Source: an uncultured Selenomonadaceae bacterium
Lineage (GTDB): Bacteria; Bacillota; Negativicutes; Selenomonadales; Selenomonadaceae
Length of the DNA stretch: 64,000 nucleotides
Direction of reading: 5' to 3'
Assembly (NCBI GenBank): GCA_905233135.1
Contig: CAJOCQ010000016.1
Span: forward strand, 1-64,000
Shown: piece by piece, positions 1 through 64,000 of the stretch
How positions within the stretch are numbered: the first letter of the stretch is position 1
Layout of the letters: each line of letters opens with the position of its first letter
Made by a program: the position numbers and the translations under genes
Notes under the pieces: model-generated
What the model saw: only the letters and a program-made list of their open reading frames with translations
Database searches by the model: none
Told to the model about the DNA's origin: nothing

Positions 1-62
1 TGCTCATCGGTTAAATCAGTCGGATATGCTTTTCTGTTTAAGGTATCTTTTTTCATAGCCAT
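1..62 (-). mobile_element. IS5-family transposase, N-terminal part (runs off window)
   Basis: Reading the minus strand from an ATG at 62 gives about 20 residues before the window ends. They include KAYPTDLTDEQ, which matches the conserved N-terminus (DUF4096-type) of IS5-family transposases. A purine-rich GGAAAAAAG stretch just upstream can serve as ribosome binding site. The reading frame lies inside what would otherwise be the middle of a glycosyltransferase gene on the same strand, so the element appears to have inserted there. Only the first residues are visible, so subgroup, completeness and activity cannot be judged. Confidence 0.7.
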
Positions 63-342
63 AGTTTAACTTTTTTCCTTTGTGAATACAACCTCTAACT
101 TTCAAGCGTATAAATTTAAGCCGTTCTACCCCCCCCCTTGTGAATTTTTCGGCGTAAGATTCAACTATTTTTGCGCTGTCATCTTTGGAGCAATCGTCAA
201 CAACAATAACTTCGTAATCTGTAAAAGTCTGCGCCAAAATGCTGTCCAAAAGTTGCCCGATATACTTTTCTGCATTGTACATTGGAATAATTACAGAAAT
301 TGCGGGAATATTTTTTTCAGCCAATTTAAAACTTCCTCTCAA
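16..342 (-). pseudogene. Family 2 glycosyltransferase, truncated after N-terminal domain by IS insertion
   Basis: The first about 75 residues are a typical GT-A nucleotide-sugar-binding start: AISVIIPMYNAEKYIG, then DSILAQTFTDYEVIVVDDCS with the DD metal/nucleotide motif. GT2 enzymes add sugars to cell-surface glycans at the inner face of the membrane. After residue about 83 (FIRLK) the family pattern stops and the rest reads out of frame through the start of an IS5-type transposase. The usual length is 250-350 residues, so this copy should be non-functional. A run of nine C on the plus strand (129-137) lies in the retained coding part. The start at 342 follows a GGAAG-like site. What surface polymer it served is unknown. 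Confidence 0.75.
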
Positions 343-386
343 AAAATTTTTTATGATAATTTAGCATAAGTCAAAAATTTAGGCAA

Positions 387-430
387 CAAAAAAAGCCGCC
401 GAGTTTCGACGGCTGAAAATTTTTTTATCG
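387..430. terminator. Bidirectional rho-independent terminator after pgi
   Basis: A stem AGCCG.CG / CG.CGGCT (394-414) with an AGTTT loop is flanked by an A run on the left and a T run on the right, so it can work on either strand. It sits between the pgi stop and the truncated glycosyltransferase. Confidence 0.8.
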
Positions 431-438
431 CGCAGATT

Positions 439-1905
439 TTATTTTGAGTTTCTGAGTTCTTGAAGTTTCGGACCCATAATTTTTTTATAAGCTTCAACGC
501 CGGGTTGGTTAAAGGCGTCAACGTTAGAAAGTTCGCCTTCATAAGCTACCGACATTGCAAGCATATACATTAATTCGCCGAGATGATATTCATTGAGTTC
601 GGGAAGTGTAAAGCAAGCGTTAAAGCGTTTGTTGGAGCTTAAAGCGTCCGCGTTGGATTGGCGGGCGACTTCCAACGCTTCACTCATTGTGACGCCCGAA
701 ATATCGGCAAGCTTTTTAACTTCGGGGAAAACGTTGGGGATTGTTAAATCATTCGCCCAATTTTGAACTTTGATAAATTGAACGACTTTATCAAGCGCGC
801 CTTCTTGGTGTTGTTGAGTTTGCGAATGCATATCCGTTGTGCCGACTGCAACAAGCGGCGTGCGTCCGTAGCAAACTTCCTTGCCGTCTTTGTCGAATTG
901 CTTGCCGAGTGATTCAGCCAAAAGTTGAATGTACCATTCAGACAAAGATTTTAAATAATCGCCGTAAGGCATCATAACTTCAATATTGCGCCCGTATTTT
1001 TGATAGGCGGCGAATTTCAACGCGGCGTTAAGCATTGCGGGATTTTCAAAAAGATTTTCATTCTTGCAAGCTTCGTCCATATCGCGCGCGCCTTCGAGGA
1101 ATTTTTCAATATCCATACCGATAACGGCGGCAGTAACCAAGCCGACTTCGCAAAATACGCTGAAACGCCCGCCAACGCCGTCGGGAACTGCGAATTGTTG
1201 CCAGCCGTTGTCAACTGCAAGCTGCTTAAGAATGGTTTTCTTTTCCATATTGGGGTCAGTAACTGCAACAATTTCAATTTCGATATTTTCGCACTTTTTG
1301 AGGGCGTCATAGATAACCATAAAGTTACTCATTGTGTCGAGAGTTCCGCCGCTTTTTGAAATGCAGATTAAGCAAATTTTAGTTTTACGGTTTTCGTGAG
1401 TCTGCGTCATTTTGTCAATAAATTTAATGTGGTTGATAATATCGGCAGTCCTGCGCGAGTCAATGTTTTGTCCGCTGAAATAAACACGCGGTAAGCCGTT
1501 GCGTTCTTCTTTAGTTTTTGCGTTCCAAAATTCGCCTGCGAAAATGTCAAACAAAACTTTATTGCCCAAGAAGGAGCCGCCGATACCCAACGAAATTACA
1601 GCGTCGCAATTATTGCGGAGGTGTTCGGTAAATTCGTGGAGGCGTTTGATACTTGCGGGCGAATTGAGGTTAAGTTTGCCGTTTTCTTCGGTAATGTAGG
1701 GAAGTTTGGAAAAATAAACTTTTTCGGGCGTGCCGTCTTTGGAAAGGTGCGCTTTAATGAAGCCGCTTTCGCGCATAACTTTCATTGCTTCGTGAGCCTT
1801 TGCCAAATCGTCTTTGTAGCTGTCGAGGTCAGCTTGAGTAACTTTGCCTTCGCCAAAAAGATTGTCATAATCGAAAGTGAATCCGCTTTTTAAAGTTAAA
1901 GCCAT
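439..1905 (-). CDS. pgi: Glucose-6-phosphate isomerase
   Basis: Interconverts glucose 6-phosphate and fructose 6-phosphate in the cytoplasm. The 488-residue chain has the usual bacterial length and family motifs: VISLGIGGSFLG (sugar-isomerase domain 1), SKSGGTLDT (phosphate-binding loop), GVGGRFSVFCEVG, and QQHQEGALDK near the second domain. The ATG is preceded by GGGAG at a good distance. It is last in a minus-strand series with manB-like, pgm and an FMN reductase, so the group links glycolysis, glycogen and surface-sugar precursors. A snap-back repeat fills the space to the upstream gene. Confidence 0.96.
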   Translation of the reverse strand: MALTLKSGFTFDYDNLFGEGKVTQADLDSYKDDLAKAHEAMKVMRESGFIKAHLSKDGTPEKVYFSKLPYITEENGKLNLNSPASIKRLHEFTEHLRNNCDAVISLGIGGSFLGNKVLFDIFAGEFWNAKTKEERNGLPRVYFSGQNIDSRRTADIINHIKFIDKMTQTHENRKTKICLICISKSGGTLDTMSNFMVIYDALKKCENIEIEIVAVTDPNMEKKTILKQLAVDNGWQQFAVPDGVGGRFSVFCEVGLVTAAVIGMDIEKFLEGARDMDEACKNENLFENPAMLNAALKFAAYQKYGRNIEVMMPYGDYLKSLSEWYIQLLAESLGKQFDKDGKEVCYGRTPLVAVGTTDMHSQTQQHQEGALDKVVQFIKVQNWANDLTIPNVFPEVKKLADISGVTMSEALEVARQSNADALSSNKRFNACFTLPELNEYHLGELMYMLAMSVAYEGELSNVDAFNQPGVEAYKKIMGPKLQELRNSK

Positions 1906-1931
1906 TGTTGAAAATCTCCCTTCGGTCGATT

Positions 1932-2003
1932 TTAGGTGTTAGGCGTTAGGTGTTAGGTGTTAGGAAAATCCCCTAGAACCTAAAACCTAGCACCTAGAAC
2001 CTA
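1932..2003. repeat. Snap-back GGTGTTAGG repeat, copy 1
   Basis: The left arm is a string of GGTGTTAGG/GGCGTTAGG units and the right arm is the complementary string (CCTAGAACC, CCTAGCACC). A short AAAATCCC turn joins them, so the strand can fold on itself over about 60 bases. The right arm overlaps the TAG stop of the neighbouring FMN reductase gene. Related copies are at 4373-4442 and 49794-49850. Confidence 0.75.
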
Positions 2004-2618
2004 TCTAATAAAATGAGTAGCAGTCCAGACTTCCTTTTCAGGCAAGCCGAATTTTTCTTTGCCGAGTTGAATGCTTTTCATTAAGAAAGTCATATTTTTA
2101 GCAAGCGTGCGCATAGTCTGCAAGCCTTCAGCATCTTTTTCAACTTCGCCGGGCGCGAGTCCAAATGCTAAATTCCAATATTGACTTGACGCAATAGGCA
2201 TATTTGAAATAGTAAAATATTTGTTGAGTTCGTCAAAAGTTGCAACTGAACCTGCGCGCCGTGCAACAGCGACGCTTGCACCAACTTTCATTGTCTTATC
2301 AAAAGGCGTGCTGAAAAATAATCTGTCAAGGAATGAAATAAGCGTGCCGTTAGCAGAAGCGTAATAAACGGGCGAGCCGATAACCAAGCCGTCAGCCTCT
2401 TCAAAAAGCGGCGCAGTTTCATTAACAATATCATCAAAAACGCACGCGCCTTTTTCTCTGCACTTGCCGCAAGCAATACAGCCGCGCACAACTTTATTTC
2501 CAACTTGTACAATTTTACTTTCGACGCCTTCCGCCGCAAAAACTTTTACCATTTCGTTAAGCGCAATAGCAGTATTGCCTTTGGCGTGCGGCGAACCGTT
2601 GATTAATAGAACTTTCAT
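2001..2618 (-). CDS. NAD(P)H-dependent FMN reductase / iron-sulfur flavoprotein-like oxidoreductase
   Basis: A 205-residue flavodoxin-fold protein of the NADPH-dependent FMN reductase family. It begins MKVLLINGSPHAKGNT, the FMN phosphate-binding loop, and has the CIACGKCREKGACVF cysteine cluster seen in this group, then GSPVYYASANG for the isoalloxazine region. The ATG at 2618 is chosen because GGGAG lies 8-9 bases upstream; a longer frame from a TTG at 2633 would overlap that site. It probably reduces flavins, quinones or nitro-compounds; the substrate is unknown. It lies between pgm and pgi on the same strand. Confidence 0.85.
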   Translation of the reverse strand: MKVLLINGSPHAKGNTAIALNEMVKVFAAEGVESKIVQVGNKVVRGCIACGKCREKGACVFDDIVNETAPLFEEADGLVIGSPVYYASANGTLISFLDRLFFSTPFDKTMKVGASVAVARRAGSVATFDELNKYFTISNMPIASSQYWNLAFGLAPGEVEKDAEGLQTMRTLAKNMTFLMKSIQLGKEKFGLPEKEVWTATHFIR

Positions 2619-2639
2619 TTTTTGCTCTCCCAAAATTTT

Positions 2640-2662
2640 TAACCTGTCGCGCAGGTTTTATT
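2640..2662. terminator. Small hairpin, possible terminator
   Basis: AACCTG-TCGCG-CAGGTT followed by TTTTATTTT on the plus strand and by A/T-rich sequence on the minus strand. It lies between pgm and the FMN reductase gene. The stem is only six pairs, so the call is weak. Confidence 0.35.
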
Positions 2663-2724
2663 TTAAAAAAGCCCCCCGCCTTAACGAGAGACTTTGCAAT
2701 TTCAAAATCCTGTTGCGAAAAATT

Positions 2725-4338
2725 TTACACAACAGACGCTACAATATCTTGAGCTTCTTTTTGAATTTGTTTGAGGTGATCTGCGCTTACGAAACTTTCA
2801 GCATAAACTTTGCACATATCTTCAGTACCTGAAGGACGCGCGGCGAACCAGCCTTTTTCTGTAACAACTTTCAAGCCGCCGATTGAGGCATTGTTGCCGG
2901 GAGCCTTTGTAAATTTGCCAGTAATAGGCGCACCTGCAAGTGTATCAGCTTTAAGATTTTCGGGCGCAAGTTTGCCGAGCGCGGCTTTTTGTTCGGGAGT
3001 TGCAGGAGTATCTTTACGCGCATAGTAGAAAGTGCCGAATTTGTCAGTAAGTTCTTTATGGTGTTCAGAGGGATTCTTGCCCGTCTTCGCCGTAATTTCG
3101 ACAGCCAACAAGTCCATAATAATACCGTCTTTGTCAGTAGTCCAAACGCTTGCATCTTTGCAGAGGAATGACGCGCCCGCAGATTCTTCGCCGCCAAATC
3201 CCATTGAGCCGTCAAACAAGCCGTCAACAAACCATTTGAAACCGACGGGAACTTCACAAAGTTTACGCCCGATGTCAGCTGCAACTTTATCAATCAATGA
3301 ACTTGATACCAAAGTTTTGCCGACCATAGCGTCTTTGCTCCAGCCGTCACGATGAGTAAACAAATAGCGAATTGCAACCGCCAAATAGTGATTAGGATTC
3401 ATTAAGCCTTGCGGCGTAACGATACCGTGTCTGTCGTAGTCAGTGTCGTTGCCAAATGCAATGTCATATTTATCTTTCAGTGCAATTAAATTCGCCATTG
3501 CAAAGGGCGAAGAGCAGTCCATTCTGATTTTGCCGTCATGGTCGGGCGGCATAAATGAAAATGTGTAGTCAATGTTGGGATTTACTACGCTGATAGGATT
3601 TTTAATTTTGTAAACTTCGTTGATTAAATCCCAATAGAAAATACCGCTGCCGCCGAGCGGGTCCGCGCCGACATTCAAGCCGCTGTTAATAACTGCGTCC
3701 ATATCGATAACGCGGCTTAAAGCGTCAACGTACGGTTTCATATAGTCCATAAAATGTACATTGTCGAGTTTAATTGCACGTTCAAAGGGAATGCGTTTAA
3801 TTTTGTCAACGCCTTCTTTAATTAATTCGTTGGCGCGTTTCTGAAGTTTTGTGGTAGCTTCTGCACTTGCAGGTCCGCCTGTTGTAGGATCGTATTTAAT
3901 ACCGCCGTCAGTAGGGGGATTGTGCGAAGGCGTGATAACGATACCGTCAGCCTTTTTGGCTTCTTTACGTTCGTAATTGTGAGCAAGAATAATTCTTGAA
4001 ACAACGGGCGTAGGAACAGGTTTAAAATCTTCCTGTAAGATAATATCAACGTCATTTGCCGCCAAAACTTCGACGCAGGAACGGAGCGCGGGTTCAGAAA
4101 GGGCGTGCGTATCTGCGCCGATATAAAGCGGTCCTGTTACGCCTTCTGCTTTGCGGTGTTCGGCTATTGCCTGCGCTATTGCCAAAATATGAGTTTCGTT
4201 AAAGCTGTGAAGTCTGGAGCTGCCTCTGTGCCCGGAAGTACCGAAGGCAACGCCTTGAGTTTTATTTTCGGGGTCGGGTGCAAGGGTGTAATAATCGCTG
4301 ATTAATGACGGAAGGTTCACTACGTTTTTCTTCTCCAT
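2725..4338 (-). CDS. pgm: Phosphoglucomutase, alpha-D-glucose phosphate-specific
   Basis: Converts glucose 1-phosphate to glucose 6-phosphate. The 537-residue chain matches the long Pgm type: GTSGHRGSS near the start, active-site serine loop [11 protein letters not shown], metal loop [10 protein letters not shown], sugar loop [10 protein letters not shown] and phosphate loop [12 protein letters not shown] near the end. The ATG at 4338 is preceded by AAGGAGG at 8 bases; an upstream in-frame ATG at 4368 has no such site. It is followed by the FMN reductase and pgi and preceded by a manB-like gene of the same superfamily, giving two distinct hexose-phosphate mutases side by side. Confidence 0.95.
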
Positions 4339-4372
4339 TAAAAAATCCTCCTTAAAATTTTGTTTCACAAAA

Positions 4373-4442
4373 TAGGCGTTAGGTATTAGGCGTTAGGTGT
4401 TAGGAAAAATCCCTAGAACCTAGCACCTAGCACCTAAGACCT
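4373..4442. repeat. Snap-back GGTGTTAGG repeat, copy 2
   Basis: Units GGCGTTAGGTATTAGG on the left and CCTAGAACCTAGCACC on the right are joined by GAAAAATCC, giving a long imperfect hairpin. The right arm overlaps the TAG stop of the manB-like gene (4434-4436), as copy 1 does with its neighbour. Confidence 0.75.
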
Positions 4443-5798
4443 AATAACTGCCAAAAGTTCATCGCGCTTAGTTTCCATTAAAACTTTGTCGCCGCGTGAT
4501 TCAACATTCAACCTGATATAAGGTTCAGTTTCAGAGCCGCGCAAGCTGAAACGCCAATTTTCAAAATCTACGCTTAAGCCGTCAATTTTATTAACCTTGC
4601 CTTTGGGCACGTAAATTTTTTCAACTTTCGCCATAATTTCTTTGACTTTATCGACGCCTGAAACTTTGGTATTAATTTCGCCTGAAACGGGAAAATCTTT
4701 AATTCTGTCAGCCATAATTTCAGAAAGTTTTTTGCCCGATTGGCTCAAAAGTTCCAAAATTAAAAGCCAAGTTATCATACCGCTGTCACAATAATAAAAA
4801 TCTCTGAAGTAATGATGAGACGCCATTTCGCCGCCGTAAATTGCATTTTGTTCGCGCAGGACTGCCTTCATATAGGTATGCCCCGAACGGCTGATAATGT
4901 ATTTGCCGCCTAATTTTTCCACAATATCAACAGTTGCCAAAAGTGCGCGCGGTTCACAAACAATTTTTGCGCCGGGATTTTTTTTCAAAAAAGCTTCAGC
5001 TAACAAGCTTACCATATAACAGCCTTCAATGAAATTTCCCTGTTCGTCGAACAAAAAGCACCTGTCAAAATCGCCGTCAAATGCAATTCCGCAATCTGCA
5101 CCGTGTTCAATAACCGCGTTTGCAGTAGCTGCGCGAGAATCCTTTAAAAGCGGATTGGGGACGCCGTTGGGGAAAAAGCCGTTTGTATTGTTGAAAATTT
5201 TTACAATGTCGAACGGCAAAAATTTTTCAAGTTCATTGATAACGGGACCCGCCGCGCCGTTGCCTGTATTAATTACAACTTTGAAGGGCTTAAACTTTTT
5301 AACGTCAACGTAGCTTAACAATTTTTTTATGTAATCGTGGAAAATGTCAATTTTGTAAACGGAGCCTGTAGCCTTGCGAAACGCCCAATTAAAATTTTCA
5401 TCTTCGACGGCGTTTTTAATGTCAAGCAAGCCTGTTTGCGGCGCAACGGGTAAAACGCCTTTCTTGACAAATTTTAAGCCGTTGTACTCTTTGGGATTAT
5501 GAGAGGCGGTTATCATAATTCCGCCGTCAAAATCTTTTGCGCCCGTTGCAAAGTAAATCATTTCAGTGCCGCATTGCCCAATATCGTAAACATCGCAACC
5601 CGCCTCCGTTAAACCGCGCGTTAAAGCGTCGGCAAGCGTCGGACCTGTCAAGCGTATATCATGCCCTATGGCAACTTTTTTGGCGTCGAAAAGTTTTGGA
5701 AAAACCCTGCCTACCCTGTACGCCAATTCTTGATTGACACTTTCGGGGTAAATCCCGCGAATATCGTACGCGCCAAATCCTATTGTGTTAATTGCCAT
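4434..5798 (-). CDS. manB: Phosphomannomutase/phosphoglucomutase
   Basis: A 454-residue alpha-D-phosphohexomutase of the PMM/PGM type. Motifs in order are GAYDIRGIYPE at the N-terminus, active-site serine loop TASHNPKEYNG (about residues 97-107), metal-binding loop DGDFDRC, sugar-specificity loop GGEMASHHYF (the GEMSxH pattern of PMM/PGM enzymes) and phosphate loop RGSETEPYIR. It supplies mannose 1-phosphate or glucose 1-phosphate for surface glycans. It heads the minus-strand group with pgm and pgi. The gene symbol is by analogy; substrate preference cannot be read from the sequence. Confidence 0.88.
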   Translation of the reverse strand: MAINTIGFGAYDIRGIYPESVNQELAYRVGRVFPKLFDAKKVAIGHDIRLTGPTLADALTRGLTEAGCDVYDIGQCGTEMIYFATGAKDFDGGIMITASHNPKEYNGLKFVKKGVLPVAPQTGLLDIKNAVEDENFNWAFRKATGSVYKIDIFHDYIKKLLSYVDVKKFKPFKVVINTGNGAAGPVINELEKFLPFDIVKIFNNTNGFFPNGVPNPLLKDSRAATANAVIEHGADCGIAFDGDFDRCFLFDEQGNFIEGCYMVSLLAEAFLKKNPGAKIVCEPRALLATVDIVEKLGGKYIISRSGHTYMKAVLREQNAIYGGEMASHHYFRDFYYCDSGMITWLLILELLSQSGKKLSEIMADRIKDFPVSGEINTKVSGVDKVKEIMAKVEKIYVPKGKVNKIDGLSVDFENWRFSLRGSETEPYIRLNVESRGDKVLMETKRDELLAVIRS

Positions 5799-5894
5799 AT
5801 CTTACACGCTCCTATAGTTTTTAAATTTTATTCTGCGTTGCAAAGAAATTTCCTGTTAAATTTGCAGAAAATTTTAATGAATTTTGAATGAATT

Positions 5895-5923
5895 TTGACT
5901 TTGCAAAAAGTATTTTGTAGAAT
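5895..5923 (+). promoter_or_regulatory. Sigma-70-type promoter for the DUF488 pair
   Basis: TTGACT (5895-5900), a 17-base spacer and TAGAAT (5918-5923). It stands 28 bases before the ATG of the DUF488 gene, which has GAGGTG as ribosome binding site. Confidence 0.65.
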
Positions 5924-5950
5924 TGAAAAAAATCTGCGCGAGGTGATTTT

Positions 5951-6418
5951 ATGACTAAAAAAAATTCCACGCCCGCCAAAATTTTTACAATCGGCTTTAC
6001 GAAAAAGAGCGCGGAAAATTTTTTTGAAATTTTGGCACTGTACAAAATAACAGAATTAATCGACGTGCGCCTATACAACAACACGCAACTTGCAGGCTTC
6101 GCTAAAGCTAACGATTTAAAATTTTTTCTAAACAGAATTGCAAGAATAGAATATCGCCACGATTTACAATTCACGCCGACGAAGGAGCTTTTTAAAAATT
6201 ATCAAGACAAATTGATAACTTGGGAAGATTACGTTGCAGAATTTGAAAAGATAATGCAGGCGCGGCGAATTGTCCCGCACATTTTGACAAATTATTCTGA
6301 TTCGCCCGAAGTCAGATATTGTTTGCTTTGTACGGAAGTCAGCGCGGCGAATTGTCATCGGCGGTTGGTTGCAGAAAAATTCGCCGAAGTTTTCGGAATG
6401 GAGATTGTACACCTTTGA
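5951..6418 (+). CDS. DUF488 family protein
   Basis: A 155-residue protein with the family pattern: IFTIGFTKKSAENFF at the start, ELIDVRLYNNTQLAGF, and the C-terminal cysteine pair in LLCTEVSAANCHRRL. The DUF488 fold is cytoplasmic and its biochemical role is unsettled. Members often sit next to restriction or stress genes. The stop TGA overlaps the TTG start of the next gene, so the two are translationally coupled. The promoter at 5895 and the GAGGTG site support the ATG at 5951. Confidence 0.85.
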   Translation: MTKKNSTPAKIFTIGFTKKSAENFFEILALYKITELIDVRLYNNTQLAGFAKANDLKFFLNRIARIEYRHDLQFTPTKELFKNYQDKLITWEDYVAEFEKIMQARRIVPHILTNYSDSPEVRYCLLCTEVSAANCHRRLVAEKFAEVFGMEIVHL

Positions 6419-7056
6419 AAAAAATTCTTGTGATTCTCGCCAAAAGTTTAAAGTACGGAAATTATTGCGTGGCGGGGATTGAACTTTCAACCAATAAATG
6501 GATTCGCCCAATTTCTTACGATAAAGAAATTGAGGACGCCGTAACCGCCGCCGAATTAACTTACGCAGATAACACTGAAGCGCAAATTCTCGACGTTGCA
6601 GAAATTGATTTTGAAGATACGCCCGCTGAAAATCCTGTTCAGCCCGAAAATTTTTTCTTCAAAGGCACGTGGAAAAAATTGGCGCACTGGAATTTAAATG
6701 ACTTTGAAAAATTTTGCGGCTACGATAACGCAGATTTTATTTTTTATGACACTTCGCGCAGGTTGGAACTTTCGACGCTTACAGAAAAAAATAAATCGTT
6801 GCTGATTCTGCCGATTGAAAATTTGTCGGTAAGTACAGAATTTCGCAACGAAGAAATTAAATTTTACGCCAATTTCAGTTACGGCGGCGCAAATTATGAG
6901 CGTTTCGGCGTAGGAGATATTTTTTTGAGAGAAAAATTTGCCGACAAGCCGCGCGGCAATTTTTTTGTTTCAAAAAAAGCCGTTGCAACTTTCAGCTTAA
7001 CCAATCCCTACAAAGATAACCGCTGCTATAAAATGTTGGCGCATTTGTTTTTGTAA
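6415..7056 (+). CDS. Dual OB-fold domain protein
   Basis: A 213-residue protein that begins with a TTG overlapping the stop of the DUF488 gene (TTGA). The N-terminal stretch LKKILVILAKSLKYGNYCVAGIEL followed by WIRPIS is typical of proteins annotated as dual-OB-domain containing. A longer frame back to 6319 only overlaps the DUF488 gene in another frame and has no ribosome site. No catalytic residues are evident; OB folds bind nucleic acids or ligands. The tight coupling with DUF488 suggests a joint role, possibly in nucleic-acid handling or defence, which is inference. Confidence 0.65.
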   Translation: MKKILVILAKSLKYGNYCVAGIELSTNKWIRPISYDKEIEDAVTAAELTYADNTEAQILDVAEIDFEDTPAENPVQPENFFFKGTWKKLAHWNLNDFEKFCGYDNADFIFYDTSRRLELSTLTEKNKSLLILPIENLSVSTEFRNEEIKFYANFSYGGANYERFGVGDIFLREKFADKPRGNFFVSKKAVATFSLTNPYKDNRCYKMLAHLFL

Positions 7057-7117
7057 AAACCTCGCACAATGTTGGGATTCCAAGTATTAGGAAATTGAAA
7101 ATAGCGTCTGTAATATC

Positions 7118-7290
7118 CGCCCGTCACTAAAGCCGCAGCTTGCGGTAATGCTGATGCGTAGGAAAAAGTAGAGGCCCCAAAGGGGGCCACCAGTTATTAA
7201 GAGCGTACAGAAACCGAGCGGCACTGACGGGCGGTAAAGTTTTTCTTTCTTTGGTACTTTCTTGCTTTTTTCAAAAAGAAAGAAAGTACT
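7118..7290 (+). repeat. Modular structured intergenic repeat, copy A
   Basis: This 260-base gap has no gene. Closing stem CGCCCGTC (7118) / GACGGGCG (7226-7233); inner stem GCCGC / GCGGC; hairpin GGCCCC-AAAG-GGGGCC; then a T-rich/A-rich hairpin (GTACTTTCTT ... AAGAAAGTAC) ending near 7289. The core is nearly identical to copies B, D and E. Confidence 0.85.
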
Positions 7291-7316
7291 TAAAAAAATT
7301 ATTTTAATAAAAAAAT

Positions 7317-9137
7317 TTAACTTTGCAACCAGAGCATTTGATATTTTTCCATTTGCCTTGCAACGTGTTGCAGAATCGATTTATAAAGCGCGGGATTTTG
7401 GCGCGTCGCACTTTCAAAAGTTTCAAGCGGAATTAAAAGCAGTACAGCTTTTTCAGTCAAAACTTCAGCAGAAATTGTGGCGCGACGTTTGTCCAAGAAA
7501 ATATTTTCGTTAAGCAAGCCGCCCGCTTTAATAATATCAAGAGCATTAAACCAACCGTCGCCCGTATCCAAATTGCGCGCCAATTTCCCTTCCACCACGA
7601 AAATTAAATTTTTATCCAAAATATCGCCAAAAATCCTGTCGCCTTCAAAACGCGTAACAAGTTTTGAATTTTCAACAAGAATAGCCGTCGCGCCCGTTGA
7701 TTCACTTTGCAACATTTTATTTTTGCTGATAAAGTCGATAATAATTTTGCGTTCGTCTTCCTGCGCACTTTCTTTAACAGCGGAAATTTCGGCGGCAAGT
7801 TTTTGGATATTTGAAAGAAAATCTAAAAAAGGTGCGTTCCAATAAACTAACATTTGACGCAAAATCAAATTGTACAAATTCGCCAAACGTTCGCCCGCGT
7901 TGGGGAAAAATTGATTTTTATCGTACTGAAAAGAAATTGACAATTCCTGCACGTTGTACTGAAAATAAACGCCGAGTTTCATCCCCTGCGCATCCCAAGA
8001 ATTTCTTTCTACAATTTTGCCTTCGGGCGTTGCCTCAACTTGCGAAAAAGTTCTTTCGTCGGCCGTAAAATCTAAAAAGCTCAAAAAATGGTCAAATAAA
8101 TTTCCCCTGCGCGAAGTCAAATTTTCAATAGCCGTCCAATCAAAAAAGCTGTACGGTTGCGAAACTACCAACTGCTTGAATTGCTGATTCACGATATTTG
8201 CAAGCGTCATACTTTGAGAACTTTTCAAGCGCACGGGCATTAAATTTAGCGAAAAATCCTGCGCAGATTTTTTATTGGCGGTAAGTTGGCAAAATGCAAC
8301 GTCCGAATTTTTATTTATCGCCTGCAACAAAAATCCCCAAGCAGTTTGCAAAGTTACCAATAACATCACGCGGCTTGATTGCGAATTAACGCGCAAATCA
8401 GAAAGAATATCTGCAGGAATTTTTGTACGGAAAATCTCGGCATTGTACGCGCCGGAAATTTTTTTGGAAAATGGAATTTGCGGCGGCGCGGGTAAATTCT
8501 TCAAAATGTCCGCCCAATATTCTTTGACGCGGTTTTCAATTTGTGGGATTTTAATATTTTTTGGCGGCAAAATTTTTTTGTACTTCTCGTCATTAAAAAC
8601 ATCCTTGAAAAAACTTTCGGCATTGAAACGTTGCGAAATTAACTGCGAAACTGTTATTAAAACGGCGGCTTCATTTTCGTCCGTACGAAAAATTGAAAAC
8701 CTAATCAAATTGCCGCGCACAATGTCAAAATCTAAACGCCTGTCAGCTTCCAAAATTTTTATCAAAGTTTCGTCAAGCTCTTCACCTTCGAGTTTCAAAA
8801 CACGAAAAACAATTTCAGAAATAATTTCACGATTGGTGAAAATAACTTTCAAAGTGCGCGCCCCGACGTTACAGAAATTTGCACGAAAATTTTTATCTTC
8901 GTCAACCAAATTTCTAACGGCGCGGTTAAATTTCAGCGGCGAAATTTCGCCCTTAACCTTGTACAAAGTTTGCACGCAAAAGTGTGGCGATATAAAATTT
9001 TTTCTGTCAAAAAAGCGGCTTTCTTCGGGCGTCAATTCTTGAATTTCCGTAATTTGATTTTGACTGTATCCAGAATCTAAAACAAACTTGCCGTAAATTT
9101 GCTCAAGGATATTTTTTTCTTCAGCCGTAATTTCCAA
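7317..9137 (-). CDS. Condensation-like (NRPS C-domain fold) protein fused to a cyclic-nucleotide-binding domain
   Basis: About 606 residues. Residues roughly 40-460 follow the two-lobed acyltransferase fold of NRPS condensation domains (ISPLKFNRAVRNLVDEDKNFRAN; later VKEYWADILKNLP and NLMPVRLKSSQSMTLANIV). The catalytic HHxxxDG position instead reads SQLISQR, so normal condensation activity is unlikely. Residues about 490-600 resemble a cNMP-binding/Crp-type beta-roll (FEGDRIFGDIL, VVEGKLARNL, RRATISAEVLTEKAVLLLIP). No helix-turn-helix is visible. The start is taken as TTG 9137 with GGAAG 8 bases upstream; TTG 9152 and GTG 9146 are alternatives. It may be a sensor or binding protein; no partner enzymes are adjacent. 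Confidence 0.6.
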   Translation of the reverse strand: MEITAEEKNILEQIYGKFVLDSGYSQNQITEIQELTPEESRFFDRKNFISPHFCVQTLYKVKGEISPLKFNRAVRNLVDEDKNFRANFCNVGARTLKVIFTNREIISEIVFRVLKLEGEELDETLIKILEADRRLDFDIVRGNLIRFSIFRTDENEAAVLITVSQLISQRFNAESFFKDVFNDEKYKKILPPKNIKIPQIENRVKEYWADILKNLPAPPQIPFSKKISGAYNAEIFRTKIPADILSDLRVNSQSSRVMLLVTLQTAWGFLLQAINKNSDVAFCQLTANKKSAQDFSLNLMPVRLKSSQSMTLANIVNQQFKQLVVSQPYSFFDWTAIENLTSRRGNLFDHFLSFLDFTADERTFSQVEATPEGKIVERNSWDAQGMKLGVYFQYNVQELSISFQYDKNQFFPNAGERLANLYNLILRQMLVYWNAPFLDFLSNIQKLAAEISAVKESAQEDERKIIIDFISKNKMLQSESTGATAILVENSKLVTRFEGDRIFGDILDKNLIFVVEGKLARNLDTGDGWFNALDIIKAGGLLNENIFLDKRRATISAEVLTEKAVLLLIPLETFESATRQNPALYKSILQHVARQMEKYQMLWLQS

Positions 9138-9214
9138 GCCAATCACTTCCAATAAAAATTTTTAATTTGTAAATTCCCTGTTAAAATTTAAAAACCTTCA
9201 AATTGCAGGAATAG

Positions 9215-9243
9215 TTACAGCTTTTCAAGAATTAAACTGTAAA
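9215..9243 (+). promoter_or_regulatory. Possible promoter for the SPFH cluster
   Basis: TTACAG (9215-9220), 17 bases, TGTAAA (9238-9243), ending 23 bases before the SPFH gene ATG. Both boxes are imperfect. Confidence 0.4.
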
Positions 9244-9266
9244 ATTTTTTGAAGGAGCAATGCACT

Positions 9267-10673
9267 ATGGGATTTATTCAAGCGGCAATAGGCGCGGCGA
9301 GCGGCGTACTCGGCGATCAGTGGAAAGAGTATTTTTATTGCGACAGTTTAAGCGCGGATATTTTGGTTGCGAAGGGACATAAACGCACAAAGCGCGGCAG
9401 TTCAAACGCGGGCGACGACAACATTATTACTCAAGGTTCACTCGTTGCAGTAAACAACGGGCAATGTATGATGATTGTTGAAAACGGCAAAGTTGTGGAC
9501 TTCATTGCAGAGCCGGGCGAATACAAATACGACAGAGGCACCGAGCCTTCACTTTTCAGCGGCGGAAATTTAGCCGTCAACATTCAAGAAATTTTTTATC
9601 AAATTGGACATCGTTTCACATTCGGCGGCGATACCGGCAAAGACCAGCGCATTTATTATTTCAACACCAAAGAAATTACCGGCAACAAATACGGCACGCC
9701 TACGCCCATTCCGTTCCGCGTCGTCGATAATAATATTGGCTTGGACGTTGACATTTCCATAAAATGTTTCGGCTCCTACAGCTACAAAATCGTTAATCCT
9801 ATTCTGTTTTATACAAATGTTTGCGGCAACGTTGCAGATACTTTCAACCGCGAAGAAATTGACAGGCAACTGAAATCTGAATTAATGACGGCACTTCAGC
9901 CCGCCTTTGCAAAAATTTCTGAAATGGGTATTCGCTATAGTTCACTCCCCGCACATACAACGGAAATTGCGGACGCCCTTAACCAAGTTTTGAGCAAAAA
10001 ATGGGGCGAATTGCGCGGCTTGCAAATTGTTTCTTTCGGCGTGTCGAATGTCAGCGCAAATGAAGAAGACGTTGCAATGATTAAGGAAATGCAACGCACG
10101 GGCGCGCTCAGAAATCCCGCAATGGCGGCGGCACATTTAACCAACGCGCAAGCGACAGCTATGCAAACTGCAGCGGGTAATACTGCAGGCGCGGCTATTG
10201 GTTTTATGGGAATGAATATGGCGCAAAACGCGGGCGGACTCAACGCCAATAATCTTTTTGCACTTTCTCAACAACAACAAATGCAACAGCCGCAAGTTCA
10301 ACACCAAGCACCGCCTCAACCTGCCGGCTGGAAATGTGAACATTGCGGGCAAACAGGCAACAGCGGTAAATTCTGCGCGAATTGCGGCAAGCCTCAACAT
10401 ACGCACGAAGATAACGGCTGGAAATGCGAAAGTTGCGGGCACGAAGGCAATACCGGCAAATTCTGCGGAAATTGCGGCAAGCCGAAACCTTCAGCCGCCG
10501 ACGAATGGACTTGCTTAAAATGCGGCACTGTCAACAAAGGAAAATTCTGCGCAGATTGCGGTGCGCCTAAACCTGCCGCAAATTCCAATTCCAATGAATG
10601 GACTTGCCCGAGTTGCGGCACTGTAAACAAGGGCAGAAGATTTTGCGCCGAATGCGGCAAACCGCGCGGTTGA
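9267..10673 (+). CDS. SPFH-domain protein with four C-terminal zinc ribbons
   Basis: A 468-residue protein. Residues about 10-290 are an SPFH/virion-core-protein-like domain (WKEYFYCDSLSADILVAKG, VVDFIAEPGEYKYD, LQIVSFGVSNVSANEED). A low-complexity Q-rich linker follows, then four tandem zinc ribbons, each with two CxxC pairs (WKCEHCG...FCANCG, WKCESCG...FCGNCG, WTCLKCG...FCADCG, WTCPSCG...FCAECG). SPFH proteins form membrane-associated oligomeric scaffolds. The start at 9267 has GAAGGAG upstream. It leads a plus-strand run with another zinc-ribbon protein and a TPM-domain protein, a combination seen in other Firmicutes, so a shared membrane or quality-control role is likely. Confidence 0.82.
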   Translation: MGFIQAAIGAASGVLGDQWKEYFYCDSLSADILVAKGHKRTKRGSSNAGDDNIITQGSLVAVNNGQCMMIVENGKVVDFIAEPGEYKYDRGTEPSLFSGGNLAVNIQEIFYQIGHRFTFGGDTGKDQRIYYFNTKEITGNKYGTPTPIPFRVVDNNIGLDVDISIKCFGSYSYKIVNPILFYTNVCGNVADTFNREEIDRQLKSELMTALQPAFAKISEMGIRYSSLPAHTTEIADALNQVLSKKWGELRGLQIVSFGVSNVSANEEDVAMIKEMQRTGALRNPAMAAAHLTNAQATAMQTAAGNTAGAAIGFMGMNMAQNAGGLNANNLFALSQQQQMQQPQVQHQAPPQPAGWKCEHCGQTGNSGKFCANCGKPQHTHEDNGWKCESCGHEGNTGKFCGNCGKPKPSAADEWTCLKCGTVNKGKFCADCGAPKPAANSNSNEWTCPSCGTVNKGRRFCAECGKPRG

Positions 10674-10676
10674 TTT

Positions 10677-12575
10677 ATGGACGACGAAGAACTTTTTATT
10701 AAGTTGAACACTTGCTTTACGGCAGGTTATACAGTTCCGCAATTTTGCAAAGATTTAGGCATAAAAAAACCTTTATTTGTTACGGATAACATTGACAGCA
10801 TTATTAAAGGTCAAATTTTTTGGGAAATTTATTCTCAATTTTGCTTTGATAAATTTACAAAAATTAAACCTTGTTTCAGCTTGACTAAAAATGTGCTTGC
10901 CATTGATTTGTCTGTAAATTGCAGTATTGGTCCGCTGATTTTTTCGCCATTCTCTTCATTAAACTTGAAAGATTACGATAAAATTTTTTTATTAACGCTG
11001 AAAAAACAAGATATTTCCATTAACGCAGATATTGCTTATTTAGATGAATTTGCATGTACGTTTTTTATACGAACTTATGTTGAAATTCCGCTTCTGCACT
11101 TTATTCAAGCTCATCCAAAAATAAAAATGTTCGTTATGAATTATCCGGTTCTCAGTCAAAACCCGGAAAATACAGAAATGGAAAAACAACTTTTAAACGG
11201 CGAAATTTTCGGCGGATTTAAACTTATTCACGATATACGGAAAAAAATTGCAGAATCTCCAAATAAAAAAATTAAAACCCCCTACGATTTTTTAGGCTAC
11301 GATAATAAAACAGTTTATAAACTTTTGGAAATAGTTGGCGCAAAAACTTTGCCGAACGGAACAACAATATTGCCCGATAACTTTGACGAGCTTATTAACA
11401 TTCGCAACGGTAAACGCGCTACTGCTTACCAACCAAAAAATTACAAGAACAAAATTTATTTTTTGGGTAATTGCATATATTACGGCTTCGGCGTTCCATT
11501 TGATAAAACGGTTGAAAGTTGTTTGCAAAAATTATTGGTAGAAAATAATTTTCCTTACAGAGTCGAAAATGAATCACAATTTTTTAACGACAGGTACCAA
11601 GATTTATTTTACAATTTAAATAATTTGCCGGTACAAGACGGCGATATTATTTTTGTTTGTGTACATACTTTGCGAACGTATGGGGTTCCACATTTGGATT
11701 TAAGCGATTTTTTCCGCAGACCGCATAATTACGGAGAAGTTTTTGCTGACCAATATCATATAAATGAACTTGGGCATTCGGCGTTGGCAAAATTTTTCTT
11801 CCGATTTTTAGTTAAAAATAATTTTTTCAAAGACAGAGAGTTTAATTATCTTGCACCACCCCCGCCGCCTCGTCGTTACGGCATACCGCAAGAAAATTTT
11901 TACGGCAATTCAAATTTTATCGACAACAAAGATTTACAAAATTACAAAGAAAATCTGCGCAAAAAACGTTTAAAAATCGGCGCAATAGTTATGAACTGCA
12001 ACCCCTTTACTCTCGGACACAAATTTTTAATTGAATACGCGGCGGCAAAAGTTACAAAACTTTATATTTTTGTCGTCGAAGAAGATAAAAGCGAATTTAA
12101 ATTTGCTGACAGATTAAGGCTCGTTGAAAGCGGCGTTGAGGAAATTCCAAACGTCGAAGTTATTCCAAGCGGCAAATTTATTATTTCTCAAAAAACTTTC
12201 AGCGGTTATTTCAATAAAGAAAATCTTCAAGACGTTGCAGTTGATTCAAGCGAAGATGTAGAAATTTTCGCCCGTGAAATTGCGCCGACTTTGGGAATTA
12301 ACATTCGCTTTGCAGGCGCAGAACCTGAAGATACTGTAACTCGTCAGTACAACGAAAATATGAAAAATATTTTGCCGCGTTACGATATTGATTTTTGCGA
12401 AATTCCGCGCCGCGAAATTGACGGCGAAGTTATCAGCGCAAAATCTGTTCGCGCCGCGTTAAAAATTAGAGACTTTGAAAAAATTGCTAAACTCGTTCCC
12501 ATAACAACTTTGGAATTTTTGCGCAATAACTATGCACATTCTACCCCCCCCCATTTGTCGGTTGACGATAATTAA
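10677..12575 (+). CDS. SGNH-like plus CitC-like nucleotidyltransferase fusion protein
   Basis: 632 residues, starting three bases after the SPFH stop. The N-terminal about 250 residues are not recognised. Residues about 255-385 look like an SGNH/GDSL module: FLGNCIYYGFG as block I and DQYHINELGH as the Asp-His block. A proline-rich linker (APPPPPRR) leads to a C-terminal domain resembling citrate lyase ligase (CitC)-type adenylyltransferases: VMNCNPFTLGHKFLIEYA contains the (T/H)xGH nucleotide-binding motif and ISAKSVRAAL the second motif. No citrate lyase genes are nearby, so a different acceptor is likely. A run of nine C (12544-12552) sits eight codons before the stop. Confidence 0.65.
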   Translation: MDDEELFIKLNTCFTAGYTVPQFCKDLGIKKPLFVTDNIDSIIKGQIFWEIYSQFCFDKFTKIKPCFSLTKNVLAIDLSVNCSIGPLIFSPFSSLNLKDYDKIFLLTLKKQDISINADIAYLDEFACTFFIRTYVEIPLLHFIQAHPKIKMFVMNYPVLSQNPENTEMEKQLLNGEIFGGFKLIHDIRKKIAESPNKKIKTPYDFLGYDNKTVYKLLEIVGAKTLPNGTTILPDNFDELINIRNGKRATAYQPKNYKNKIYFLGNCIYYGFGVPFDKTVESCLQKLLVENNFPYRVENESQFFNDRYQDLFYNLNNLPVQDGDIIFVCVHTLRTYGVPHLDLSDFFRRPHNYGEVFADQYHINELGHSALAKFFFRFLVKNNFFKDREFNYLAPPPPPRRYGIPQENFYGNSNFIDNKDLQNYKENLRKKRLKIGAIVMNCNPFTLGHKFLIEYAAAKVTKLYIFVVEEDKSEFKFADRLRLVESGVEEIPNVEVIPSGKFIISQKTFSGYFNKENLQDVAVDSSEDVEIFAREIAPTLGINIRFAGAEPEDTVTRQYNENMKNILPRYDIDFCEIPRREIDGEVISAKSVRAALKIRDFEKIAKLVPITTLEFLRNNYAHSTPPHLSVDDN

Positions 12576-12655
12576 AATTATCAGCTGTATTTTTATTTTG
12601 CAACAAAATTTAAAATCTGCGCAAGTGCGTAAAACCTAATTTTGAAGGTGATTAA

Positions 12656-13756
12656 ATGGCTAATACTTCAGTCAGCTACAAATGCCCGAATTGCGGCGCG
12701 CCGTTGAGTTTTCAGCCAGGCAAAAAAACTGTAACCTGCGAATATTGCGGTACAGAATTTGAAGTTGCCGCTATTGAGGAAATGTTTCAAACGCAAAACG
12801 AAATGGCCGCCGCCGCCGAAGAAGCTCAACAAACAAAATGGGAAACCGAAAACGCGGGCGACGAATGGACTTCAGACGAAGCCGCCGCGTTGAAAGCTTT
12901 GACTTGCTCAAGTTGCGGCGCGGAATTGGTCTGCGACGAAAACACTATGGCTACAGAGTGCGTTTATTGCGGCAACCCTACGATGATTCCAAAACGTTTT
13001 GACGGCAAATTGAAACCTGATTACGTCATACCTTTCAAAAAAACTAAGGCGGACGCGGTTGAGGCTCTGAAAAATTTTTATAAAGGTCATTACCTTTTGC
13101 CCGACAATTTCACGGCTAATAATCGCGTTGAAGCTATTCAGCCAATGTACGTACCTTTTTGGCTTTTCGATTCTCAAATTAACGCGCAGGCGGAATTTCG
13201 CGCAAAAAAAGTTCGCCGCTATGATTCAGGCAATATGATTGTTACTGAAACCAAAGTTTACAACTGCCAACGTGTTGCAAAAATGGGCTTTGAAAAAATT
13301 CCCGTTGACGGCTCAAAAAAAATGGACGACGCCTATATGGAAAGTATCGAGCCGTTTAACTACGCGGAGCTTGTACCTTTCAGCACGGCTTATTTGACAG
13401 GCTACCTTGCCGACAAATACGACGTTGACGCCGAAAATTGTGCGCCGCGCGCAGATAAGCGCGTTGAAAATTCTGCAGTTGACGTTTTGCGCAGTTCTGT
13501 TAAAGATTTTAATTCTGTCGATTTGGTAAACGCCGCCGTTGTTAAGGATGTTGGAAAAGTTATTTACACGCTGGTACCTGTTTGGATTTTGACGACGCGC
13601 TATCAAGACAAGCCGTATACTTTTATGATGAACGGGCAAACGGGAAAAGTTGTAGGCTCTTTGCCCTTCGACAGCGGCAAGGCGTTTAAATATCCCGCAA
13701 TAGCCGCGCTTGTTTCAATGCCGCTGTTTTATTTTGCGGCGAAACTTTTTCTGTAA
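12656..13756 (+). CDS. TFIIB-type zinc-ribbon membrane protein
   Basis: 366 residues with two zinc ribbons near the N-terminus (CPNCG...CEYCG at about 9-31; CSSCG...CVYCG at about 83-106), a central soluble region (PMYVPFWLFDSQ) and one hydrophobic C-terminal segment (IAALVSMPLFYFAAKLFL) that probably anchors it. The ATG is preceded by GAAGGTG. It lies between the SPFH group and a TPM-domain gene. The exact function is not known; the context suggests part of a membrane-bound complex with the SPFH protein. Confidence 0.72.
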   Translation: MANTSVSYKCPNCGAPLSFQPGKKTVTCEYCGTEFEVAAIEEMFQTQNEMAAAAEEAQQTKWETENAGDEWTSDEAAALKALTCSSCGAELVCDENTMATECVYCGNPTMIPKRFDGKLKPDYVIPFKKTKADAVEALKNFYKGHYLLPDNFTANNRVEAIQPMYVPFWLFDSQINAQAEFRAKKVRRYDSGNMIVTETKVYNCQRVAKMGFEKIPVDGSKKMDDAYMESIEPFNYAELVPFSTAYLTGYLADKYDVDAENCAPRADKRVENSAVDVLRSSVKDFNSVDLVNAAVVKDVGKVIYTLVPVWILTTRYQDKPYTFMMNGQTGKVVGSLPFDSGKAFKYPAIAALVSMPLFYFAAKLFL

Positions 13757-13768
13757 GGCGGTGCGGTT

Positions 13769-14572
13769 ATGTTAAAAAATATTTGCGCAATTTTTATGGT
13801 TGCCTTTGCAATAAATTGCAGTATAACTTTTGCTACGCCGGCTTTAGAACAGCTTGACGAAAAAACTTTATCAACCGAAGAACGAACGATTGACGCGGTA
13901 GTTTTCGACAATTCAAGAACTTTGGCTAAAAACGAAATTCAAACTCTTACCAACAAAATTAAAACAGTCGAACAAAAACACGGCGTAAAAATCGGCGTAG
14001 AATTTTTGAAGACAATCGGCGGGCGCAATGTTGAAACTGCCGCGCGGGAATTGCTGAACAAACATTACAGCGGCGCAAAGAACGGCGGGATAATTTTTTT
14101 GGTGGTAATGGACAGCCGCCAATGGTACGTTGCAACAGATTCAACGATAAATAATTTTGTCAACGCAAACGATATAGGAAATTCTTTGTTGGCGAATCTG
14201 CGCGACGGCGATTATTTCGGCGCGTGCAACAGCTATATTGACGCGGTAGATAAATCTTTGAGCTATTACGAACAAAACGGCGCGGCTTATGATTCTTCCG
14301 ACGAATTTAATATAATGGCGGCAATGGCGGCTGTTTTGTTGGGAATTTTATTTGGAATTAGCGTTCGCTCGTGGCTTATCGGTACAATGTCAAATGTACA
14401 CCACGCGGCAACGGCGAAAGATTATCTCAAGCGCGAAACTGTCAAATTTTTAAAAAATCGTGATACATATTTATTTACGAATGTGGAACGCAGACCGAAG
14501 CCGAGCGGCGGCGGAACAGCTTCGCGCGGCGGTAGCAGCGGCGGCGGTGGAGGCGCAGGCGGTAGTTTTTAA
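13769..14572 (+). CDS. TPM-domain (YgcG-like) membrane protein
   Basis: 267 residues: signal peptide (about 1-23, ending ...TFATPA), a TPM domain at about 40-160 (VFDNSRTLAKNEIQTLTNKI, HGVKIGVEFLKTIGG, NGGIIFLVVMDSRQWYV), one transmembrane helix (MAAMAAVLLGILFGISV) and a Gly/Ser-rich tail ending GGGGGAGGSF. This is the usual arrangement of TPM proteins, which are exported with the TPM domain outside the membrane. It starts 12 bases after the zinc-ribbon gene, so it belongs to the same transcription unit. Confidence 0.85.
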   Translation: MLKNICAIFMVAFAINCSITFATPALEQLDEKTLSTEERTIDAVVFDNSRTLAKNEIQTLTNKIKTVEQKHGVKIGVEFLKTIGGRNVETAARELLNKHYSGAKNGGIIFLVVMDSRQWYVATDSTINNFVNANDIGNSLLANLRDGDYFGACNSYIDAVDKSLSYYEQNGAAYDSSDEFNIMAAMAAVLLGILFGISVRSWLIGTMSNVHHAATAKDYLKRETVKFLKNRDTYLFTNVERRPKPSGGGTASRGGSSGGGGGAGGSF

Positions 14573-14596
14573 AATATTTTACAAAGAAAAAAAGAC

Positions 14597-14788
14597 GGTG
14601 CGCAGGATGCGCCGCTAAGCGTACTTAAAAAGCCGCCCGCTTATGCACTCTGCTAACACATTTGCGCTTGTCTTACTTTGCTGAATCGCTTGGGCGTTTG
14701 CAATTTCTATAAAGCCCTGTGCGCTAGCGGGCGGCGATTCTTTCTTTTAGGTGGCTTTTCTTTCTTCTAAAGAAAGAAAAACCACATT
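14597..14788 (+). repeat. Modular structured intergenic repeat, copy F
   Basis: Fills the 262-base gap. It contains hairpin GGTGCGC-AGGA-TGCGCC, a long closing stem GCCGCCCGCT (14632) / AGCGGGCGGC (14726-14735) with GCAC/GTGC just inside, and the terminal hairpin GTGGCTTTTCTTTCTT...AAGAAAGAAAAACCAC. The interior between the closing arms differs completely from copies A-E, so only the scaffold is kept. Confidence 0.75.
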
Positions 14789-14834
14789 TATAATAAAATT
14801 ATTTTTGTAAGCATATTTCAGGAATTAGATAAAA

Positions 14835-15773
14835 ATGATTAATCGCAGAAAATTTTTAACGCTGATTGGCGCGGGTTTTTTCGTAACATTTTTTAGCGGT
14901 TGCGGCGAAACTTCAAAGGTTGCAGTTGAAAATACCGTTGCAGGGGAGAAAAATTTTTTTATGGAAGATTTTAAATTGAACAGCGGCTACAAAATGCCGC
15001 GCTTGGGTTTAGGAACTTGGACGCTTGACGATTCACAGGCTGAAAGTTGCGTACTGCACGCGCTGAAAACAGGGTACAGATTGATTGACACCGCGCGCTA
15101 TTACGGCAATGAAAAGGGCGTCGGCGCGGGCGTCAACGCCGCTATTAATGAAGGCTTTATCAAGCGCGAAGAAATTTTTGTTACAAGCAAAATTATGCCC
15201 GGCAACTATAACCAACCTGACGCCGCAATTAACAATTCGCTTGACGCGCTGAATATCGGCTACGTTGATTTAATGCTGATTCATCAGCCCGGCGCAAATG
15301 ACGAAGGCGTTTATAAAGCACTTGAGCGCGGCGTTAAAGCGGGCAAAATTCGCTCCATCGGTATTTCAAATTACTACACGCCCGCAGATTTTGAAAGGAT
15401 TAATAAAATTGCCGAAATTGTTCCCGCCGTCGTGCAAAATGAAAATCATCCGCTGTATCAAAATTCTAAACTGCAAGATTATCTGCAAAAATACAATACG
15501 GCGGTTGAATCGTGGTACCCGCTCGGCGGGCGCGGCAATACTCAAAAAATTTTGGGCAATGCAACTATCCTTGAACTTTCAAAAAAATATCAAAAAACGC
15601 CTGCGCAGATTGTAATTCGTTGGCACTTGCAGGCGGGCTATATCGTTATTCCCGGCTCGAAAAATCCCGCGCATATTACGGAGAATTTTAACGTATTCGA
15701 TTTTGAAATTTCGGCAGACGATATGAATAAAATTGCCGCGCTGAATAAAAATCGTCGCTTTGAAAATTGGTAA
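14835..15773 (+). CDS. Exported aldo/keto reductase (Tat-type, lipobox)
   Basis: 312 residues. The N-terminus has NRRKFLTLIGAGFF, a twin-arginine-like motif, followed by a lipobox-like FSGC at about residues 20-23. The AKR barrel begins near residue 42. Catalytic residues are in place: Asp-Tyr in DTARYYGNE, Lys in TSKIMPGN and His in LIHQPG; GISNYY and VIPGSKNP are the usual cofactor regions. Tat export would allow the NADPH-dependent enzyme to fold before crossing the membrane. An outside location for an AKR is unusual. It is followed by a TVP38-like protein and a metallophosphoesterase that also has a double-arginine leader. Confidence 0.85.
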   Translation: MINRRKFLTLIGAGFFVTFFSGCGETSKVAVENTVAGEKNFFMEDFKLNSGYKMPRLGLGTWTLDDSQAESCVLHALKTGYRLIDTARYYGNEKGVGAGVNAAINEGFIKREEIFVTSKIMPGNYNQPDAAINNSLDALNIGYVDLMLIHQPGANDEGVYKALERGVKAGKIRSIGISNYYTPADFERINKIAEIVPAVVQNENHPLYQNSKLQDYLQKYNTAVESWYPLGGRGNTQKILGNATILELSKKYQKTPAQIVIRWHLQAGYIVIPGSKNPAHITENFNVFDFEISADDMNKIAALNKNRRFENW

Positions 15774-15792
15774 GAAATTTGGAGGATTTTAA

Positions 15793-16464
15793 TTGAAACA
15801 AGTCAAAATTGCAGCCGCGCTTTTAATAGTGTTGCTGTTCGTTGCAGTGCATATAATTGCGCCGGAATTTTTGCCGGAAATATTTGAATTGCTGAAAAAC
15901 GGCGATATTCAAGAAACGGCGGAGTACATTAAAAGTTACGGCGAATTGGCTGTAGTTTTCAGTTTTCTATTAACGCTTTTTGTAAATGCGTTGGGGTTCC
16001 CGCCCGCAATTATTTTTTCGACGGCGAACACGTTGATATTCGGAATTTTTTGGGGAATAGTAATTTCAGTTGCAGCTGAAACTGTCGGCGTTACAATCAG
16101 CTTTTTGTTGTTAAGATTTTTTTTCAGAGACACTGCAAAAAAATTAATCAGCAAGAGCAAATTTTTAAGTTCTGTTGACAAGTACAGCTCCAAAAAAGGT
16201 TTTCTTGTAATGTTAATAGCGCGAATGGTTCCCTACATTCCGAGCGGCGTTTTAAATGCAGTCGGTGCGCTCAGTTCGCTAAGCCTGCGCGATTATGTTA
16301 TATCGGCGTTCATCGGAAAATTTCCCTCAACGGGGATTGAAGCAATAATCGGGCACGACGCAATTACTCAACAAGAAGACCCGACGCGAATGATTGTAGT
16401 TATAATTTTCGCTGTAGTTTTGATTGTCGGTGCGCTATGGTACGAAAGGAAACATTTGCACTAA
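15793..16464 (+). CDS. TVP38/TMEM64 (DedA-like) membrane protein
   Basis: 223 residues with several hydrophobic helices and the SNARE-associated/VTT domain: ALGFPPAIIFSTANTLIFG, and later MLIARMVPYIPSGVLNAVGAL with the conserved proline/arginine loop, then FIGKFPSTGIEAIIG. Such proteins are linked to lipid transport or scrambling in the inner membrane. The TTG at 15793 has GGAGG upstream. It lies between an exported AKR and an exported phosphoesterase and is probably co-transcribed with them. Confidence 0.85.
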   Translation: MKQVKIAAALLIVLLFVAVHIIAPEFLPEIFELLKNGDIQETAEYIKSYGELAVVFSFLLTLFVNALGFPPAIIFSTANTLIFGIFWGIVISVAAETVGVTISFLLLRFFFRDTAKKLISKSKFLSSVDKYSSKKGFLVMLIARMVPYIPSGVLNAVGALSSLSLRDYVISAFIGKFPSTGIEAIIGHDAITQQEDPTRMIVVIIFAVVLIVGALWYERKHLH

Positions 16465-16489
16465 TAAAAATTTTTGAGAGGAAAAAATT

Positions 16490-17740
16490 TTGAACCGCAG
16501 ATTTTTTATAAAAATATTATTGAGTTTGGGGCTCGGCGCGTATTTTCCGCAGTTGGCAGAAGCGGCGCGCAGTGAAAAACTTCATCAACCGCAAGACGGT
16601 TACAAGCCGCTCCGCGCGGTTAAATTTTTGCGTCAAATTGTTACTGCGGATTCAAGAAATTCCCGCGTCATAATGTTTCAAGCTGACGCCGAAATTTCCA
16701 ACGTCAAAGTTGAATATAAAATGATTGGCGAAGACGCGGCAAATTTCGGCGCGGTTACTGCAGATTATTTTGAACAGGGCGGCGAGGCAACTTTCATTTA
16801 CAGTTGCGCGCTAAAAAATCTTAAGCCGGAAAGTCTTTACCAATTCCGAATCATTTCAAATGACAAGGCAACAAGTTGGCAAAATTTGCGGACGGCGGGC
16901 AACGGCAATTTTCAAATGTTGGTTTTCAGCGATTCGCAATGCGTCAACTATAATGTTTGGCAAAGGACGGCTGACACTGCCGCGCAAAATTTCCCCGACG
17001 CCGAAATTGTAACAGTCATTGGGGATTTGGTGGACAACGGGCAGGCGGCTTATCAATGGCGGGCGTGGCACAATGCAGCGGCGAATGTTTTGTACGAAAG
17101 AATTTTTGCGCCTGTTATGGGCAATCACGAATGTTACGGGCTTGATTGGTTGAACTGTTTGCCGACGGGATATTTACACCATTTCAAAACGCCGCCGAAC
17201 GGTATAAAAAATTTCGGCGGTTACTTTTATTCGTTCGATTACGGCGCGGCGCACTTTTTTATTTTGAACACACAATTTTTGGAACTTGACAAAATTAACG
17301 CGGGAATGAAGGACGCGCAGGAATATTTTTTCAAAAATGACGCGGCGGCGGCTAATCGTCGTTGGAAAATTGTTTTAATGCACAAAGATATTTATGACTA
17401 TGCGCAGGATAAATTTTGCGATATTGGAGAAATTTTTTTGCCGCTGTTTGACGAATTGGAAATAGATTTGGTTTTGACGGGGCATTTGCACACGTACAGG
17501 AACAGGGGAAAAATTTTTGCGAAAAAAAAATCCGAGCGCGGCACTTGTTATATTTTGTGCGGGCGTTCGGGCGACCAAAAATACGTCGAGCCACATTCAG
17601 ATATTGACGAAATAACTTTTGCGAATTTGCGCGCCGAGCCTGAAAGTTTTATTTTGCTGGACGTTCGCGCAGATTCTATAAATTTAATTTGTCAAACTGT
17701 TGACGGCGAAATTTTGGATAATTTTTCGCTGTACAAATAA
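16490..17740 (+). CDS. Exported metallophosphoesterase (purple-acid-phosphatase-like)
   Basis: 416 residues. The N-terminus MNRRFFIKILLSLGLG is a signal with a double arginine. Residues about 35-135 form an Fn3-like domain as in purple acid phosphatases. The calcineurin-like domain follows with SDSQ, GDLVDNG, GNHE, LMHKD and GHLHTY, giving the complete two-metal site. It should hydrolyse phosphate esters outside the inner membrane. The TTG start has GAGG 10-11 bases upstream. It ends six bases from the convergent LysR gene. Confidence 0.87.
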   Translation: MNRRFFIKILLSLGLGAYFPQLAEAARSEKLHQPQDGYKPLRAVKFLRQIVTADSRNSRVIMFQADAEISNVKVEYKMIGEDAANFGAVTADYFEQGGEATFIYSCALKNLKPESLYQFRIISNDKATSWQNLRTAGNGNFQMLVFSDSQCVNYNVWQRTADTAAQNFPDAEIVTVIGDLVDNGQAAYQWRAWHNAAANVLYERIFAPVMGNHECYGLDWLNCLPTGYLHHFKTPPNGIKNFGGYFYSFDYGAAHFFILNTQFLELDKINAGMKDAQEYFFKNDAAAANRRWKIVLMHKDIYDYAQDKFCDIGEIFLPLFDELEIDLVLTGHLHTYRNRGKIFAKKKSERGTCYILCGRSGDQKYVEPHSDIDEITFANLRAEPESFILLDVRADSINLICQTVDGEILDNFSLYK

Positions 17741-17746
17741 TTTTTT

Positions 17747-18616
17747 CTACTGCGTAAAGTTTAAAATTTCTTCCATAAGTTTTTTGGAAATTGGCGTGAA
17801 GGCGGCGTACTTTTTCCAGATAATGTGCATTGGCGAAATTTGCTCCGGCTCCAACGGTCTGAAACAAAGTTCATTGTTGGAAATAATTTTGTCGTAGCCG
17901 AGCAAGTAGCCGAAATTTTCTTGTACCATTATTGAAGGGTTGAAAATTAAATCGCACGTTGCAACAATGTTCAATTCATTTTTCAATTCGCCAAAAAAAT
18001 CCAGCAGTTCCTCTTCCAATCCTTGCCGAGAACAAATTAACGGTATGTTTAATAAATCTTCGCGCAGGATTGATTTTTTTTGCGCCAAAGGAGAATCTTT
18101 ACGCATAATCAAGCCCCAACGATTTTTGACGGGCAAAGTTGCATAGTTGTATTTTTTCAAATTAATATTGCCGTGCGCAATTATCGCAAAATCTAAAATT
18201 CCTCTGTCAAGTTTATCCGTTGTCGATTCGCTGTCACTGCTGTAAAGGTGAAAGCGAACGCGCGGATATTTTTTTTGCAACGCGCTTAAAATTCGCACAA
18301 AATATTTAAAGCCGTCCGCCTCCGCGCAACCAATGTGAATATCGCCGCCAATTATCTCATCGAAGGATTTAAATTCGTCAAGCGTTTTGTTTGCAAGTGC
18401 GACAATTTCGGCGGCGCGTTCCTGCAAAATTGCGCCTTCTTCGGTAAGCGTTAAACCTTTTCGACTGCGAATAAATAATTGCTTGCCGAGTTCTTCTTCC
18501 AGGTCTTGAATTTGTTTTGAAAGCGTTGGCTGTACCACGTGCAAAATTTCTGCCGCGCGTGTCATATTGCCGTTTTTCGCTATTTCCAAAAAATATTTTA
18601 AAACTCTAAGCTCCAT
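17747..18616 (-). CDS. LysR-family transcriptional regulator
   Basis: 289 residues. The N-terminal helix-turn-helix reads ELRVLKYFLEIAKNGNMTRAAEIL then QPTLSKQIQDLEEELG; the rest is a substrate-binding domain. The ATG at 18616 is chosen for the GGAG 8 bases upstream; the longer frame to 18655 runs into the divergent promoter. It is divergent from the restriction-modification-like operon, with 59 bases between start codons, so it may control that operon as well as itself, though LysR control of a restriction system would be unusual. Confidence 0.9.
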   Translation of the reverse strand: MELRVLKYFLEIAKNGNMTRAAEILHVVQPTLSKQIQDLEEELGKQLFIRSRKGLTLTEEGAILQERAAEIVALANKTLDEFKSFDEIIGGDIHIGCAEADGFKYFVRILSALQKKYPRVRFHLYSSDSESTTDKLDRGILDFAIIAHGNINLKKYNYATLPVKNRWGLIMRKDSPLAQKKSILREDLLNIPLICSRQGLEEELLDFFGELKNELNIVATCDLIFNPSIMVQENFGYLLGYDKIISNNELCFRPLEPEQISPMHIIWKKYAAFTPISKKLMEEILNFTQ

Positions 18617-18675
18617 TGCTGACACTCCAAATTTTTTTAGATTATAATACCACAAAAAACAAAGGGGTTTTCAAA
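18617..18675. promoter_or_regulatory. Divergent promoter region between lysR and the R-M-like operon
   Basis: The segment holds ATTATAAT (18641-18648 region), a near-palindrome that supplies a TATAAT -10 box on both strands. On the plus strand a poor -35 (TGACAC, 18620) lies 18 bases upstream. AAAGGGG before 18676 is the ribosome binding site for the plus-strand gene. Confidence 0.45.
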
Positions 18676-19509
18676 TTGAAAGATTTACTTTTGAAAGACA
18701 GGACAACAAGGCAAAATATTATTTGGGCGGCGGACGACTACAAAGGCTTTAAACCGACGGACAAGATTGAGTTTGACGATATAAATTTAATTCAGCCGCG
18801 TTGGACGAAAGTTAAAGAACAACAAAAAAGCCGTACCAAAAAACGCGCCGAAATTTTCACGCCCGCGTGGATTTGCAACCTGCAAAATAATTTTATCGAC
18901 GAAAAATATTTTGGGCGCACAAATATTTTCAATGTTGCCGAAGGAAAAAATTGGACACCTACAACTGAAAAAATTCCCTTCGACGGCGAAAAGTGGCAAG
19001 AATATATTTTGCTGAAAAGATTAGAAATAACTTGCGGCGAAGCTCCCTACCTCGTCAGCCGCTATGACGCCGTTACAGGCGCAGATATTCCCCTTGAAAA
19101 AAGAATCGGCTTGCTTGACAGAAAATTTCGTGTTGTCAACGAAAATACAACTTCTGAATCAGATTGGATAAATTGGGCAAAAAAAGCCGTGCAAAGTTGT
19201 TACGGCTATGAATTTCAAGGCGATAATTTATTTTTGGCGCGGCGAAATATTTTAGATACTTTCAAGGATTATTTTTTCAACAGGTTTAATAAACAAGCCG
19301 AATTAAAAATTTTGAATGACGTTGCGGAAATTATTTCGTGGAATATTTGGCAAATGGACGGCTTAACTTTTAAATTTCCATTTGCTAAAGAGGCGCAGGA
19401 CAGTTTATTTGATTTTTCGTCAGACAATCAGAAAATTTATTGCGTGGTAAAAGATTGGCAGACGGGCGAAACTTTTCAGTACAGGCATTTATTGAAGGGA
19501 GGAAATTAA
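18676..19509 (+). CDS. Restriction-modification-associated protein (subunit M-like)
   Basis: 277 residues from a TTG preceded by AAAGGGG. The segment KRAEIFTPAWICNLQNN resembles the (F)TPxW/I entry motif at the start of N6-adenine methylase domains. No SAM-binding FxGxG or NPPY motif is visible in this protein; NPPY occurs in the next gene. It most resembles short proteins annotated as restriction endonuclease subunit M that precede helicase-methylase restriction enzymes. It probably works with the product of the next gene, 60 bases downstream. The role itself is inference. Confidence 0.6.
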   Translation: MKDLLLKDRTTRQNIIWAADDYKGFKPTDKIEFDDINLIQPRWTKVKEQQKSRTKKRAEIFTPAWICNLQNNFIDEKYFGRTNIFNVAEGKNWTPTTEKIPFDGEKWQEYILLKRLEITCGEAPYLVSRYDAVTGADIPLEKRIGLLDRKFRVVNENTTSESDWINWAKKAVQSCYGYEFQGDNLFLARRNILDTFKDYFFNRFNKQAELKILNDVAEIISWNIWQMDGLTFKFPFAKEAQDSLFDFSSDNQKIYCVVKDWQTGETFQYRHLLKGGN

Positions 19510-19569
19510 GGCAGTAGGCAGTAGGGGTTTGATTTTTTTTTGATAAAAATTTTGAGAGGAGGCTTTTAA

Positions 19570-22500
19570 ATGTACAAATTTCAAAAAAATTTTCACTACA
19601 AAGTAATTTACATTTTCAGCATTGAAGACGCCGCGCATAAGGGCTTATTGAAAATCGGCGACGCCACAATTAAAACCACAAAATTTTTGCAGCCGAATTG
19701 CGCCGAACTCAACAACGCCGCCCGCGCCCGTATCAAAAAATATACCAACACGGCGGGAATAAATTTTAACCTGTTGCATACTGAATTAGCCGTCAAAAAT
19801 AATTCTGCCGCCTTCCGTGATTATGACGTTCACAAAGTTTTGGAGCGTTCCGGCTACAACAAAAAAAAGATTAAGGGCACTACCGCGCAGGAATGGTTCA
19901 AAGTTAATCTTGAAACCGCCAAAAAAGCTGTCGCCGCCGTCAAGCAAAACAAAAAAACTTTGGACGGCGCGGCAACTTCAGAAATTTTTTTGCCCGTAAC
20001 TTTTCGCCCCGAACAGGAAGCGGCTATTAAATTAACCGTCAAAACTTTCAAAAAGGAAAATAAATTTCTTTGGAATGCCAAAATGCGTTTCGGCAAAACT
20101 TTTTGTGCGTTGGAAGTTGTCAAGCGTATGCAATTTCCAAAAACAATTATTGTTACTCATCGCCCCGTTGTAAATGTGCAGTGGTTTAAAGATTTTGAAA
20201 CTATCTTTCACGGCGAAAATAATTTTGCTTACGGCTCAAAAAATCACGGCGAACCTATAGAAAATCTTTTGCGCGGCAATAAAAATTTTGTGTACTTCGC
20301 CTCAATGCAAGACTTGCGCGGCTCCGAAATTGTCAACGGCAAATTTGAAAAGAACGAAGAAATTTTTTCTACTGATTGGGATTTTGTAATTGTTGACGAG
20401 GCGCACGAAGGCACTACAACCGCGCTCGGCGATTCCGTCATTAAAAATCTTGTCAAGGAAAATTCAAAGTTCCTTGCACTAAGCGGCACGCCTTTTAACA
20501 TTATCGAAGACTACGAAGACAACGTTTTTACTTGGGATTATATCGACGAACAAAAAGCCAAAGACGATTGGTACAAAAATAATCTTGATTCAAACCCCTA
20601 TGAAGAATTGCCGCGTATGGAAATTTTTACCTACAATCTCGGCGAAATTTTAAATCAGCCTGATTTTTTTGACGACGAAAAATCTTTCAACTTCAAAGAA
20701 TTTTTCCGCGTGGAAAATGAAAAGTTCGTACACGAAAAATACATTGCGCAATTTTTAAATCTGTTGACTGACACTTCAAACAACAATTACCCCTACAGCA
20801 ACGACGACTTCAGAAAAATTTTTCAACATTCCCTTTGGATGATACCCGGTGTTAAGGAAGGGCGCGCACTTTCAAAACTTTTAAAGCAACATTGGATTTT
20901 CAGAAACTTTGAAATTGTAAACGTTGCAGGCGACGGCGACGAAGACGAAGAATCCAAAGACGCGCTCGAAAAAGTTCAAAAAGCCATTGCAAGCGGCAAA
21001 AGTACCATAACTCTTTCTTGCGGCAAACTTACAACGGGCGTAACCGTGCCTGAATGGACAGCGGTTTTTATGTTGGCGGGCGGCTATTCGACTTCTGCCG
21101 CATCATATATGCAAACTATTTTTCGTGTTCAATCGCCCTGCAGAAAAAACGGTATGTTCAAAGAAATTTGTTACGTGTTTGACTTCGCCCCCGACCGTTC
21201 GCTGAAATTTATTGCCGAATCTATCGAACGTACAGGCGGCAACCGCCAAAAGGTTGAACAGTATTTGAACTTTTGCCCCGTAATTTCTCTGCAAGGTTCT
21301 AAAATGATTCAGTATAACGTCAATAACCTTTTCCAACAAATTAAGCGCGTGCAAGCCGCCCGCGTCGTTCGCAGTGGTTTTGAAGATTCCAATTTGTACA
21401 ACAGAGAATTACTTTTGAAACTCGACGCTGACGCTTTAAAAAAATTCGACAAACTTAAAGGGATTATCGGCACTTCAAAGGCGCAGAAAAAAACAGGTGA
21501 TTTTGATATTAGCGATAACGGCTTGAAAGGCGGCGGCAAAACTTCAACAACTGACGGCGGCTATAAAAACCCCGAAATTGAAAAAGCTAAAAAATTACGC
21601 CGCACCGCTATTTCTATTTTGCGCGGAATTTCTATCAGAATGCCGCTTTTAATTTACGGCGCGGATATTCCCTTCACTGAAGATTTTACTATTGAAATGT
21701 TTTTCGACGATAAAATTGTTGACGCCGAATCTTGGAAAGAATTTATGCCGAAGGGCGTTACCAAAGAATTTTTCAGGGATTTTATTCAGTACTACGACCA
21801 AGATATTTTTATTGCGGCGGGCAGAAAAATTCGTGATATTGCAAAAAGTGCCGACAACCTCCCGCCTACAGAGCGCGTTAAAAAAATCGCCGAATTATTT
21901 TCCACGTTCAAAAATCCCGACAAGGAAACTGTTTTAACGCCGTTTAGAGTTGTCAATTTGCATTTAACCTGCGCACTCGGCGGCTTTGACTTCTTCGACG
22001 CTGAACATAAAAATATTTTAGCGGAGCCGCGCTTTGTCAGTCTCGGCAAAACTACCAACGCTACCCTTGCCAATCCCAACGCCCACATTTTGGAAATTAA
22101 TTCCAAGACGGGCTTATATCCCCTGCTTGTTGCCTATGACTTGTACCGCGCCCGCCTCAATGATTCTGAAAGCGGCTACAGTCTTTCTTACCTCCAAAAT
22201 ATTTGGGACGCTACTTTGGCGGAAAATGTTTTTGTCATTTGCAAAACCCCTATGGCTAAAACTATCACCCGCCGCACCCTTGCAGGTTTTCGACACAAAA
22301 ATATTAACGCTCATTACTTCGACGATTTAATTAACACGCTCAAAAACAAGCCCGCTCAATTCGTCGATAAAATTCAACGCCAAGCTTACTGGAACAAAGG
22401 AGTTGCTTATATGAAATTTGATGCCGTTGTCGGCAACCCGCCCTATCAAGAAATTTCTGACGGTACAGGAAGTTTTAACTCTCCACTTTATCCCGAATTT

Positions 22501-23445
22501 TTAAAAGTAACTTTTCAACTTAAAACCAAAGTTTCATTGATACACCCTGCGCGATTTCTTTTTAATGCAGGTGCTACTCAAAAAGATTTTAACCAAAAAG
22601 TTTTAGATAGCAAATATTTTAAAATTGTTCGTTACGAAGTTGACAGCACTAAATTTTTTCCGAATACAGATATTAAAGGCGGCGTTGCAATTTCTTATTA
22701 CGACCCCGAAGAAAATTTTGAACCTATTAAAATGTTTTTCCCCTTCGCAGAATTAAAATCCATTCATCAAAAAGTTGTTGTTGACAATGAAAATTTTTCG
22801 CCGCTTAGTGATATTGTTTATTCGCAGTCAATATACAGATTAACAAAAAAATTTCACGAAGATAACCCCGACGCTGTTAATATTATTTCTAAAGGACACG
22901 CAAACGATTTTTCGACGATAATATTAAAACGTTTTAAAAATTTATTTTTTGATGAAAAACCGAATGACGGCAACGAATATATTCAAATTATAGGATTTGC
23001 AGACAATGACAGGATTTTTAAATGGTTTCGCAAGGATTATGTAACTAATCCCGGCAATTTATACAAGTACAAGGTTTTTGTTCCAAAGTCCAGCGGTGCA
23101 GGTATATTTGGCGAAAAATTGAGTAATCCTATTGTCGGCTTGCCGCTTGTCGGTAATACAGAGACTTTTATAAATGTTGGAGCGTTCAACAACGAGGCAG
23201 AAACTAATAATTGCTTGAAATATATTAAGACAAAATTTGCAAGGACTATGTTAGGCGTTTTAAAAGTTACTCAAGGTAACACGCCTGCAACTTGGGCTTG
23301 CGTGCCGCTGCAAGATTTCACTTCGGCAAGTGATATAGATTGGTCGCGCAGCGTTGCCGAAATTGATAAACAACTCTACGCCAAATACAACCTCGCGCAG
23401 GACGAAATAAATTTCATCGAAGAAAAAGTTACTGCAATGGAATAA
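19570..23445 (+). CDS. Single-chain restriction enzyme: GIY-YIG-like domain, SF2 helicase, Eco57I-type methylase
   Basis: 1291 residues. Residues about 1-110 resemble the T5orf172/GIY-YIG fold (KVIYIFSIED...LLKIGDATI). An SF2 helicase follows: FRPEQEAAI (about 146), Walker A AKMRFGKT (about 170), DEAH box VDEAHEG (about 274), LSGTPF (about 305) and a helicase C half near 430-560. The methylase region has HILEINSKTGLYPLL (about 839, a divergent SAM motif I) and DAVVGNPPYQ (about 955, the amino-methylase motif IV), with target-recognition-like sequence beyond. The GGAGG site fixes the ATG. Likely a DNA restriction-modification enzyme; recognition site unknown. Confidence 0.8.
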   Translation: MYKFQKNFHYKVIYIFSIEDAAHKGLLKIGDATIKTTKFLQPNCAELNNAARARIKKYTNTAGINFNLLHTELAVKNNSAAFRDYDVHKVLERSGYNKKKIKGTTAQEWFKVNLETAKKAVAAVKQNKKTLDGAATSEIFLPVTFRPEQEAAIKLTVKTFKKENKFLWNAKMRFGKTFCALEVVKRMQFPKTIIVTHRPVVNVQWFKDFETIFHGENNFAYGSKNHGEPIENLLRGNKNFVYFASMQDLRGSEIVNGKFEKNEEIFSTDWDFVIVDEAHEGTTTALGDSVIKNLVKENSKFLALSGTPFNIIEDYEDNVFTWDYIDEQKAKDDWYKNNLDSNPYEELPRMEIFTYNLGEILNQPDFFDDEKSFNFKEFFRVENEKFVHEKYIAQFLNLLTDTSNNNYPYSNDDFRKIFQHSLWMIPGVKEGRALSKLLKQHWIFRNFEIVNVAGDGDEDEESKDALEKVQKAIASGKSTITLSCGKLTTGVTVPEWTAVFMLAGGYSTSAASYMQTIFRVQSPCRKNGMFKEICYVFDFAPDRSLKFIAESIERTGGNRQKVEQYLNFCPVISLQGSKMIQYNVNNLFQQIKRVQAARVVRSGFEDSNLYNRELLLKLDADALKKFDKLKGIIGTSKAQKKTGDFDISDNGLKGGGKTSTTDGGYKNPEIEKAKKLRRTAISILRGISIRMPLLIYGADIPFTEDFTIEMFFDDKIVDAESWKEFMPKGVTKEFFRDFIQYYDQDIFIAAGRKIRDIAKSADNLPPTERVKKIAELFSTFKNPDKETVLTPFRVVNLHLTCALGGFDFFDAEHKNILAEPRFVSLGKTTNATLANPNAHILEINSKTGLYPLLVAYDLYRARLNDSESGYSLSYLQNIWDATLAENVFVICKTPMAKTITRRTLAGFRHKNINAHYFDDLINTLKNKPAQFVDKIQRQAYWNKGVAYMKFDAVVGNPPYQEISDGTGSFNSPLYPEFLKVTFQLKTKVSLIHPARFLFNAGATQKDFNQKVLDSKYFKIVRYEVDSTKFFPNTDIKGGVAISYYDPEENFEPIKMFFPFAELKSIHQKVVVDNENFSPLSDIVYSQSIYRLTKKFHEDNPDAVNIISKGHANDFSTIILKRFKNLFFDEKPNDGNEYIQIIGFADNDRIFKWFRKDYVTNPGNLYKYKVFVPKSSGAGIFGEKLSNPIVGLPLVGNTETFINVGAFNNEAETNNCLKYIKTKFARTMLGVLKVTQGNTPATWACVPLQDFTSASDIDWSRSVAEIDKQLYAKYNLAQDEINFIEEKVTAME

Positions 23446-23492
23446 TTGACAACGGCAACAAGAAAGAATAGTATTTTGTAGAGGTGATACTT

Positions 23493-23696
23493 ATGGAAAA
23501 TTTAAGAGCGGAGGCGCGGGATTTAGTTGAACAGATACCTGAAAATTATCTTTTCGGCGCGGTAGAGGCGTTGAAATTTTTTGCAACCACGAATGACCCT
23601 TTTTATTGCAACGCCAATCAAAAACACCTGCGCGAATCCATAAAAGAATTTGAAGAAGGCAAATTTCAAGTCCACGAATTGATAGAAGATGCTTAA
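23493..23696 (+). CDS. Antitoxin partner of a YoeB-like toxin
   Basis: 67 residues beginning MENLRAEARDLVEQIPE, acidic overall and ending QVHELIEDA. It starts 9 bases inside the longest frame, at an ATG with GAGGTG upstream. Its last 8 bases overlap the toxin start, the standard toxin-antitoxin arrangement. It lacks an obvious DNA-binding motif and resembles the short helical antitoxins that pair with YoeB/Txe toxins. The antitoxin would neutralise the toxin and may repress the operon. Confidence 0.75.
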   Translation: MENLRAEARDLVEQIPENYLFGAVEALKFFATTNDPFYCNANQKHLRESIKEFEEGKFQVHELIEDA

Positions 23697-23949
23697 GGCG
23701 TGGAATGACAGGACGTGGGAAGAATACGTTGAATGGCAGGAAGAAGATTCAAAAATTGTCAAACGAATCAACGCGCTTTTAAAAGATATTGAGCGAAACG
23801 GCTGCCTTAAGGGAATTGGCAAGCCTGAAGCTTTGAAGTACGATTTAAGAGGTTGGTACAGCCGCCGAATCGACGACAGCAACAGATTAGTTTACCGAAT
23901 CGAAAACGGCTTTTTGGAAATTTACCAGTGCAAAGGACACTATAATTAA
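23689..23949 (+). CDS. yoeB: Txe/YoeB-family mRNA interferase toxin
   Basis: 86 residues, the normal family size. WNDRTWEEYVEWQEED at the start, RINALLKDIERNG, GIGKPEALK, then RGWYSRRIDDSNRLVYRI and the terminal CKGHYN. These carry the Glu of the KPE segment, the RR pair and the C-terminal HY that form the YoeB RNase site. The enzyme cleaves mRNA in the ribosome during stress. It sits directly behind the restriction-modification-like operon, where toxin-antitoxin pairs commonly help retain accessory DNA. Confidence 0.9.
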   Translation: MLKAWNDRTWEEYVEWQEEDSKIVKRINALLKDIERNGCLKGIGKPEALKYDLRGWYSRRIDDSNRLVYRIENGFLEIYQCKGHYN

Positions 23950-24006
23950 AAATTGGAATAGCCGAAAATTGCTACAAACTACTTTACAGAAAAAACTTTA
24001 TAAAAT

Positions 24007-24041
24007 AAAATCCCCTCAAAAGACGCAGGAGGGGATTTTTT
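24007..24041 (+). terminator. Hairpin that is both a terminator and a mask over the MFS ribosome site
   Basis: AAAATCCCCTC pairs with GAGGGGATTTT around an AAAGACGCAG loop and is followed by a T run. The right arm contains GGAGGGG, the only good Shine-Dalgarno for the ATG at 24043. It can terminate the toxin-antitoxin transcript and would hide the ribosome site when folded. Confidence 0.65.
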
Positions 24042-24042
24042 A

Positions 24043-25206
24043 ATGGAGAACAAGAATTTGCTGACAGGGATTTTAATGCTCGGCGTTTTCGGAATATTAA
24101 ATACCGAAATGGGCTTTATCGGAATATTGCCGCACATCGCCGAAAATTTCAACGTAACGATAGTTGAGGCGGGCTTGTTAATAAGCGGCTTTGCACTCGG
24201 CGTAGCAATAGCGGGACCGACAATGCCGCTGTTTTTCTCAAGGTTCAACAGAAAATATGTAATGCTGTTGGTGTTGGGCGTTTTCACAATCTGCAACACC
24301 ATTGCAATTTTCACGACGAATTTTAATGTACTTTTGGCGGCGCGCGTGTTGCCGGCGTTTCTGCACCCCGTTTATTGCTCAATGGCTTTTACGGTAGCTG
24401 CAATGTTGGCAGGTCCAAAAAACGCGCCAAAGGGCGTAGCGAAAATAAATATAGGTGTATCGGCGGGAATGGTTGTCGGCGTGCCAATTTCAAACTTTTT
24501 GGCGGAAAATATTTCATTAAGCGCGGCAATGGTATTTTTTGCGGCAGTAACAGCGGCGGCGTTAATTGCAACAATAATTTTTGTACCGTCAATGCCCGTT
24601 AGAGAAGTGCTGAGTTACGGTTCGCAGTTGAAAGTTTTGACAGAAAAAATAACTTGGGTATCAATTTTGGCAATAATTTTTGTGAACGGCTCAATATTCG
24701 GCGTGTTTAATTATATGGCGGATTATTTGGCGAGCGTTGCACAATTTGCGCCAATGTTTGTAAGCGGCTTGCTTTTCGTGTACGGAATTTGCAATATTTT
24801 CGGCAGCATTTGGGCGGGCAATTTATTAACGAACGTCCCGAAGTCAACAATAAAAATTTTCCCGTTTTTGGTAGTTGCAATTTACGGCTTGTTATTCGTT
24901 GCAAGCAATCAGATTTTCTACGCGGTGCTGATAGTAATTTGGGGATTGTTGGGCGGCGTCAATGCAAACATTACGCAATTTTGGATGAGTCGCACTGCGC
25001 CGCAAGCTCCCGATTTTGCGAACGGATTATTTTTGACTTCGGCAAATTTGGGCGTAGTAATTGCAACGCCTTTCAGCGGAATTTTTATAAACAGTTTCGG
25101 TATGGATTATGTAATTTTCGGCGGCGTGGTATTTGCACTTTGCGCGGCGGCAGTTTTCTGGACGCAAATGACGCACGCCAAAATAAATCCTTTCAGGGAG
25201 GCGTAA
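24043..25206 (+). CDS. MFS transporter
   Basis: 387 residues with about 12 hydrophobic segments. It shows the drug:H+ antiporter-type (AraJ/YdhP-like) pattern: GILNTEMGFIGILPHIAENF, the motif A region in FFSRFNRKYVMLL and GVSAGMVVGVPISNFLAE. It is likely an inner-membrane exporter of sugars or small drugs. Its ribosome site lies in a hairpin, so translation may be controlled. It stops three bases before the next gene, a cyclophilin-like protein. Confidence 0.88.
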   Translation: MENKNLLTGILMLGVFGILNTEMGFIGILPHIAENFNVTIVEAGLLISGFALGVAIAGPTMPLFFSRFNRKYVMLLVLGVFTICNTIAIFTTNFNVLLAARVLPAFLHPVYCSMAFTVAAMLAGPKNAPKGVAKINIGVSAGMVVGVPISNFLAENISLSAAMVFFAAVTAAALIATIIFVPSMPVREVLSYGSQLKVLTEKITWVSILAIIFVNGSIFGVFNYMADYLASVAQFAPMFVSGLLFVYGICNIFGSIWAGNLLTNVPKSTIKIFPFLVVAIYGLLFVASNQIFYAVLIVIWGLLGGVNANITQFWMSRTAPQAPDFANGLFLTSANLGVVIATPFSGIFINSFGMDYVIFGGVVFALCAAAVFWTQMTHAKINPFREA

Positions 25207-25209
25207 ACA

Positions 25210-25620
25210 ATGAAAAAATTTTTGTCGATATTGACGTTGATAATATTTTTGGGCGTCGCGCAGGAGGCGTTGGCAATGAACATAAAAATTTCAGTTGGCG
25301 GAAAAGTTTTTGAGGCGGCGTTGGAAGATAACGCGGCGGCGCAGGAATTTTATAAAATGTTGCCGCTTGAAATTAAAATGAATGAGTTGAACGGCAACGA
25401 AAAATATTTTCGCCTGAATAAAAATTTGCCGTCGAATGACAAACGCGCGGGCAATATCAGCGCGGGCGATTTAATGCTTTGGAGCTCAAATACCGTTGTA
25501 ATTTTTTACAAAAATTTTTCCAGCAGTTACAGTTATACGCGCTTAGGAAAAATTTTAAATCCTGCGGGCTTGGCTGACGCGGCAGGCGGCGGTAATGTTT
25601 CTGTTAAATTCACGCGCTAA
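25210..25620 (+). CDS. Exported cyclophilin-like fold protein
   Basis: 136 residues: signal peptide (MKKFLSILTLIIFLGVAQEALA), then the small cyclophilin-like beta-barrel seen in Firmicutes (MNIKISVGGKVFEAALEDN, EFYKMLPLEIKMNELNGNEKY, GDLMLWSSNTVVIFYKNF, YTRLGKI). Members lack proven prolyl-isomerase residues and their ligand is not known. AGGGAGG lies just before the start and the gene is coupled to the MFS transporter. Confidence 0.8.
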   Translation: MKKFLSILTLIIFLGVAQEALAMNIKISVGGKVFEAALEDNAAAQEFYKMLPLEIKMNELNGNEKYFRLNKNLPSNDKRAGNISAGDLMLWSSNTVVIFYKNFSSSYSYTRLGKILNPAGLADAAGGGNVSVKFTR

Positions 25621-25697
25621 TTTAGGGTTCCAGGGTCCCAAGGAATAGGGATTAAAGAAAAATCACAAATCCCTAATCCCTTTACCCTGGAACCCTT
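25621..25697. repeat. Snap-back GGTTCC repeat, copy 1
   Basis: AGGGTTCCAGGG...AATAGGGATTA on the left pairs with TAATCCCTTTACCCTGGAACCCT on the right, a near-perfect long hairpin directly after the cyclophilin-like stop. A similar element is at 57237-57311. Confidence 0.75.
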
Positions 25698-25799
25698 TTC
25701 TTGCTTCGGAAAAAGAAAGTACATTTATAATTTTTAACTTGCTAGAAAATTTTTTAAGTGATAATATTTCTTCCAAGAAAAATTAAGGGAGGTGTAAAA

Positions 25800-26618
25800 A
25801 TGCTGAAATTGCTAATGGCGGCAGTGTTGCTGATAATGTTTTTGCCTGTAACGGTATCTGCGCAAAGTCGAAACGTAACGATTGACGGAGATCACGGCAA
25901 ATTGGCGGCGGTAATTCAAACGCCCGACGGCAAGGCAAATTTTCCAATAGTTATAATCTGTCACGGTTTCACGGCGCAGAAAGAACAGCCGCTCTTAAAA
26001 TATTTGGCGGACGATTTGGAGGCGGCGGGAATTGCCTCAATTCGCTTTGACTTCAACGGGCACGGCAAGAGCGAAGGCAATTTTCAAGATATGACGGTTT
26101 TAAACGAAATTGAAGACGCAAAAAAAGTTTATGAATATGTACGGGATATGCGCGGCGTTACAAGCGTTGCTATTGCGGGTCATTCGCAGGGCGGCGTTGT
26201 TACAAGTATGGTTGCAGGGCAGCTCGGCGTTGAAAATTTTAAAGCTGTTGCGCTAATGGCACCTGCGGCAGTCCTGCGCGACGACGCAATAAGGGGAAAT
26301 ATTTTTGATAAGCATTATGATTCAATCAATGTTCCCGAATACGTAGAAATTTTTAACGGTTTAAAGTTGGGACGCAATTACATTTTGACGGCGCAAAATT
26401 TGCCGATTTATGAAACAGCCGCAAATTTTCAAGGCGCGGTTTTCATAATTCACGGCTTGGCGGATATTGTCGTCCCCTACACTTATTCTTTACGCTATCA
26501 GGAAATTTATCCCGGCAGTCAACTTGAACTTTTGAAAGGCTATGATCACGGCTTTACTCAAAATGAAAAATTGGTTGCAAAGAGAGTTGCAGACTTTTTT
26601 ATTTATCAGCTTAAATAG
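25800..26618 (+). CDS. Exported alpha/beta hydrolase
   Basis: 272 residues with a signal peptide (MLKLLMAAVLLIMFLPVTVSA). The fold shows CHGFTAQKE (oxyanion HG), FDFNGHGKSEG, nucleophile elbow GHSQGG, acid region HGLADIVVPY and catalytic His in YDHGFTQNE. Acts outside the inner membrane, probably on esters. The ATG at 25800 follows GGGAGGTG; a longer frame from 25758 is rejected. It is one of three alpha/beta hydrolases within 6 kb. Confidence 0.87.
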   Translation: MLKLLMAAVLLIMFLPVTVSAQSRNVTIDGDHGKLAAVIQTPDGKANFPIVIICHGFTAQKEQPLLKYLADDLEAAGIASIRFDFNGHGKSEGNFQDMTVLNEIEDAKKVYEYVRDMRGVTSVAIAGHSQGGVVTSMVAGQLGVENFKAVALMAPAAVLRDDAIRGNIFDKHYDSINVPEYVEIFNGLKLGRNYILTAQNLPIYETAANFQGAVFIIHGLADIVVPYTYSLRYQEIYPGSQLELLKGYDHGFTQNEKLVAKRVADFFIYQLK

Positions 26619-26681
26619 GCATTAGGCAAAAGGGAATTGCAACTTAAAAAATTTTTTAAATCCTGAAAGGAGTTTAAAAAA

Positions 26682-27692
26682 ATGTCAAAAATTACAGCGG
26701 GCACGGGCGGAGAAAAATATATCCCCTACAGCGAACGCAGCGGCGCAGAATCTGTCGTATATTTTACGCGGGATTTGTCGGCGGCGGGGCTTGTTAAAAT
26801 CTTCGACAAAGTTAAGGAAGTTTTGAGCGGCAAAATCGCAGTTAAACTTCATACGGGCGAACAACACGGACCGAATATCATTCCGCGCCCTTGGGTTAAA
26901 CAACTTATTGACGAAAAAATTTCAGGCGCAAAAATTATCGAAACTAATACTTATTATGACGGCGACAGGTACACTACCGAAAACCACAAAAAAACTTTGG
27001 AAGTAAACGGCTGGACTTTTTGCCCCGTCGATATTACGGACGCGAACGGCACGGCTCTTTTGCCCGTACCAAACGGCAAGTGGTTTAAAGAAATGTCCGT
27101 CGGCAAAGATATGCTCAACTACGATTCATTTTTGGCGTTGACGCACTTTAAAGGACATACTCAAGGCGGCTTCGGCGGCAGTAACAAAAATATCGGTATC
27201 GGTTGCGCGGACGGGCAAATTGGCAAAAAGTGGATTCATACCACGCCGGGTCAGCCGAATATGTGGGATATCGCCAAAGAAGAATTTATGGAAAGAATGA
27301 CTGAATCAACGCAGGCTACAATTTCGCACTTCAAAAATAAAATCGCTTATATTAACGTTATGCGCAATATGAGCGTTTCCTGCGATTGCGAAGGAACAGC
27401 CGCGCAACCCGTCGTTACGCCTGACGTTGGGATTTTGGCTTCATTGGATATTTTGGCGGTTGACCAAGCTTGCGTTGATTTAGTTTACGCCTTGCCCGAA
27501 GAAAGTCACCACGATTTAATTGAACGTATTGAAAGCCGTCACGGCTTGCGCCAACTTACCTATATGAAAGAATTGGGTATGGGCAATGACAAATATAAAC
27601 TTATCGACATCGACAACAACGACGCCGAAATTACAGCGGCTGACGCCGTTAAAGGTATCAGCGGCGGCTGGATTCCCGACGCCTTTAATTAA
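26682..27692 (+). CDS. DUF362 family protein
   Basis: 336 residues with the family core: IAVKLHTGEQHGPNIIPRPW, ETNTYYDGDRYTTENHKKTL, LTHFKGHTQGGFGGSNKNIGIGCA and a Cys pair in SVSCDCEG. Unlike some relatives it has no obvious 4Fe-4S ferredoxin tail. DUF362 proteins occur in anaerobes near redox genes. Here a flavodoxin follows nine bases after the stop-to-frame gap, so an electron-transfer or metal-related role is plausible. GAAAGGAG precedes the ATG. Confidence 0.85.
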   Translation: MSKITAGTGGEKYIPYSERSGAESVVYFTRDLSAAGLVKIFDKVKEVLSGKIAVKLHTGEQHGPNIIPRPWVKQLIDEKISGAKIIETNTYYDGDRYTTENHKKTLEVNGWTFCPVDITDANGTALLPVPNGKWFKEMSVGKDMLNYDSFLALTHFKGHTQGGFGGSNKNIGIGCADGQIGKKWIHTTPGQPNMWDIAKEEFMERMTESTQATISHFKNKIAYINVMRNMSVSCDCEGTAAQPVVTPDVGILASLDILAVDQACVDLVYALPEESHHDLIERIESRHGLRQLTYMKELGMGNDKYKLIDIDNNDAEITAADAVKGISGGWIPDAFN

Positions 27693-27716
27693 TTTAAATT
27701 TTTGGAGGAATTGAAA

Positions 27717-28193
27717 TTGGCAAAAACTTTGGTAGCTTACTTTTCACCAACAGGCAAAACTCGCAAAATTGCTAATCTTATTGCCGAAATTACAGGCGCA
27801 GATGTTTATGAAATTAAGCCCGCCGTTCCCTACACTAAAGAAGATATGGATTGGGAAGATTCAAATTCGCGCAGTACTTTTGAGGCAAAGGAAGATATTC
27901 ACCCTTCGCTTGCCGACAATGACGCCAACATTGAAAATTACAACGTCATTTATTTGGGATTTCCAATTTGGTGGTATAAGGCTCCGCGCGTTATAAATAC
28001 TTTCCTTGAAAGTTACAATTTCGCCGGCAAAAAAGTTGTAACATTTTCGACTTCGGGCGGCAGCGGCTTCGGCGAAACTTCGGGCGATTTAAAATACAGC
28101 AACCCCGACGCCGAAATTATCGAAGGCAAAGTTTTTAGAGGCTACGTCGATAAAGAAACTGTTTTTGATTGGTTGCAGTCTTTGAACCTTTAA
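27717..28193 (+). CDS. Flavodoxin
   Basis: 158 residues: AYFSPTGKTRKIANLIAE is the FMN phosphate loop, IYLGFPIWWYKAPRVINTFLE the isoalloxazine-binding region with the WW pair, and FSTSGGSGFGET the second flavin loop. It most resembles Bacteroides/Clostridia-type flavodoxins annotated as NAD(P)H-dependent oxidoreductases. The TTG at 27717 follows GGAGG by eight bases. It is co-oriented and close to the DUF362 gene, and ends at a strong terminator. Confidence 0.85.
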   Translation: MAKTLVAYFSPTGKTRKIANLIAEITGADVYEIKPAVPYTKEDMDWEDSNSRSTFEAKEDIHPSLADNDANIENYNVIYLGFPIWWYKAPRVINTFLESYNFAGKKVVTFSTSGGSGFGETSGDLKYSNPDAEIIEGKVFRGYVDKETVFDWLQSLNL

Positions 28194-28204
28194 TTAAAAT
28201 TTTT

Positions 28205-28231
28205 ATCCCGTCAAACGGCGGGATTTTTTTA
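28205..28231 (+). terminator. Rho-independent terminator after flavodoxin
   Basis: ATCCCGTC-AAAC-GGCGGGAT followed by seven T. Confidence 0.85.
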
Positions 28232-28327
28232 TTGCCAAAAATAATTTTCCAAAATAAAATTTAAGTATTGGTAAAAAAATTTTCAATCCGCTAAAATAAA
28301 TTTATCAAGATTAAGGAGCGGTTGAAA

Positions 28328-29479
28328 ATGAAAAAATCTTTGAAAAAATTATTAATAGGAATACTTTCAATAGGAGTGATTGGAACAATGACAAATTCAG
28401 TTGACGCGGCGGCAAAAATTCCCGCAGACGCAAAATTGGAATCGGCAAGCACCATTCAGCTTGAAAATTTGAAACTCGAAAAAAATTGGGACAAAGTTTT
28501 CCCGCAAAGTAACAAAGTCAATCACCAAAAAATAACTTTCGTCAATCGTTACGGAATAACTTTGGCGGCTGATATGTACACGCCAAAAAATTACAGCGGT
28601 AAATTGCCCGCACTTGCAGTTTGTGGAGCATTCGGCGTAGTCAAGGAGCAAATTTCCGGCTTGTACGCGCAGGAAATGGCGGAGCGCGGCTTTTTAACCA
28701 TTGCCTTTGACCCGTCATTCACGGGCGAAAGCGGCGGCTATCCGCGATTTGTTGCCTCGCCCGACATTAACACCGAAGATTTTCAGGCGGCTGTAGATTT
28801 TCTTTCAACGCAGCCTAACGTTGACGCTGATAAAATTGGTATTATCGGAATTTGCGGCTGGGCGGGACTTGCACTGAACGCAGCGGCTATTGACACCAGA
28901 ATAAAAGCAACCGTTACAACGACAATGTACGATATGAGCCGCGTTATTGCCAACGGCTATTTTGACTACGACAAGGACGCAGAAACTTTAAAGCGTGAAC
29001 GTATGCAAAACAGAATTAATTTGAACAACCAACGCACAGCAGATTATAAAGCCAAAAAATACGCGCGCGCAGGCGGCGTTGTCGAAGACCCTTCCGAATT
29101 TCCGCAATTCGTCAAAGATTATTATGACTATTACAAAACTGAACGCGGCTACCATAAACGCTCTCTTAATTCCAACGGCGGCTGGAATGTTACAAGCGGT
29201 TTAAGTTTTATGAATATGCCGCAACTTTCATACATTAACGAAATAGAAAACCCCGTATTGATAATTCACGGCGAAAACGCGCACTCAAGATATTTTTCTG
29301 AAACTGCCTTTGAAAATATGACGGGCGTTAAACGTTCGGGCTTTGATACAACCGCAGGCAACAAAGAACTTTTGATAATTCCCGGCGCGACTCATTGTGA
29401 TTTGTATGACGGCGGCGGCAAAAATGCAATTCCTTTTGACAAAATTGAAAATTTCTTTAAAACCAATTTAAGGGGATAA
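28328..29479 (+). CDS. Exported dienelactone-hydrolase-like alpha/beta hydrolase
   Basis: 383 residues with a signal peptide ending ...NSVDAAA. The nucleophile elbow reads GICGWAG, i.e. Cys in place of Ser, as in dienelactone hydrolase. VCGAFGVVKEQISG is the oxyanion segment, IIHGENAHSR the acid region and PGATHCDLYD the catalytic histidine. It belongs to the group often annotated as alpha/beta hydrolase or YcjY-like. The ATG at 28328 follows AAGGAGCGG. Substrate unknown. A structured repeat follows it. Confidence 0.85.
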   Translation: MKKSLKKLLIGILSIGVIGTMTNSVDAAAKIPADAKLESASTIQLENLKLEKNWDKVFPQSNKVNHQKITFVNRYGITLAADMYTPKNYSGKLPALAVCGAFGVVKEQISGLYAQEMAERGFLTIAFDPSFTGESGGYPRFVASPDINTEDFQAAVDFLSTQPNVDADKIGIIGICGWAGLALNAAAIDTRIKATVTTTMYDMSRVIANGYFDYDKDAETLKRERMQNRINLNNQRTADYKAKKYARAGGVVEDPSEFPQFVKDYYDYYKTERGYHKRSLNSNGGWNVTSGLSFMNMPQLSYINEIENPVLIIHGENAHSRYFSETAFENMTGVKRSGFDTTAGNKELLIIPGATHCDLYDGGGKNAIPFDKIENFFKTNLRG

Positions 29480-29509
29480 AGCCTAAAGACTAGGAGCAAG
29501 TGAAAAACC

Positions 29510-29682
29510 CGCCCGTCTCTAAAGCCGCAGCTTGACGTTTTGTTGGAGCGTAGGAAAAAGTAGAGGCCCCAAAGGGGGCCACCTGTTATTAAGAGCGTTC
29601 CGGACCCGAGCGGCCCTGACGGGCGGGAAGTTTCTTTCTTTTGGGCGGGTTTTCTTTCTTTACAAAGAAAGAAAAGCCGTGT
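29510..29682 (+). repeat. Modular structured intergenic repeat, copy B
   Basis: Main occupant of the 331-base gap 29480-29810. Closing stem CGCCCGTC (29510) / GACGGGCG (29618-29625), inner stem GCCGC/GCGGC, GGCCCC-AAAG-GGGGCC hairpin, and the terminal hairpin built from TTTTCTTTCTTT and AAAGAAAGAAAA. The rest of the gap is A/T-rich and holds the flavodoxin promoter. Confidence 0.85.
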
Positions 29683-29753
29683 TAAATTATTAAAAAAATT
29701 TTAAATTTAAACAAAAAATTTTCTAAATAAATTCCGCCAAAATGCAAGATAAC

Positions 29754-29782
29754 TTGACGCGGCTAAATCCCTGTGCTAATAT
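29754..29782 (+). promoter_or_regulatory. Sigma-70-type promoter of flavodoxin gene
   Basis: TTGACG (29754-29759), 17-base spacer, TAATAT (29777-29782). GGAGGG precedes the ATG at 29811. Confidence 0.75.
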
Positions 29783-29810
29783 TTGCGCAAATTAAATTGG
29801 AGGGATTTTA

Positions 29811-30239
29811 ATGAGTAAAATTGCAGTCGTATATTGGAGCGGCACAGGAAATACTGAAGCAATGGCGAACGCGGTTGTTGACGGTGTAAAATCTGCGGGC
29901 GTTGAAGTCGAACTTTTCCAAGTTGACGATTTTAAAGCGGACGATATGGCAAATTATAGCGGCTTTGCATTCGGTTGCCCCGCAATGGGCGACGAAGTTT
30001 TGGAAGAAGATTCTTTTGAGCCTTTCTTCTCTGACGCTGTAGAAAAACTCGACGGCGTACCCGTTTTACTTTTCGGCTCCTACGGCTGGGGCGGCGGCGC
30101 GTGGATGGAAGCTTGGGCTGAACGCACCAAAGACGCCGGCGCAAAAGTTATCGGTACAGTCATTGCCGAAAATGCGCCCGATGATGACGCTATTGCTGAT
30201 TGTGAAAAAAAAGGCGCGGCTTTAGCTAAAGAAATTTAA
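29811..30239 (+). CDS. fld: Short-chain flavodoxin
   Basis: 142 residues, typical of Megasphaera/Clostridium flavodoxins. VYWSGTGNTEAMANAV is the phosphate loop, AFGCPAMGDEVLEE the 50s flavin loop, and FGSYGWGGGAWMEAW the 90s loop with the stacking aromatic. Strongly acidic, as expected for a low-potential one-electron carrier that can replace ferredoxin. It is monocistronic, with its own good promoter and terminator. Confidence 0.93.
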   Translation: MSKIAVVYWSGTGNTEAMANAVVDGVKSAGVEVELFQVDDFKADDMANYSGFAFGCPAMGDEVLEEDSFEPFFSDAVEKLDGVPVLLFGSYGWGGGAWMEAWAERTKDAGAKVIGTVIAENAPDDDAIADCEKKGAALAKEI

Positions 30240-30263
30240 AATTTTTCGTTACAATAAAAAATG

Positions 30264-30292
30264 CTCCGTTCAGATGCTGGACGGAGTTTTTT
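30264..30292 (+). terminator. Rho-independent terminator after flavodoxin
   Basis: CTCCGT...ACGGAG stem followed by six T. Confidence 0.85.
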
Positions 30293-30311
30293 GGTTTAAG
30301 GGGGAAATATT

Positions 30312-31136
30312 ATGCCGTATTTGGTGCTGCGCGACGGAATTAAAATTTATTACGAAGATTGCGGCAAGGGCGATACAATTATTTTCTGTCACGGCTTAAA
30401 CTCTTCGCACTTGAAAATTAAAAATTTTATCGACGAATTTAAAAAAGATTATCGTTGCATTTACTACGACCAGCGCGGGCACGAATCGTCCGAACGCGCC
30501 AATATTCATTTGAATATAAAAAATTTGGCGCAGGATTTAAACGAGCTGATTGAATACCTCAACCTTGAAAACGTTACGGCGATAGGGCATTCTATGGGCG
30601 CGGCTACAATTTTTAGTTATGTCAATCAATTCGGCTGCACTAAACTTAAAAAAATTGTTGTAGTCGATATGTCGCCCTATATGAGAAATGACGGTTGGGG
30701 CGGCGGAATTGCGCAGGGCAAATGGACTGACGAAAATTTTCTTGAGGACTTGGACAGAATTTTTGATGACACGGGATTTTCAAATTGGTACATTACAAAA
30801 AATATGATGAATCCGAAATTGGCGAACACGTCCGCCGAATTTGAAGGCGCAATGGTTGAAGTTTGTCGCGCAGGTTGTGACACTTTGACAAATGCAAGCC
30901 TTTGGTATTCGCTTTTCCGCACCGACCAACGCGCGGCGATTGATAAAATTACCGTGCCGTTTTTGTACATAATGCCCGAATTTCCGCTCTACTCAATGGA
31001 AGCCGTTAATTTTTACCGCGAACACGTCAAAAATAAATTTTATCTTGAAAAAGATTTCCCCGATACAACGCATTTAATTTTAATGGAAAAGCCGCACGAA
31101 GTTGCAGAAAAAATTAAACTTTTCCTGCAGTCATAG
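30312..31136 (+). CDS. Alpha/beta hydrolase
   Basis: 274 residues without signal peptide. FCHGLNSSHLK (oxyanion), YDQRGHESSE, nucleophile elbow GHSMGA, and the C-terminal DTTHLILMEKPHEVAE with the catalytic histidine. Cytoplasmic ester or lactone hydrolase of unknown substrate. AGGGGG precedes the ATG. Its 3' end overlaps the convergent acetyltransferase gene by 23 bases. Confidence 0.88.
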   Translation: MPYLVLRDGIKIYYEDCGKGDTIIFCHGLNSSHLKIKNFIDEFKKDYRCIYYDQRGHESSERANIHLNIKNLAQDLNELIEYLNLENVTAIGHSMGAATIFSYVNQFGCTKLKKIVVVDMSPYMRNDGWGGGIAQGKWTDENFLEDLDRIFDDTGFSNWYITKNMMNPKLANTSAEFEGAMVEVCRAGCDTLTNASLWYSLFRTDQRAAIDKITVPFLYIMPEFPLYSMEAVNFYREHVKNKFYLEKDFPDTTHLILMEKPHEVAEKIKLFLQS

Positions 31137-31641
31137 AAAAATATTCCCTGTCAAGAATGCTCAAAACAATTAAATCTTCGTACACGCCGTTTACAAAAAT
31201 ACAATCCCTGAAAATTCCTTCGCGCTTTAAGCCGCAACTTTCATACAGATGCAACGCAATTTCATTGTAGGGCTTGCAATCAAGCCAGCCGCGATGAAAT
31301 TTTTTTATTTCAAAACTCCACTTCAGCAAAAGTTTAAAAGCCTCGCGCCCGTAACCAACGCCCTTTTTGTCAATGATAACGTGCCGCCATTCGATTTTAA
31401 ATCTGTCAAGTTCGCAGAGCATAAAATACCCTACAGATTTTCCCGTTGCAATTTCTTCTGCGATAACGTCCATTTTGCTGTAGTTGTCAGAATTAATAAT
31501 CGCTGTGTGGTATTTTTCGTCGAACGGCACAATAAATTTTACATTTTCCGGCTTGTGTTGAAGTTCCATAATATATTGCAAATCCGAAATTTCGGCGCAA
31601 CGCAATTTCAATCTTTCGCCCGTAATTAAAATCTTGCTCAT
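31114..31641 (-). CDS. GNAT-family N-acetyltransferase (RimJ/RimL type)
   Basis: 175 residues. GERLKLRCAEISDLQYIMEL at the start, the acetyl-CoA loop region KKGVGYGREAFKLLL (Q/RxxGxG/A-type) and NEIALHLYESCGLKREGI near the end match small-molecule or ribosomal-protein GNAT enzymes. The 3' end overlaps the alpha/beta hydrolase gene on the other strand. It lies 22 bases after the start side of nothing else in its direction; the next minus-strand gene upstream is the Hsp70 gene, so it may be read through from that cluster. Confidence 0.88.
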   Translation of the reverse strand: MSKILITGERLKLRCAEISDLQYIMELQHKPENVKFIVPFDEKYHTAIINSDNYSKMDVIAEEIATGKSVGYFMLCELDRFKIEWRHVIIDKKGVGYGREAFKLLLKWSFEIKKFHRGWLDCKPYNEIALHLYESCGLKREGIFRDCIFVNGVYEDLIVLSILDREYFSMTAGKV

Positions 31642-31662
31642 AGTTTTATCTCGCTAAAAAAT

Positions 31663-33126
31663 TTAATAATCGTCCAAATGAATTTCTGCGCGAACAGTTT
31701 TGCCCGTGCGCTTGTCAACCGCTTTCAACTGCATTAAGCCGCTTTTATCAATCGTCATTGTCAATAAAGTTTCGTCGTCCTTTTGTGCGCCATTCAAGCC
31801 GGTAATTTCAATTTCGCCGATATATTTTCCCTTTTCGGGCAAATAAATATTGTCCGTGCATTCGGATTCATAAATTGCAATGTAAGTTGAATTTTGCCCG
31901 TCCTCAATCTTGCTGGAAGTCGATTCGCCAGACGCGGGCAGATTTTCATTTTTGTAAATAATGTTGTAAATGCGCAGCCTGTTCCAATCCTTATACTTTG
32001 AAAAATTTTGAACGTACCTTGCTCCGTAAGAAAATTTGCAAATATCGCGCAGGTAATTTTCTTGCGTCAAATTTTCGGCGTAAATTGCCGCGCCAAATGC
32101 AATAGCTTTTTCCGGCTCAAAAAGTTTCAATTCAATATCAGGATATTCTTTTTGAAAGGCGGCTTTGACTTGCGGCATATTGGAACTTCCGCCGACGCAA
32201 ACTATATAATCAATTTTTCCGCCGTAACTGTTTTTGAGTTTCTCAACCATTTTCATTGTAGCCTGTAAAAGTTCAGCGGAATTTTTTTCAAATTCTCGGC
32301 GCGTAATTTCAAAATCATAAACTTCGCCGTCAACTTCGACTTCGGAAAGAACTTTTTCAAGCCGTGATAAATTGTGCTTGGCATTCAACGCCTCGACTCT
32401 GATTCTTTCTTCATCGCGCTTGCCAAATTCAATATCTTCATTTTCGGCGCGGCACTTTCTTTTAATCAGTTCAATCAAAACGTTATCCCAATCCCTGCCG
32501 CCGATTCTGCGCATATCTGACGCTTGGACGGTGTACCATTCTTTAGAATTTTTATCTGCGCGAACAATGGCAACGTCGCAAGTGCCGCCGCCCAAATCGT
32601 ATACCAAAATAGTTTTTTTGTCTTCGGCACTCGGCGCGTTGAAATATGAAATTGCCGCTGCAACGGGTTCCCTTATAAATCCCAAAATTTTCAAGCCTGC
32701 GAAATTTTCAGCCGCCTGTTTTATAAATTCCAATTCCCGAATGTTAAAAGCCGCAGGTACAGAAATAACCGCGCCGTCAATTTTTTGTGAAACAAGTTGC
32801 TTGTTCTCAATTTCTTCGCGCGCAATTTTTGTAACTTCGCTGATAATTTGCCCGACAATTTCCCGCTTGTTAAAATTTCTGCCGCCCAATTTAAAATCTT
32901 TGGTTGAGGTGTCGCTGATAAACATTTTAACATTTCGCACAACGTTTGACGGCTTTTTTTCGCCGCGATTTTCGGCGGGCTTGCCTACCAAAATTCCCGA
33001 TTTTTCGTCGTAGTAAAAAACTGACTCCATACCGTACGCGCCGCCCGGCAATAAAGTTGCAGGTGCGCCGTTTATCAATCCCGCAGGCAGTGAAAAAGTT
33101 GTACCAAAGTCAATTCCGATTTTCAT
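31663..33126 (-). CDS. Hsp70-family ATPase (DnaK-like)
   Basis: 487 residues, shorter than DnaK (about 610-640). The ATPase domain is complete: GIDFGTTFSLP (phosphate 1), VPAAFNIRELEFIKQAAENF, GFIREPVAAAISYF, YDLGGGTCDVAIV (phosphate 2), GGRDWDNVLIELI and VCVGGSSNMPQVKAAF (adenosine). The C-terminal about 110 residues form a reduced beta-rich substrate-like domain ending AEIHLDDY, with no EEVD-like tail or long lid. AGGAGG six bases upstream fixes the ATG at 33126. It lies after a GrpE-like gene and a TerY-P-type triad, so it is probably a dedicated chaperone of that system. Confidence 0.88.
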   Translation of the reverse strand: MKIGIDFGTTFSLPAGLINGAPATLLPGGAYGMESVFYYDEKSGILVGKPAENRGEKKPSNVVRNVKMFISDTSTKDFKLGGRNFNKREIVGQIISEVTKIAREEIENKQLVSQKIDGAVISVPAAFNIRELEFIKQAAENFAGLKILGFIREPVAAAISYFNAPSAEDKKTILVYDLGGGTCDVAIVRADKNSKEWYTVQASDMRRIGGRDWDNVLIELIKRKCRAENEDIEFGKRDEERIRVEALNAKHNLSRLEKVLSEVEVDGEVYDFEITRREFEKNSAELLQATMKMVEKLKNSYGGKIDYIVCVGGSSNMPQVKAAFQKEYPDIELKLFEPEKAIAFGAAIYAENLTQENYLRDICKFSYGARYVQNFSKYKDWNRLRIYNIIYKNENLPASGESTSSKIEDGQNSTYIAIYESECTDNIYLPEKGKYIGEIEITGLNGAQKDDETLLTMTIDKSGLMQLKAVDKRTGKTVRAEIHLDDY

Positions 33127-33184
33127 TAAGTGCCTCCTGTTTCTTGGAATGTGATTATAAAATTTATAATTTTTTAATTTAAAT

Positions 33185-33372
33185 GTTCTTTCTTTTTTCC
33201 AAAGCAAAAAAAGAAAGAACCAAAGAAAAAGTGCTTTACCGAAATTGCGCCCGTTCAACTTTTTTCGCGTCGAGCATTGCAGTAAGTTTAATTCTTCGCC
33301 GCGTTTAATTTTAGTTGCACCAAGTTTAGTAGGCGACAAAAAAAGACGTGAACGGGCGAGTTATCGCAATTT
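33185..33372 (-). repeat. Modular structured intergenic repeat, copy G (divergent interior)
   Basis: Occupies most of the 276-base gap between the GrpE-like and Hsp70 genes. Arms AAATTGCG.CCCGTTC (33244) and GAACGGG...CGCAATTT (to about 33372) pair; a T/A-rich hairpin (GTTCTTTCTTTTTT...AAAAAAGAAAGAAC) lies at 33185-33220. The interior is unlike copies A-E. It is in minus orientation, that is, in the direction of the surrounding genes. Confidence 0.7.
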
Positions 33373-33402
33373 CTGCGCCCTGTTTTTATTTTTAAACCGC
33401 TT

Positions 33403-34416
33403 TTAAATTTTGTTACTTAAAGTAACTTCCGCCTTTTCCAGAACTTGTCCCTTGTACATAAAACCAATTTTATTAACTGTTGCAACGGTTGAATCGAAGG
33501 AAATTTTTATATCGTCAGCAACTTTATTTTTATCGGGGTCAAACTTTTCGCCCGCGTTGTTTATAATTTCGACGCCGAGCATTTCCAATGATTGAGTAAT
33601 ATATTTTAAAAAACTTTGGCAACGCTTTATTAGCGCGGCGTAACCTTTGCTTGCGTCTTCCTGCGGGTGGCGTTTCAAATTATCGTCAAGTTTATTATAA
33701 AGTTGAATCAGCTGATAAATCGGCTCTTTCAAAGTGCGAAAATCTACGCCGTCCCGAATTTCCGAAATTTGCTTTAAGGAATTTTGAATTGTTGCAACTT
33801 CGTTTTGCATTGCGGCTTGAACTTTTTTTATTTCGGCAATAATTTTTTCGTCATCGCTTGTACGATTTTTGGCAACGGAATTTAATTCTTGGAACAAAAT
33901 TTTTTCTTCGGCGTCATTTTGCGGCGCAACTTCTTTTTCGATTTTTTCTATAATGCGCCCGACAATTTTTTCTTGCGGCGAAAATTTTTCCAACTGTTCG
34001 TCGAGAGCCTTTAAAAAATTTTTCAATTCCGCAAAAGAATTTTCATTCAACGGCGCACCAATAAATACCGAATCCTTGTAAGTTTCGTAAAAATGTGCGC
34101 AGGTGTCGAGGTTTTCAGAAAAAGCCGTGTTTAGCCCGTGTAAAATGTAAAGCATATCGCCCGAAGTTTCGACGGGAGGCAAGCGGCGAATGCTGATTTT
34201 TTCGACGCGAAAATTTTTCCCCGCAAAATTAATTTTATTAATTAAGCACATTTCGGAAAGGAGCGGCGAAGTTTTTTTTGTAACCAATTCGTAAAAAATC
34301 GCCGTGATAATTTGCAGGTAAGCGTCCTTGACATTTTCTTGATATTGATTAAAACTTTGCAGATTTATTTTTTGGAGCTGAAGAGCCGCGTTGTAAAATT
34401 CTAAGCTGTCCTTCAT
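33403..34416 (-). CDS. GrpE-like coiled-coil protein
   Basis: 337 residues. The N-terminal about 120 residues are not recognised. Residues about 120-250 are rich in heptad-like charged/hydrophobic repeats (coiled coil). The C-terminal part resembles the GrpE beta-domain: KRCQSFLKYITQSLEMLGVE, then FDPDKNKVADDI and IGFMYKGQVLEKAEVTL, which match GrpE FdP...eA and GY.lkgrvLRpA.V. GrpE exchanges ADP on Hsp70, and an Hsp70 gene lies 276 bases downstream. The start overlaps the stop of the PP2C gene (shared base at 34416), so translation is coupled. Confidence 0.65.
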   Translation of the reverse strand: MKDSLEFYNAALQLQKINLQSFNQYQENVKDAYLQIITAIFYELVTKKTSPLLSEMCLINKINFAGKNFRVEKISIRRLPPVETSGDMLYILHGLNTAFSENLDTCAHFYETYKDSVFIGAPLNENSFAELKNFLKALDEQLEKFSPQEKIVGRIIEKIEKEVAPQNDAEEKILFQELNSVAKNRTSDDEKIIAEIKKVQAAMQNEVATIQNSLKQISEIRDGVDFRTLKEPIYQLIQLYNKLDDNLKRHPQEDASKGYAALIKRCQSFLKYITQSLEMLGVEIINNAGEKFDPDKNKVADDIKISFDSTVATVNKIGFMYKGQVLEKAEVTLSNKI

Positions 34417-35597
34417 TAAATCGCCTTCCCTTCGTTATTTTTTTTGGCGGCGGGCAAAGTTACGGGCGCGGTTATTGAAATTTCATTGGCTTTAAAAATA
34501 TTTTTCGACGGCGGCAGATAACTTTTTGATTCTTTGAACGGCGGGATTAAATCCAAAATTTTTTCCTGCGAAGAAATTGTTTCAGGCTCAAATTTTTTTA
34601 CGGGTTTAATTTCTTTGACAGGTTCAATTTTTTCGGCGTGTTTACTTTCTGCAACGGGATTTTCGGATTTATAATTTGCGTCAATTTTTTTGTAAACTTC
34701 GCGCAGGTTCTCAATATTCAACGGCAAAAAGTACGCCAGCGAAATATCATCTTGGCTTGATTTTTTTGAAAGCCCCGCCAAAAGTTCGGATTTAATTTCG
34801 TTTTCGGTGGCGTCGAATCCCGCCTCCAAAATATTTTCAATCAGCACGCCGCCATAAAATTTATATAAATGTTCGGCGTTTTGAAAGTAGGGGAAACAAT
34901 CGTCAAACCCGTCCGTACTCAAAAAAATTGCAACGGGCGAATTTTGCGAAAAATTATCACAATCCAAAATTGCGTGACGAATTTTCAGCTCCGCTTTATC
35001 GTCGCAAATGGACGCTGTAACATTCAAAAAATTTTCTTCGTCGGGCGGTACGGGCGATTTAAATTCGCCGTTTTTTTGAAGTACAACGCAAGAGCCGTCG
35101 CCAATTTGCAAAATCAAAATCTGCGCGCCCGTCGAAATTGCGCAAATTAAAGTTGTGCCGTAAGCGGTATACAAATATTTTTCTACAATTTGCGGATTTT
35201 CGGAAGTGTAACGCGCCTTGTACTTTTCGCTGACAGATTCAAAGCGAATTTCGCCCGCGCCGAGTTCGCCGCCGCTTAAACGTTGCAGCCAATCTTTTTT
35301 TACGGCGTTGCGCCATTCGCTTACCAAATCGAATTTAAATTTTTTTATCCCCGTATCAGTCAAACGCTCAAAAGATTTTAAATCGTTGCAAAAAATTTTC
35401 ACCTGCTCAAATAAAACTTCAACGGCAAGCTTTGAACCAAATTCACTGCGAAAATAATTCCCGCCGCCGTGCCCGTCTGCAACCGCTGCAACTTGCACGT
35501 TCCCAAATTCCAAAGTTGCAGAGCTGTCTTGGCAATTCCAATTTTTTGCAAAATATTTTTGACCTTGAGAAGTGGCGGCAAATTTACGAAATTTCAT
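34416..35597 (-). CDS. PP2C-family protein phosphatase
   Basis: 393 residues. The PP2C-like domain covers about 1-270: NWNCQDSSA, VADGHGGGNYF with the metal-binding Asp-Gly pair, LQIGDGSCVVL, FLSTDGFDDCFPYF and SSQDDISLAYFLP with the terminal metal Asp. The last about 110 residues are a Lys/Glu/Pro-rich low-complexity tail, perhaps a docking region. In TerY-P-type systems this phosphatase opposes the partner kinase. GGAGGTG precedes the ATG. The gene is 24 bases after the TerY-like gene. Confidence 0.87.
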   Translation of the reverse strand: MKFRKFAATSQGQKYFAKNWNCQDSSATLEFGNVQVAAVADGHGGGNYFRSEFGSKLAVEVLFEQVKIFCNDLKSFERLTDTGIKKFKFDLVSEWRNAVKKDWLQRLSGGELGAGEIRFESVSEKYKARYTSENPQIVEKYLYTAYGTTLICAISTGAQILILQIGDGSCVVLQKNGEFKSPVPPDEENFLNVTASICDDKAELKIRHAILDCDNFSQNSPVAIFLSTDGFDDCFPYFQNAEHLYKFYGGVLIENILEAGFDATENEIKSELLAGLSKKSSQDDISLAYFLPLNIENLREVYKKIDANYKSENPVAESKHAEKIEPVKEIKPVKKFEPETISSQEKILDLIPPFKESKSYLPPSKNIFKANEISITAPVTLPAAKKNNEGKAI

Positions 35598-35621
35598 CGC
35601 AAAATTTCACCTCCAAAAAAT

Positions 35622-36362
35622 TTACCAATCTTCATCGGGGCTTGCGTTTAAAACGTTTCCTTGCGTTTGAAGGGCGTTTGCTGTTTTCTGCGTGTTGTCG
35701 TCGGGGTCAATCGAATTATCGTCGGGCGAAACTGCATTACTGCCCGTGCTTGCAACTTTTGAAGAAGTTATCGCTACGAAGTGAATCATTTTCTTCAAAT
35801 CTTTTGGGTCGTTGGTATGCAAAACAGTTTCATTGTTGCCCGTAAATTCGCGGAGAACATCGTCATTGGAATCGCCGTAACCAATCGCAACGCGCACTGC
35901 AACTTTGTACCAATTATTTTTTTTGAGTTCCTGCAATCCCGCTTGAAAATCGTCTGTAGGATCGCCGTCAGACAAAAGGAAAAGCACGGGCGCAACTGAA
36001 CCCGTAGCACGTTTCATAAAGCCGTGACTTACCGAAAGTTTTTTGTTGAGTTCGCTGAACGCCGCGCCCATTGCCGTAAGTCCGTCCGCGTTTAAGTCAA
36101 TCCAATTTGCTTTTAAAACTTCGGGCGCAACCAAATCATTTTCGCCCGTTACCCATTGCGCCTCAAAATCAAAAGTCATTATTGCAACTTTAATTTCGTT
36201 GTCGGCGTTACTTTCGTTCATTGAAATTAATTCAGGCAACACGCCTTCAATAGCCGCGTTTACCGCGCCGATTGGTGCGCCTGACATACTGCCCGAAGTA
36301 TCAAGCAAAAAAATTACAGGGCACATTCTCCGCGAAATTTGAATTTTGTCCAACATTCCCAT
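35622..36362 (-). CDS. TerY-like vWA domain protein
   Basis: 246 residues. The vWA domain has a full MIDAS: DTSGSMSGAPIGAVN, the threonine in GLTAMGAAF, and SDGDPTDDF. The sequence order and the GAPI and DGDPTDD details match TerY, the vWA component of tellurite/stress-response loci. The tail (about 205-246) is polar and Asp/Asn/Ser-rich. AAAGGAG precedes the ATG. It lies between the kinase and the PP2C gene, the order known for TerY-P triads. Confidence 0.87.
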   Translation of the reverse strand: MGMLDKIQISRRMCPVIFLLDTSGSMSGAPIGAVNAAIEGVLPELISMNESNADNEIKVAIMTFDFEAQWVTGENDLVAPEVLKANWIDLNADGLTAMGAAFSELNKKLSVSHGFMKRATGSVAPVLFLLSDGDPTDDFQAGLQELKKNNWYKVAVRVAIGYGDSNDDVLREFTGNNETVLHTNDPKDLKKMIHFVAITSSKVASTGSNAVSPDDNSIDPDDNTQKTANALQTQGNVLNASPDEDW

Positions 36363-36417
36363 TTTAAATTTCTCCTTTGCAAATTAAATTTTTTCTAATC
36401 AAAAATTATTCAACGCC

Positions 36418-37362
36418 TTAATTGACTACAACTTTTGCAACAGTACCGTTGCCGAAATCAATTTTAAAATCTGCGCCCAATACCAAAGTTTCACCGGGAT
36501 TTTTTACGGCGGTTTTACCGTCAGGCGCGGTTATCTGCCAACGTTTGTTTGTTTTATTTTCCAAGCCGAATTTGCCGGGTTTTTCTTTAATTACGGCGGC
36601 AATATTTTTAAAATCTTCGGACGCGCCGTCAACGTGATAATCATAAAGCACGGCGTCTTTGAAAATCGGTACAGTTACCGCTTGATTTGAACGCTTTGCA
36701 AAATTCAAGTAACCGACAGCTTTAATTTTGTGGTTGCCGCAAATTGTTTCTCTGTCACTTTCCAAAAAAATTTCTTCGCCGCATTGCGGACATTTTACGA
36801 TTGAACTTTTAAGCCGCATTAAAATATTAAACCAATCTTGCTCCAAAAGTCGCCCGCGCCCGTTAAGCAAAGATTCTTGGCTGAAAGATTCTTGAAACGC
36901 CGCCTTTACAAAACTTGGAAAATATTTCCACATATTAATTGCATTTTGATGAAGACCCGGAACAGGTGCGTTTGAATTATCGTTTTTATCATAAATGAAA
37001 AGCGGCTCCGTGCCGAAAAATCTTTTGTCATATTTATTTGTAAGCGCGGGCACATTTGTTTTTTGCCCTTCGAGCGGGTGGTCGCCGATAAAAAGCATAA
37101 ACAAAATTACCGCCAAAGAATATCTGTCAGTGATTTTATCGGGCTGCTTGTCGCCGCGTACAACTTCGGGAGCCATATAACGCGCCTTGCCCAAAACGCC
37201 TGAATTTTCGCCGTGTCCGACAACGTTATCGTTATCGCAAATTAAAACTTCGCCGCTTGAAGGATTAATTGAAAAATTGCCGTCATTTAAATCTTGGTAA
37301 TTGTAGCCTTTGTTATGCAACGCTTTAAACGCAGAAACCATATTCAATCCCGCGTCAACCAT
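36418..37362 (-). CDS. Ser/Thr kinase, C-lobe half with zinc ribbon and FHA-like tail (frameshifted from N-lobe)
   Basis: 314 residues as read. Catalytic-lobe motifs YQDLNDGNF (for HRDLKxxN), CDNDNV (for DFG) and ARYMAPEVVRG (APE) match the kinase group that accompanies TerY and PP2C. A zinc ribbon follows (CPQCGE...CGNH, about residues 190-211) and then a beta-rich FHA-like domain (GLENKTNKRWQI ... GADFKIDFGNG). The N-lobe is encoded immediately upstream in another frame. Removing one T from the T5 run (minus strand, 37387-37391) joins the two frames into ENFLNFQSAQAMVDAG. The true protein would be about 430 residues. Confidence 0.8.
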   Translation of the reverse strand: MVDAGLNMVSAFKALHNKGYNYQDLNDGNFSINPSSGEVLICDNDNVVGHGENSGVLGKARYMAPEVVRGDKQPDKITDRYSLAVILFMLFIGDHPLEGQKTNVPALTNKYDKRFFGTEPLFIYDKNDNSNAPVPGLHQNAINMWKYFPSFVKAAFQESFSQESLLNGRGRLLEQDWFNILMRLKSSIVKCPQCGEEIFLESDRETICGNHKIKAVGYLNFAKRSNQAVTVPIFKDAVLYDYHVDGASEDFKNIAAVIKEKPGKFGLENKTNKRWQITAPDGKTAVKNPGETLVLGADFKIDFGNGTVAKVVVN

Positions 37363-37381
37363 TGCCTGCGCACTTTGAAAA

Positions 37382-37714
37382 TTAAGAAAAATTTTCGTAG
37401 CCTTGTGGAAAAATTTTCATTGTGTAGCCGAAAGATTCATTGTCATCCCAATTTGTCAGCTCTTCAGGCCAAACGAACGCCGCAGAAGGTGCGCCGACTT
37501 TTATATTTTCTTCCAAGTTGTTATAAAATTTGCGGGCGTTGTTTAAATTGTCTCTGAAGTACCACTTCAACGCTTTTTCTTCGCCCGTATCGTCAAAAAT
37601 CACGCGGTAAACAATTCCCTGCCCGCCTTCGCCCAATTTGCCGACAACTGTCGCAGTTCTGCCTGAAGTCAATTCGATTTGTTGATTTTTTCTTAAAAGT
37701 GCAAAATTCGACAT
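37382..37714 (-). CDS. Ser/Thr kinase, N-lobe half (frameshifted)
   Basis: 110 residues ending at a premature TAA. It has the glycine-rich loop GKLGEGGQGIVYRV and the ATP-binding lysine in EKALKWYF, then the hinge FGYTMKIFPQGYENF. It has no catalytic loop, which is in the next frame downstream (36418-37362). GGGGGAA precedes the ATG. First gene of the minus-strand kinase/TerY/PP2C/GrpE-like/Hsp70 series. The break could be a real one-base insertion, a programmed shift or an assembly error in a homopolymer. Confidence 0.8.
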   Translation of the reverse strand: MSNFALLRKNQQIELTSGRTATVVGKLGEGGQGIVYRVIFDDTGEEKALKWYFRDNLNNARKFYNNLEENIKVGAPSAAFVWPEELTNWDDNESFGYTMKIFPQGYENFS

Positions 37715-37896
37715 AAAAAATTCCCCCTTCGTACAGTTTAAATTTCGATTAACGCCGCAAAATAACCTGCGCGAAGATTAAAAATTTTGCCTGCCTTGTA
37801 CAGAGTAAATTTTATTGGTCAAATGTTTGCAGCGGAGGTAATGTTTATGAAAAATAAATTTATAAAAATTTTTACGCAAAAGCTATGGTTGACGGT

Positions 37897-38706
37897 TTAA
37901 AAATATTTTTCGATAACTTTAACAATTCCGTCGTGGTCATTATCGTCAGTTATAAAATCGGCGAGTTTTTTTATTTCGGCGGAAGCATTGCCCATAACCG
38001 CCGCCGCGCCTGCCGTTTTTAAAATGTCAATATCGTTTGGCGCGTCCCCGACTGCAACAGTTTCTGCAATATCAATTTTTAAAAAGTTGCAAAGTTCTTT
38101 CAATCCTGAAGCTTTTGTAATTCCTTTGGGCGCACCTTCAAGCGCGGTAGTTTCGGCGTTGTTGAACGTAACGTCCAAATGTTTAAGTCGCTCAAAATTT
38201 CTGTCGCGTGATTCGGGCGTACGATGGTACAGATTAACTTTGATAACTTCGCCGGGATTTTCTTGAATGTACTTTTTAAAATCGTTGCAACGCTTGCAAA
38301 TTCGGTTGTACATATCCTTATAAACGCTCATTTGAAAATCTGCCGCGTTTTGAATATCTTCTTCTTTCATAATCGAACTATGCACGCCCAAAAGGTGAAT
38401 CATTGCATTTTCCAAAATCCCCGCGTCGATAATTTCCAGCGCAATTTCTTCGGGGACGGGGTGAACAGTCACGGGCTTTTTGTTGAAAAAATCGTAGACA
38501 ACGCCGCCGCTTGTAGTTATGCCGTAATGCATAAATTTTAATTCTTCCTTGTAGTCTGCAAGTTCGGCAATGCCGCGCCCCGTAGAAACTACAACTGCAA
38601 CGCCGCGCTTTGAAAGTTCGGAAATTGCCGCCGCAGTTTTCGGGCTGATTTTTTTTTGAGAATTTAACATTGTGCCGTCCATATCCAACGCCAAAAGCTT
38701 ATACAT
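37897..38706 (-). CDS. Cof-type HAD-superfamily phosphatase
   Basis: 269 residues. Motif I DMDGTMLN, motif II STGRG, motif III lysine in KGITKASGL and motif IV GDAPNDIDIL, with a C2-type cap in between, define a Cof/IIB HAD hydrolase that dephosphorylates sugar phosphates, FMN or PLP. GGAGA eight bases before the ATG at 38706 fixes the start; the longer frame to 38904 crosses into the divergent glycosyltransferase. It is upstream of the TerY-P cluster but separated from it by 182 bases. Confidence 0.92.
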   Translation of the reverse strand: MYKLLALDMDGTMLNSQKKISPKTAAAISELSKRGVAVVVSTGRGIAELADYKEELKFMHYGITTSGGVVYDFFNKKPVTVHPVPEEIALEIIDAGILENAMIHLLGVHSSIMKEEDIQNAADFQMSVYKDMYNRICKRCNDFKKYIQENPGEVIKVNLYHRTPESRDRNFERLKHLDVTFNNAETTALEGAPKGITKASGLKELCNFLKIDIAETVAVGDAPNDIDILKTAGAAAVMGNASAEIKKLADFITDDNDHDGIVKVIEKYF

Positions 38707-38795
38707 AAAAATTTCTCCAATCATTTTTGAAAAATTGTACATTGCAGGCAGATTTTTTTCAATAAAAATGCTAAAATATTTTCGGAGGGATTTAA

Positions 38796-39839
38796 ATGCG
38801 AATTTTGGTAATAGCTCCCGACACTGAACAACTTCGCCCGTTTTCAAAAAGTATTTTTGACGAAATGAAAAATTTCGGCGGCGCGGAAATTGAAATGGTT
38901 GCAATGAATATTTTTTATTTAAACTGCAGCTACTTTCAACGGCGGCTTTACAAACTCGGCTACAGGGCGGACGAAATTGCCTACGATAAAAAAATTATTG
39001 ACGAATTGGAAAAAAAATGCGCAGAATTTCAGCCTGACTGCGTTTTGATTTTGAACGGTACGCACGTACCAACGGCAGTGCAAAAATTTTTGACGCGCTA
39101 TAAAATAATTGCGTGGCTTTGGGATTCATTTCGGCGCGGTCCCTGTTTAATATCTACCGTAAATTTGGCGGACGAAATTTTTTGCTTTGAGTACGAAGAT
39201 TTAAAATTTTTGGCGGAAAAGGGAAAATTGGCACACTATTTGCCGCTCGGCGCAGACGATAAAATTTATTTTCCGCGCGCAGTTGAACGCGATATTGACA
39301 TTTCATTTGTAGGGCTTGCCTCGAAGGAGCGGCTTGAATTGTTAAATAAAATTTGTGAACGCGCCCTGCAAAAAAATTGGAATGTTAAAATTGGCGGGAT
39401 TTTTTACGACAAGAAACATTTTTGGAAGAAATATATTTTTCGGTATCGTCAAGAATATCTTGCAAAGTTCATTGACAACAGAATTTTTTCAGCCGAAGAA
39501 GTTGCCGAATTATATTGCCGCAGTAAAATTTGTTTGAATATCAATACAAAAGTTCATCGCAGCTTGAGCCCGCGCACTTTTGAAATCTGCGCGACGAAAA
39601 GTTTTCAGCTAATGAACAGCGGGCAAATTTCGCACGGCTTAATGAATCTTGAAACAGACCTTGCAACTTTTGACGGCATAGAAGATTTACTGGAAAAGAT
39701 TGAATATTATTTGGCGAATGACGAATTGCGGGAAAAAATTGCGCTTGCAGGTTACAACGCCGTTATAAAAAATTGCACAATGAAAAAATCCGTAGAAAAA
39801 CTTTTTGCGGAATCAGAAATTTTGCGGGGCTTGAAATGA
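38796..39839 (+). CDS. CgeB-like glycosyltransferase
   Basis: 347 residues. DCVLILNGTHVP, IIAWLWDSFRRGP, FEYEDLKFLAEKG, YLPLGADDKIYFP and DISFVGLASKERLELL, then SKICLNINTKVHRSLSPRTFEICATKSFQL near the C-terminus are typical of the CgeB/spore-coat-type glycosyltransferase family (GT-B fold). It probably adds a sugar to a surface or flagellar structure; the acceptor is unknown. GGAGGG precedes the ATG. Its stop overlaps the ATG of the next gene (ATGA), so the two are coupled although functionally unlike. Confidence 0.8.
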   Translation: MRILVIAPDTEQLRPFSKSIFDEMKNFGGAEIEMVAMNIFYLNCSYFQRRLYKLGYRADEIAYDKKIIDELEKKCAEFQPDCVLILNGTHVPTAVQKFLTRYKIIAWLWDSFRRGPCLISTVNLADEIFCFEYEDLKFLAEKGKLAHYLPLGADDKIYFPRAVERDIDISFVGLASKERLELLNKICERALQKNWNVKIGGIFYDKKHFWKKYIFRYRQEYLAKFIDNRIFSAEEVAELYCRSKICLNINTKVHRSLSPRTFEICATKSFQLMNSGQISHGLMNLETDLATFDGIEDLLEKIEYYLANDELREKIALAGYNAVIKNCTMKKSVEKLFAESEILRGLK

Positions 39840-40660
39840 TTGAAGTTAAAAATGTCAGCTATACTTATATGAAGAAAACGCCGTTTGAAAAAACCGCGTT
39901 GCAAGAAATTTCTTTCAGTGTCAACGAAGGAGATTTTTTGGCAATAGCGGGGCATACCGGCTCGGGTAAATCTACGCTGATTCAAATTATTGCCGGGCTG
40001 ATTGATTTGGAAATTGGCGCGGTTGAAATTGACGGCGAAGGCGTAAAAAATAAATCTGCGCGAAGTAAAATCGGAATTGTTTTCCAATATCCCGAATACC
40101 AACTGTTTGAAGAAACCGTTGAAAAGGATATTGCCTTTGGACCGCGCAATTTCGGTTTAAGCGAAGTTGAGATTGCGGCGCGCGTCAATGACGCAATGAA
40201 ATTTGTTGACCTTGACGAAAGTTTGAAAAATGTATCGCCGTTTGAACTTTCGGGCGGGCAAAAGCGGCGCGTTGCAATAGCGGGGATTTTGGCACTCAAG
40301 CCGAAATATTTAATACTTGACGAGCCGACGGCAGGGCTTGACCCGCAGGCGAAAAAAAATCTTTTGGCGGAAATAAAAAAACTCCACCGCGCAGGCGTCA
40401 CAATAATTTTTGTTTCGCACGCAATGGAAGATATAGCCGTGCTTGCAAGCCGCGTGATAGTTTTGGCGCAAGGGAAAATTTTATTTGAAGGCACGCCGCG
40501 TAAACTTTTCGGACAAGCTGAAATTTTGGAACGCGCGGGATTGTTGCCGCCGCCAATTACTCAAATAATGCAAAATTTTCTTCGCGCAGGTTTCAACGTC
40601 AACACTGAAATAATTTCACTCGAAGAAGCCGAAAAAGAAATTGCGAAATTTCGGCGTTAA
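39836..40660 (+). CDS. ecfA: Energy-coupling factor (ECF) transporter ATPase
   Basis: 274 residues. Walker A GHTGSGKST, Q-loop QYPEYQLFEETVEKDIAFGP (characteristic of EcfA2), signature LSGGQKRR, Walker B YLILDEPTAGLDP and H-loop VSHAMED are all intact. EcfA proteins power vitamin or metal uptake through EcfT and an S-component. No EcfA1, EcfT or S gene is adjacent, so it must share a module encoded elsewhere or be a displaced paralog. It begins inside the previous gene (ATGA overlap). Confidence 0.9.
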   Translation: MIEVKNVSYTYMKKTPFEKTALQEISFSVNEGDFLAIAGHTGSGKSTLIQIIAGLIDLEIGAVEIDGEGVKNKSARSKIGIVFQYPEYQLFEETVEKDIAFGPRNFGLSEVEIAARVNDAMKFVDLDESLKNVSPFELSGGQKRRVAIAGILALKPKYLILDEPTAGLDPQAKKNLLAEIKKLHRAGVTIIFVSHAMEDIAVLASRVIVLAQGKILFEGTPRKLFGQAEILERAGLLPPPITQIMQNFLRAGFNVNTEIISLEEAEKEIAKFRR

Positions 40661-40796
40661 AAGCCGCGTACAGCGTTTTTAATTTTTTTGAGTATATTTG
40701 TACCAAAGAAAGTTAAAGGCGGCTTGTCGTTGAAATTTGACGCTTTTAAAGCTATATTTGCGGTTGCACTAAAAATTTTTTTGGTTGGGATAAATT

Positions 40797-41879
40797 TTGA
40801 AAGTTTTAATATTATCGGCGTCAATAGGCGCAGGACATACAAAGGCGGCTGAAGCGTTAAAAAATTTTTTGCCGGCGGAAGTCGAAGTTGTAGATTTTAT
40901 GGCGCGGGATTTTTCAACGTTAAATTGGCTTATGAAAAAAATTTATTTGGCGGCGTTGAAATTTATCCCCGACCTTTACGACAAACTTTACAAATTGACT
41001 GACGCGCGAAAAACAGGAACTTCAACGCGCTTTTTAATTTCCGCGCTGATGTACTTTCCATTTGTACGCTTGCTGAAAAAATTTCGCCCCAACGTCGTAA
41101 TTTGTACTCATCCTTTTCCCGAATCGGCGGCGGCTCTTTGGAAATTTTTGCACGCCAAGTCTCAAAAAAATTTTTCATTGGCGGCAGTTTTAACTGATTA
41201 TTCACTCCACGAAATTTGGATTTTTAGCGAAGTCGATATTTACTTTGTTGCAACAGAAAAAATGAAAAGCGAACTTGCCGCGCATTCCCGCACCAATCAA
41301 GAAATTTTTGCAACGGGTATTCCTATCGGCGCGGAATTTTCCAACGTCAAAAAAATCCCTCGCGCAGGTTTAAAAACTGTTTTAATAATGGGCGGCGGCT
41401 TGGGATTAGGTTCGATTGAAGAAACTTTGCAGGATTTAAATAACGTTGAAACGCCGCTTGAAATAATCGCCGTCGCAGGGCAAAATGAAAATCTTTTGAC
41501 GCGCCTGAAAATCCTTCAGCCGAAATTAAAACATTCAACAAAAATTTTCGGCTACGTCGAAAACGTCTGCGAACTTATGAGCGCAGCAGATTTATTAATT
41601 ACAAAACCGGGTGCGCTTACAATGACAGAAGCATTTGCAGTAGGCTTGCCAATGCTTTTACACGCGCCAATACCGGGACCCGAAGCCAAAAACGCCGAAT
41701 ACGCAATTTCTAACGGCGCGGCTCTTTCTGTCGGCGAAAAAAAAGTTTCTGCTGTACTCAACGAACTTTTGAAAAATCCCGCGCTGATTTCTCAAATGAA
41801 ACTTAACGCGCAAAAACTCGGCAAAGTTGACGCAGCGGCAACAATTATTAAAATCCTGCAGGATTCTGTAACTTGTTAA
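40797..41879 (+). CDS. MGDG synthase / UgtP-like diacylglycerol glycosyltransferase
   Basis: 360 residues from a TTG. The N-terminal domain has SASIGAGHTKAAEAL and CTHPFPESAA as in monogalactosyldiacylglycerol synthases. The C-terminal GT28 domain has IMGGGLGLGSIEE, IFGYVENVCELMSAADLLITKPGALTMTEA and AVGLPMLLHAPIPGPEAKNA, the UDP-sugar site. It likely glucosylates or galactosylates diacylglycerol at the inner membrane. The ribosome site (TTGGGA) is weak. A structured repeat follows. Confidence 0.88.
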   Translation: MKVLILSASIGAGHTKAAEALKNFLPAEVEVVDFMARDFSTLNWLMKKIYLAALKFIPDLYDKLYKLTDARKTGTSTRFLISALMYFPFVRLLKKFRPNVVICTHPFPESAAALWKFLHAKSQKNFSLAAVLTDYSLHEIWIFSEVDIYFVATEKMKSELAAHSRTNQEIFATGIPIGAEFSNVKKIPRAGLKTVLIMGGGLGLGSIEETLQDLNNVETPLEIIAVAGQNENLLTRLKILQPKLKHSTKIFGYVENVCELMSAADLLITKPGALTMTEAFAVGLPMLLHAPIPGPEAKNAEYAISNGAALSVGEKKVSAVLNELLKNPALISQMKLNAQKLGKVDAAATIIKILQDSVTC

Positions 41880-41910
41880 ATTATTTTTGAAAAATAAAAA
41901 AGCACGCGCT

Positions 41911-42037
41911 TTCTCGGGCACGGCGCACACGGACGTGCGCCGCCCGCAATAAGTCGCAGGATGCGACTTCTGCGGGGTGGAAGTTTTTCTTTCTTTGCTA
42001 AGCGTTTCTTTCTTTTTACAAAAAGAAAGAAATGCTG
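41911..42037 (+). repeat. Modular structured intergenic repeat, copy H
   Basis: Hairpin CGGGC-AC-GGCGCAC-ACGGAC-GTGCGCC-GCCCG, then AAGTCGC-AGGAT-GCGACTT, then AGCGTTTCTTTCTTTTT-ACA-AAAAGAAAGAAATGCT. It lacks the long closing-stem module of copies A-E. The remaining sequence to the metA start (42038-42171) shows no recognisable riboswitch or gene. Confidence 0.75.
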
Positions 42038-42171
42038 TATTTTCAAAAAGATTAAACATTTATAAACACCGATTATAAAAAAACTTCCTGCTTATTAGCC
42101 GCGCCGCTCAAAAAAGGATTATCTTTACAAAGCGCAGAATATTAAAAAAAAATCCCGAAGGAATGATAATT

Positions 42172-43089
42172 TTGCCCATAAAAATACCGAATAACCTTCC
42201 CGCAGCAAATGTCCTTGAACACGAAAATATTTTCTTTATGAACGCGGCGCGCGCCTATTCCCAAGATATTCGCCCGCTTAGAATTTTGATTTTAAATCTT
42301 ATGCCGATAAAATCTGTAACTGAAACGCAACTTTTGAGACTTTTGGGCAATACGCCGCTGCAAGTCGAAGTTGATTTTATTTACACTGCAACCTACACGC
42401 CTTCTCATACGCCAAAAGATTATTTGAGCGAATTTTACGGTACATTTAAAGACGTTAAGCACAAAAAATACGACGGCTTAATTATCACGGGCGCGCCTGT
42501 TGAATTTATGGATTTTGAAGACGTTGCATATTGGGCGGAAATTTCGGAAATTATGGAATGGAGCAAAACGCACGTGTACTCAACTTTTCATATTTGTTGG
42601 GGAGCGCAGGCGGGCTTGTATTATCATTACGGCGTCCCTAAACATATTCTCGACAAAAAAATTTCGGGCGTGTACCTGCACAAATTGTGCGTCCAGTATG
42701 AAAAACTTTTTCGCGGCTTCGACGATGAATTTTTTGTGCCGCATTCAAGAAATACTGATAATCTTGCTGAAGATATTAAAAAAATTCCCGCGCTGAAAAT
42801 TTTGGCAACTTCCGATGAAGTCGGCGTTTATATAGTTGCAAATTTGGAAAAGCGGCAATTCTTTATTACAGGACACGCTGAATACGACCCTTACACTTTG
42901 AAAAATGAATATGAACGGGATTTACGCGCCGGCTTAAATCCCAATATACCGCAAAATTATTTTCCGAATGACAATCCGAATTTGGAACCTGTTGTAAAAT
43001 GGCGCAGCGTTGCTCACTTACTTTTTGCTAATTGGCTGAATTATTATGTTTACCAAGAAACTCCTTACGAAATTGATTCTATAGGTTGA
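42172..43089 (+). CDS. metA: Homoserine O-succinyl/acetyltransferase
   Basis: 305 residues. The N-terminus [21 protein letters not shown] is diagnostic of MetA, which activates homoserine in methionine synthesis. [42 protein letters not shown] with the catalytic Cys, SGVYLHKL, and [13 protein letters not shown] with the active-site His and Glu are all present. The TTG at 42172 is preferred over the ATG at 42163 because family alignment starts there and GAAGGA is correctly spaced (9 bases); from the ATG the site would abut the start codon. Acyl-donor preference (acetyl- or succinyl-CoA) cannot be settled by eye. Confidence 0.93.
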
Positions 43090-43099
43090 GGTGCTGAAA

Positions 43100-43699
43100 A
43101 TGAAAAAATTTTTTATAGGAATATTGACAGCGGCAACAATAATGTTTCAATCGTCAATAACTTTTGCGGAATTTGAAGGCGAAGTTCCCGAAGAAATTTA
43201 TAAATGGATACAATCTACGCCGCGCGGCAACTATTGGTTTAATTTCCAAGTTTGCGGCTACAAAATTAATGACGATGATACGCTGGATTTGAATATTTTG
43301 GAAGTACCGCTCTTTGTAACTTACGATAACATTCAAATTGAAGACGTGATACAAAAAAGGCGTTGGCGCGGACAATCTACGCGCGGCTACAATAATTTAA
43401 TCGGGCGAGCAGATTATCTTGAATTTAATCTTATAAGAGAAACGGTTACTATTGTAAAGCGCGACGATTTAGACCATACTTTTTCAACGCTGGACAGTTA
43501 TACTGTAGGCGACCCTATCAAACTTGCCGAACTTGACAAGCGCGACATTTCCTATAAAACTTACAGCGAAATTTTGAAGTGGGTAAAGGAAAATAACGAA
43601 TGGGTTATTCGGCGTTCCGAAGGCAAATTAAGCAAAAAAGACGCCAAAATTAAACAGGAAGATATGCCTGTTTTCAAACTTAAATTTCTGAAAAAATAA
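43100..43699 (+). CDS. Exported protein of unknown function
   Basis: 199 residues with a clear signal peptide (MKKFFIGILTAATIMFQSSITFA). The mature part is polar, with a repeated-looking beta pattern (NYWFNFQVCGYKINDDDTLDL, LEVPLFVTYDNIQIEDVIQKRRW) and no family that I recognise. It probably lies in the periplasm or at the surface. GAGGTG precedes the ATG; it starts 11 bases after metA and is followed by a strong terminator, so it shares the metA transcript. Confidence 0.7.
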   Translation: MKKFFIGILTAATIMFQSSITFAEFEGEVPEEIYKWIQSTPRGNYWFNFQVCGYKINDDDTLDLNILEVPLFVTYDNIQIEDVIQKRRWRGQSTRGYNNLIGRADYLEFNLIRETVTIVKRDDLDHTFSTLDSYTVGDPIKLAELDKRDISYKTYSEILKWVKENNEWVIRRSEGKLSKKDAKIKQEDMPVFKLKFLKK

Positions 43700-43716
43700 T
43701 CGCAGATAAAATTTTT

Positions 43717-43742
43717 AATCGCCGAATTGTCGGCGATTTTTT
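43717..43742 (+). terminator. Rho-independent terminator
   Basis: AATCGCCGA-ATTG-TCGGCGATT perfect stem followed by a T run. Confidence 0.9.
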
Positions 43743-43819
43743 ATTGTAACTGCAAAGATAATTGAATTTTCAATAGCAAAAAATCCTGCGCGTTTAATGT
43801 AATTTTAAATTTTATCTGC

Positions 43820-43825
43820 TATAAT
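43820..43825 (+). promoter_or_regulatory. -10 box upstream of the MTHFR-like gene
   Basis: Perfect TATAAT, 31 bases before the ATG at 43856. No convincing -35 hexamer was found at 16-18 bases. Confidence 0.5.
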
Positions 43826-43855
43826 AGCGGCGCAAAATCGAAAGGAGAATTTTTT

Positions 43856-44596
43856 ATGGGAAAAATAGCCGTTGAAATTGTGCCGCGCAAAGAAGAAGAA
43901 ATTCTGCGCGACGTCGAAATTTTGAAAAAATATCCGCAGGTTGACTGCGTAAACCTCCCCGACATAATGCGTTGCGAAATAAGAGCGTGGGAAGGCGCAA
44001 AAATCGTACAGCCGCACTTGCCGACAATTCCGCACGTCCGCGCAATGGATATTGATTTATCTAAGCCGCTGCCCTTCAAAGAAATTTTTGAGCAAGCGGG
44101 AATTACTGAAGCGTTGGTAATTGCGGGCGACCCGCCGCAAGATTTCAGCCGCACGGTTTACCCTACAGAATCAATCGACGTTATAAGAAAGTTTCGTGAA
44201 GAACTTCCTAACGTGAAAGTTTACGCGGGGATTGACCAATATCGCAGCGGTATTCGTGACGAACTTTATAAAGTTGAAAGAAAAATTCAAGCAGGCGCGA
44301 CGGGACTTTTTACGCAACCTTTTTTTGATATGCGCTATTTGGAAATGTACGCGGATTTGTTGGAAGGTATCGACGTTTACTGGGGAGTTTCGCCCGTTTT
44401 GAGTGCGCGTTCCAAAGGTTATTGGGAGCGTAAAGATAAAGCGGTTTTCCCTAAAGATTTTCAGCCGACTATGAATTGGAATGTTGAATTTGCGCACAAA
44501 GTTATGAATTTTATTTCATCAACAAACGGCGGATTGTACTTTATGCCGATAACGATTGACATTGCAGAATTTTTGCCGCAAATTTTTAAGGGCTAA
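43856..44596 (+). CDS. Methylenetetrahydrofolate reductase-family protein
   Basis: 246 residues with the MTHFR barrel landmarks: VEIVPRKEEE at strand 1, PHVRAMD, VIAGDPPQD (the GDP loop), and ATGLFTQPFFDMRYLEMY (TQPFFD is a family signature). It is shorter than MetF (about 290). It may reduce methylene-THF for methionine synthesis or for the methyl branch of one-carbon metabolism. Placement one gene after metA supports a methionine link. GAAAGGAG precedes the ATG. Confidence 0.8.
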   Translation: MGKIAVEIVPRKEEEILRDVEILKKYPQVDCVNLPDIMRCEIRAWEGAKIVQPHLPTIPHVRAMDIDLSKPLPFKEIFEQAGITEALVIAGDPPQDFSRTVYPTESIDVIRKFREELPNVKVYAGIDQYRSGIRDELYKVERKIQAGATGLFTQPFFDMRYLEMYADLLEGIDVYWGVSPVLSARSKGYWERKDKAVFPKDFQPTMNWNVEFAHKVMNFISSTNGGLYFMPITIDIAEFLPQIFKG

Positions 44597-44606
44597 GGTG
44601 ATTAAC

Positions 44607-45215
44607 TTGAAAATCTTAAAAATATTGCCGCTGATAATTTTGCTGATAGTTTTGACTCCTGCGCGAAGTTTCGCAGATATGCCCGACATAAGCGCGGGCG
44701 AAACTTACTTTGACGTTTTGAAGGGCTACTACGTTTTAAAGGATAATGTTCACGTAGTCATAAAAAATCACGGCGTCACGGCAACAATTACCGCCAACGA
44801 GGCAAAGGTTAATGTTTTAACGCAAAAATGTTGGGCTGAAGGCAACGTCAATTTGACGCACGATAAAGAAACTTTCAGCTGCGACCGCGCCTATTTGCAA
44901 TGGAAAACCAAAACCGCAGAAGTTATCGGCAACGTTAAATTTAAAAGCAAAAAAGTTATGAGCGTAACTTCTGAAACCGCTGTTTTTAATTGGAGCGAAA
45001 AAATTGTTGACTTTTACGGCAACATTAAAGTTAAAGCCGAAAAAAATTTAAAACTCGAAGACGGCTTAAAGGTTGAGAAAAAAATTTATTCGCACGTCAA
45101 ATACAATGTCATTGAAAATAAAATCCTGCAACTCGAAGAAGACGCCGACGCGCCCAATATCGAAATTCCCGACCCCGACGACGATAAAGAATCTGTAGAA
45201 AACGAGGCAAATTAA
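44607..45215 (+). CDS. LptA/OstA-like periplasmic protein
   Basis: 202 residues from a TTG with AAGGTG six bases upstream. Signal peptide (LKILKILPLIILLIVLTPARSFA), then an OstA-type beta-jellyroll of repeated short strands (VVIKNHGVTATITANEAKVNV, CWAEGNVNLTHDKETFSCDRAYLQWKT), then an acidic tail. LptA-type proteins form the periplasmic bridge for LPS transport, so this supports an outer membrane. It lies apart from any lpt transporter genes, next to an aminotransferase gene that starts immediately after its stop. Confidence 0.7.
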   Translation: MKILKILPLIILLIVLTPARSFADMPDISAGETYFDVLKGYYVLKDNVHVVIKNHGVTATITANEAKVNVLTQKCWAEGNVNLTHDKETFSCDRAYLQWKTKTAEVIGNVKFKSKKVMSVTSETAVFNWSEKIVDFYGNIKVKAEKNLKLEDGLKVEKKIYSHVKYNVIENKILQLEEDADAPNIEIPDPDDDKESVENEAN

Positions 45216-46502
45216 ATGGAAAATTACATTGGCGCACAGGGCGTCATTGAAAAAAAGAAAAAATTTATTATGCCCTGTTTGGGACATTTTTATTTCAATC
45301 CGCCCGAATTTGTGCGCGGGCAAATGCAATACCTTTTTGACAGCGAAGGCAAAAAATATTTGGATATGTACGCGGGCGTTTCCGTCATAAATTGCGGGCA
45401 TTGCAACCCCTTTATCACTGAAAAAATTATCGCGCAGATTAAAAAGTTGCAACACGTCTGCAACATTTATCTTACAGAAAACTTTGTAAACCTTGCCGAA
45501 AAATTGGCTGAAGTTACGCCGGGCAAATTGCAGAAATCTTTTTTCTGTTCAACGGGTACTGAAGCAAATGAGGGCGCACTTTTATTGGCGTCAATTTATC
45601 AGCGCAATTCAGAATTTATTGCACTGCAAAACGGTTTGCACGGGCGCACAAAACTTACAATGAGTTTAACGGGGATTGGAATGTGGCGCACTGACCACAA
45701 CCCTGTCGGCGGGATAAATTTTGCGCCGAATCCTTATTGTTATCGCTGTCCTTTAGGGAAAAAATTTCCCGAATGTGATTTGGAATGCGCGAATAAAATT
45801 GAAACAATTATTCAAACTGCAACGAGCGGAAAACCTGCCGCGCTTATCGCAGAACCTATTCAAGGCAACGCGGGAATTGTCGTACCGCCGAAAAATTATT
45901 TTAAGCGCGTAAAAGAAATTTTGAAAAAATATAACGTCCTTTTGATTGATGACGAAGTGCAAACTGGCTTTGCGCGGACGGGCAAAATGTTTGCAATAGA
46001 AAATTTTGACGTTGAGCCCGATATAATGAGCGTTGCAAAGGCGTTGGGCAACGGGCAGCCTATCAGCGCGTTTATTTCGACTGCCGAAATTGCAGACACT
46101 TATACACGTCCCGGCGCGTCAACTTTGGGCGGCAATCCCGTTTCTTCGACGGCGGGGCTTGCAGTGCTTGAATATATTTCTGAAAATAATTTAATGGCAA
46201 ATGCAAAGGCGCGCGGCGAACAACTTAAACGCGGGCTTGAAAATCTTCAAAAAAAATATCCGATAATCGGCGACGTACGCGGGCTCGGCTTAATGATTGG
46301 CGCGGAATTTGTTCACGCTGATAAATCGCCCGCGCCTAAAGAACTTGACGCAGTTTTAGAAATTTTGAAAGACAACGGCTTTATAATCGGCAAGGGCGGC
46401 GTTGGGCGAAATGTTATGGCGTTTCAGCCGCCGCTCGTCATTACCAAAGAAAATGTTGACGACGTTTTGAACGCGCTGGATTTGGCATTGAATAAAATTT
46501 AA
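45216..46502 (+). CDS. Class-III PLP aminotransferase
   Basis: 428 residues. Family motifs are FFCSTGTEANEGALLLA, LHGRTKLTMSLTG, IAEPIQGNAGIVVPP, LLIDDEVQTGFARTGKMFA and the PLP lysine in SVAKALGNGQPISAF, followed by STLGGNPVSSTAGLAVLE. It resembles AGXT2/acetylornithine/4-aminobutyrate aminotransferases. A Cys cluster (CYRCPLGKKFPECDLEC, about residues 170-189) is an insertion also seen in some Firmicute relatives. Substrate uncertain. It begins directly after the LptA-like stop. Confidence 0.85.
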   Translation: MENYIGAQGVIEKKKKFIMPCLGHFYFNPPEFVRGQMQYLFDSEGKKYLDMYAGVSVINCGHCNPFITEKIIAQIKKLQHVCNIYLTENFVNLAEKLAEVTPGKLQKSFFCSTGTEANEGALLLASIYQRNSEFIALQNGLHGRTKLTMSLTGIGMWRTDHNPVGGINFAPNPYCYRCPLGKKFPECDLECANKIETIIQTATSGKPAALIAEPIQGNAGIVVPPKNYFKRVKEILKKYNVLLIDDEVQTGFARTGKMFAIENFDVEPDIMSVAKALGNGQPISAFISTAEIADTYTRPGASTLGGNPVSSTAGLAVLEYISENNLMANAKARGEQLKRGLENLQKKYPIIGDVRGLGLMIGAEFVHADKSPAPKELDAVLEILKDNGFIIGKGGVGRNVMAFQPPLVITKENVDDVLNALDLALNKI

Positions 46503-46503
46503 A

Positions 46504-46770
46504 AGAGGCGCACACGGACGTGCGCCTCGTACCCTCGCGCAGGACGCGCGGCACTTGCTACTTTACAAGCTTGAAAGTGCAACCCGTCAATGGTGGTAAT
46601 ACGCCCGTCACTAAAGCCGCAGCTTGACCTTTTTTAAGAGCGTGGGAAAAAGTTTGCGCCCCAAAGGGGGCGTACGGAATACGAGCGTATTTGAACCGAG
46701 CGGCCCTGACGGGCGAAGAGTTTTTTTCTTTTAGGTGGCTTTTCTTTTTTTACAAAAAAAGAAAAACCAC
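46504..46770 (+). repeat. Modular structured intergenic repeat, copy C (full set of modules)
   Basis: Main content of the 326-base gap 46503-46828. In order: hairpin GAGGCGCAC-ACGGAC-GTGCGCCTC (46504), CGCGC-AGGAC-GCGCG hairpin followed by GCACTTGCTACTT, a TGCAACCCGTCAAT segment, closing stem CGCCCGTC (46602) / GACGGGCG (46708-46715) with GCCGC/GCGGC inside, a CGCCCC-AAAG-GGGGCG hairpin whose outer pair is swapped relative to copies A and B, and a terminal T/A hairpin ending near 46770. Confidence 0.85.
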
Positions 46771-46828
46771 ATTTAAAATTTTAAAATCTAAAAAAAAATT
46801 AGATTCAGTAAATAAGGTGGCTTTATAA

Positions 46829-48244
46829 TTGGAAACATTTTGTATAGGCGTGGCAATTCTCGGCTTAATGCTTTTTGCGTATCGCGGCTGGTCGATAATT
46901 TTAATTGCGCCGTTTTTTGCAATGGTAGCGGCGTTGTTCAGTCATTTTGGTATAATGCCGATTTATACAGAAATTTATATGACGCGCTTCGCGGAGTACA
47001 CAAAAACATATTACCCCGTGTTTTTATTCGGCGCGGTATTTGCGCGGCTAATGGAAAAGGGCGGGCTTGCGTCTGCGATAGCGGGCAAAATTATGGACAT
47101 TTTGGGCGAAAAGCAGGCAATACTTGCAGTAATTTTAGCTTGCGCGGCGTTGACTTACGGCGGCTTGAGTGTCTTTGTTGTAGCGTTCGTAATGTACCCT
47201 TTCGGCGCGGAAATTTTTCGCAAGGCTGACATTCCGAAAAAACTTTTGCCTGCAACTTTATGGATGGGAATATTTTCCTTTGCAATGGTAGCGTTGCCGG
47301 GAACGCCGCAAATTCAAAATATTATTCCTTCGGCATTTTTCGGCACTTCGACTTGGGCGGGAGTAGGAATAGGATTATTTGCAACGGTTTTATTTTTGGC
47401 GGCAAGTATGGGCTGGCTTACATTCCGCGCAAAATCTTTACAGGCGAAGGGCGAAGGTTACGGCGGCGAAGTTGCGCCTAAACAAAAAAAGGACAGGCTT
47501 TTACCGTCGTGGCAAATGTCAACAATCCCGCTGTTAATGGTCATTGTGATAAATATTATTTTAAGCAACCCGTTCAACTTGGAAGGCGGCTTTCATTGGG
47601 ACGAATCGAGCTTAACAGATTTTGAAGTTTTTAATTTAAGTTTACTTGCACCGAGCGTCAGCAAGGTAAATTCAATTTGGTCAATCAGCGTTGCATTGGT
47701 TTTAAGCAGCATTGCGGCGGCGTACATCGGGCGCAGAAAATTTCATAAAAGCAGAGCGCAATTTTTGGAAACGATAAATTACGGCGCGGCGTCAAGTTGC
47801 GCGGCGGTTTTAAATGTTGCGTCGGGATTTGCATTCGGCAGCGTTATGGTAATGATGCCGGGATTTTTGCCAATTAAAGCAATTTTAACGCTCATTGCAG
47901 AAAATTTCGGACCTTTGGTAGCCGCCGTTGTTACAACCAACATAATGGGCGGAATTACGGGCTCGGCGTCGGGCGGCTTGACGATTGCCCTTTCAATGCT
48001 CGGCGAACAATGGGCGGCAATGGCAACCGCGCAAGGTATACCGCTTGAGGCGTTGCACAGAATCATTGCAATTTCTTCCATTGGAATTGACCCTGTACCG
48101 CACGCGGGCGCGCTTGTAACGTTGCTTGCAATTTGCGGCTTGACGCACAAAGATTCCTACTTTGACATTATTGTTTTAATGGTAATGAAATTTTTTATCC
48201 CGTTCCTTTGCATATTATTCTTTATGACAACGGGAATTGTTTGA
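46829..48244 (+). CDS. GntP-family permease
   Basis: 471 residues with about 12 hydrophobic segments, from a TTG with AAGGTGG upstream. YTKTYYPVFLFGAVFARLMEKGG, LTYGGLSVFVVAFVMYPFG, VALPGTPQIQNIIPSAFFGT and NIMGGITGSASGGLTIALSML match the GntP/hydroxybutyrate-permease group. It likely imports an organic acid (gluconate, lactate or a hydroxy acid) with protons. Structured repeats lie on both sides, isolating it as a single-gene unit. Confidence 0.87.
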   Translation: METFCIGVAILGLMLFAYRGWSIILIAPFFAMVAALFSHFGIMPIYTEIYMTRFAEYTKTYYPVFLFGAVFARLMEKGGLASAIAGKIMDILGEKQAILAVILACAALTYGGLSVFVVAFVMYPFGAEIFRKADIPKKLLPATLWMGIFSFAMVALPGTPQIQNIIPSAFFGTSTWAGVGIGLFATVLFLAASMGWLTFRAKSLQAKGEGYGGEVAPKQKKDRLLPSWQMSTIPLLMVIVINIILSNPFNLEGGFHWDESSLTDFEVFNLSLLAPSVSKVNSIWSISVALVLSSIAAAYIGRRKFHKSRAQFLETINYGAASSCAAVLNVASGFAFGSVMVMMPGFLPIKAILTLIAENFGPLVAAVVTTNIMGGITGSASGGLTIALSMLGEQWAAMATAQGIPLEALHRIIAISSIGIDPVPHAGALVTLLAICGLTHKDSYFDIIVLMVMKFFIPFLCILFFMTTGIV

Positions 48245-48278
48245 TAAGGTAAGAGGCACACTAGTGAATTGAAAAAGC

Positions 48279-48452
48279 CGCCCGTCTCTCAGCCGCAGCG
48301 CGTGGTAATGCTGAGGCGTAAGAAAAAGTAGAGGTCCCAAAGGGGGCATCCTGTTACTACGTGCGTACAGAAACCGAGCGGCCCTGACGGGCGGGAAGTT
48401 TTTTTCTTTTGGGCGGGTTTTCTTTTTTTACAAAAAAAGAAAAGCCGTGTTA
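48279..48452 (+). repeat. Modular structured intergenic repeat, copy D
   Basis: Closing stem CGCCCGTC (48279) / GACGGGCG, inner GCCGC/GCGGC, GGTCCC-AAAG-GGGGCA hairpin, and a terminal hairpin of TTTTCTTTTTTT and AAAAAAAGAAAA. Differs from copy B mainly in the variable segment after GCCGC. Confidence 0.85.
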
Positions 48453-48503
48453 AAAAAATTATTTCTAAAAAAATAAAAGAACCGCATGAAAGGAGACCTT
48501 CCT

Positions 48504-49793
48504 ATGTTGGGCAAAAATTTATTCAAGCAACTAAAAAAATTTGACCCTGATTTGTGCGAACTTTTGAAAGTGTCATTCGACAGGCAAATTTCCAGCTTAT
48601 CGTTAATTCCGACAGATAACGCCGCCTCGCCGTTGTCGCAATATATTAAGGGCAGTGCGTTGGGAAATGACAACATCGGCTACAACGCGCTTGAACATTA
48701 CAGCCGCGTTGAAAAGTTGGCGGTTAAACGCGCCTGCGAAATTTTCGGCGCGGAACACGCAATAGTCAGAATTGGTAACCTTGTAGCGGCGGCGCGCGTT
48801 GTACTTCAAACTTTTGCAAAGAATGGCGATAAAATTTTATCCTTCAACCTGCGCAAAAGTGAACATTGCACCGGCGAACAAATGCAGTATGATTTTATAA
48901 AATTTGCGCTGGAGCCGAACAATTTTAAATTAAATTTCGACAAGATAAAATATTTGGCGTTGAAAAATAAGCCGGTGTTAATAATTTATTCGCCCGTCAA
49001 TTATCCGCATAATATCGACTGTAAAAAACTGCGCGAAATTGCGGACGCAGTCGGCGCGAAACTTTGGATTGACTTGGGGCAAAATTCGGGCTTAATCGCC
49101 GCCAAAAAAATAAAATCGCCTGTACCGTACGCCGACATTGCAACATTTTCTGCAAGTGACGCATTGCACGGACCGCAAACAGGCGTTATTTTGACGAAAA
49201 AGAAGTATGCAGATTTACTTGAACAAAAAGTTATTGACACGGGGCACGCCTCATTAAAGAAAAATGTTTTGGCGGCGTTGGCAATAACTTTTCACGAAAT
49301 AGCTTGCGAAGAATATCAAAATTACGCCCAACAAGTTTTGGATAACGCCCGCGCCTTAGAAAAGGGCTTGCAAAAATCGGGCATTGAATTAATTTGCACA
49401 CCGACAGAAAACCATTTGGTAATTGCAAAATTTCCAAAAAATGTTGACGTTAAATCGACGGTACAAAATTTAATGCAAGCAAATCTATTGGTTGACGCGG
49501 AAAAATTTATGACTTCGGACGATAAAATTTCTTATCCCGTTTTAAGACTCTCAAGCCTTGACCCGACAACGCGCGGGCTTTATGAAAATGATTTGCTTAC
49601 AGTCGGCTTGACATTGGGCGAATTTTTAAAGTCTCCGCAAAATTCAAAGTCGATAAAAGCTGTAGAAATGGTTATCAAGGAAATGGTTGAAAATTTGCCG
49701 CTCTTCTCCGAAGAATGGCTCCCCGAAGAAGAAATTATTCAAGAACAAGATTCGGAATTAATGATTAAATCTTTAATTTACGGCACTATTTAG
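48504..49793 (+). CDS. Serine hydroxymethyltransferase-like protein lacking the PLP lysine
   Basis: 429 residues that follow the SHMT fold: SLIPTDNAASP (for IPSENFVSP), DNIGYNALEHYSRVEKLAVKRACEIFGAEHA, AKLWIDLGQNSGL (for VDMAHIAGL) and ATFSASDALHGPQTG. In true SHMT the last reads TxHKTLRGPR, with Lys binding PLP; here the Lys position is Asp (about residue 219). Several folate/PLP residues are also changed. It is probably a pseudoenzyme or a binding protein, unless it uses another cofactor. The ATG at 48504 has AAAGGAG eight bases upstream. Confidence 0.75.
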   Translation: MLGKNLFKQLKKFDPDLCELLKVSFDRQISSLSLIPTDNAASPLSQYIKGSALGNDNIGYNALEHYSRVEKLAVKRACEIFGAEHAIVRIGNLVAAARVVLQTFAKNGDKILSFNLRKSEHCTGEQMQYDFIKFALEPNNFKLNFDKIKYLALKNKPVLIIYSPVNYPHNIDCKKLREIADAVGAKLWIDLGQNSGLIAAKKIKSPVPYADIATFSASDALHGPQTGVILTKKKYADLLEQKVIDTGHASLKKNVLAALAITFHEIACEEYQNYAQQVLDNARALEKGLQKSGIELICTPTENHLVIAKFPKNVDVKSTVQNLMQANLLVDAEKFMTSDDKISYPVLRLSSLDPTTRGLYENDLLTVGLTLGEFLKSPQNSKSIKAVEMVIKEMVENLPLFSEEWLPEEEIIQEQDSELMIKSLIYGTI

Positions 49794-49850
49794 GCGGCAG
49801 GTGTCAGGCGTTAGGTGTTAGTAAATTTTCCTGACACCTAGAAATTATAT
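49794..49850. repeat. Snap-back GGTGTTAGG repeat, copy 3
   Basis: GGCAGGTGTCAGGCGTTAGGTGTTAG pairs with the complementary CTGACACCTAG across TAAATTTTC. It lies between two convergent genes and overlaps the stop of the ABC-F-like gene (49838-49840). Confidence 0.65.
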
Positions 49851-50890
49851 TTTTCCCTGATTTGTTGCTGAACGGTTTCATTCGCCAAAAAATCTTCGTA
49901 AGTAGAAATTCTGTCAACGGTGCCGCTCGGCGCAATGTCAATGATTCTGTTTGCAACATTTTCCAAAAAGGCGCGGTCGTCTTCAGAAAAAATAATTGTG
50001 CCTTGAAAATTTTGAAGGGCGCGTTCAAATTCTTCAATATTGGGCAAGTCCAAAAAATTTGTCGGCTCGTCCAGCAGTAAAAGATTCGCGCCGCCTTTTT
50101 GAATATTTTCCAGTTCAACTTTTGCCGTTGCGCTTGAAAAAACTTGCGGCATATACGCAACTTTCAAGCCTTCGGCAAATTTTATTGTGCCGCGTTCCGC
50201 ACCGCCGTTTGAATTTTCCTTCCACGCCGTGAACAAAGTTTTTAAAAGTTTGGAGCGTCCCAATTTATTTTTGCCGACGAATGCAACTTTTTGCCCTTGC
50301 CGAATTGTAAAACCGACGTGCTTAAATAAAGTTTCACCTGCGCGAATTTTCAGCAAGCTGTTGACTTCGATAACGGCGGAATTTTTTTCAAGCGGCTGAC
50401 AGTTTAAATTAATTTTTGGAGATTGAATGTTGCCGAGCCGAATAATTTTTGGGCAAGTGCGCTTGAGAAAATATCTGTTGTTGCTGACAATGACGGCGGT
50501 TAAATTGCGGCGTTCCAGCAGAAAATTTATCAGCCATTCAATTCCTTCCGCGTCAAGGTTTTTTGTCGGTTCATCGAGCAACAAAATTATTTCGGTGTTG
50601 GTTAAATTTTTCAAAGTGCGTTTAAGTTTTTCTATTGCTGACATTTCCGCCATTCGCAGTTCTGAAAAATCCGCCGAAATATTTCCCGTCAATGTCAAAA
50701 TTTCGCCGTTAATATTTACGTCGCCCGCAGTTTGAATCAATCTGCCCGCCAAAATGTCAAGCAGTGAAGATTTACCCGCGCCTTCGCCGCCCGTTATCCC
50801 GAGTTTTTCGCCGCGTTTTATTTCAATGTTTAAATCTGAAAAAATTTCTTTTTGCGCAAGTTCCAAGCCTAAATTTTTTATCTGTATCAA
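49838..50890 (-). CDS. Degenerate ABC-F-like ATP-binding protein
   Basis: 350 residues, against about 500-600 for ABC-F translation factors. Domain 1 has Walker [10 protein letters not shown] and Walker [14 protein letters not shown]; domain 2 has a Walker-A-like GKNKLGRSK (GKS/T altered to GRS) and Walker [13 protein letters not shown]. No LSGGQ signature is visible in either half; the segments that carry it appear deleted. The two domains and the TIYEDF-like STYEDFLAN end are still ABC-F-like. Either a decayed gene kept open or a reduced protein with a new role. Confidence 0.75.
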
Positions 50891-50953
50891 TCAAAAGTCT
50901 CCTTTAATTTAATCTGCTTGTCAATTCGCCCGCCGAAAAATTTTTCCTGCAAA

Positions 50954-50977
50954 TAAAAAAATCCCGCTCGCGCAGGA
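50954..50977 (-). terminator. Terminator of the OB-fold gene
   Basis: On the minus strand TCCTGC-GCGA-GCGGGA followed by seven T. Confidence 0.75.
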
Positions 50978-50988
50978 CTGAATTTAAT

Positions 50989-51480
50989 TTATTCAAATTT
51001 GTCAACTTTCAATGAATAGCCTAAAACTTCTCCAACGTCTGTAATTTTCCCGTAAGCCGTTACATTTTGTCCTTTGTAAGTGTTCAATACAAAATCTTTT
51101 TGCTCTTTATCACGGCTTTTAACGTCGCAACGCACGCCAACTATTGAATATTCATCCGCCATAAGTGCAATATAATCGCCGTCGCTGTCGATAACTTCAA
51201 CTTGCCCTGTAACTGCCAAATACTGGTCTTTATACTTTCGCTGCGCCGCCGCCGCGTTGTTTTGTAAATCGTTCATCATTGTATACACATCTACATATTG
51301 ATATTGCCGCTCTTCTTTTTCTTTAGCCGGTCGAGTTTCTTGTACTTGAGTTTTTGGAGTTTCAATATTTTTTGAGGTTGAAACATTATTGTTGTCGTCC
51401 TTGCCGAATACCGCGCTTAATATTCCAACTGCCAAACAAAAATACAAAAAATACTTTAAAGCCTTCTTAATAAACCTCAT
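50989..51480 (-). CDS. Membrane-anchored OB-fold (tRNA_anti-like) protein
   Basis: 163 residues. A short N-terminal membrane segment (ALKYFLYFCLAVGILSAVFG), a Lys/Thr/Asn-rich linker, then an OB-fold domain at about 70-163 (VYTMMNDLQNNAAAAQRKYKDQYLAVTGQVEVIDSDG split by loops, and GQNVTAYGKITDVG). This matches the tRNA_anti-like family of exported proteins whose function is unknown. The ATG at 51480 has GGAGGTAA upstream. Nine C residues (51521-51529) lie about 40 bases upstream of the start. Confidence 0.75.
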   Translation of the reverse strand: MRFIKKALKYFLYFCLAVGILSAVFGKDDNNNVSTSKNIETPKTQVQETRPAKEKEERQYQYVDVYTMMNDLQNNAAAAQRKYKDQYLAVTGQVEVIDSDGDYIALMADEYSIVGVRCDVKSRDKEQKDFVLNTYKGQNVTAYGKITDVGEVLGYSLKVDKFE

Positions 51481-51549
51481 AAAAATTACCTCCAATTTAA
51501 TATAAACTTATGTAATAATACCCCCCCCCGTTTTTGTTTTGTCAACAAT

Positions 51550-51579
51550 TTGGCAAGCAACGGTTATCAGTGTTATAAT
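51550..51579 (+). promoter_or_regulatory. sstT promoter
   Basis: TTGGCA (51550-51555), 18-base spacer, TATAAT (51574-51579); GGAGG precedes the ATG at 51611. Confidence 0.7.
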
Positions 51580-51610
51580 AAATTTCTAAAAAATTTTTGG
51601 AGGTTATTTA

Positions 51611-52852
51611 ATGTTAGGAAAAGTAGGCAAGATTTACGGCGAAACGGCTTTAATAAAATTAATCGCCGTCGGGCTTGTAACAGGAATTATTTTAGCTTTA
51701 TTTATACCGCGCGTCATTCCGGTAATTGCGGTATTCGGCAAACTTTTTGTAAACGCGCTGAAAGGTGTTGCACCAATTTTAGTTTTCGTGTTGGTAATAA
51801 ACGCCCTTTCGCAAAAAGCAGAATCAAATACTTCAATGAAACCGATAATTCAACTGTACGTGATAGGAACTTTCTGCGCGTCATTGGTAGCTGTAACGGC
51901 GTCATTTTTATTCCCGACAACTTTAAATTTGCAAACGGCGGGCGCGGAAATTACGCCGCCTTCAGGAATTGTTGAAGTTTTGCAAAATGTAATAATGAAT
52001 GTTGTTGACAACCCGATTCACGCGCTGACAACAGCAAATTACATAGGGATTTTGGCTTGGGGCGTCATTGTAGGATTAGCTTTGAGACAGGCTGGCGAAG
52101 AAACGCACAAAGTTATTTCGGATTTGGCAAAGGCAGTAACGCAAGTTGTACAATGGGTAATTCGTTTTGCGCCGTTCGGAATTATGGGGCTTGTAGCTGA
52201 CGCAATAGGAACTTCAGGCATTGACGCACTTTTGGGCTATGCAAAATTATTGGCGGTACTTTTGGGCGCGTTCTTCAGCGTAGCGTTGATAATGAATCCG
52301 CTGATTGTTTGGTTTAAAATAAAAATGAATCCGTACCCTTTGGTTTTTGCGACGCTGCGCGAAAGTGGAATTTATGCATTTTTCACGCGCAGTTCAGCAG
52401 CAAATATTCCCGTCAATATGAGTTTGTGCAAAAGATTGGGGCTTGACGAAAATTTATATTCGGTGTCAATCCCGCTCGGCGCAACAATAAATATGGCGGG
52501 CGCGGCAATAACAATAGCAGTTTTAAGTTTGGCGACGGCTCATACATTGGGAATTTCGGTAGATATGCCGACGGCGTTATTGCTTTGTTTAATTTCGACG
52601 GTTGGAGCTTGCGGCGCGTCAGGCGTTGCAGGAGGTTCACTTTTATTAATTCCCGTTGCGTGTTCGAGCTTCGGAATTTCATCAGATATTTCAATGCAAG
52701 TTGTTGGCGTAGGATTTATAATCGGCGTGTTGCAGGATTCTTGCGAAACTGCTTTAAATTCTTCAAGCGACGTACTTTTCACGGCAACTGCAGAATTTTC
52801 AAACCGCGCCGCTAAAGGCGAATTAAAATCTTCTGATTTAGTGCCGCGCTGA
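51611..52852 (+). CDS. sstT: Serine/threonine:sodium symporter
   Basis: 413 residues of the dicarboxylate/amino-acid:cation symporter fold. [36 protein letters not shown] (the serine-rich substrate loop), [18 protein letters not shown] (NMxGxA sodium/substrate motif) and [19 protein letters not shown] match SstT closely. Imports serine and threonine with sodium. It has its own promoter. Its 3' end overlaps the ancestral reading frame of the convergent HEPN gene. Confidence 0.93.
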
Positions 52853-53232
52853 TAAATTATTTTCAAGAAAATTTTTTACCGCGTTGTAAAATTCAACGGC
52901 GTTGTTGTATTGAGTTTCGGCATCTTCACGAGAAACAATATAAAAATCTTCATAATCGCAATTATTTCTAATTTCAAAAGCAGCCCCGACATATTTGAAA
53001 ATTTCGTGTCAAAAATTTCCGTCTTGATATAATGTTGACGAAAATAACTTATTACCGCCGAATGCTTTTTAAAGTCAATTTCATTTTCTACCAAAAGAGC
53101 GCGAATTGTTGTAAAAATTGCGTAGTATGAACGATTGATTGAATCTTTAAAAAAATTATTTTCAAGCATAATTTTCGCCGCCAAAAGAAACTCCGTTGCT
53201 CTGTCAAGTCGATATTGTGTCAATTCACGCAA
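52838..53232 (-). pseudogene. HEPN-domain protein, frameshifted
   Basis: The open frame 52876-53232 gives 118 residues. Residues 1-82 are a normal HEPN domain (YRLDRATEFLLAAKIMLENN, SINRSYYAIFTTIRALL, HSAVISYFRQHYI). After EIFDTKF the reading becomes unrelated. Shifting frame at the A/T run 52998-53001 restores FKYVGAAFEIRNNCDYEDF and VSREDAETQYNNAVEF, exactly the expected family C-terminus, ending at a TAA at 52838. One base appears to be missing. The TTG start overlaps the stop of the nucleotidyltransferase gene. The partner toxin (or RNase) is therefore probably inactive. Confidence 0.8.
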
Positions 53233-53563
53233 GGCGTTTACCTTCTTTCAAAATATTTTTGTAGTAGGGCATTTCAATAAAATATTTATCGAAGTATTCG
53301 GCGGAAATTACTTTTGGCGAAATAAACACATCGTACTCTAAATCAATTTCGCCGGTTCTGCTGATAAGATTGGAGCGTTTTTCGTTCCATTGCGGTTTTT
53401 CGCCTTCGACAATCGCCGCAAAATCTATGTCAGATTCTTCGTCGAAATCGCCGCGCGCGTAACTGCCGTATAAAAAAATTCCGCGAATTTTATCGCCGTA
53501 AATTTTTTTGTAGCAGTCAACAACTTTTTGGCAGATAATATCCAAATTCGGCGTTGCGTTCAT
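53225..53563 (-). CDS. MNT-type nucleotidyltransferase (HEPN partner, antitoxin-like)
   Basis: 112 residues. GIFLYGSYARGDFDEESDIDFA is the complete polymerase-beta nucleotidyltransferase motif (GSxARG...SDID). Such minimal nucleotidyltransferases pair with HEPN proteins in toxin-antitoxin systems, where the enzyme AMPylates and inactivates HEPN. The stop overlaps the HEPN start. GGTGG precedes the ATG. It lies directly downstream of cobQ on the same strand. Confidence 0.88.
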   Translation of the reverse strand: MNATPNLDIICQKVVDCYKKIYGDKIRGIFLYGSYARGDFDEESDIDFAAIVEGEKPQWNEKRSNLISRTGEIDLEYDVFISPKVISAEYFDKYFIEMPYYKNILKEGKRLA

Positions 53564-53566
53564 TTT

Positions 53567-55003
53567 TTACCACCCCATAATTTTTTTCAACAGTTCCATA
53601 TTTAAATTTTCACGGACGATTTTAGCAAGTCGTTCGTAATTTTTTTGCTTGTCTGCGCGAAAGTTTTTTGTAACTTCCAAAGGCGGCAAATTTTTTTTGC
53701 GCCGAATTGCATTTAGAATTTGACGCCGAAAATTATCGTTGTCAAAAATTCCGTGAACGTACGTACCGAAAACATTTCCAGCCGCAATAAATTTTTCGCC
53801 GCCAAGATTGGTAACGCCCGAATGAATTTCGTACCCTTGCAAATTTTTCGCGCAGATTTTACTTCCCAAAAATTCAAAATCCGCGTCAACCGTAACCTGC
53901 CTTGTAAATTTATTTTCGGCAAAAGTTGTTTCAAGCGGCAAAAGGTTTAAGCCGTCAAGTTCAATGTATCTTGATTCGGTTTGCAACGGGTCAAAAATTT
54001 TTCTGCCGAGCATTTGAAAGCCGCCGCAAATTCCAATTACGGGCTTTTTCAAAATCTGCGCGACGAAATTATTTTCTTTCAGCCAAATTAAATCTTCTGA
54101 AGTATTTTTACTGCCGGGCAAAATTATTAAATCAGCCGTTTCAAGTTCGGCGGGCGTTCTTGCGTAAAATAAATTAACGTCAACTTCGCCCGCCAATGAA
54201 TCAAAATCCGTAAAGTTTGAAAGTTTATTAAGGCGAATTACCGCAATATTAATTTCGCCGCCGCTTGAAATTTTATCGTCAAGCGAAACAGAATCTTCAT
54301 CGTCAACGCCAATTTTTTCAATGTAGGGCAAAATTCCCAAAACGGGCTTGCCTGTTTTATTTTCCAGAAAATCAACGGCGGGCAAAAATAATTTCACATC
54401 GCCGCGAAATTTATTTATCACGATACCTTTAACTAAATTTCGTTCGTCATCGTCAAGAAGTGCAAGCGTGCCGACGATTGACGCCAAACAGCCGCCTCTG
54501 TCAATATCAGCCACCAAAATTACTGGCGCGTTTAAATGTTTCGCCACGCGCATATTTACTATGTCATTTGCTTTTAAATTGACTTCAGCGGGGCTCCCCG
54601 CGCCTTCTATAACAATTATATCGAACTCTTCAGCAAGACGCGCTACGGCGATTTTAGCGGCTTTCCACGCCTCCAAAGAGTAGCCGCCGTGATATTCAGC
54701 CGCGCTCATAATTCCAACAGCTTTACCGTTAATTATGACTTGAGAAGTTGCATTGCCCGTCGGTTTCAACAGTACGGGATTCATTAAAACATTTGGCGCA
54801 ATATTCGCCGCCTCTGCTTGTGCAACTTGTGCGCGCCCCATTTCCAATCCGTCCGCCGTTACAAATGAATTGAGTGCCATATTTTGCGATTTAAACGGCG
54901 CAACTTTGAAACCTTCCCTAAAAAAAATACGGCATAACGCCGTTGTTAAAATACTTTTGCCGACGTGCGACGCCGTGCCTTGAATCATTATATATTTAGC
55001 CAA
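53567..55003 (-). CDS. cobQ: Cobyric acid synthase
   Basis: 478 residues. The ATP-dependent amidase begins IMIQGTASHVGKSILTTALCRIF (P-loop) with FKSQNMALNSF. The C-terminal class-I glutamine amidotransferase half has VIGICGGFQMLGRKI with the Cys nucleophile and GTYVHGIFDN with the His. CobQ amidates adenosyl-cobyrinate a,c-diamide at four positions in B12 synthesis. The TTG start at 55003 follows AAGGGGAA. No other cobalamin gene lies in the window, and no cobalamin riboswitch was seen. Confidence 0.93.
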   Translation of the reverse strand: MAKYIMIQGTASHVGKSILTTALCRIFFREGFKVAPFKSQNMALNSFVTADGLEMGRAQVAQAEAANIAPNVLMNPVLLKPTGNATSQVIINGKAVGIMSAAEYHGGYSLEAWKAAKIAVARLAEEFDIIVIEGAGSPAEVNLKANDIVNMRVAKHLNAPVILVADIDRGGCLASIVGTLALLDDDERNLVKGIVINKFRGDVKLFLPAVDFLENKTGKPVLGILPYIEKIGVDDEDSVSLDDKISSGGEINIAVIRLNKLSNFTDFDSLAGEVDVNLFYARTPAELETADLIILPGSKNTSEDLIWLKENNFVAQILKKPVIGICGGFQMLGRKIFDPLQTESRYIELDGLNLLPLETTFAENKFTRQVTVDADFEFLGSKICAKNLQGYEIHSGVTNLGGEKFIAAGNVFGTYVHGIFDNDNFRRQILNAIRRKKNLPPLEVTKNFRADKQKNYERLAKIVRENLNMELLKKIMGW

Positions 55004-55015
55004 AAAAATTTCCCC

Positions 55016-56032
55016 TTACAACTTTACAACAACTTTGCCTGCGCGGCGCGTTTCGTCATTCGCCAAAACTTCAGGCAACTTTTCAAGCGGTACAACGCTT
55101 GTAATTATCCCGTCAAAACTAATCTTGCCGCGTGAAATTAATTCGACTGCGCGCGGGAATGTGTACGGATTGATAAACGATGAAGTAACGGTTAATTCTT
55201 TTTTGAAAATCATATCAGGCTTAATTTTCAATTCGGCATCAGGCGAAACAAGCCCGAAAAACATAACAGTTGCCTTTTTGCCTGCAACGCGCAGAGCGTC
55301 AGCTTGCGTGCGTACACTTCCTACACATTCGATAACGCAATTTACATTCTGCGTAACGCCCGCCAAAAATTCGTCAAGATTTTCTGCAAGCGGATTAACA
55401 ACCAAATCTGCGCCGAGTTTTAACGCCAAATTTCTTTTTTCTTCGACAGGTTCAGAAAGAATCACAAGCCCCGCGCCCGCCAACTTCGCAAGCTGCAAGG
55501 AAATCATTCCGATTGGTCCGCCGCCCATAACTAAAACCGTATCGCCGTGTTTAATCTTGCATAAATCCATACCGTGTACGCAACACGAAACAGGCTCGCT
55601 CATCGCCGCGTACAGCAGATTTAAATTTTTGGGAACTTTGAAAACGTGGCTTGCCTTCATTGCAACAAATTCTGCAAATCCGCCGTCAACCGTCGTACCA
55701 ACGCCGATATTATCTGTGCAAAAATGTTCCATTCCGTTTCGGCAAAAATAACATTTCCCGCACATAATGTTGGGGTCGCCGCTCACGTGGTCGCCGACTT
55801 GCACATTTTTAACCGCGCCGCCGATTTTTTCAACAACGCCCGAAAATTCGTGTCCGGGAATAAGCGGCGGCTTTACTGCAAACGCGCCGCCTTCCGCGTT
55901 GAAAATGTGTACGTCCGTCCCGCAAACGCCGCAATACGCAACTTTTATCAAAACTTCGTCCGCGCCAATTTCCCGTACAGGTACATTTTCAATTTTCATA
56001 TCTTGTTTACCGTGATAAACTGCCGCCTTCAT
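55016..56032 (-). CDS. Zinc-dependent medium-chain alcohol/polyol dehydrogenase
   Basis: 338 residues. Catalytic zinc ligands in GVCGTDVH and GHEFSG, structural zinc cysteines in CGKCYFCRNGMEHFC, and the NAD-binding VMGGGPIGMISLQLAKLAGAG define the sorbitol/threonine/galactitol-phosphate dehydrogenase group. Substrate is likely a sugar alcohol or its phosphate. GGGAGG precedes the ATG. It lies between a vWA protein and cobQ with short gaps on the same strand. Confidence 0.88.
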   Translation of the reverse strand: MKAAVYHGKQDMKIENVPVREIGADEVLIKVAYCGVCGTDVHIFNAEGGAFAVKPPLIPGHEFSGVVEKIGGAVKNVQVGDHVSGDPNIMCGKCYFCRNGMEHFCTDNIGVGTTVDGGFAEFVAMKASHVFKVPKNLNLLYAAMSEPVSCCVHGMDLCKIKHGDTVLVMGGGPIGMISLQLAKLAGAGLVILSEPVEEKRNLALKLGADLVVNPLAENLDEFLAGVTQNVNCVIECVGSVRTQADALRVAGKKATVMFFGLVSPDAELKIKPDMIFKKELTVTSSFINPYTFPRAVELISRGKISFDGIITSVVPLEKLPEVLANDETRRAGKVVVKL

Positions 56033-56051
56033 TTTTTTAGCCTCCCAAAAA

Positions 56052-56831
56052 TTATTTGTCGCCCCAATTTTCGCTGACAGAGCCGCTTTCTCTTACTGCA
56101 GCTGCGGCTTCGTCCATTTTCTCAAAAGTTTTTCTTACGCCTTTTTTGTCTGCAGAATAATTCATTGCGTGTTTGCCGCTAATCCCCATTGATTCAGCTT
56201 CAGAAACAGAATCGATATTCGCACCCATAAAAATATAGTTCCAATTATAATCTTTGGTAGTTTTTTCAATCATAGCTTTAACGGTTGCCTTGTTGTATTC
56301 TTGGCTTGCGTTTTCGAGCCCGTCAGTCATAATCAAAACGAGCACGCGCCTTTTTTCGGGGCAAATTTTTTCTTTTTGCATTTTGCCTGCAACGTCTGTT
56401 AAAGTCATTCCTACTGCGTCAAGCAAAGCAGTTGTACCGCGCGCGTAATATTCGGCTGAAGTCAATTCGGGAATTTCGTTAAGGTCAACTTTATCGGCAA
56501 TTTTAATGTATTCGTTGTCAAAAAGCACGGTAGTAACTTCGACTTTGCCGGGCGTTTCCTTTTGCTTTTGTAAAAAAGAATTGTAGCCGCCGATAGTATC
56601 TTCAGCCAAATTTGACATTGAGCCGGAGCGGTCAAGAATGCAAATTATTTGTACGGGCTCGGCGGAAGTTTTTTCACAATCCGCCGAATGTTTATGCACG
56701 GGCAAAATATTTTCTTTGACAGTTTCAACGGGCGGCTTAGGTTTAACGCTGCGCGAATATGCAGGACTTTCAAAACTTACGCCGCAAAAAATTATTAAAG
56801 TTGCCAACGCGCCCAATAAAAATTTAAACAT
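56052..56831 (-). CDS. Exported vWA-domain protein
   Basis: 259 residues. Signal peptide (MFKFLLGALATLIIFCGVSF), a short His-containing linker, then a vWA domain with MIDAS residues DRSGSMS (about 70-76), the Thr in GTTALLDAV and Asp in TDGLEN. The pattern CILDRSGSM...GGYNSFL is that of the stand-alone vWA proteins found in many anaerobes. It may bind divalent metal and a partner protein in the periplasm. First gene of a minus-strand run; the ATG at 56831 has AAGGAAGG upstream. Confidence 0.83.
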   Translation of the reverse strand: MFKFLLGALATLIIFCGVSFESPAYSRSVKPKPPVETVKENILPVHKHSADCEKTSAEPVQIICILDRSGSMSNLAEDTIGGYNSFLQKQKETPGKVEVTTVLFDNEYIKIADKVDLNEIPELTSAEYYARGTTALLDAVGMTLTDVAGKMQKEKICPEKRRVLVLIMTDGLENASQEYNKATVKAMIEKTTKDYNWNYIFMGANIDSVSEAESMGISGKHAMNYSADKKGVRKTFEKMDEAAAAVRESGSVSENWGDK

Positions 56832-56919
56832 ACGCCTAACCTTCCTTCGACGAAATTTTTTATAAATTTTATAGTATATCGTAAAAATTGTCCAGAAATT
56901 TACCAACCGCAGTAAGGGC

Positions 56920-56959
56920 TTGTAAAATTAGTGCGGTAGTGTTATAGTGCGGTAGTGTT
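56920..56959 (+). promoter_or_regulatory. Promoter with a duplicated 14-bp operator-like site
   Basis: TTGTAA (56920-56925), 17-base spacer, TATAGT (56943-56948). Two exact copies of AGTGCGGTAGTGTT at 56930-56943 and 56946-56959, 16 bases apart, flank and overlap the -10 box. Confidence 0.6.
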
Positions 56960-56991
56960 GTAGTAAAAAAATTGCAAAAGGAGAAATTATT

Positions 56992-57237
56992 ATGTGCAAA
57001 GAATGCGGTTGCGGCGAAGGCGGCGCGGGAATTACGCGCCTGCAATTCACGGCGAACGGCTACACCGACAACAGCGCAAAAACCGTTGAAAAAAATCTGC
57101 TCGGCTTGGCGGGCGTTATGTATGTTCATATTCACGCGCACGACGGCGAAACTACCATTGATTATAATCCCGGCAAAACTAAACTTTCTGAAATTATCGG
57201 CGTCTTTGCCAAAAATGACGTTGAGCCTTTGTTGTAA
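56992..57237 (+). CDS. Small Cys-rich heavy-metal-associated-like protein
   Basis: 81 residues. It begins MCKECGCGEGG, a four-residue-spaced cysteine cluster, followed by a ferredoxin-like alpha/beta pattern (TRLQFTANGYTDNSAKTVEKNL split by loops; VMYVHIHAHDGETTIDY) resembling HMA-type metallochaperones but with the metal cysteines at the extreme N-terminus. Probably binds a metal ion in the cytoplasm. AAAGGAG precedes the ATG. Its promoter holds a duplicated operator-like site, which suggests regulated, perhaps metal-dependent, expression. Confidence 0.7.
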   Translation: MCKECGCGEGGAGITRLQFTANGYTDNSAKTVEKNLLGLAGVMYVHIHAHDGETTIDYNPGKTKLSEIIGVFAKNDVEPLL

Positions 57238-57311
57238 GGTTCCAGGTTTCCAAGGATATAAGGATTAGTGAAAATCCCTCTTCCCTTTCCACTGGAACCT
57301 TGGAACCCTAA
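57237..57311. repeat. Snap-back GGTTCC repeat, copy 2
   Basis: GGTTCCAGG.TTCCAAGG on the left pairs with CC.CTGGAACCTTGGAACC on the right around GATTAGTGAAAATCC. Starts at the stop of the Cys-rich gene and ends just before the argF ribosome site. Confidence 0.75.
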
Positions 57312-57336
57312 ATTTCGACTGAAAGGAGAAATTTTC

Positions 57337-58266
57337 TTGTTAAAAGGAAAAGATTTAATCTCAATACACGATTTAAGCGCGGACGAAGTTTTTGAAATTT
57401 TGGACTGCGCGGCGAATTTAAAAGTTATGCAAAAAAATAATATCCCGCACCAATATTTGAAGGGCAAAACTTTAGGGATGATTTTTGAAAAATCTTCGAC
57501 GCGCACGCGCGTTTCATTTGAAGTTGGAATTTTCCAACTCGGCGGCACGGGTTTATTTTTATCGAACAAAGATTTACAGCTCGGGCGCGGCGAACCTATC
57601 AAAGATACCGCGCGCGTTTTGTCTCGTTACCTTGACGGGATTATGATTCGCACTTTTGGGCACGACAGAATTTTGGAACTTGCGAAATTTGCAAATGTGC
57701 CTGTTATCAACGGCTTGAGTGATTTACTGCATCCTTGCCAAGTTTTGACGGATTTATTGACGATTCGCGAACACAAGGGCAAAAATTTCAGAAGTTTAAA
57801 AATGGCGTACGTCGGCGACGGCAATAATATGACAAATTCCTATTTGTACGGCGCGGCGAAAGTCGGAATGCATTTAACAGTTGCAACGCCCGCAAATTAC
57901 AAGCCGAACGCTGAAGTTTTTGAAAATGCATTGACTGACGCCGAAGAAACTAAAGCCGAATTGAGCTGGACAGAAAATCCCGTTGACGCCGTGAAGGACG
58001 CCGACATTATTGCAACCGACACTTGGGCAAGTATGGGGCAGGAAGCCGAACACGACGAACGCAAGAAAATTTTTGCACCGTATCAAGTCAACAAAGAACT
58101 TTTGAAACACGCAAGCAAAAACGCGATTGTACTTCATTGCTTGCCGGCGTATCGCGGCGAAGAAATTACTGACGAAGTTTTTGAAAACAACGCGCACGTA
58201 ATTTTTGAAGAGGCTGAAAATCGCCTGCATACTCAAAAGGCAATTATGGCTTTGACAATGAGCTGA
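57337..58266 (+). CDS. argF: Ornithine carbamoyltransferase
   Basis: 309 residues. FEKSSTRTRVSFEVG is the carbamoyl-phosphate site (STRTR), FGHDRILELA and NGLSDLLHPCQVLTDLLT (HPxQ) follow, then YVGDGNNMTNSYLYGAAKVG and the ornithine loop VLHCLPAYRGEEI (HCLP). Converts ornithine and carbamoyl phosphate to citrulline in arginine synthesis. The TTG at 57337 follows GAAAGGAG by eight bases; the upstream ATG at 57268 lies inside a repeat and is rejected. No other arg gene is nearby. Confidence 0.95.
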   Translation: MLKGKDLISIHDLSADEVFEILDCAANLKVMQKNNIPHQYLKGKTLGMIFEKSSTRTRVSFEVGIFQLGGTGLFLSNKDLQLGRGEPIKDTARVLSRYLDGIMIRTFGHDRILELAKFANVPVINGLSDLLHPCQVLTDLLTIREHKGKNFRSLKMAYVGDGNNMTNSYLYGAAKVGMHLTVATPANYKPNAEVFENALTDAEETKAELSWTENPVDAVKDADIIATDTWASMGQEAEHDERKKIFAPYQVNKELLKHASKNAIVLHCLPAYRGEEITDEVFENNAHVIFEEAENRLHTQKAIMALTMS

Positions 58267-58268
58267 AA

Positions 58269-58503
58269 AAGCGGCGAACGTGATGTGAGCCGCCCTTCGC
58301 GCAGGACGCGCGGCATTTTCCCTTTACTAATCTGAAATAAAAAAATGTCGCCCGTCCTCTCAGCGCAGCTGCCCGCCGCCTTAGTGCGTACAGAAACTAT
58401 AATGCAGACTCGACAGTTCTAAGAGCGTTACCAACGCAAGGCGCACAGGACGGGCGACGCTTCTTTCTTTGGTTCTTTCTTTCTACTAAAGAAAGAAAGA
58501 ACA
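58269..58503 (+). repeat. Modular structured intergenic repeat, copy I
   Basis: Covers most of the 327-base gap 58267-58593. It has a GCGGC...GCCGC hairpin, then CGCGC-AGGAC-GCGCG followed by GCA, a 12-bp closing stem GTCGCCCGTCCT (58347) / AGGACGGGCGAC (58447-58458) with a divergent interior, and a terminal hairpin GTTCTTTCTTTCT...AAAGAAAGAAAGAAC. Confidence 0.8.
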
Positions 58504-58536
58504 TTTAATAAAATTTAAAAACTCGCTTTAATCAAG

Positions 58537-58565
58537 TTGTAACTTGTATTTGACTATGTTAAAAT
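58537..58565 (+). promoter_or_regulatory. Promoter of the SCIFF peptide gene
   Basis: TTGTAA (58537-58542), 17-base spacer, TAAAAT (58560-58565), 28 bases before the ATG. Confidence 0.6.
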
Positions 58566-58593
58566 TGCTACAGAAAAATTTGGAGGTGCTATT

Positions 58594-58740
58594 ATGAAAC
58601 ACATTAAAACAGTAACAAAACCCGTACTGCAAGAAACTTTGAAAAACGGCGGTTGCGGCGAATGCCAAGCTTCTTGCCAATCCGCTTGCAAAACAAGTTG
58701 CACTGTCGGTAACCAAGTTTGCGAACGTACAAAAAAATAA
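58594..58740 (+). CDS. scfA: SCIFF ranthipeptide precursor (six cysteines in about 45 residues)
   Basis: 48 residues beginning MKHIKTVTKPVLQETLKN, with cysteines at 21, 24, 28, 32, 36 and 43 in CGECQASCQSACKTSC and NQVCE. This is the highly conserved SCIFF peptide, which a radical SAM/SPASM maturase converts to a thioether-bridged ranthipeptide. GGAGGTG seven bases upstream, its own promoter and a strong terminator show it is a real single-gene unit. The maturase gene, normally adjacent in Clostridia, is absent here: the next gene is a chemoreceptor on the opposite strand. Confidence 0.93.
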   Translation: MKHIKTVTKPVLQETLKNGGCGECQASCQSACKTSCTVGNQVCERTKK

Positions 58741-58769
58741 TCTGCGCAAAATTTTTTGCAAAAAAAATC

Positions 58770-58798
58770 AGCCGTCGGCAAAAACCGGCGGCTTTTTT
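58770..58798 (+). terminator. Rho-independent terminator after SCIFF gene
   Basis: AGCCGTCGG-CAAAAA-CCGGCGGCT followed by six T. Confidence 0.9.
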
Positions 58799-58820
58799 AG
58801 TTTCAATTTTTAATTAATAC

Positions 58821-60806
58821 TTACATTTTAAATTTGCCGATAGCTTCCTGCATTTCTTCAGCAAGTTTAGCAAGTGATTGAGAGGCGGCTGCAATTTCTT
58901 CATTGGAGGCAGATTGAGTTTCAGTGTCGCTGGAAATTGAATTGGTATGTTCTGAAGTTTGGCGGCTTACTTCATTTATTGATTCAACTGCTTCAACTAT
59001 TCTTTGTGCGCCTTCAGAAACAGTTTTCATTGAAGTACCTATGCCCGACATATGTTGTTGAATACCGTCAACACGTTGCATAATTTGCTTGAATTGTTCG
59101 CCGACTTCCCTAATAGCTTCAGTACCTTCTTGAACGTCTTTTGTACCTGATTCCATAGCCTCGACGGCTTGTGCGGTATCGTGTTGAATTTGAGTAATTC
59201 TGTCGCGAATTTGTTCGGCTGAAGTTGCAGATTCTGAAGCAAGTTTTCTTACTTCTTCGGAAACAACGGCGAAGCCGCGCCCGTGTTCGCCCGCGCGCGC
59301 CGCTTCAATAGCCGCGTTGAGTGCAAGCAAATTTGTTTGTTCGGAAATAGCCGAAATTGCCTCGACGATTTGTCCGATTTGTTGAGAACTTTCGCCAAGC
59401 TTTTTGACAACTTCTGCTGACGCCATAACGCTCTTTTCAATGTTGGTCATCTTACCGACTGCGGATTCCATAAGCTTTTCGCCGCGTTGTGCAGATTCGG
59501 CTGTTTCATTTGACGCCTTTGTAACAACTTTTGTTTTGTCTGACATTTTTTCAATATCTTCAAAAACAATGTCAACGCTTGCTTTTGCGGCATCAATATC
59601 TTCAAGTTGTGCACTCATATTCATATTGACTTCGCCGACTTTTTCTGCAACGTGAACCGAAGTATCAGCGGATTGTTGCGCACTTGCCGTTAATTGTTCG
59701 GAGGCGGCGGCGACTTGGTGCGCGGTAGTAGCCATTTTACTAATCAGCGTACGCAAGCCAGCGCTCATTGTGTTAAAAGCCTGCGACAATGTACCAATTT
59801 CATCTTGAGAATTAACAGCAAGGTCGGGGACACTCAAATTGCCTTTGGAAAGTTGAATTGCGTGATCTTGAAGTTTCGCAATAGGTCCTGTAAGGGAGCT
59901 TGACATTTTCAAGTTAAGTAAAACCATAACGATAAACGCAATAATTGCAATTACCGCGTAGGTTAAACGCATACTTCCAATAGCGGAAAATACAAAAGAT
60001 TCGTCAACAGCAATACCCAAAATCCAGTTGCTGGTCGGCAAAGTTGTATAGGCGAAAACGCGCGGCTTGCCGTTGGAGCTGTTATTAACAATGAAGTAAC
60101 CTTCGCCTTTTTCTAACATTTCGTTAAAGTGACTTGAAAGTCCCGGCAAATCTTGAATTGTTTTAATGTCAGCGTTTGCAAAAGAATCAGCCAAAACATT
60201 GCCATTTTTTTCAAGGATAAGAGCTTCACCTTGTCCGCGATACGTCATATTTTTAACTTTGTCTGCAAGTACGTCCAGCGTAATATCAACGCAAGTTGCG
60301 CCGACAAATTGGCTGTTAAATTTAATTGGCGTAACTACTGAAACAATTAATTTGCCTGTAAATTCGTCAACATAAGCATCAGAAAAAAATAAACCAGTTT
60401 CTTCGTCGCGTGCTTGCTTGTACCAAACTACCTCTGTAGTAGGGTCAATCTTGCCGGTAAAATCGCCCGCGTGATAGCCGCGAAAATGTTTGTCTTGAAG
60501 CCCGATAGTAACATCTAAAATTTCCTTATCGGAAGTTGTAAGAGACAATAAAGTAGGGTCTTTAATTCTTTCCATATCGCCAATATTGCTAAGCAAATTA
60601 GCCAAGTATTCGGAAGAATACGCTTTTTGTACAAGCCAACCGTTTAACTCTCTGCCCTTGCTGCCAACAACTGCGTTCATTTCTTGTTCAATGGTTTCAG
60701 ACAACGCTTTTTCCGAAATGTAGTAGCCTATTATCGCTACAACCGTAACCAAAACGCCCGCAATAACCGCCAAGAATGTAAATTTCTGTTTCAGATTCAA
60801 TTCCAT
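58821..60806 (-). CDS. Methyl-accepting chemotaxis protein with dCache sensor
   Basis: 661 residues. Membrane helix 1 at about 10-30, periplasmic dCache-like domain at about 35-275 ([43 protein letters not shown] split by loops), membrane helix 2 ([17 protein letters not shown]), HAMP (about 300-355) and the long signalling coiled coil with the tip [25 protein letters not shown]. Senses an extracellular ligand, often amino or organic acids, and controls CheA. No CheW-binding pentapeptide tail is seen. The ATG at 60806 has AAGGAAGGTG upstream. No other motility gene is in the window. Confidence 0.93.
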
Positions 60807-60982
60807 TAAAAGCACCTTCCTTTACAAATTGCATAATAAAAATTTGAGCTAAAATTATTGCCTATAACATTAAATCACTTCCAATATTTTAAACAACCGT
60901 AAAAATTTATTTTTTGGATTGGGAAAAATTCCCGCTCCTTTTTGCCGAAAAGTTAATTATTTTTAAGTTTTAATATTTTAAA

Positions 60983-61262
60983 TGTGGTTTTTCTTTCTTT
61001 AGGAAGAAAGAAAAGCCACCTAAAAGAAAGAAACTCTTCGCCCGTCAGGGCCGCTCGGTTTCTGTACGCTCTTAATAACAGGCGGCCCCCTTTGGGGCCT
61101 CTACTTTTTCCTACGCATCTGAGTTACCGTGCGCTGCGGCTTTAGTGACGGGCGTATTACCAGCATTGACGGGTTGCATTTTAATTTTACGAAGTAACAA
61201 GTGCCGCGCGTCCTGCGCGAGGGGTATTGGCGGCTGCGCGTCACGCTTGCCGCCTTTTTTTA
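60983..61262 (-). repeat. Modular structured intergenic repeat, copy E (full set of modules, minus strand)
   Basis: Most of the 539-base gap 60807-61345. On the minus strand, in order: hairpin GGCGGC...GCCGCC, CGCGC-AGGAC-GCGCG plus GCACTTGTTACTT, TGCAACCCGTCAAT, closing stem CGCCCGTC (plus-strand 61147-61154) / GACGGGCG, GGCCCC-AAAG-GGGGCC, and GTGGCTTTTCTTTCTT...AAGAAAGAAAAACCAC. Very similar to copy C. The remaining 60807-60982 is A/T-rich leader of the chemoreceptor gene with no other recognisable feature. Confidence 0.85.
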
Positions 61263-61345
61263 TTTCTAAACAATTTGCAAAATAAAAAATAAGCAGCAAA
61301 TAATTTTTCTATAACAGTAAAACATTTCCTGTTTATCAGAAAAAA

Positions 61346-62041
61346 TTATTTACCGAAAGATTTCAGCGCGGGGTCAATTAAACCGTTGGCGGCGAACGCC
61401 TTCGCCCTGTCAATGCAAGTTGCACATTTTCCGCAAGGTTTTTCGCCGCGTTCGTAGCAGCTCCAAGTTAATTCATAGGGAACTTCTAAGCTTGTACCGA
61501 TTTTAACAACGTCCGCCTTTGTTTTGCCCAAAAACGGCGCAACAATTTTTATTTTGCCGTAAGTGCCAATTTCTATAGCTTCTCTCATAGCTTTAATAAA
61601 ATTTTCGCTGCAGTCGGGATAAGCATTAACCGCTGTGTCATCTTGATGTACGCCGATATAAATTTCAACTTCGGCACCGTTATAAAGCCCGTCCGCAAAA
61701 CTCGCCGCCATTGACAGCATTAAACCGTTTCTGAATGGTACGTAAGTTTCAACGCGCGGATTATTTTTAATTTGTTCTGCGTAGCTGGAATGTTCAAGCG
61801 TTTTTGTCGAAGAATTTAAAAGCGCGGAAGAAGAATTTTTCATAATTTCCGCCGCGTCAAATTCATAATGATTGACGTCGTAAAATTCGGCAACCGCCCT
61901 CGCGCAGGACAATTCGCGCGCGTGCCTTTGTCCGTAAAAAATTGAAACTGTAGAAACATTTTCCTTGCCGAGTTTATCAACGGCAACCGCAAGGCAAGTT
62001 GTAGAATCAAGCCCGCCGCTGGAAAGTATAACCGCCTTCAA
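61346..62041 (-). CDS. queC: 7-cyano-7-deazaguanine synthase
   Basis: 231 residues. The PP-loop VILSSGGLDSTTCLAVA, FYGQRHARELSCA, YVPFRNGLMLSMAASFA and the C-terminal zinc site CYERGEKPCGKCATC are those of QueC, which makes preQ0 for queuosine. The TTG at 62041 has AAGGTG upstream; a GTG at 62050 is possible. It is coupled to the zinc-ribbon gene upstream (overlapping GTGA). No preQ1 riboswitch or other que gene was found. Confidence 0.93.
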   Translation of the reverse strand: MKAVILSSGGLDSTTCLAVAVDKLGKENVSTVSIFYGQRHARELSCARAVAEFYDVNHYEFDAAEIMKNSSSALLNSSTKTLEHSSYAEQIKNNPRVETYVPFRNGLMLSMAASFADGLYNGAEVEIYIGVHQDDTAVNAYPDCSENFIKAMREAIEIGTYGKIKIVAPFLGKTKADVVKIGTSLEVPYELTWSCYERGEKPCGKCATCIDRAKAFAANGLIDPALKSFGK

Positions 62042-62046
62042 ATTAA

Positions 62047-62469
62047 TCACCTTCCTAATTTTGAAAATGCAAAGAGTGCAATTCCCGTTGCCAAAAGTAC
62101 GAATAATACCGGCAATGCAACGAAGAACATCAGCGCAGCAAATGCAAGCGCAATTAAAGTTACTGCGATTTTTGAAATGAGACTGTTATTCAACAAACCG
62201 CCCAATAATTTCCCCAAGAGTCTTGAAAAAATTCCTGTATCGTTAGAAATATAAATTTTTCTTTGAGAAAATCTGTAACTGTTACTTTGGTTGTAGAAAT
62301 TGGAAGAATTTTTTTCTTCGGAACTTTCGCCGGTGTCGATAGTTACGCCGTCATAAAAATTTTTTTCGAGGCTTGACATTTCGCGGACGTTGCCTTCTTT
62401 GTTATCGTAGCCGCAAAAATTACATTGCGTGGAATTGCCTAATTCTTTGCCGCATCTTTGGCATTGCAT
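62047..62469 (-). CDS. Zinc-ribbon membrane protein of unknown function
   Basis: 140 residues. N-terminal zinc ribbon CQRCGKELGNSTQCNFCG, a polar Asn/Ser-rich middle, and a hydrophobic C-terminal half (SLISKIAVTLIALAFAALMFFVALPVLFVLLATGIALFAF, two probable helices). The ATG at 62469 has AAGGAG upstream. It heads the operon with queC. Function not known. Confidence 0.72.
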   Translation of the reverse strand: MQCQRCGKELGNSTQCNFCGYDNKEGNVREMSSLEKNFYDGVTIDTGESSEEKNSSNFYNQSNSYRFSQRKIYISNDTGIFSRLLGKLLGGLLNNSLISKIAVTLIALAFAALMFFVALPVLFVLLATGIALFAFSKLGR

Positions 62470-62501
62470 AAAATACACTCCTTGACAAAAAATTTTCGTA
62501 C

Positions 62502-62531
62502 ATTGTAGCATATTGACAGAACATTTTGCAA
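62502..62531 (-). promoter_or_regulatory. Promoter of the zinc-ribbon/queC operon
   Basis: On the minus strand TTGCAA (62526-62531), 18-base spacer, TACAAT (62502-62507), 32 bases before the ATG. Confidence 0.55.
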
Positions 62532-62576
62532 AAAAATAAGCTGAAAATTCCAGTGTTTACATAAAAATTTTTGCAA

Positions 62577-62621
62577 CAAAAAAACTGCCGCGCGTCAAGC
62601 AAGACGTTCGACAGTTTTTTT
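62577..62621. terminator. Bidirectional terminator
   Basis: ACTGCCGCGCGTC-AAGCAA-GACGTTCGACAGT (mismatched stem) flanked by A run on the left and T run on the right; it serves the 3D-domain gene on the minus strand. Confidence 0.8.
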
Positions 62622-62643
62622 ATCTATATATAACGTTGAAAAA

Positions 62644-63240
62644 TTATCTTAAAAGGTAAACGGTAACATTGCGGCGACCGAAATTCATAGCTTCGGAATA
62701 ACTTTCCATGCAAAGGTCGATTCTGTAGCCGTAAATTGCACCGCCCGTGTCAGCTGCAATAGCTTCGCCGTAACCGGGAATGTAAAGGCGGCTGCCAAGC
62801 GGTATAACTGAAGGGTCAACCGCTGCAACGCCGTAAGTTGCAGGAATACCTGTTGCGGTAATTCCGTAACCGTCGCCGTCGCCGGGCAAATATGCTGTTG
62901 CTTCCATTGACATTACTGCAACATAATCGCCGCTGTCGCCATAGGAAGTTTCAACGATTTCTTTTTCAATCGCCGTATCTTCGACATAGTTTACTATTTC
63001 AACATTTTTATTTTCTTCGGTAATTTCAATTTTAGTATCATTCAATGAGGAAAAATCTGCAACACTTGCAGGGGTTGTGGGCGCGACGTCCACCTCCTCG
63101 ACTGCGGCGACTTTTGCAGTTTCAATAGCATTTTCTTGGCTTGTGAAACCTACGCTAAGAGCCGTAATTCCTGCGAGCATTAAGCCTAATCCCCACTTCT
63201 TTTTGCTTAATCCCAATTTCTTTAAAATATTACGCTTCAT
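62644..63240 (-). CDS. Exported 3D-domain protein (cell-wall hydrolase-like)
   Basis: 198 residues. Signal/anchor segment (WGLGLMLAGITALSVGF), a Glu/Val-rich spacer, then the 3D domain from about residue 112: MEATAYLPGDGDGYGITATG, YGVAAVDPSVIPLGSRLYIPGYGEAIAADTGGAI and RIDLCMESYSEAMNFGRR with the three conserved aspartates. It belongs to the stationary-phase/resuscitation (Sps/YuiC-like) wall-lytic group. The ribosome site (AGCGGAA) is weak and the start lies in a structured leader, so translation may be regulated. Confidence 0.87.
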   Translation of the reverse strand: MKRNILKKLGLSKKKWGLGLMLAGITALSVGFTSQENAIETAKVAAVEEVDVAPTTPASVADFSSLNDTKIEITEENKNVEIVNYVEDTAIEKEIVETSYGDSGDYVAVMSMEATAYLPGDGDGYGITATGIPATYGVAAVDPSVIPLGSRLYIPGYGEAIAADTGGAIYGYRIDLCMESYSEAMNFGRRNVTVYLLR

Positions 63241-63362
63241 TATTCCGCTGCTTGATACGCCAAAAACGTATCTATCAACACCGGCAAACAAATTTTAACC
63301 GGGCTGTCTCGGAGCAGCCTTCCCCCTCTCTAAAAAAAACACTAACTTTTTAACATTGCCCA
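63241..63362 (-). promoter_or_regulatory. Structured 5' leader of the 3D-domain gene
   Basis: On the minus strand a TATAAT (near 63364-63370) is followed by about 120 bases with GAGAGGGGGAA, hairpin GGCTG-CTCCGAGA-CAGCC, CCGG...CCGG pairing around a T-rich loop and GATACG-TTTTTG-CGTATC, the last ending close to the ATG. It looks like a riboswitch or attenuator but does not match a class I can name. Confidence 0.45.
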
Positions 63363-63576
63363 TTATAATGCTTATTAGTGAAATTGTCCTGAAAAAGAAA
63401 AAACTTTTAAATTTTCTCTCAAAAATTCCGCGTCATTACGCCGAAAATTTTATTAAAAAAATTTTTTGGCAAAATTGAAATTCATAAACATTTCAGCTAA
63501 AATTACAACAGGCGTTATTATACACCTAAAAAAATAAATTGCAAGTAAAATGAAAAAATTTGAGGTGGAATGCAAA

Positions 63577-63951
63577 ATGAAAATCATTGCAACCGAAAAA
63601 GCTCCTGCGGCGGTTGGTCCCTACAGTCAAGCTGTAGAAATTAACGGTTTCCTTTATGCTTCGGGGCAAATTGCGATTGTGCCTGAAGAAGGCAAAATTA
63701 TTTCTGTCGATATTGAAGGGCAAGCCGAGCAGTGCTGTAAAAATATTGCGGCTATTTTGGCGGCGGCGGGAATGGATTTTTCAAACGTTGTTAAAACAAC
63801 TTGCTTTTTGGCGTACATTGCGGATTTTAAAAAATTTAACGCGGTATACGAAAAATATTTTGTAAGCAAGCCTGCGCGAAGTTGCGTAGCGGTTAAAGAT
63901 TTGCCGCTCAATGCTCTTTGCGAAATTGAAATTATTGCCAACCGAAATTAA
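63577..63951 (+). CDS. ridA: RidA family reactive-intermediate deaminase
   Basis: 124 residues: APAAVGPYSQAVEINGFLYASGQIAI, VVKTTCFLAYIADFKKFNAVYEKYF, and the C-terminal PARSCVAVKDLPLNALCEIEIIA with the catalytic Arg and Glu. Hydrolyses 2-aminoacrylate and related imines formed by PLP enzymes. The ATG at 63577 has GAGGTG upstream; the longer frame at 63550 is rejected. Sequence after its stop to the window end shows no complete feature. Confidence 0.93.
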   Translation: MKIIATEKAPAAVGPYSQAVEINGFLYASGQIAIVPEEGKIISVDIEGQAEQCCKNIAAILAAAGMDFSNVVKTTCFLAYIADFKKFNAVYEKYFVSKPARSCVAVKDLPLNALCEIEIIANRN

Positions 63952-64000
63952 ATCTAAATTTTCAAACGGCACAAAAAAAGACGTCTCAAAAAATTCGAGG

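Follow-up and report, generated by a model that had tools for sequence, protein, structure and literature searches.

REP/BIME and BOX elements are short, modular, structured extragenic sequences that lie mostly 3' of genes and vary in copy number. In the RNA triple helices of MALAT1 and ENE, a U-tract, a second U-tract and an A-tract follow one another, and the first of them is the Hoogsteen strand. Bacterial sequences have also entered the discussion: the class of triplex considered here was predicted before, and the study of the PIT, BoxC and TMECO motifs, in the part drawn on here, defines it as class IV, an intrastrand triplex in the order Hoogsteen strand, pyrimidine strand, purine strand (PMC4666352). 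For CsrA, the portion of a review used here gives the consensus RUACARGGAUGU, states that most of the selected hairpins had loops of six bases, and lists CAGGA(U/A/C)G as the loop sequence in CsrB (PMC7652899).

We analyzed a window of 64,000 nucleotides (positions 1 to 64,000, forward strand, of contig CAJOCQ010000016.1, assembly GCA_905233135.1) from a rumen bacterium of the genus Quinella, family Selenomonadaceae. A preliminary description of this window had reported nine copies of a modular, structured element. All nine are found at the claimed positions and on the claimed strands, and each lies directly 3' of a listed same-strand ORF (ORFs of at least 100 aa); where copy D overlaps an ORF, it does so only in a TTG over-extension of that ORF. 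The copies, with the three tracts of the 3' tail denoted Y1, Y2 and R, are as follows.

Copy A, 7118..7290, + strand: outer stem 7118-7125/7226-7233; hairpin 7173-7188; tail Y1 7240-7252, Y2 7256-7271 (one mismatch), R 7273-7286.
Copy B, 14597..14785, + strand: hairpin with an AGGAT loop, 14598-14614; outer stem 14634-14640/14727-14733, enclosing a different interior; tail Y1 14738-14748, Y2 14756-14766, R 14770-14780.
Tenth copy, truncated, approximately 25630..25733, + strand: long hairpin, then a tail without Y1 and without the start of Y2; 19.5 bits, E 0.011.
Copy C, 29510..29678, + strand: outer stem 29510-29517/29618-29625; hairpin 29565-29580; tail Y1 29631-29642, Y2 29650-29661, R 29664-29675.
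Copy D, 33184..33358, - strand: outer stem 33351-33358/33248-33255, enclosing a different interior; tail Y1 33222-33231, Y2 33207-33219, R 33186-33198; of the class with GCAC before Y1.
Copy E, compact genus-wide form, 41921..42038, + strand: hairpin A (loop ACGGAC) 41921-41942; outer stem; hairpin B (loop AGGAT) about 41951-41969; tail Y1 41984-41996, Y2 42005-42017, R 42020-42032.
Copy F, longest form, 46504..46770, + strand: hairpin (loop ACGGAC) 46505-46528; hairpin (loop AGGAC) about 46535-46551; outer stem 46602-46609/46708-46715; hairpin 46657-46672; tail Y1 46721-46732, Y2 46740-46751, R 46754-46765.
Copy G, 48279..48446, + strand: outer stem 48279-48286/48386-48393; tail Y1 48399-48410, Y2 48418-48429, R 48432-48443.
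Copy H, 58269..58503, + strand: at the 5' end a GC hairpin of the GUGA type; hairpin with an AGGAC loop, 58297-58313; outer stem 58349-58356/58449-58456, enclosing a different interior; tail Y1 58460-58470, Y2 58473-58484, R 58490-58501.
Copy I, 60984..61254, - strand: GUGA-type hairpin about 61229-61254; AGGAC-loop hairpin 61204-61220; outer stem 61147-61154/61039-61046; hairpin 61084-61099; tail Y1 61022-61033, Y2 61004-61014, R 60989-60999.

The outer stem, the GGCCCC-AAAG-GGGGCC hairpin and the AGGAY loops described earlier are all present in the copies. So are the loop ACGGAC, the CGCCCC-AAAG-GGGGCG version of the hairpin and the unrelated interiors, but the letters under which these were reported do not fit the listed order: the loop (given to C and H) sits in the copies at 41911 and 46504, the hairpin version (given to C) in the copy at 46504 (46657-46672), and the interiors (given to F, G and I) in those at 14597, 33185 and 58269. 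Copy E scored 81.4 bits (E 4.5e-17) against model R1, copy E itself being among the 41 rows of that model.

The repeat family is real and far larger than nine copies. A BLAST search of its own genome with one copy as the query returned at least 53 alignments, at least 40 of them long (40 of 178 first-look candidates were scored), and a scan of 464 kb for triplex-type tails, which misses copy A, found 41, one being the same hairpin read on the other strand. The further copies for which the preliminary description had proposed a search exist in large number, beyond what chance would give. Rfam placed no family in the window at gathering score and nothing at E up to 1 in four loci from relatives; 13 loci from other phyla gave 4 matches, none at the element. 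The composite of body and tail was not found in the open-licence library searched, covered mostly at the level of titles and abstract openings, and the strings TTTCTTT and AAAGAAAG are absent from the main text of PMC4666352.

The common body consists of two hairpins, whose stems vary yet stay paired. Their loops are strand specific, C-ANGGAY-G in one hairpin and either C-NGGAY-G or C-GUGAY-G in the other. Loops of the GGA or GUGA type were present in 132 of the 159 strong hairpins of 99 elements, and the reverse-strand TCC in 1. In 29 copies of the main core type from one Quinella genome (G000), the outer and inner core stems (15 pairs) are invariant, and we did not count them as structural evidence; 2 of the 5 pairs of the GGCCCC hairpin vary. 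Because these core stems barely vary, covariation within this type comes almost only from the tail. For the compact element from several species, the covariation score was 0.563, compared to 0.134 ± 0.014 for shuffled and at most 0.110 for slid partners; since rows were picked for having hairpin A, only hairpin B and the outer stem are unbiased in this score. In hairpin B, which was not used in row choice, 86% of cells pair and both-side changes occurred in 7 of 7 pairs. These data bear out the compensatory change and the modular, structured, multicopy intergenic family proposed earlier. The proposed exchange of cargo holds insofar as bodies and tails combine as modules, but relatives usually have a body of two GGA/GUGA-loop hairpins, and we saw no gene carried as cargo. 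Separately, template-switching correction of palindromes could yield two-strand covariation, not the parallel one.

Where the preliminary description saw a terminal T-rich/A-rich hairpin, the hairpin is present, but a third, mirror strand had been missed. This pyrimidine strand, Y1, starts a few bases after the outer stem, just 5' of the hairpin, mirrors it and matches R in parallel, base for base. On one strand the order is Hoogsteen pyrimidine, pyrimidine, purine, as in class IV, and in the oriented tails Y1 matches R in parallel over at least the 6 T·A-T and C·G-C triplets that the class calls for. This is the pattern expected of an intrastrand pyrimidine-motif triple helix (Y1·R-Y2), which may form in the cell.

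The tail is the most widely shared part of the element. A parallel-compatible pattern gave 355 matches in 39 of 66 Quinella genomes, and its antiparallel counterpart was found in 0 of the 66. Among 121 hairpins found blind to Y1, 100 (one counted twice) had a C-containing 5' pyrimidine run on one strand only; the other 21 (4 with runs on both strands, 17 with no run) were left out as unoriented. Every one of the 100 oriented tails had at least 7 parallel triplets at the 3'-anchored register (best of 8). Over 39 tail types, the runs summed to 363 in parallel, compared to 293 ± 7 (maximum, 321) for shuffled and 257 for reversed Y1, both controls being allowed the same register choice. The parallel run was longer than the reversed one in 26 of 32 asymmetric types and not longer in 6, which count against a triplex. 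C and G fell together 58 times and apart 8 times in parallel, versus 50 and 37 when reversed, a together fraction of 0.88 compared to a shuffled mean of 0.63 and maximum of 0.79. At the unforced next triplet, a T in Y1 goes with T-A and a C in Y1 goes with C-G (P = 9e-9; 89 places in all, with those showing another pair or an A or G in Y1 excluded from the table); in other phyla, C went with C-G in only 2 of 4. Between species, C and G change jointly in all three strands. Nine loci were fetched from another genus of the family: 6 combine T3CT4 with A3GA4, and the other 3 have T4CT4, a tract compatible with both directions.

Could the three-way match be a by-product of low-complexity tracts and palindrome-correction stem covariation, with no triplex selected? 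The tracts consist largely of T and contain few C, there is hardly any variation in the core stems of the main G000 type, and shuffled Y1 still match well. Against this stand the parallel matches with no antiparallel counterpart and the shortfall of both the shuffled and the reversed controls; moreover, no copying process known to us would keep the two halves of a mirror repeat matched. We regard this explanation as highly improbable.

Body and tail occurred together in 13 of 200 genomes of the class, in three genera of one family, and the tail alone in about ten phyla (labels from sequence records), some on few matches. Matches to one pattern ranged from 0 to 141 per genome. Because tail-like endings recur in distantly related bacteria, they seem to be maintained by natural selection. 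No relatives emerged from a protein-based scan. In another genus, a single copy occupies the same pgk-tpiA gap in four genomes; the flanks have diverged and the element is better conserved than the flank, which looks like host function rather than parasitism. Phage carriage was rejected, with only 5 stretches in all viral contigs. Orthologous sites were found both with and without the element, which suggests that it moves; a by-eye look at such sites revealed no obvious terminal inverted repeats or target duplications. As candidate movers we discarded the IS200/REP-type Y1 transposase (7 of 66 genomes) and reverse transcriptase (21 of 66), each present in none of the six genomes with the most tail matches. 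The preliminary description had named a known IS or MITE as what would overturn its view, and the libraries searched gave no IS200-type transposase in the high-copy genomes.

Copies adjoin the 3' ends of genes. Only 4 of 57 divergent gaps held an element, compared to 85 of 221 other gaps (P = 1e-6), so divergent promoters are avoided. In the co-directional gaps of G000, 27 elements were sense and 4 antisense (P = 3e-5; 30 and 4 under other gene calls), orientation mostly tracking the local genes with both contig strands in use. In the other Quinella species sampled, 20 were sense and 17 antisense. A sense-strand function in 3' untranslated regions is not borne out as a general rule in non-G000 species or in other phyla, where the count rests on crude gene calls, with tails inside ORFs (8 from other phyla, 11 Selenomonad) and at locus ends (9 and 7) unused. 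The strand that folds and acts may be RNA rather than single-stranded DNA, but the element strand is antisense to its flanking genes in 21 of 68 co-directional gaps and at pgk-tpiA.

One alternative explanation of the family is an RNA element that benefits the host and lies between cistrons or at the 3' ends of mRNAs, in which the triplex would block 3'-to-5' exonucleases and the GGA hairpins would bind CsrA, as stabilizers or a distributed CsrA sponge. The C-ANGGAY-G loop resembles the CsrA type: in hairpin A a C-G pair typically closes an ANGGAY loop of six bases, and the sequence CAGGAYG occurs in some second hairpins, so that GGA lies in a hairpin loop as CANGGAYG or CAGGAYG, although the GUGAY second hairpins have no GGA. 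The sense bias in G000 and the conservation at pgk-tpiA also favor this explanation, whereas the near-even orientation in other Quinella species does not. Its own genome and 24 of 28 genus genomes searched carry csrA; genomes without a tail-pattern match (e.g., G003 and G013) carry it too, and therefore its presence does not discriminate. Element stems have at least 6 pairs, compared to at most 4 contiguous pairs in most selected CsrA hairpins, according to the portion of the review used (PMC7652899), and some copies lie past an intrinsic terminator (five loci, by eye). On balance, we consider this explanation rather unlikely.

The same terminators bear on the idea of multiplied bidirectional intrinsic terminators, with GC stems between an A-rich 5' side and a U-rich Y1. 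The 3' placement, a 5' flank rich in A (45%, with four consecutive A in 28 of 71) and the two copy F hairpins that score as terminators on the minus strand are consistent with it. Yet a stop at Y1 would leave R unmade and the parallel Y1-R covariation without a reason, and ordinary terminators already precede five of the copies inspected; this makes the idea very unlikely. A DNA-level device, in which the strand would fold as an H-DNA-like triplex when single-stranded and act as a replication or transcription roadblock or a recombination site, is in our view quite unlikely. Classical H-DNA does not need the hairpin half, the loops are strand specific, and G000 orientation mostly follows local genes while using both contig strands. 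In its favor are the mixed orientation outside G000 and the statement, in the part of Holder et al. used here, that purine-motif triplexes on one strand accompany pyrimidine-motif ones on the other (PMC4666352).

We favor, with a probability of roughly 0.55, a dispersed REP/BOX-like extragenic element in which the selected unit would be one self-folded strand with the tail as a triplex clamp and a mobile-like spread. The 5' body would form one or two stable hairpins, the second of them enclosed by the GC outer stem, and would display fixed loops of the sequence ANGGAY, NGGAY or GUGAY on a closing C-G pair. In the 3' tail, Y2 would hairpin with R and Y1 fold back into the major groove parallel to R, giving 7 to 14 T·A-T and C+·G-C triplets over a short basal stem. 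Such a tail could clamp the strand stably on its 3' side, where it may protect or block, and the elements would spread like mobile repeats into gaps downstream of genes.

In the literature covered, predicted bacterial intrastrand triplexes come without evidence that selection keeps the third strand. Natural variation here supplies such evidence, as C and G shift jointly, in parallel, in three strands, between species and genera. Do triple helices matter in bacteria? The question can now be put to defined sequences that have natural variants and whose copy number differs widely between close species. A bolder possibility, which we hold only tentatively and think doubtful, is that some ten phyla carry, independently or by spread, an RNA 3' clamp made of a U·A-U triple helix of MALAT1/ENE design on differing structured bodies, which in Selenomonadaceae would cap a CsrA-binding RNA repeated dozens to more than 100 times per genome.

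With REP/BIME and BOX the family shares its general traits, a likeness by description and not by sequence; unlike them, it has a tail with a third strand and the loop grammar ANGGAY/GUGAY, and, unlike REP, no Y1 transposase in its high-copy genomes. Sponge RNAs of the CsrB/RsmZ type likewise carry GGA in hairpin loops, in both CAGGAYG and ANGGAY forms. They differ from the present element, which has one or two GGA hairpins, GUGA loops as well, dozens of dispersed copies and no promoter noticed in an unsystematic look. In the part of PMC4666352 used here, class IV has the same strand order and pyrimidine motif as our tail, and the motifs described there are also multicopy, intergenic and variable between strains; the motif studied is a G/C-rich purine-motif class II, whereas our tail is an A/T-rich class IV, joined to a hairpin body and covarying in parallel across species. 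The order Y1, Y2, R is also that of MALAT1/ENE, from which the present tail differs in being bacterial, with a basal stem after R, C+·G-C triplets and a repeated family; should the acting strand be RNA, bacteria would have their own counterpart of the RNA triplex stabilizers of eukaryotes and viruses.

All nine element copies (A to I) that the preliminary description had placed in the window, at 7118, 14597, 29510, 33185 (-), 41911, 46504, 48279, 58269 and 60983 (-), were confirmed in the sequence. A BLAST search with the 29510 copy returned at least 53 alignments in the organism's own genome (G000; 2.45 Mb), 40 of them long, with 40 of 178 candidates scored. The tail consists of a 5' pyrimidine strand (Y1), a second pyrimidine strand (Y2) and a purine strand (R), which may form a triple helix Y1·R-Y2 with Y1 parallel to R. 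Scanning 464 kb for it (the window, the next 40 kb of the same contig, plus 360 kb from a second contig) gave 41 matches, one being the same hairpin read on the other strand; copy A escaped because of a mismatch in Y2. At window positions 25630-25733 a long hairpin precedes a shortened class-D tail that lacks Y1; this is a decayed tenth copy. Positions 24043-25206 encode an MFS efflux pump whose best match, the Cmx/CmrA chloramphenicol-efflux family, scores well under the curated cut-off.

An alignment of 29 copies revealed that the pyrimidine tract immediately 5' of the hairpin changes in step with the hairpin. Copies F and G have Y1 TTTTTTTCTTTT, Y2 TTTTCTTTTTTT and R AAAAAAAGAAAA, in which Y1 mirrors Y2 and is complementary to R in parallel. 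In a second tail class (GCAC before Y1), Y1 tracts of T4, T5 and T6 stand beside R tracts of A5, A6 and A7. Other species of the host genus, Quinella, carry other versions, among them TTTCTTTTT with AAAGAAAAAG, TTTTCTCTTT with AAAAGAGAAAG, and CTTTTCTTT with GAAAAGAAA, and these too are parallel.

We then detected hairpins without regard to Y1 in stretches and loci from 26 genomes, some picked for a match already known there, and obtained 121 from 16 genomes. A C-containing pyrimidine run lay 1 to 10 bases 5' of the hairpin on one strand only in 100 of the 121, on both in 4 and on neither in 17. Later tail tests used these 100 oriented tails (13 genomes; one element counted twice), each of which formed 7 or more parallel triplets when given the best of eight anchored registers. 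Because the run had set the orientation and the register was chosen, controls were given equal freedom. Over 39 tail types the triplet sum was 363, compared to 293 ± 7 (maximum, 321) for shuffled Y1 and 257 for reversed Y1, and the parallel run exceeded the reversed one in 26 of 32 asymmetric types. C in Y1 coincided with G in R 58 times and missed 8 times (50 and 37 with Y1 reversed), a fraction of 0.88 that exceeded all 1,000 shuffles (maximum, 0.79).

Exact patterns, free of run-orientation and register choices, were counted in the 66 Quinella genomes. T4CT3 ahead of CTTTCTTTT...AAAAGAAAG gave 355 matches in 39 genomes, and T3CT4 ahead of the same hairpin gave none in the 66. In another genus of the family, nine fetched loci have R = AAAGAAAAG; Y1 is T3CT4, as a parallel strand requires, in six, and the other three have T4CT4, compatible with either direction. 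In 48 Selenomonad places, the next Y1 base above the forced core was T in 11/11 with a T-A pair and C in 15/22 with a C-G pair.

In the GTDB set, a pattern scan found at least 120 stretches. By record title, the 80 matches listed included Arcobacter, Pasteurellaceae, Deltaproteobacteria, Bacteroidetes (including Chitinophaga and Rikenellaceae), Ignavibacteria, Oscillospiraceae, other Clostridia, Lentisphaeria, Spirochaetota, Hydrogenedentota, Moraniibacteriota and Peribacteria. In the 12 listed places that were folded, these tails follow longer imperfect hairpins, without the Quinella body of 5' hairpins. Each of 25 such genomes had 1 to 37 tail matches (backward control, 0 or 1); several, including the Spirochaetota genome (2 matches; control, 1), had too few for a family. 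Outside the Selenomonads, 41 places were compared, several of them in one genome; Y1 above the core was T in 12/19 with a T-A pair and 2/22 otherwise (P = 6e-4) and C in 2/4 with a C-G pair; T versus C alone gave P = 0.10. With a G-C pair there, the base 5' of Y1 was G in 7/11 (other phyla) and 7/14 (Selenomonads). This G lies outside what the simple triplet rule explains, and the mirror symmetry extends past the T and C triplets. Oscillospiraceae SIG686 (L215, L224, L233 and L256) has a similar frame and tail, with a long hairpin that varies between copies yet stays paired.

Palindrome correction could yield two-strand covariation taken alone. Because we know of no templating process that would keep the mirror tract in step, the simplest reading of these sequences is selection on a three-stranded fold.

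Upstream of Y1, 159 hairpins of at least 6 pairs, detected regardless of loop, were found in 99 distinct elements: 132 had GGA or GUGA loops, 26 others and 1 TCC. The same search gave no GGA/GUGA hairpin in 20 of the 99. A compact element (43 found, 41 aligned) runs hairpin A (typically a C-G-closed A-N-GGA-Y loop), a GC outer stem enclosing hairpin B, and the tail. Rows were selected for a hairpin of at least 6 pairs with an A-N-GGA-Y-type loop, a selection that guarantees the 100% pairing of hairpin A; both sides differ between rows in 6/7 of its pairs. Outside that selection, hairpin B had 86% of cells paired and double changes in 7/7 pairs, and the outer stem 72% and 4/6. Of 200 class genomes sampled from a larger group, 13 had matches to the compact-element model; all 13 belong to the same family and represent three genera, and the G072 matches were weak. 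An additional core appears in the long forms of G000, and the modules (tails, cores and 5' hairpins) combine in many ways.

In another genus, four genomes had one model match each, in the gap between the phosphoglycerate kinase and triosephosphate isomerase genes (gene families checked in one, L353).

Element copy in the pgk-tpiA gap
L353, L355, L356 and L357 (fetched loci), around 1500-1640; antisense to the operon; single orthologous copy

In these four, loops and tail are kept, stems have changed in pairs and flanks have diverged; one shared insertion plus some constraint would suffice to explain the pattern.

Simple gene calls located 89 of the 100 oriented tails, and the other 11 were skipped. 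Co-directional gaps contained 47 in sense and 21 in antisense orientation, convergent gaps 17 and divergent gaps 4; the available gaps of at least 120 bases numbered 182, 39 and 57, respectively. Co-directional orientation was 27 sense versus 4 antisense in G000 and 20 versus 17 in the other genomes. The copies at 46504 and 48279 are missing from the orthologous sites in G004 and G006, and one site occupied by an element in G011 is empty in G002. The mixed orientation, the range of copy numbers and the empty sites favor a mobile-like repeat; the strand bias in G000 and the pgk-tpiA copies point to some host use.

Degenerate heptamer direct repeats (TAGGCAC, TCAGGTG, GTAGTGA and ATTACGC types) adjoin elements, in the 5' flank of many cores (e.g., L001, L006, L014 and L028) and also in L096/L097, close to the stop codon of the 46829 orthologue. 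The G011 element seems to interrupt a heptamer run that is unbroken in G002. Heptamer repeats in intergenic DNA are reportedly present in giant Beggiatoaceae (PMC4679880).

Because the loops are strand-specific, we lean, from sequence, toward RNA rather than DNA as the acting strand. According to PMC4666352, which defines class IV intrastrand triplexes, RNA can form pyrimidine-type but not purine-type triplexes; the motif studied there differs from the Quinella tail. Compared with the CsrA consensus in PMC7652899, the GGA loops of the element agree and the GUGA loops disagree; long stems are described there as possibly unfavorable.
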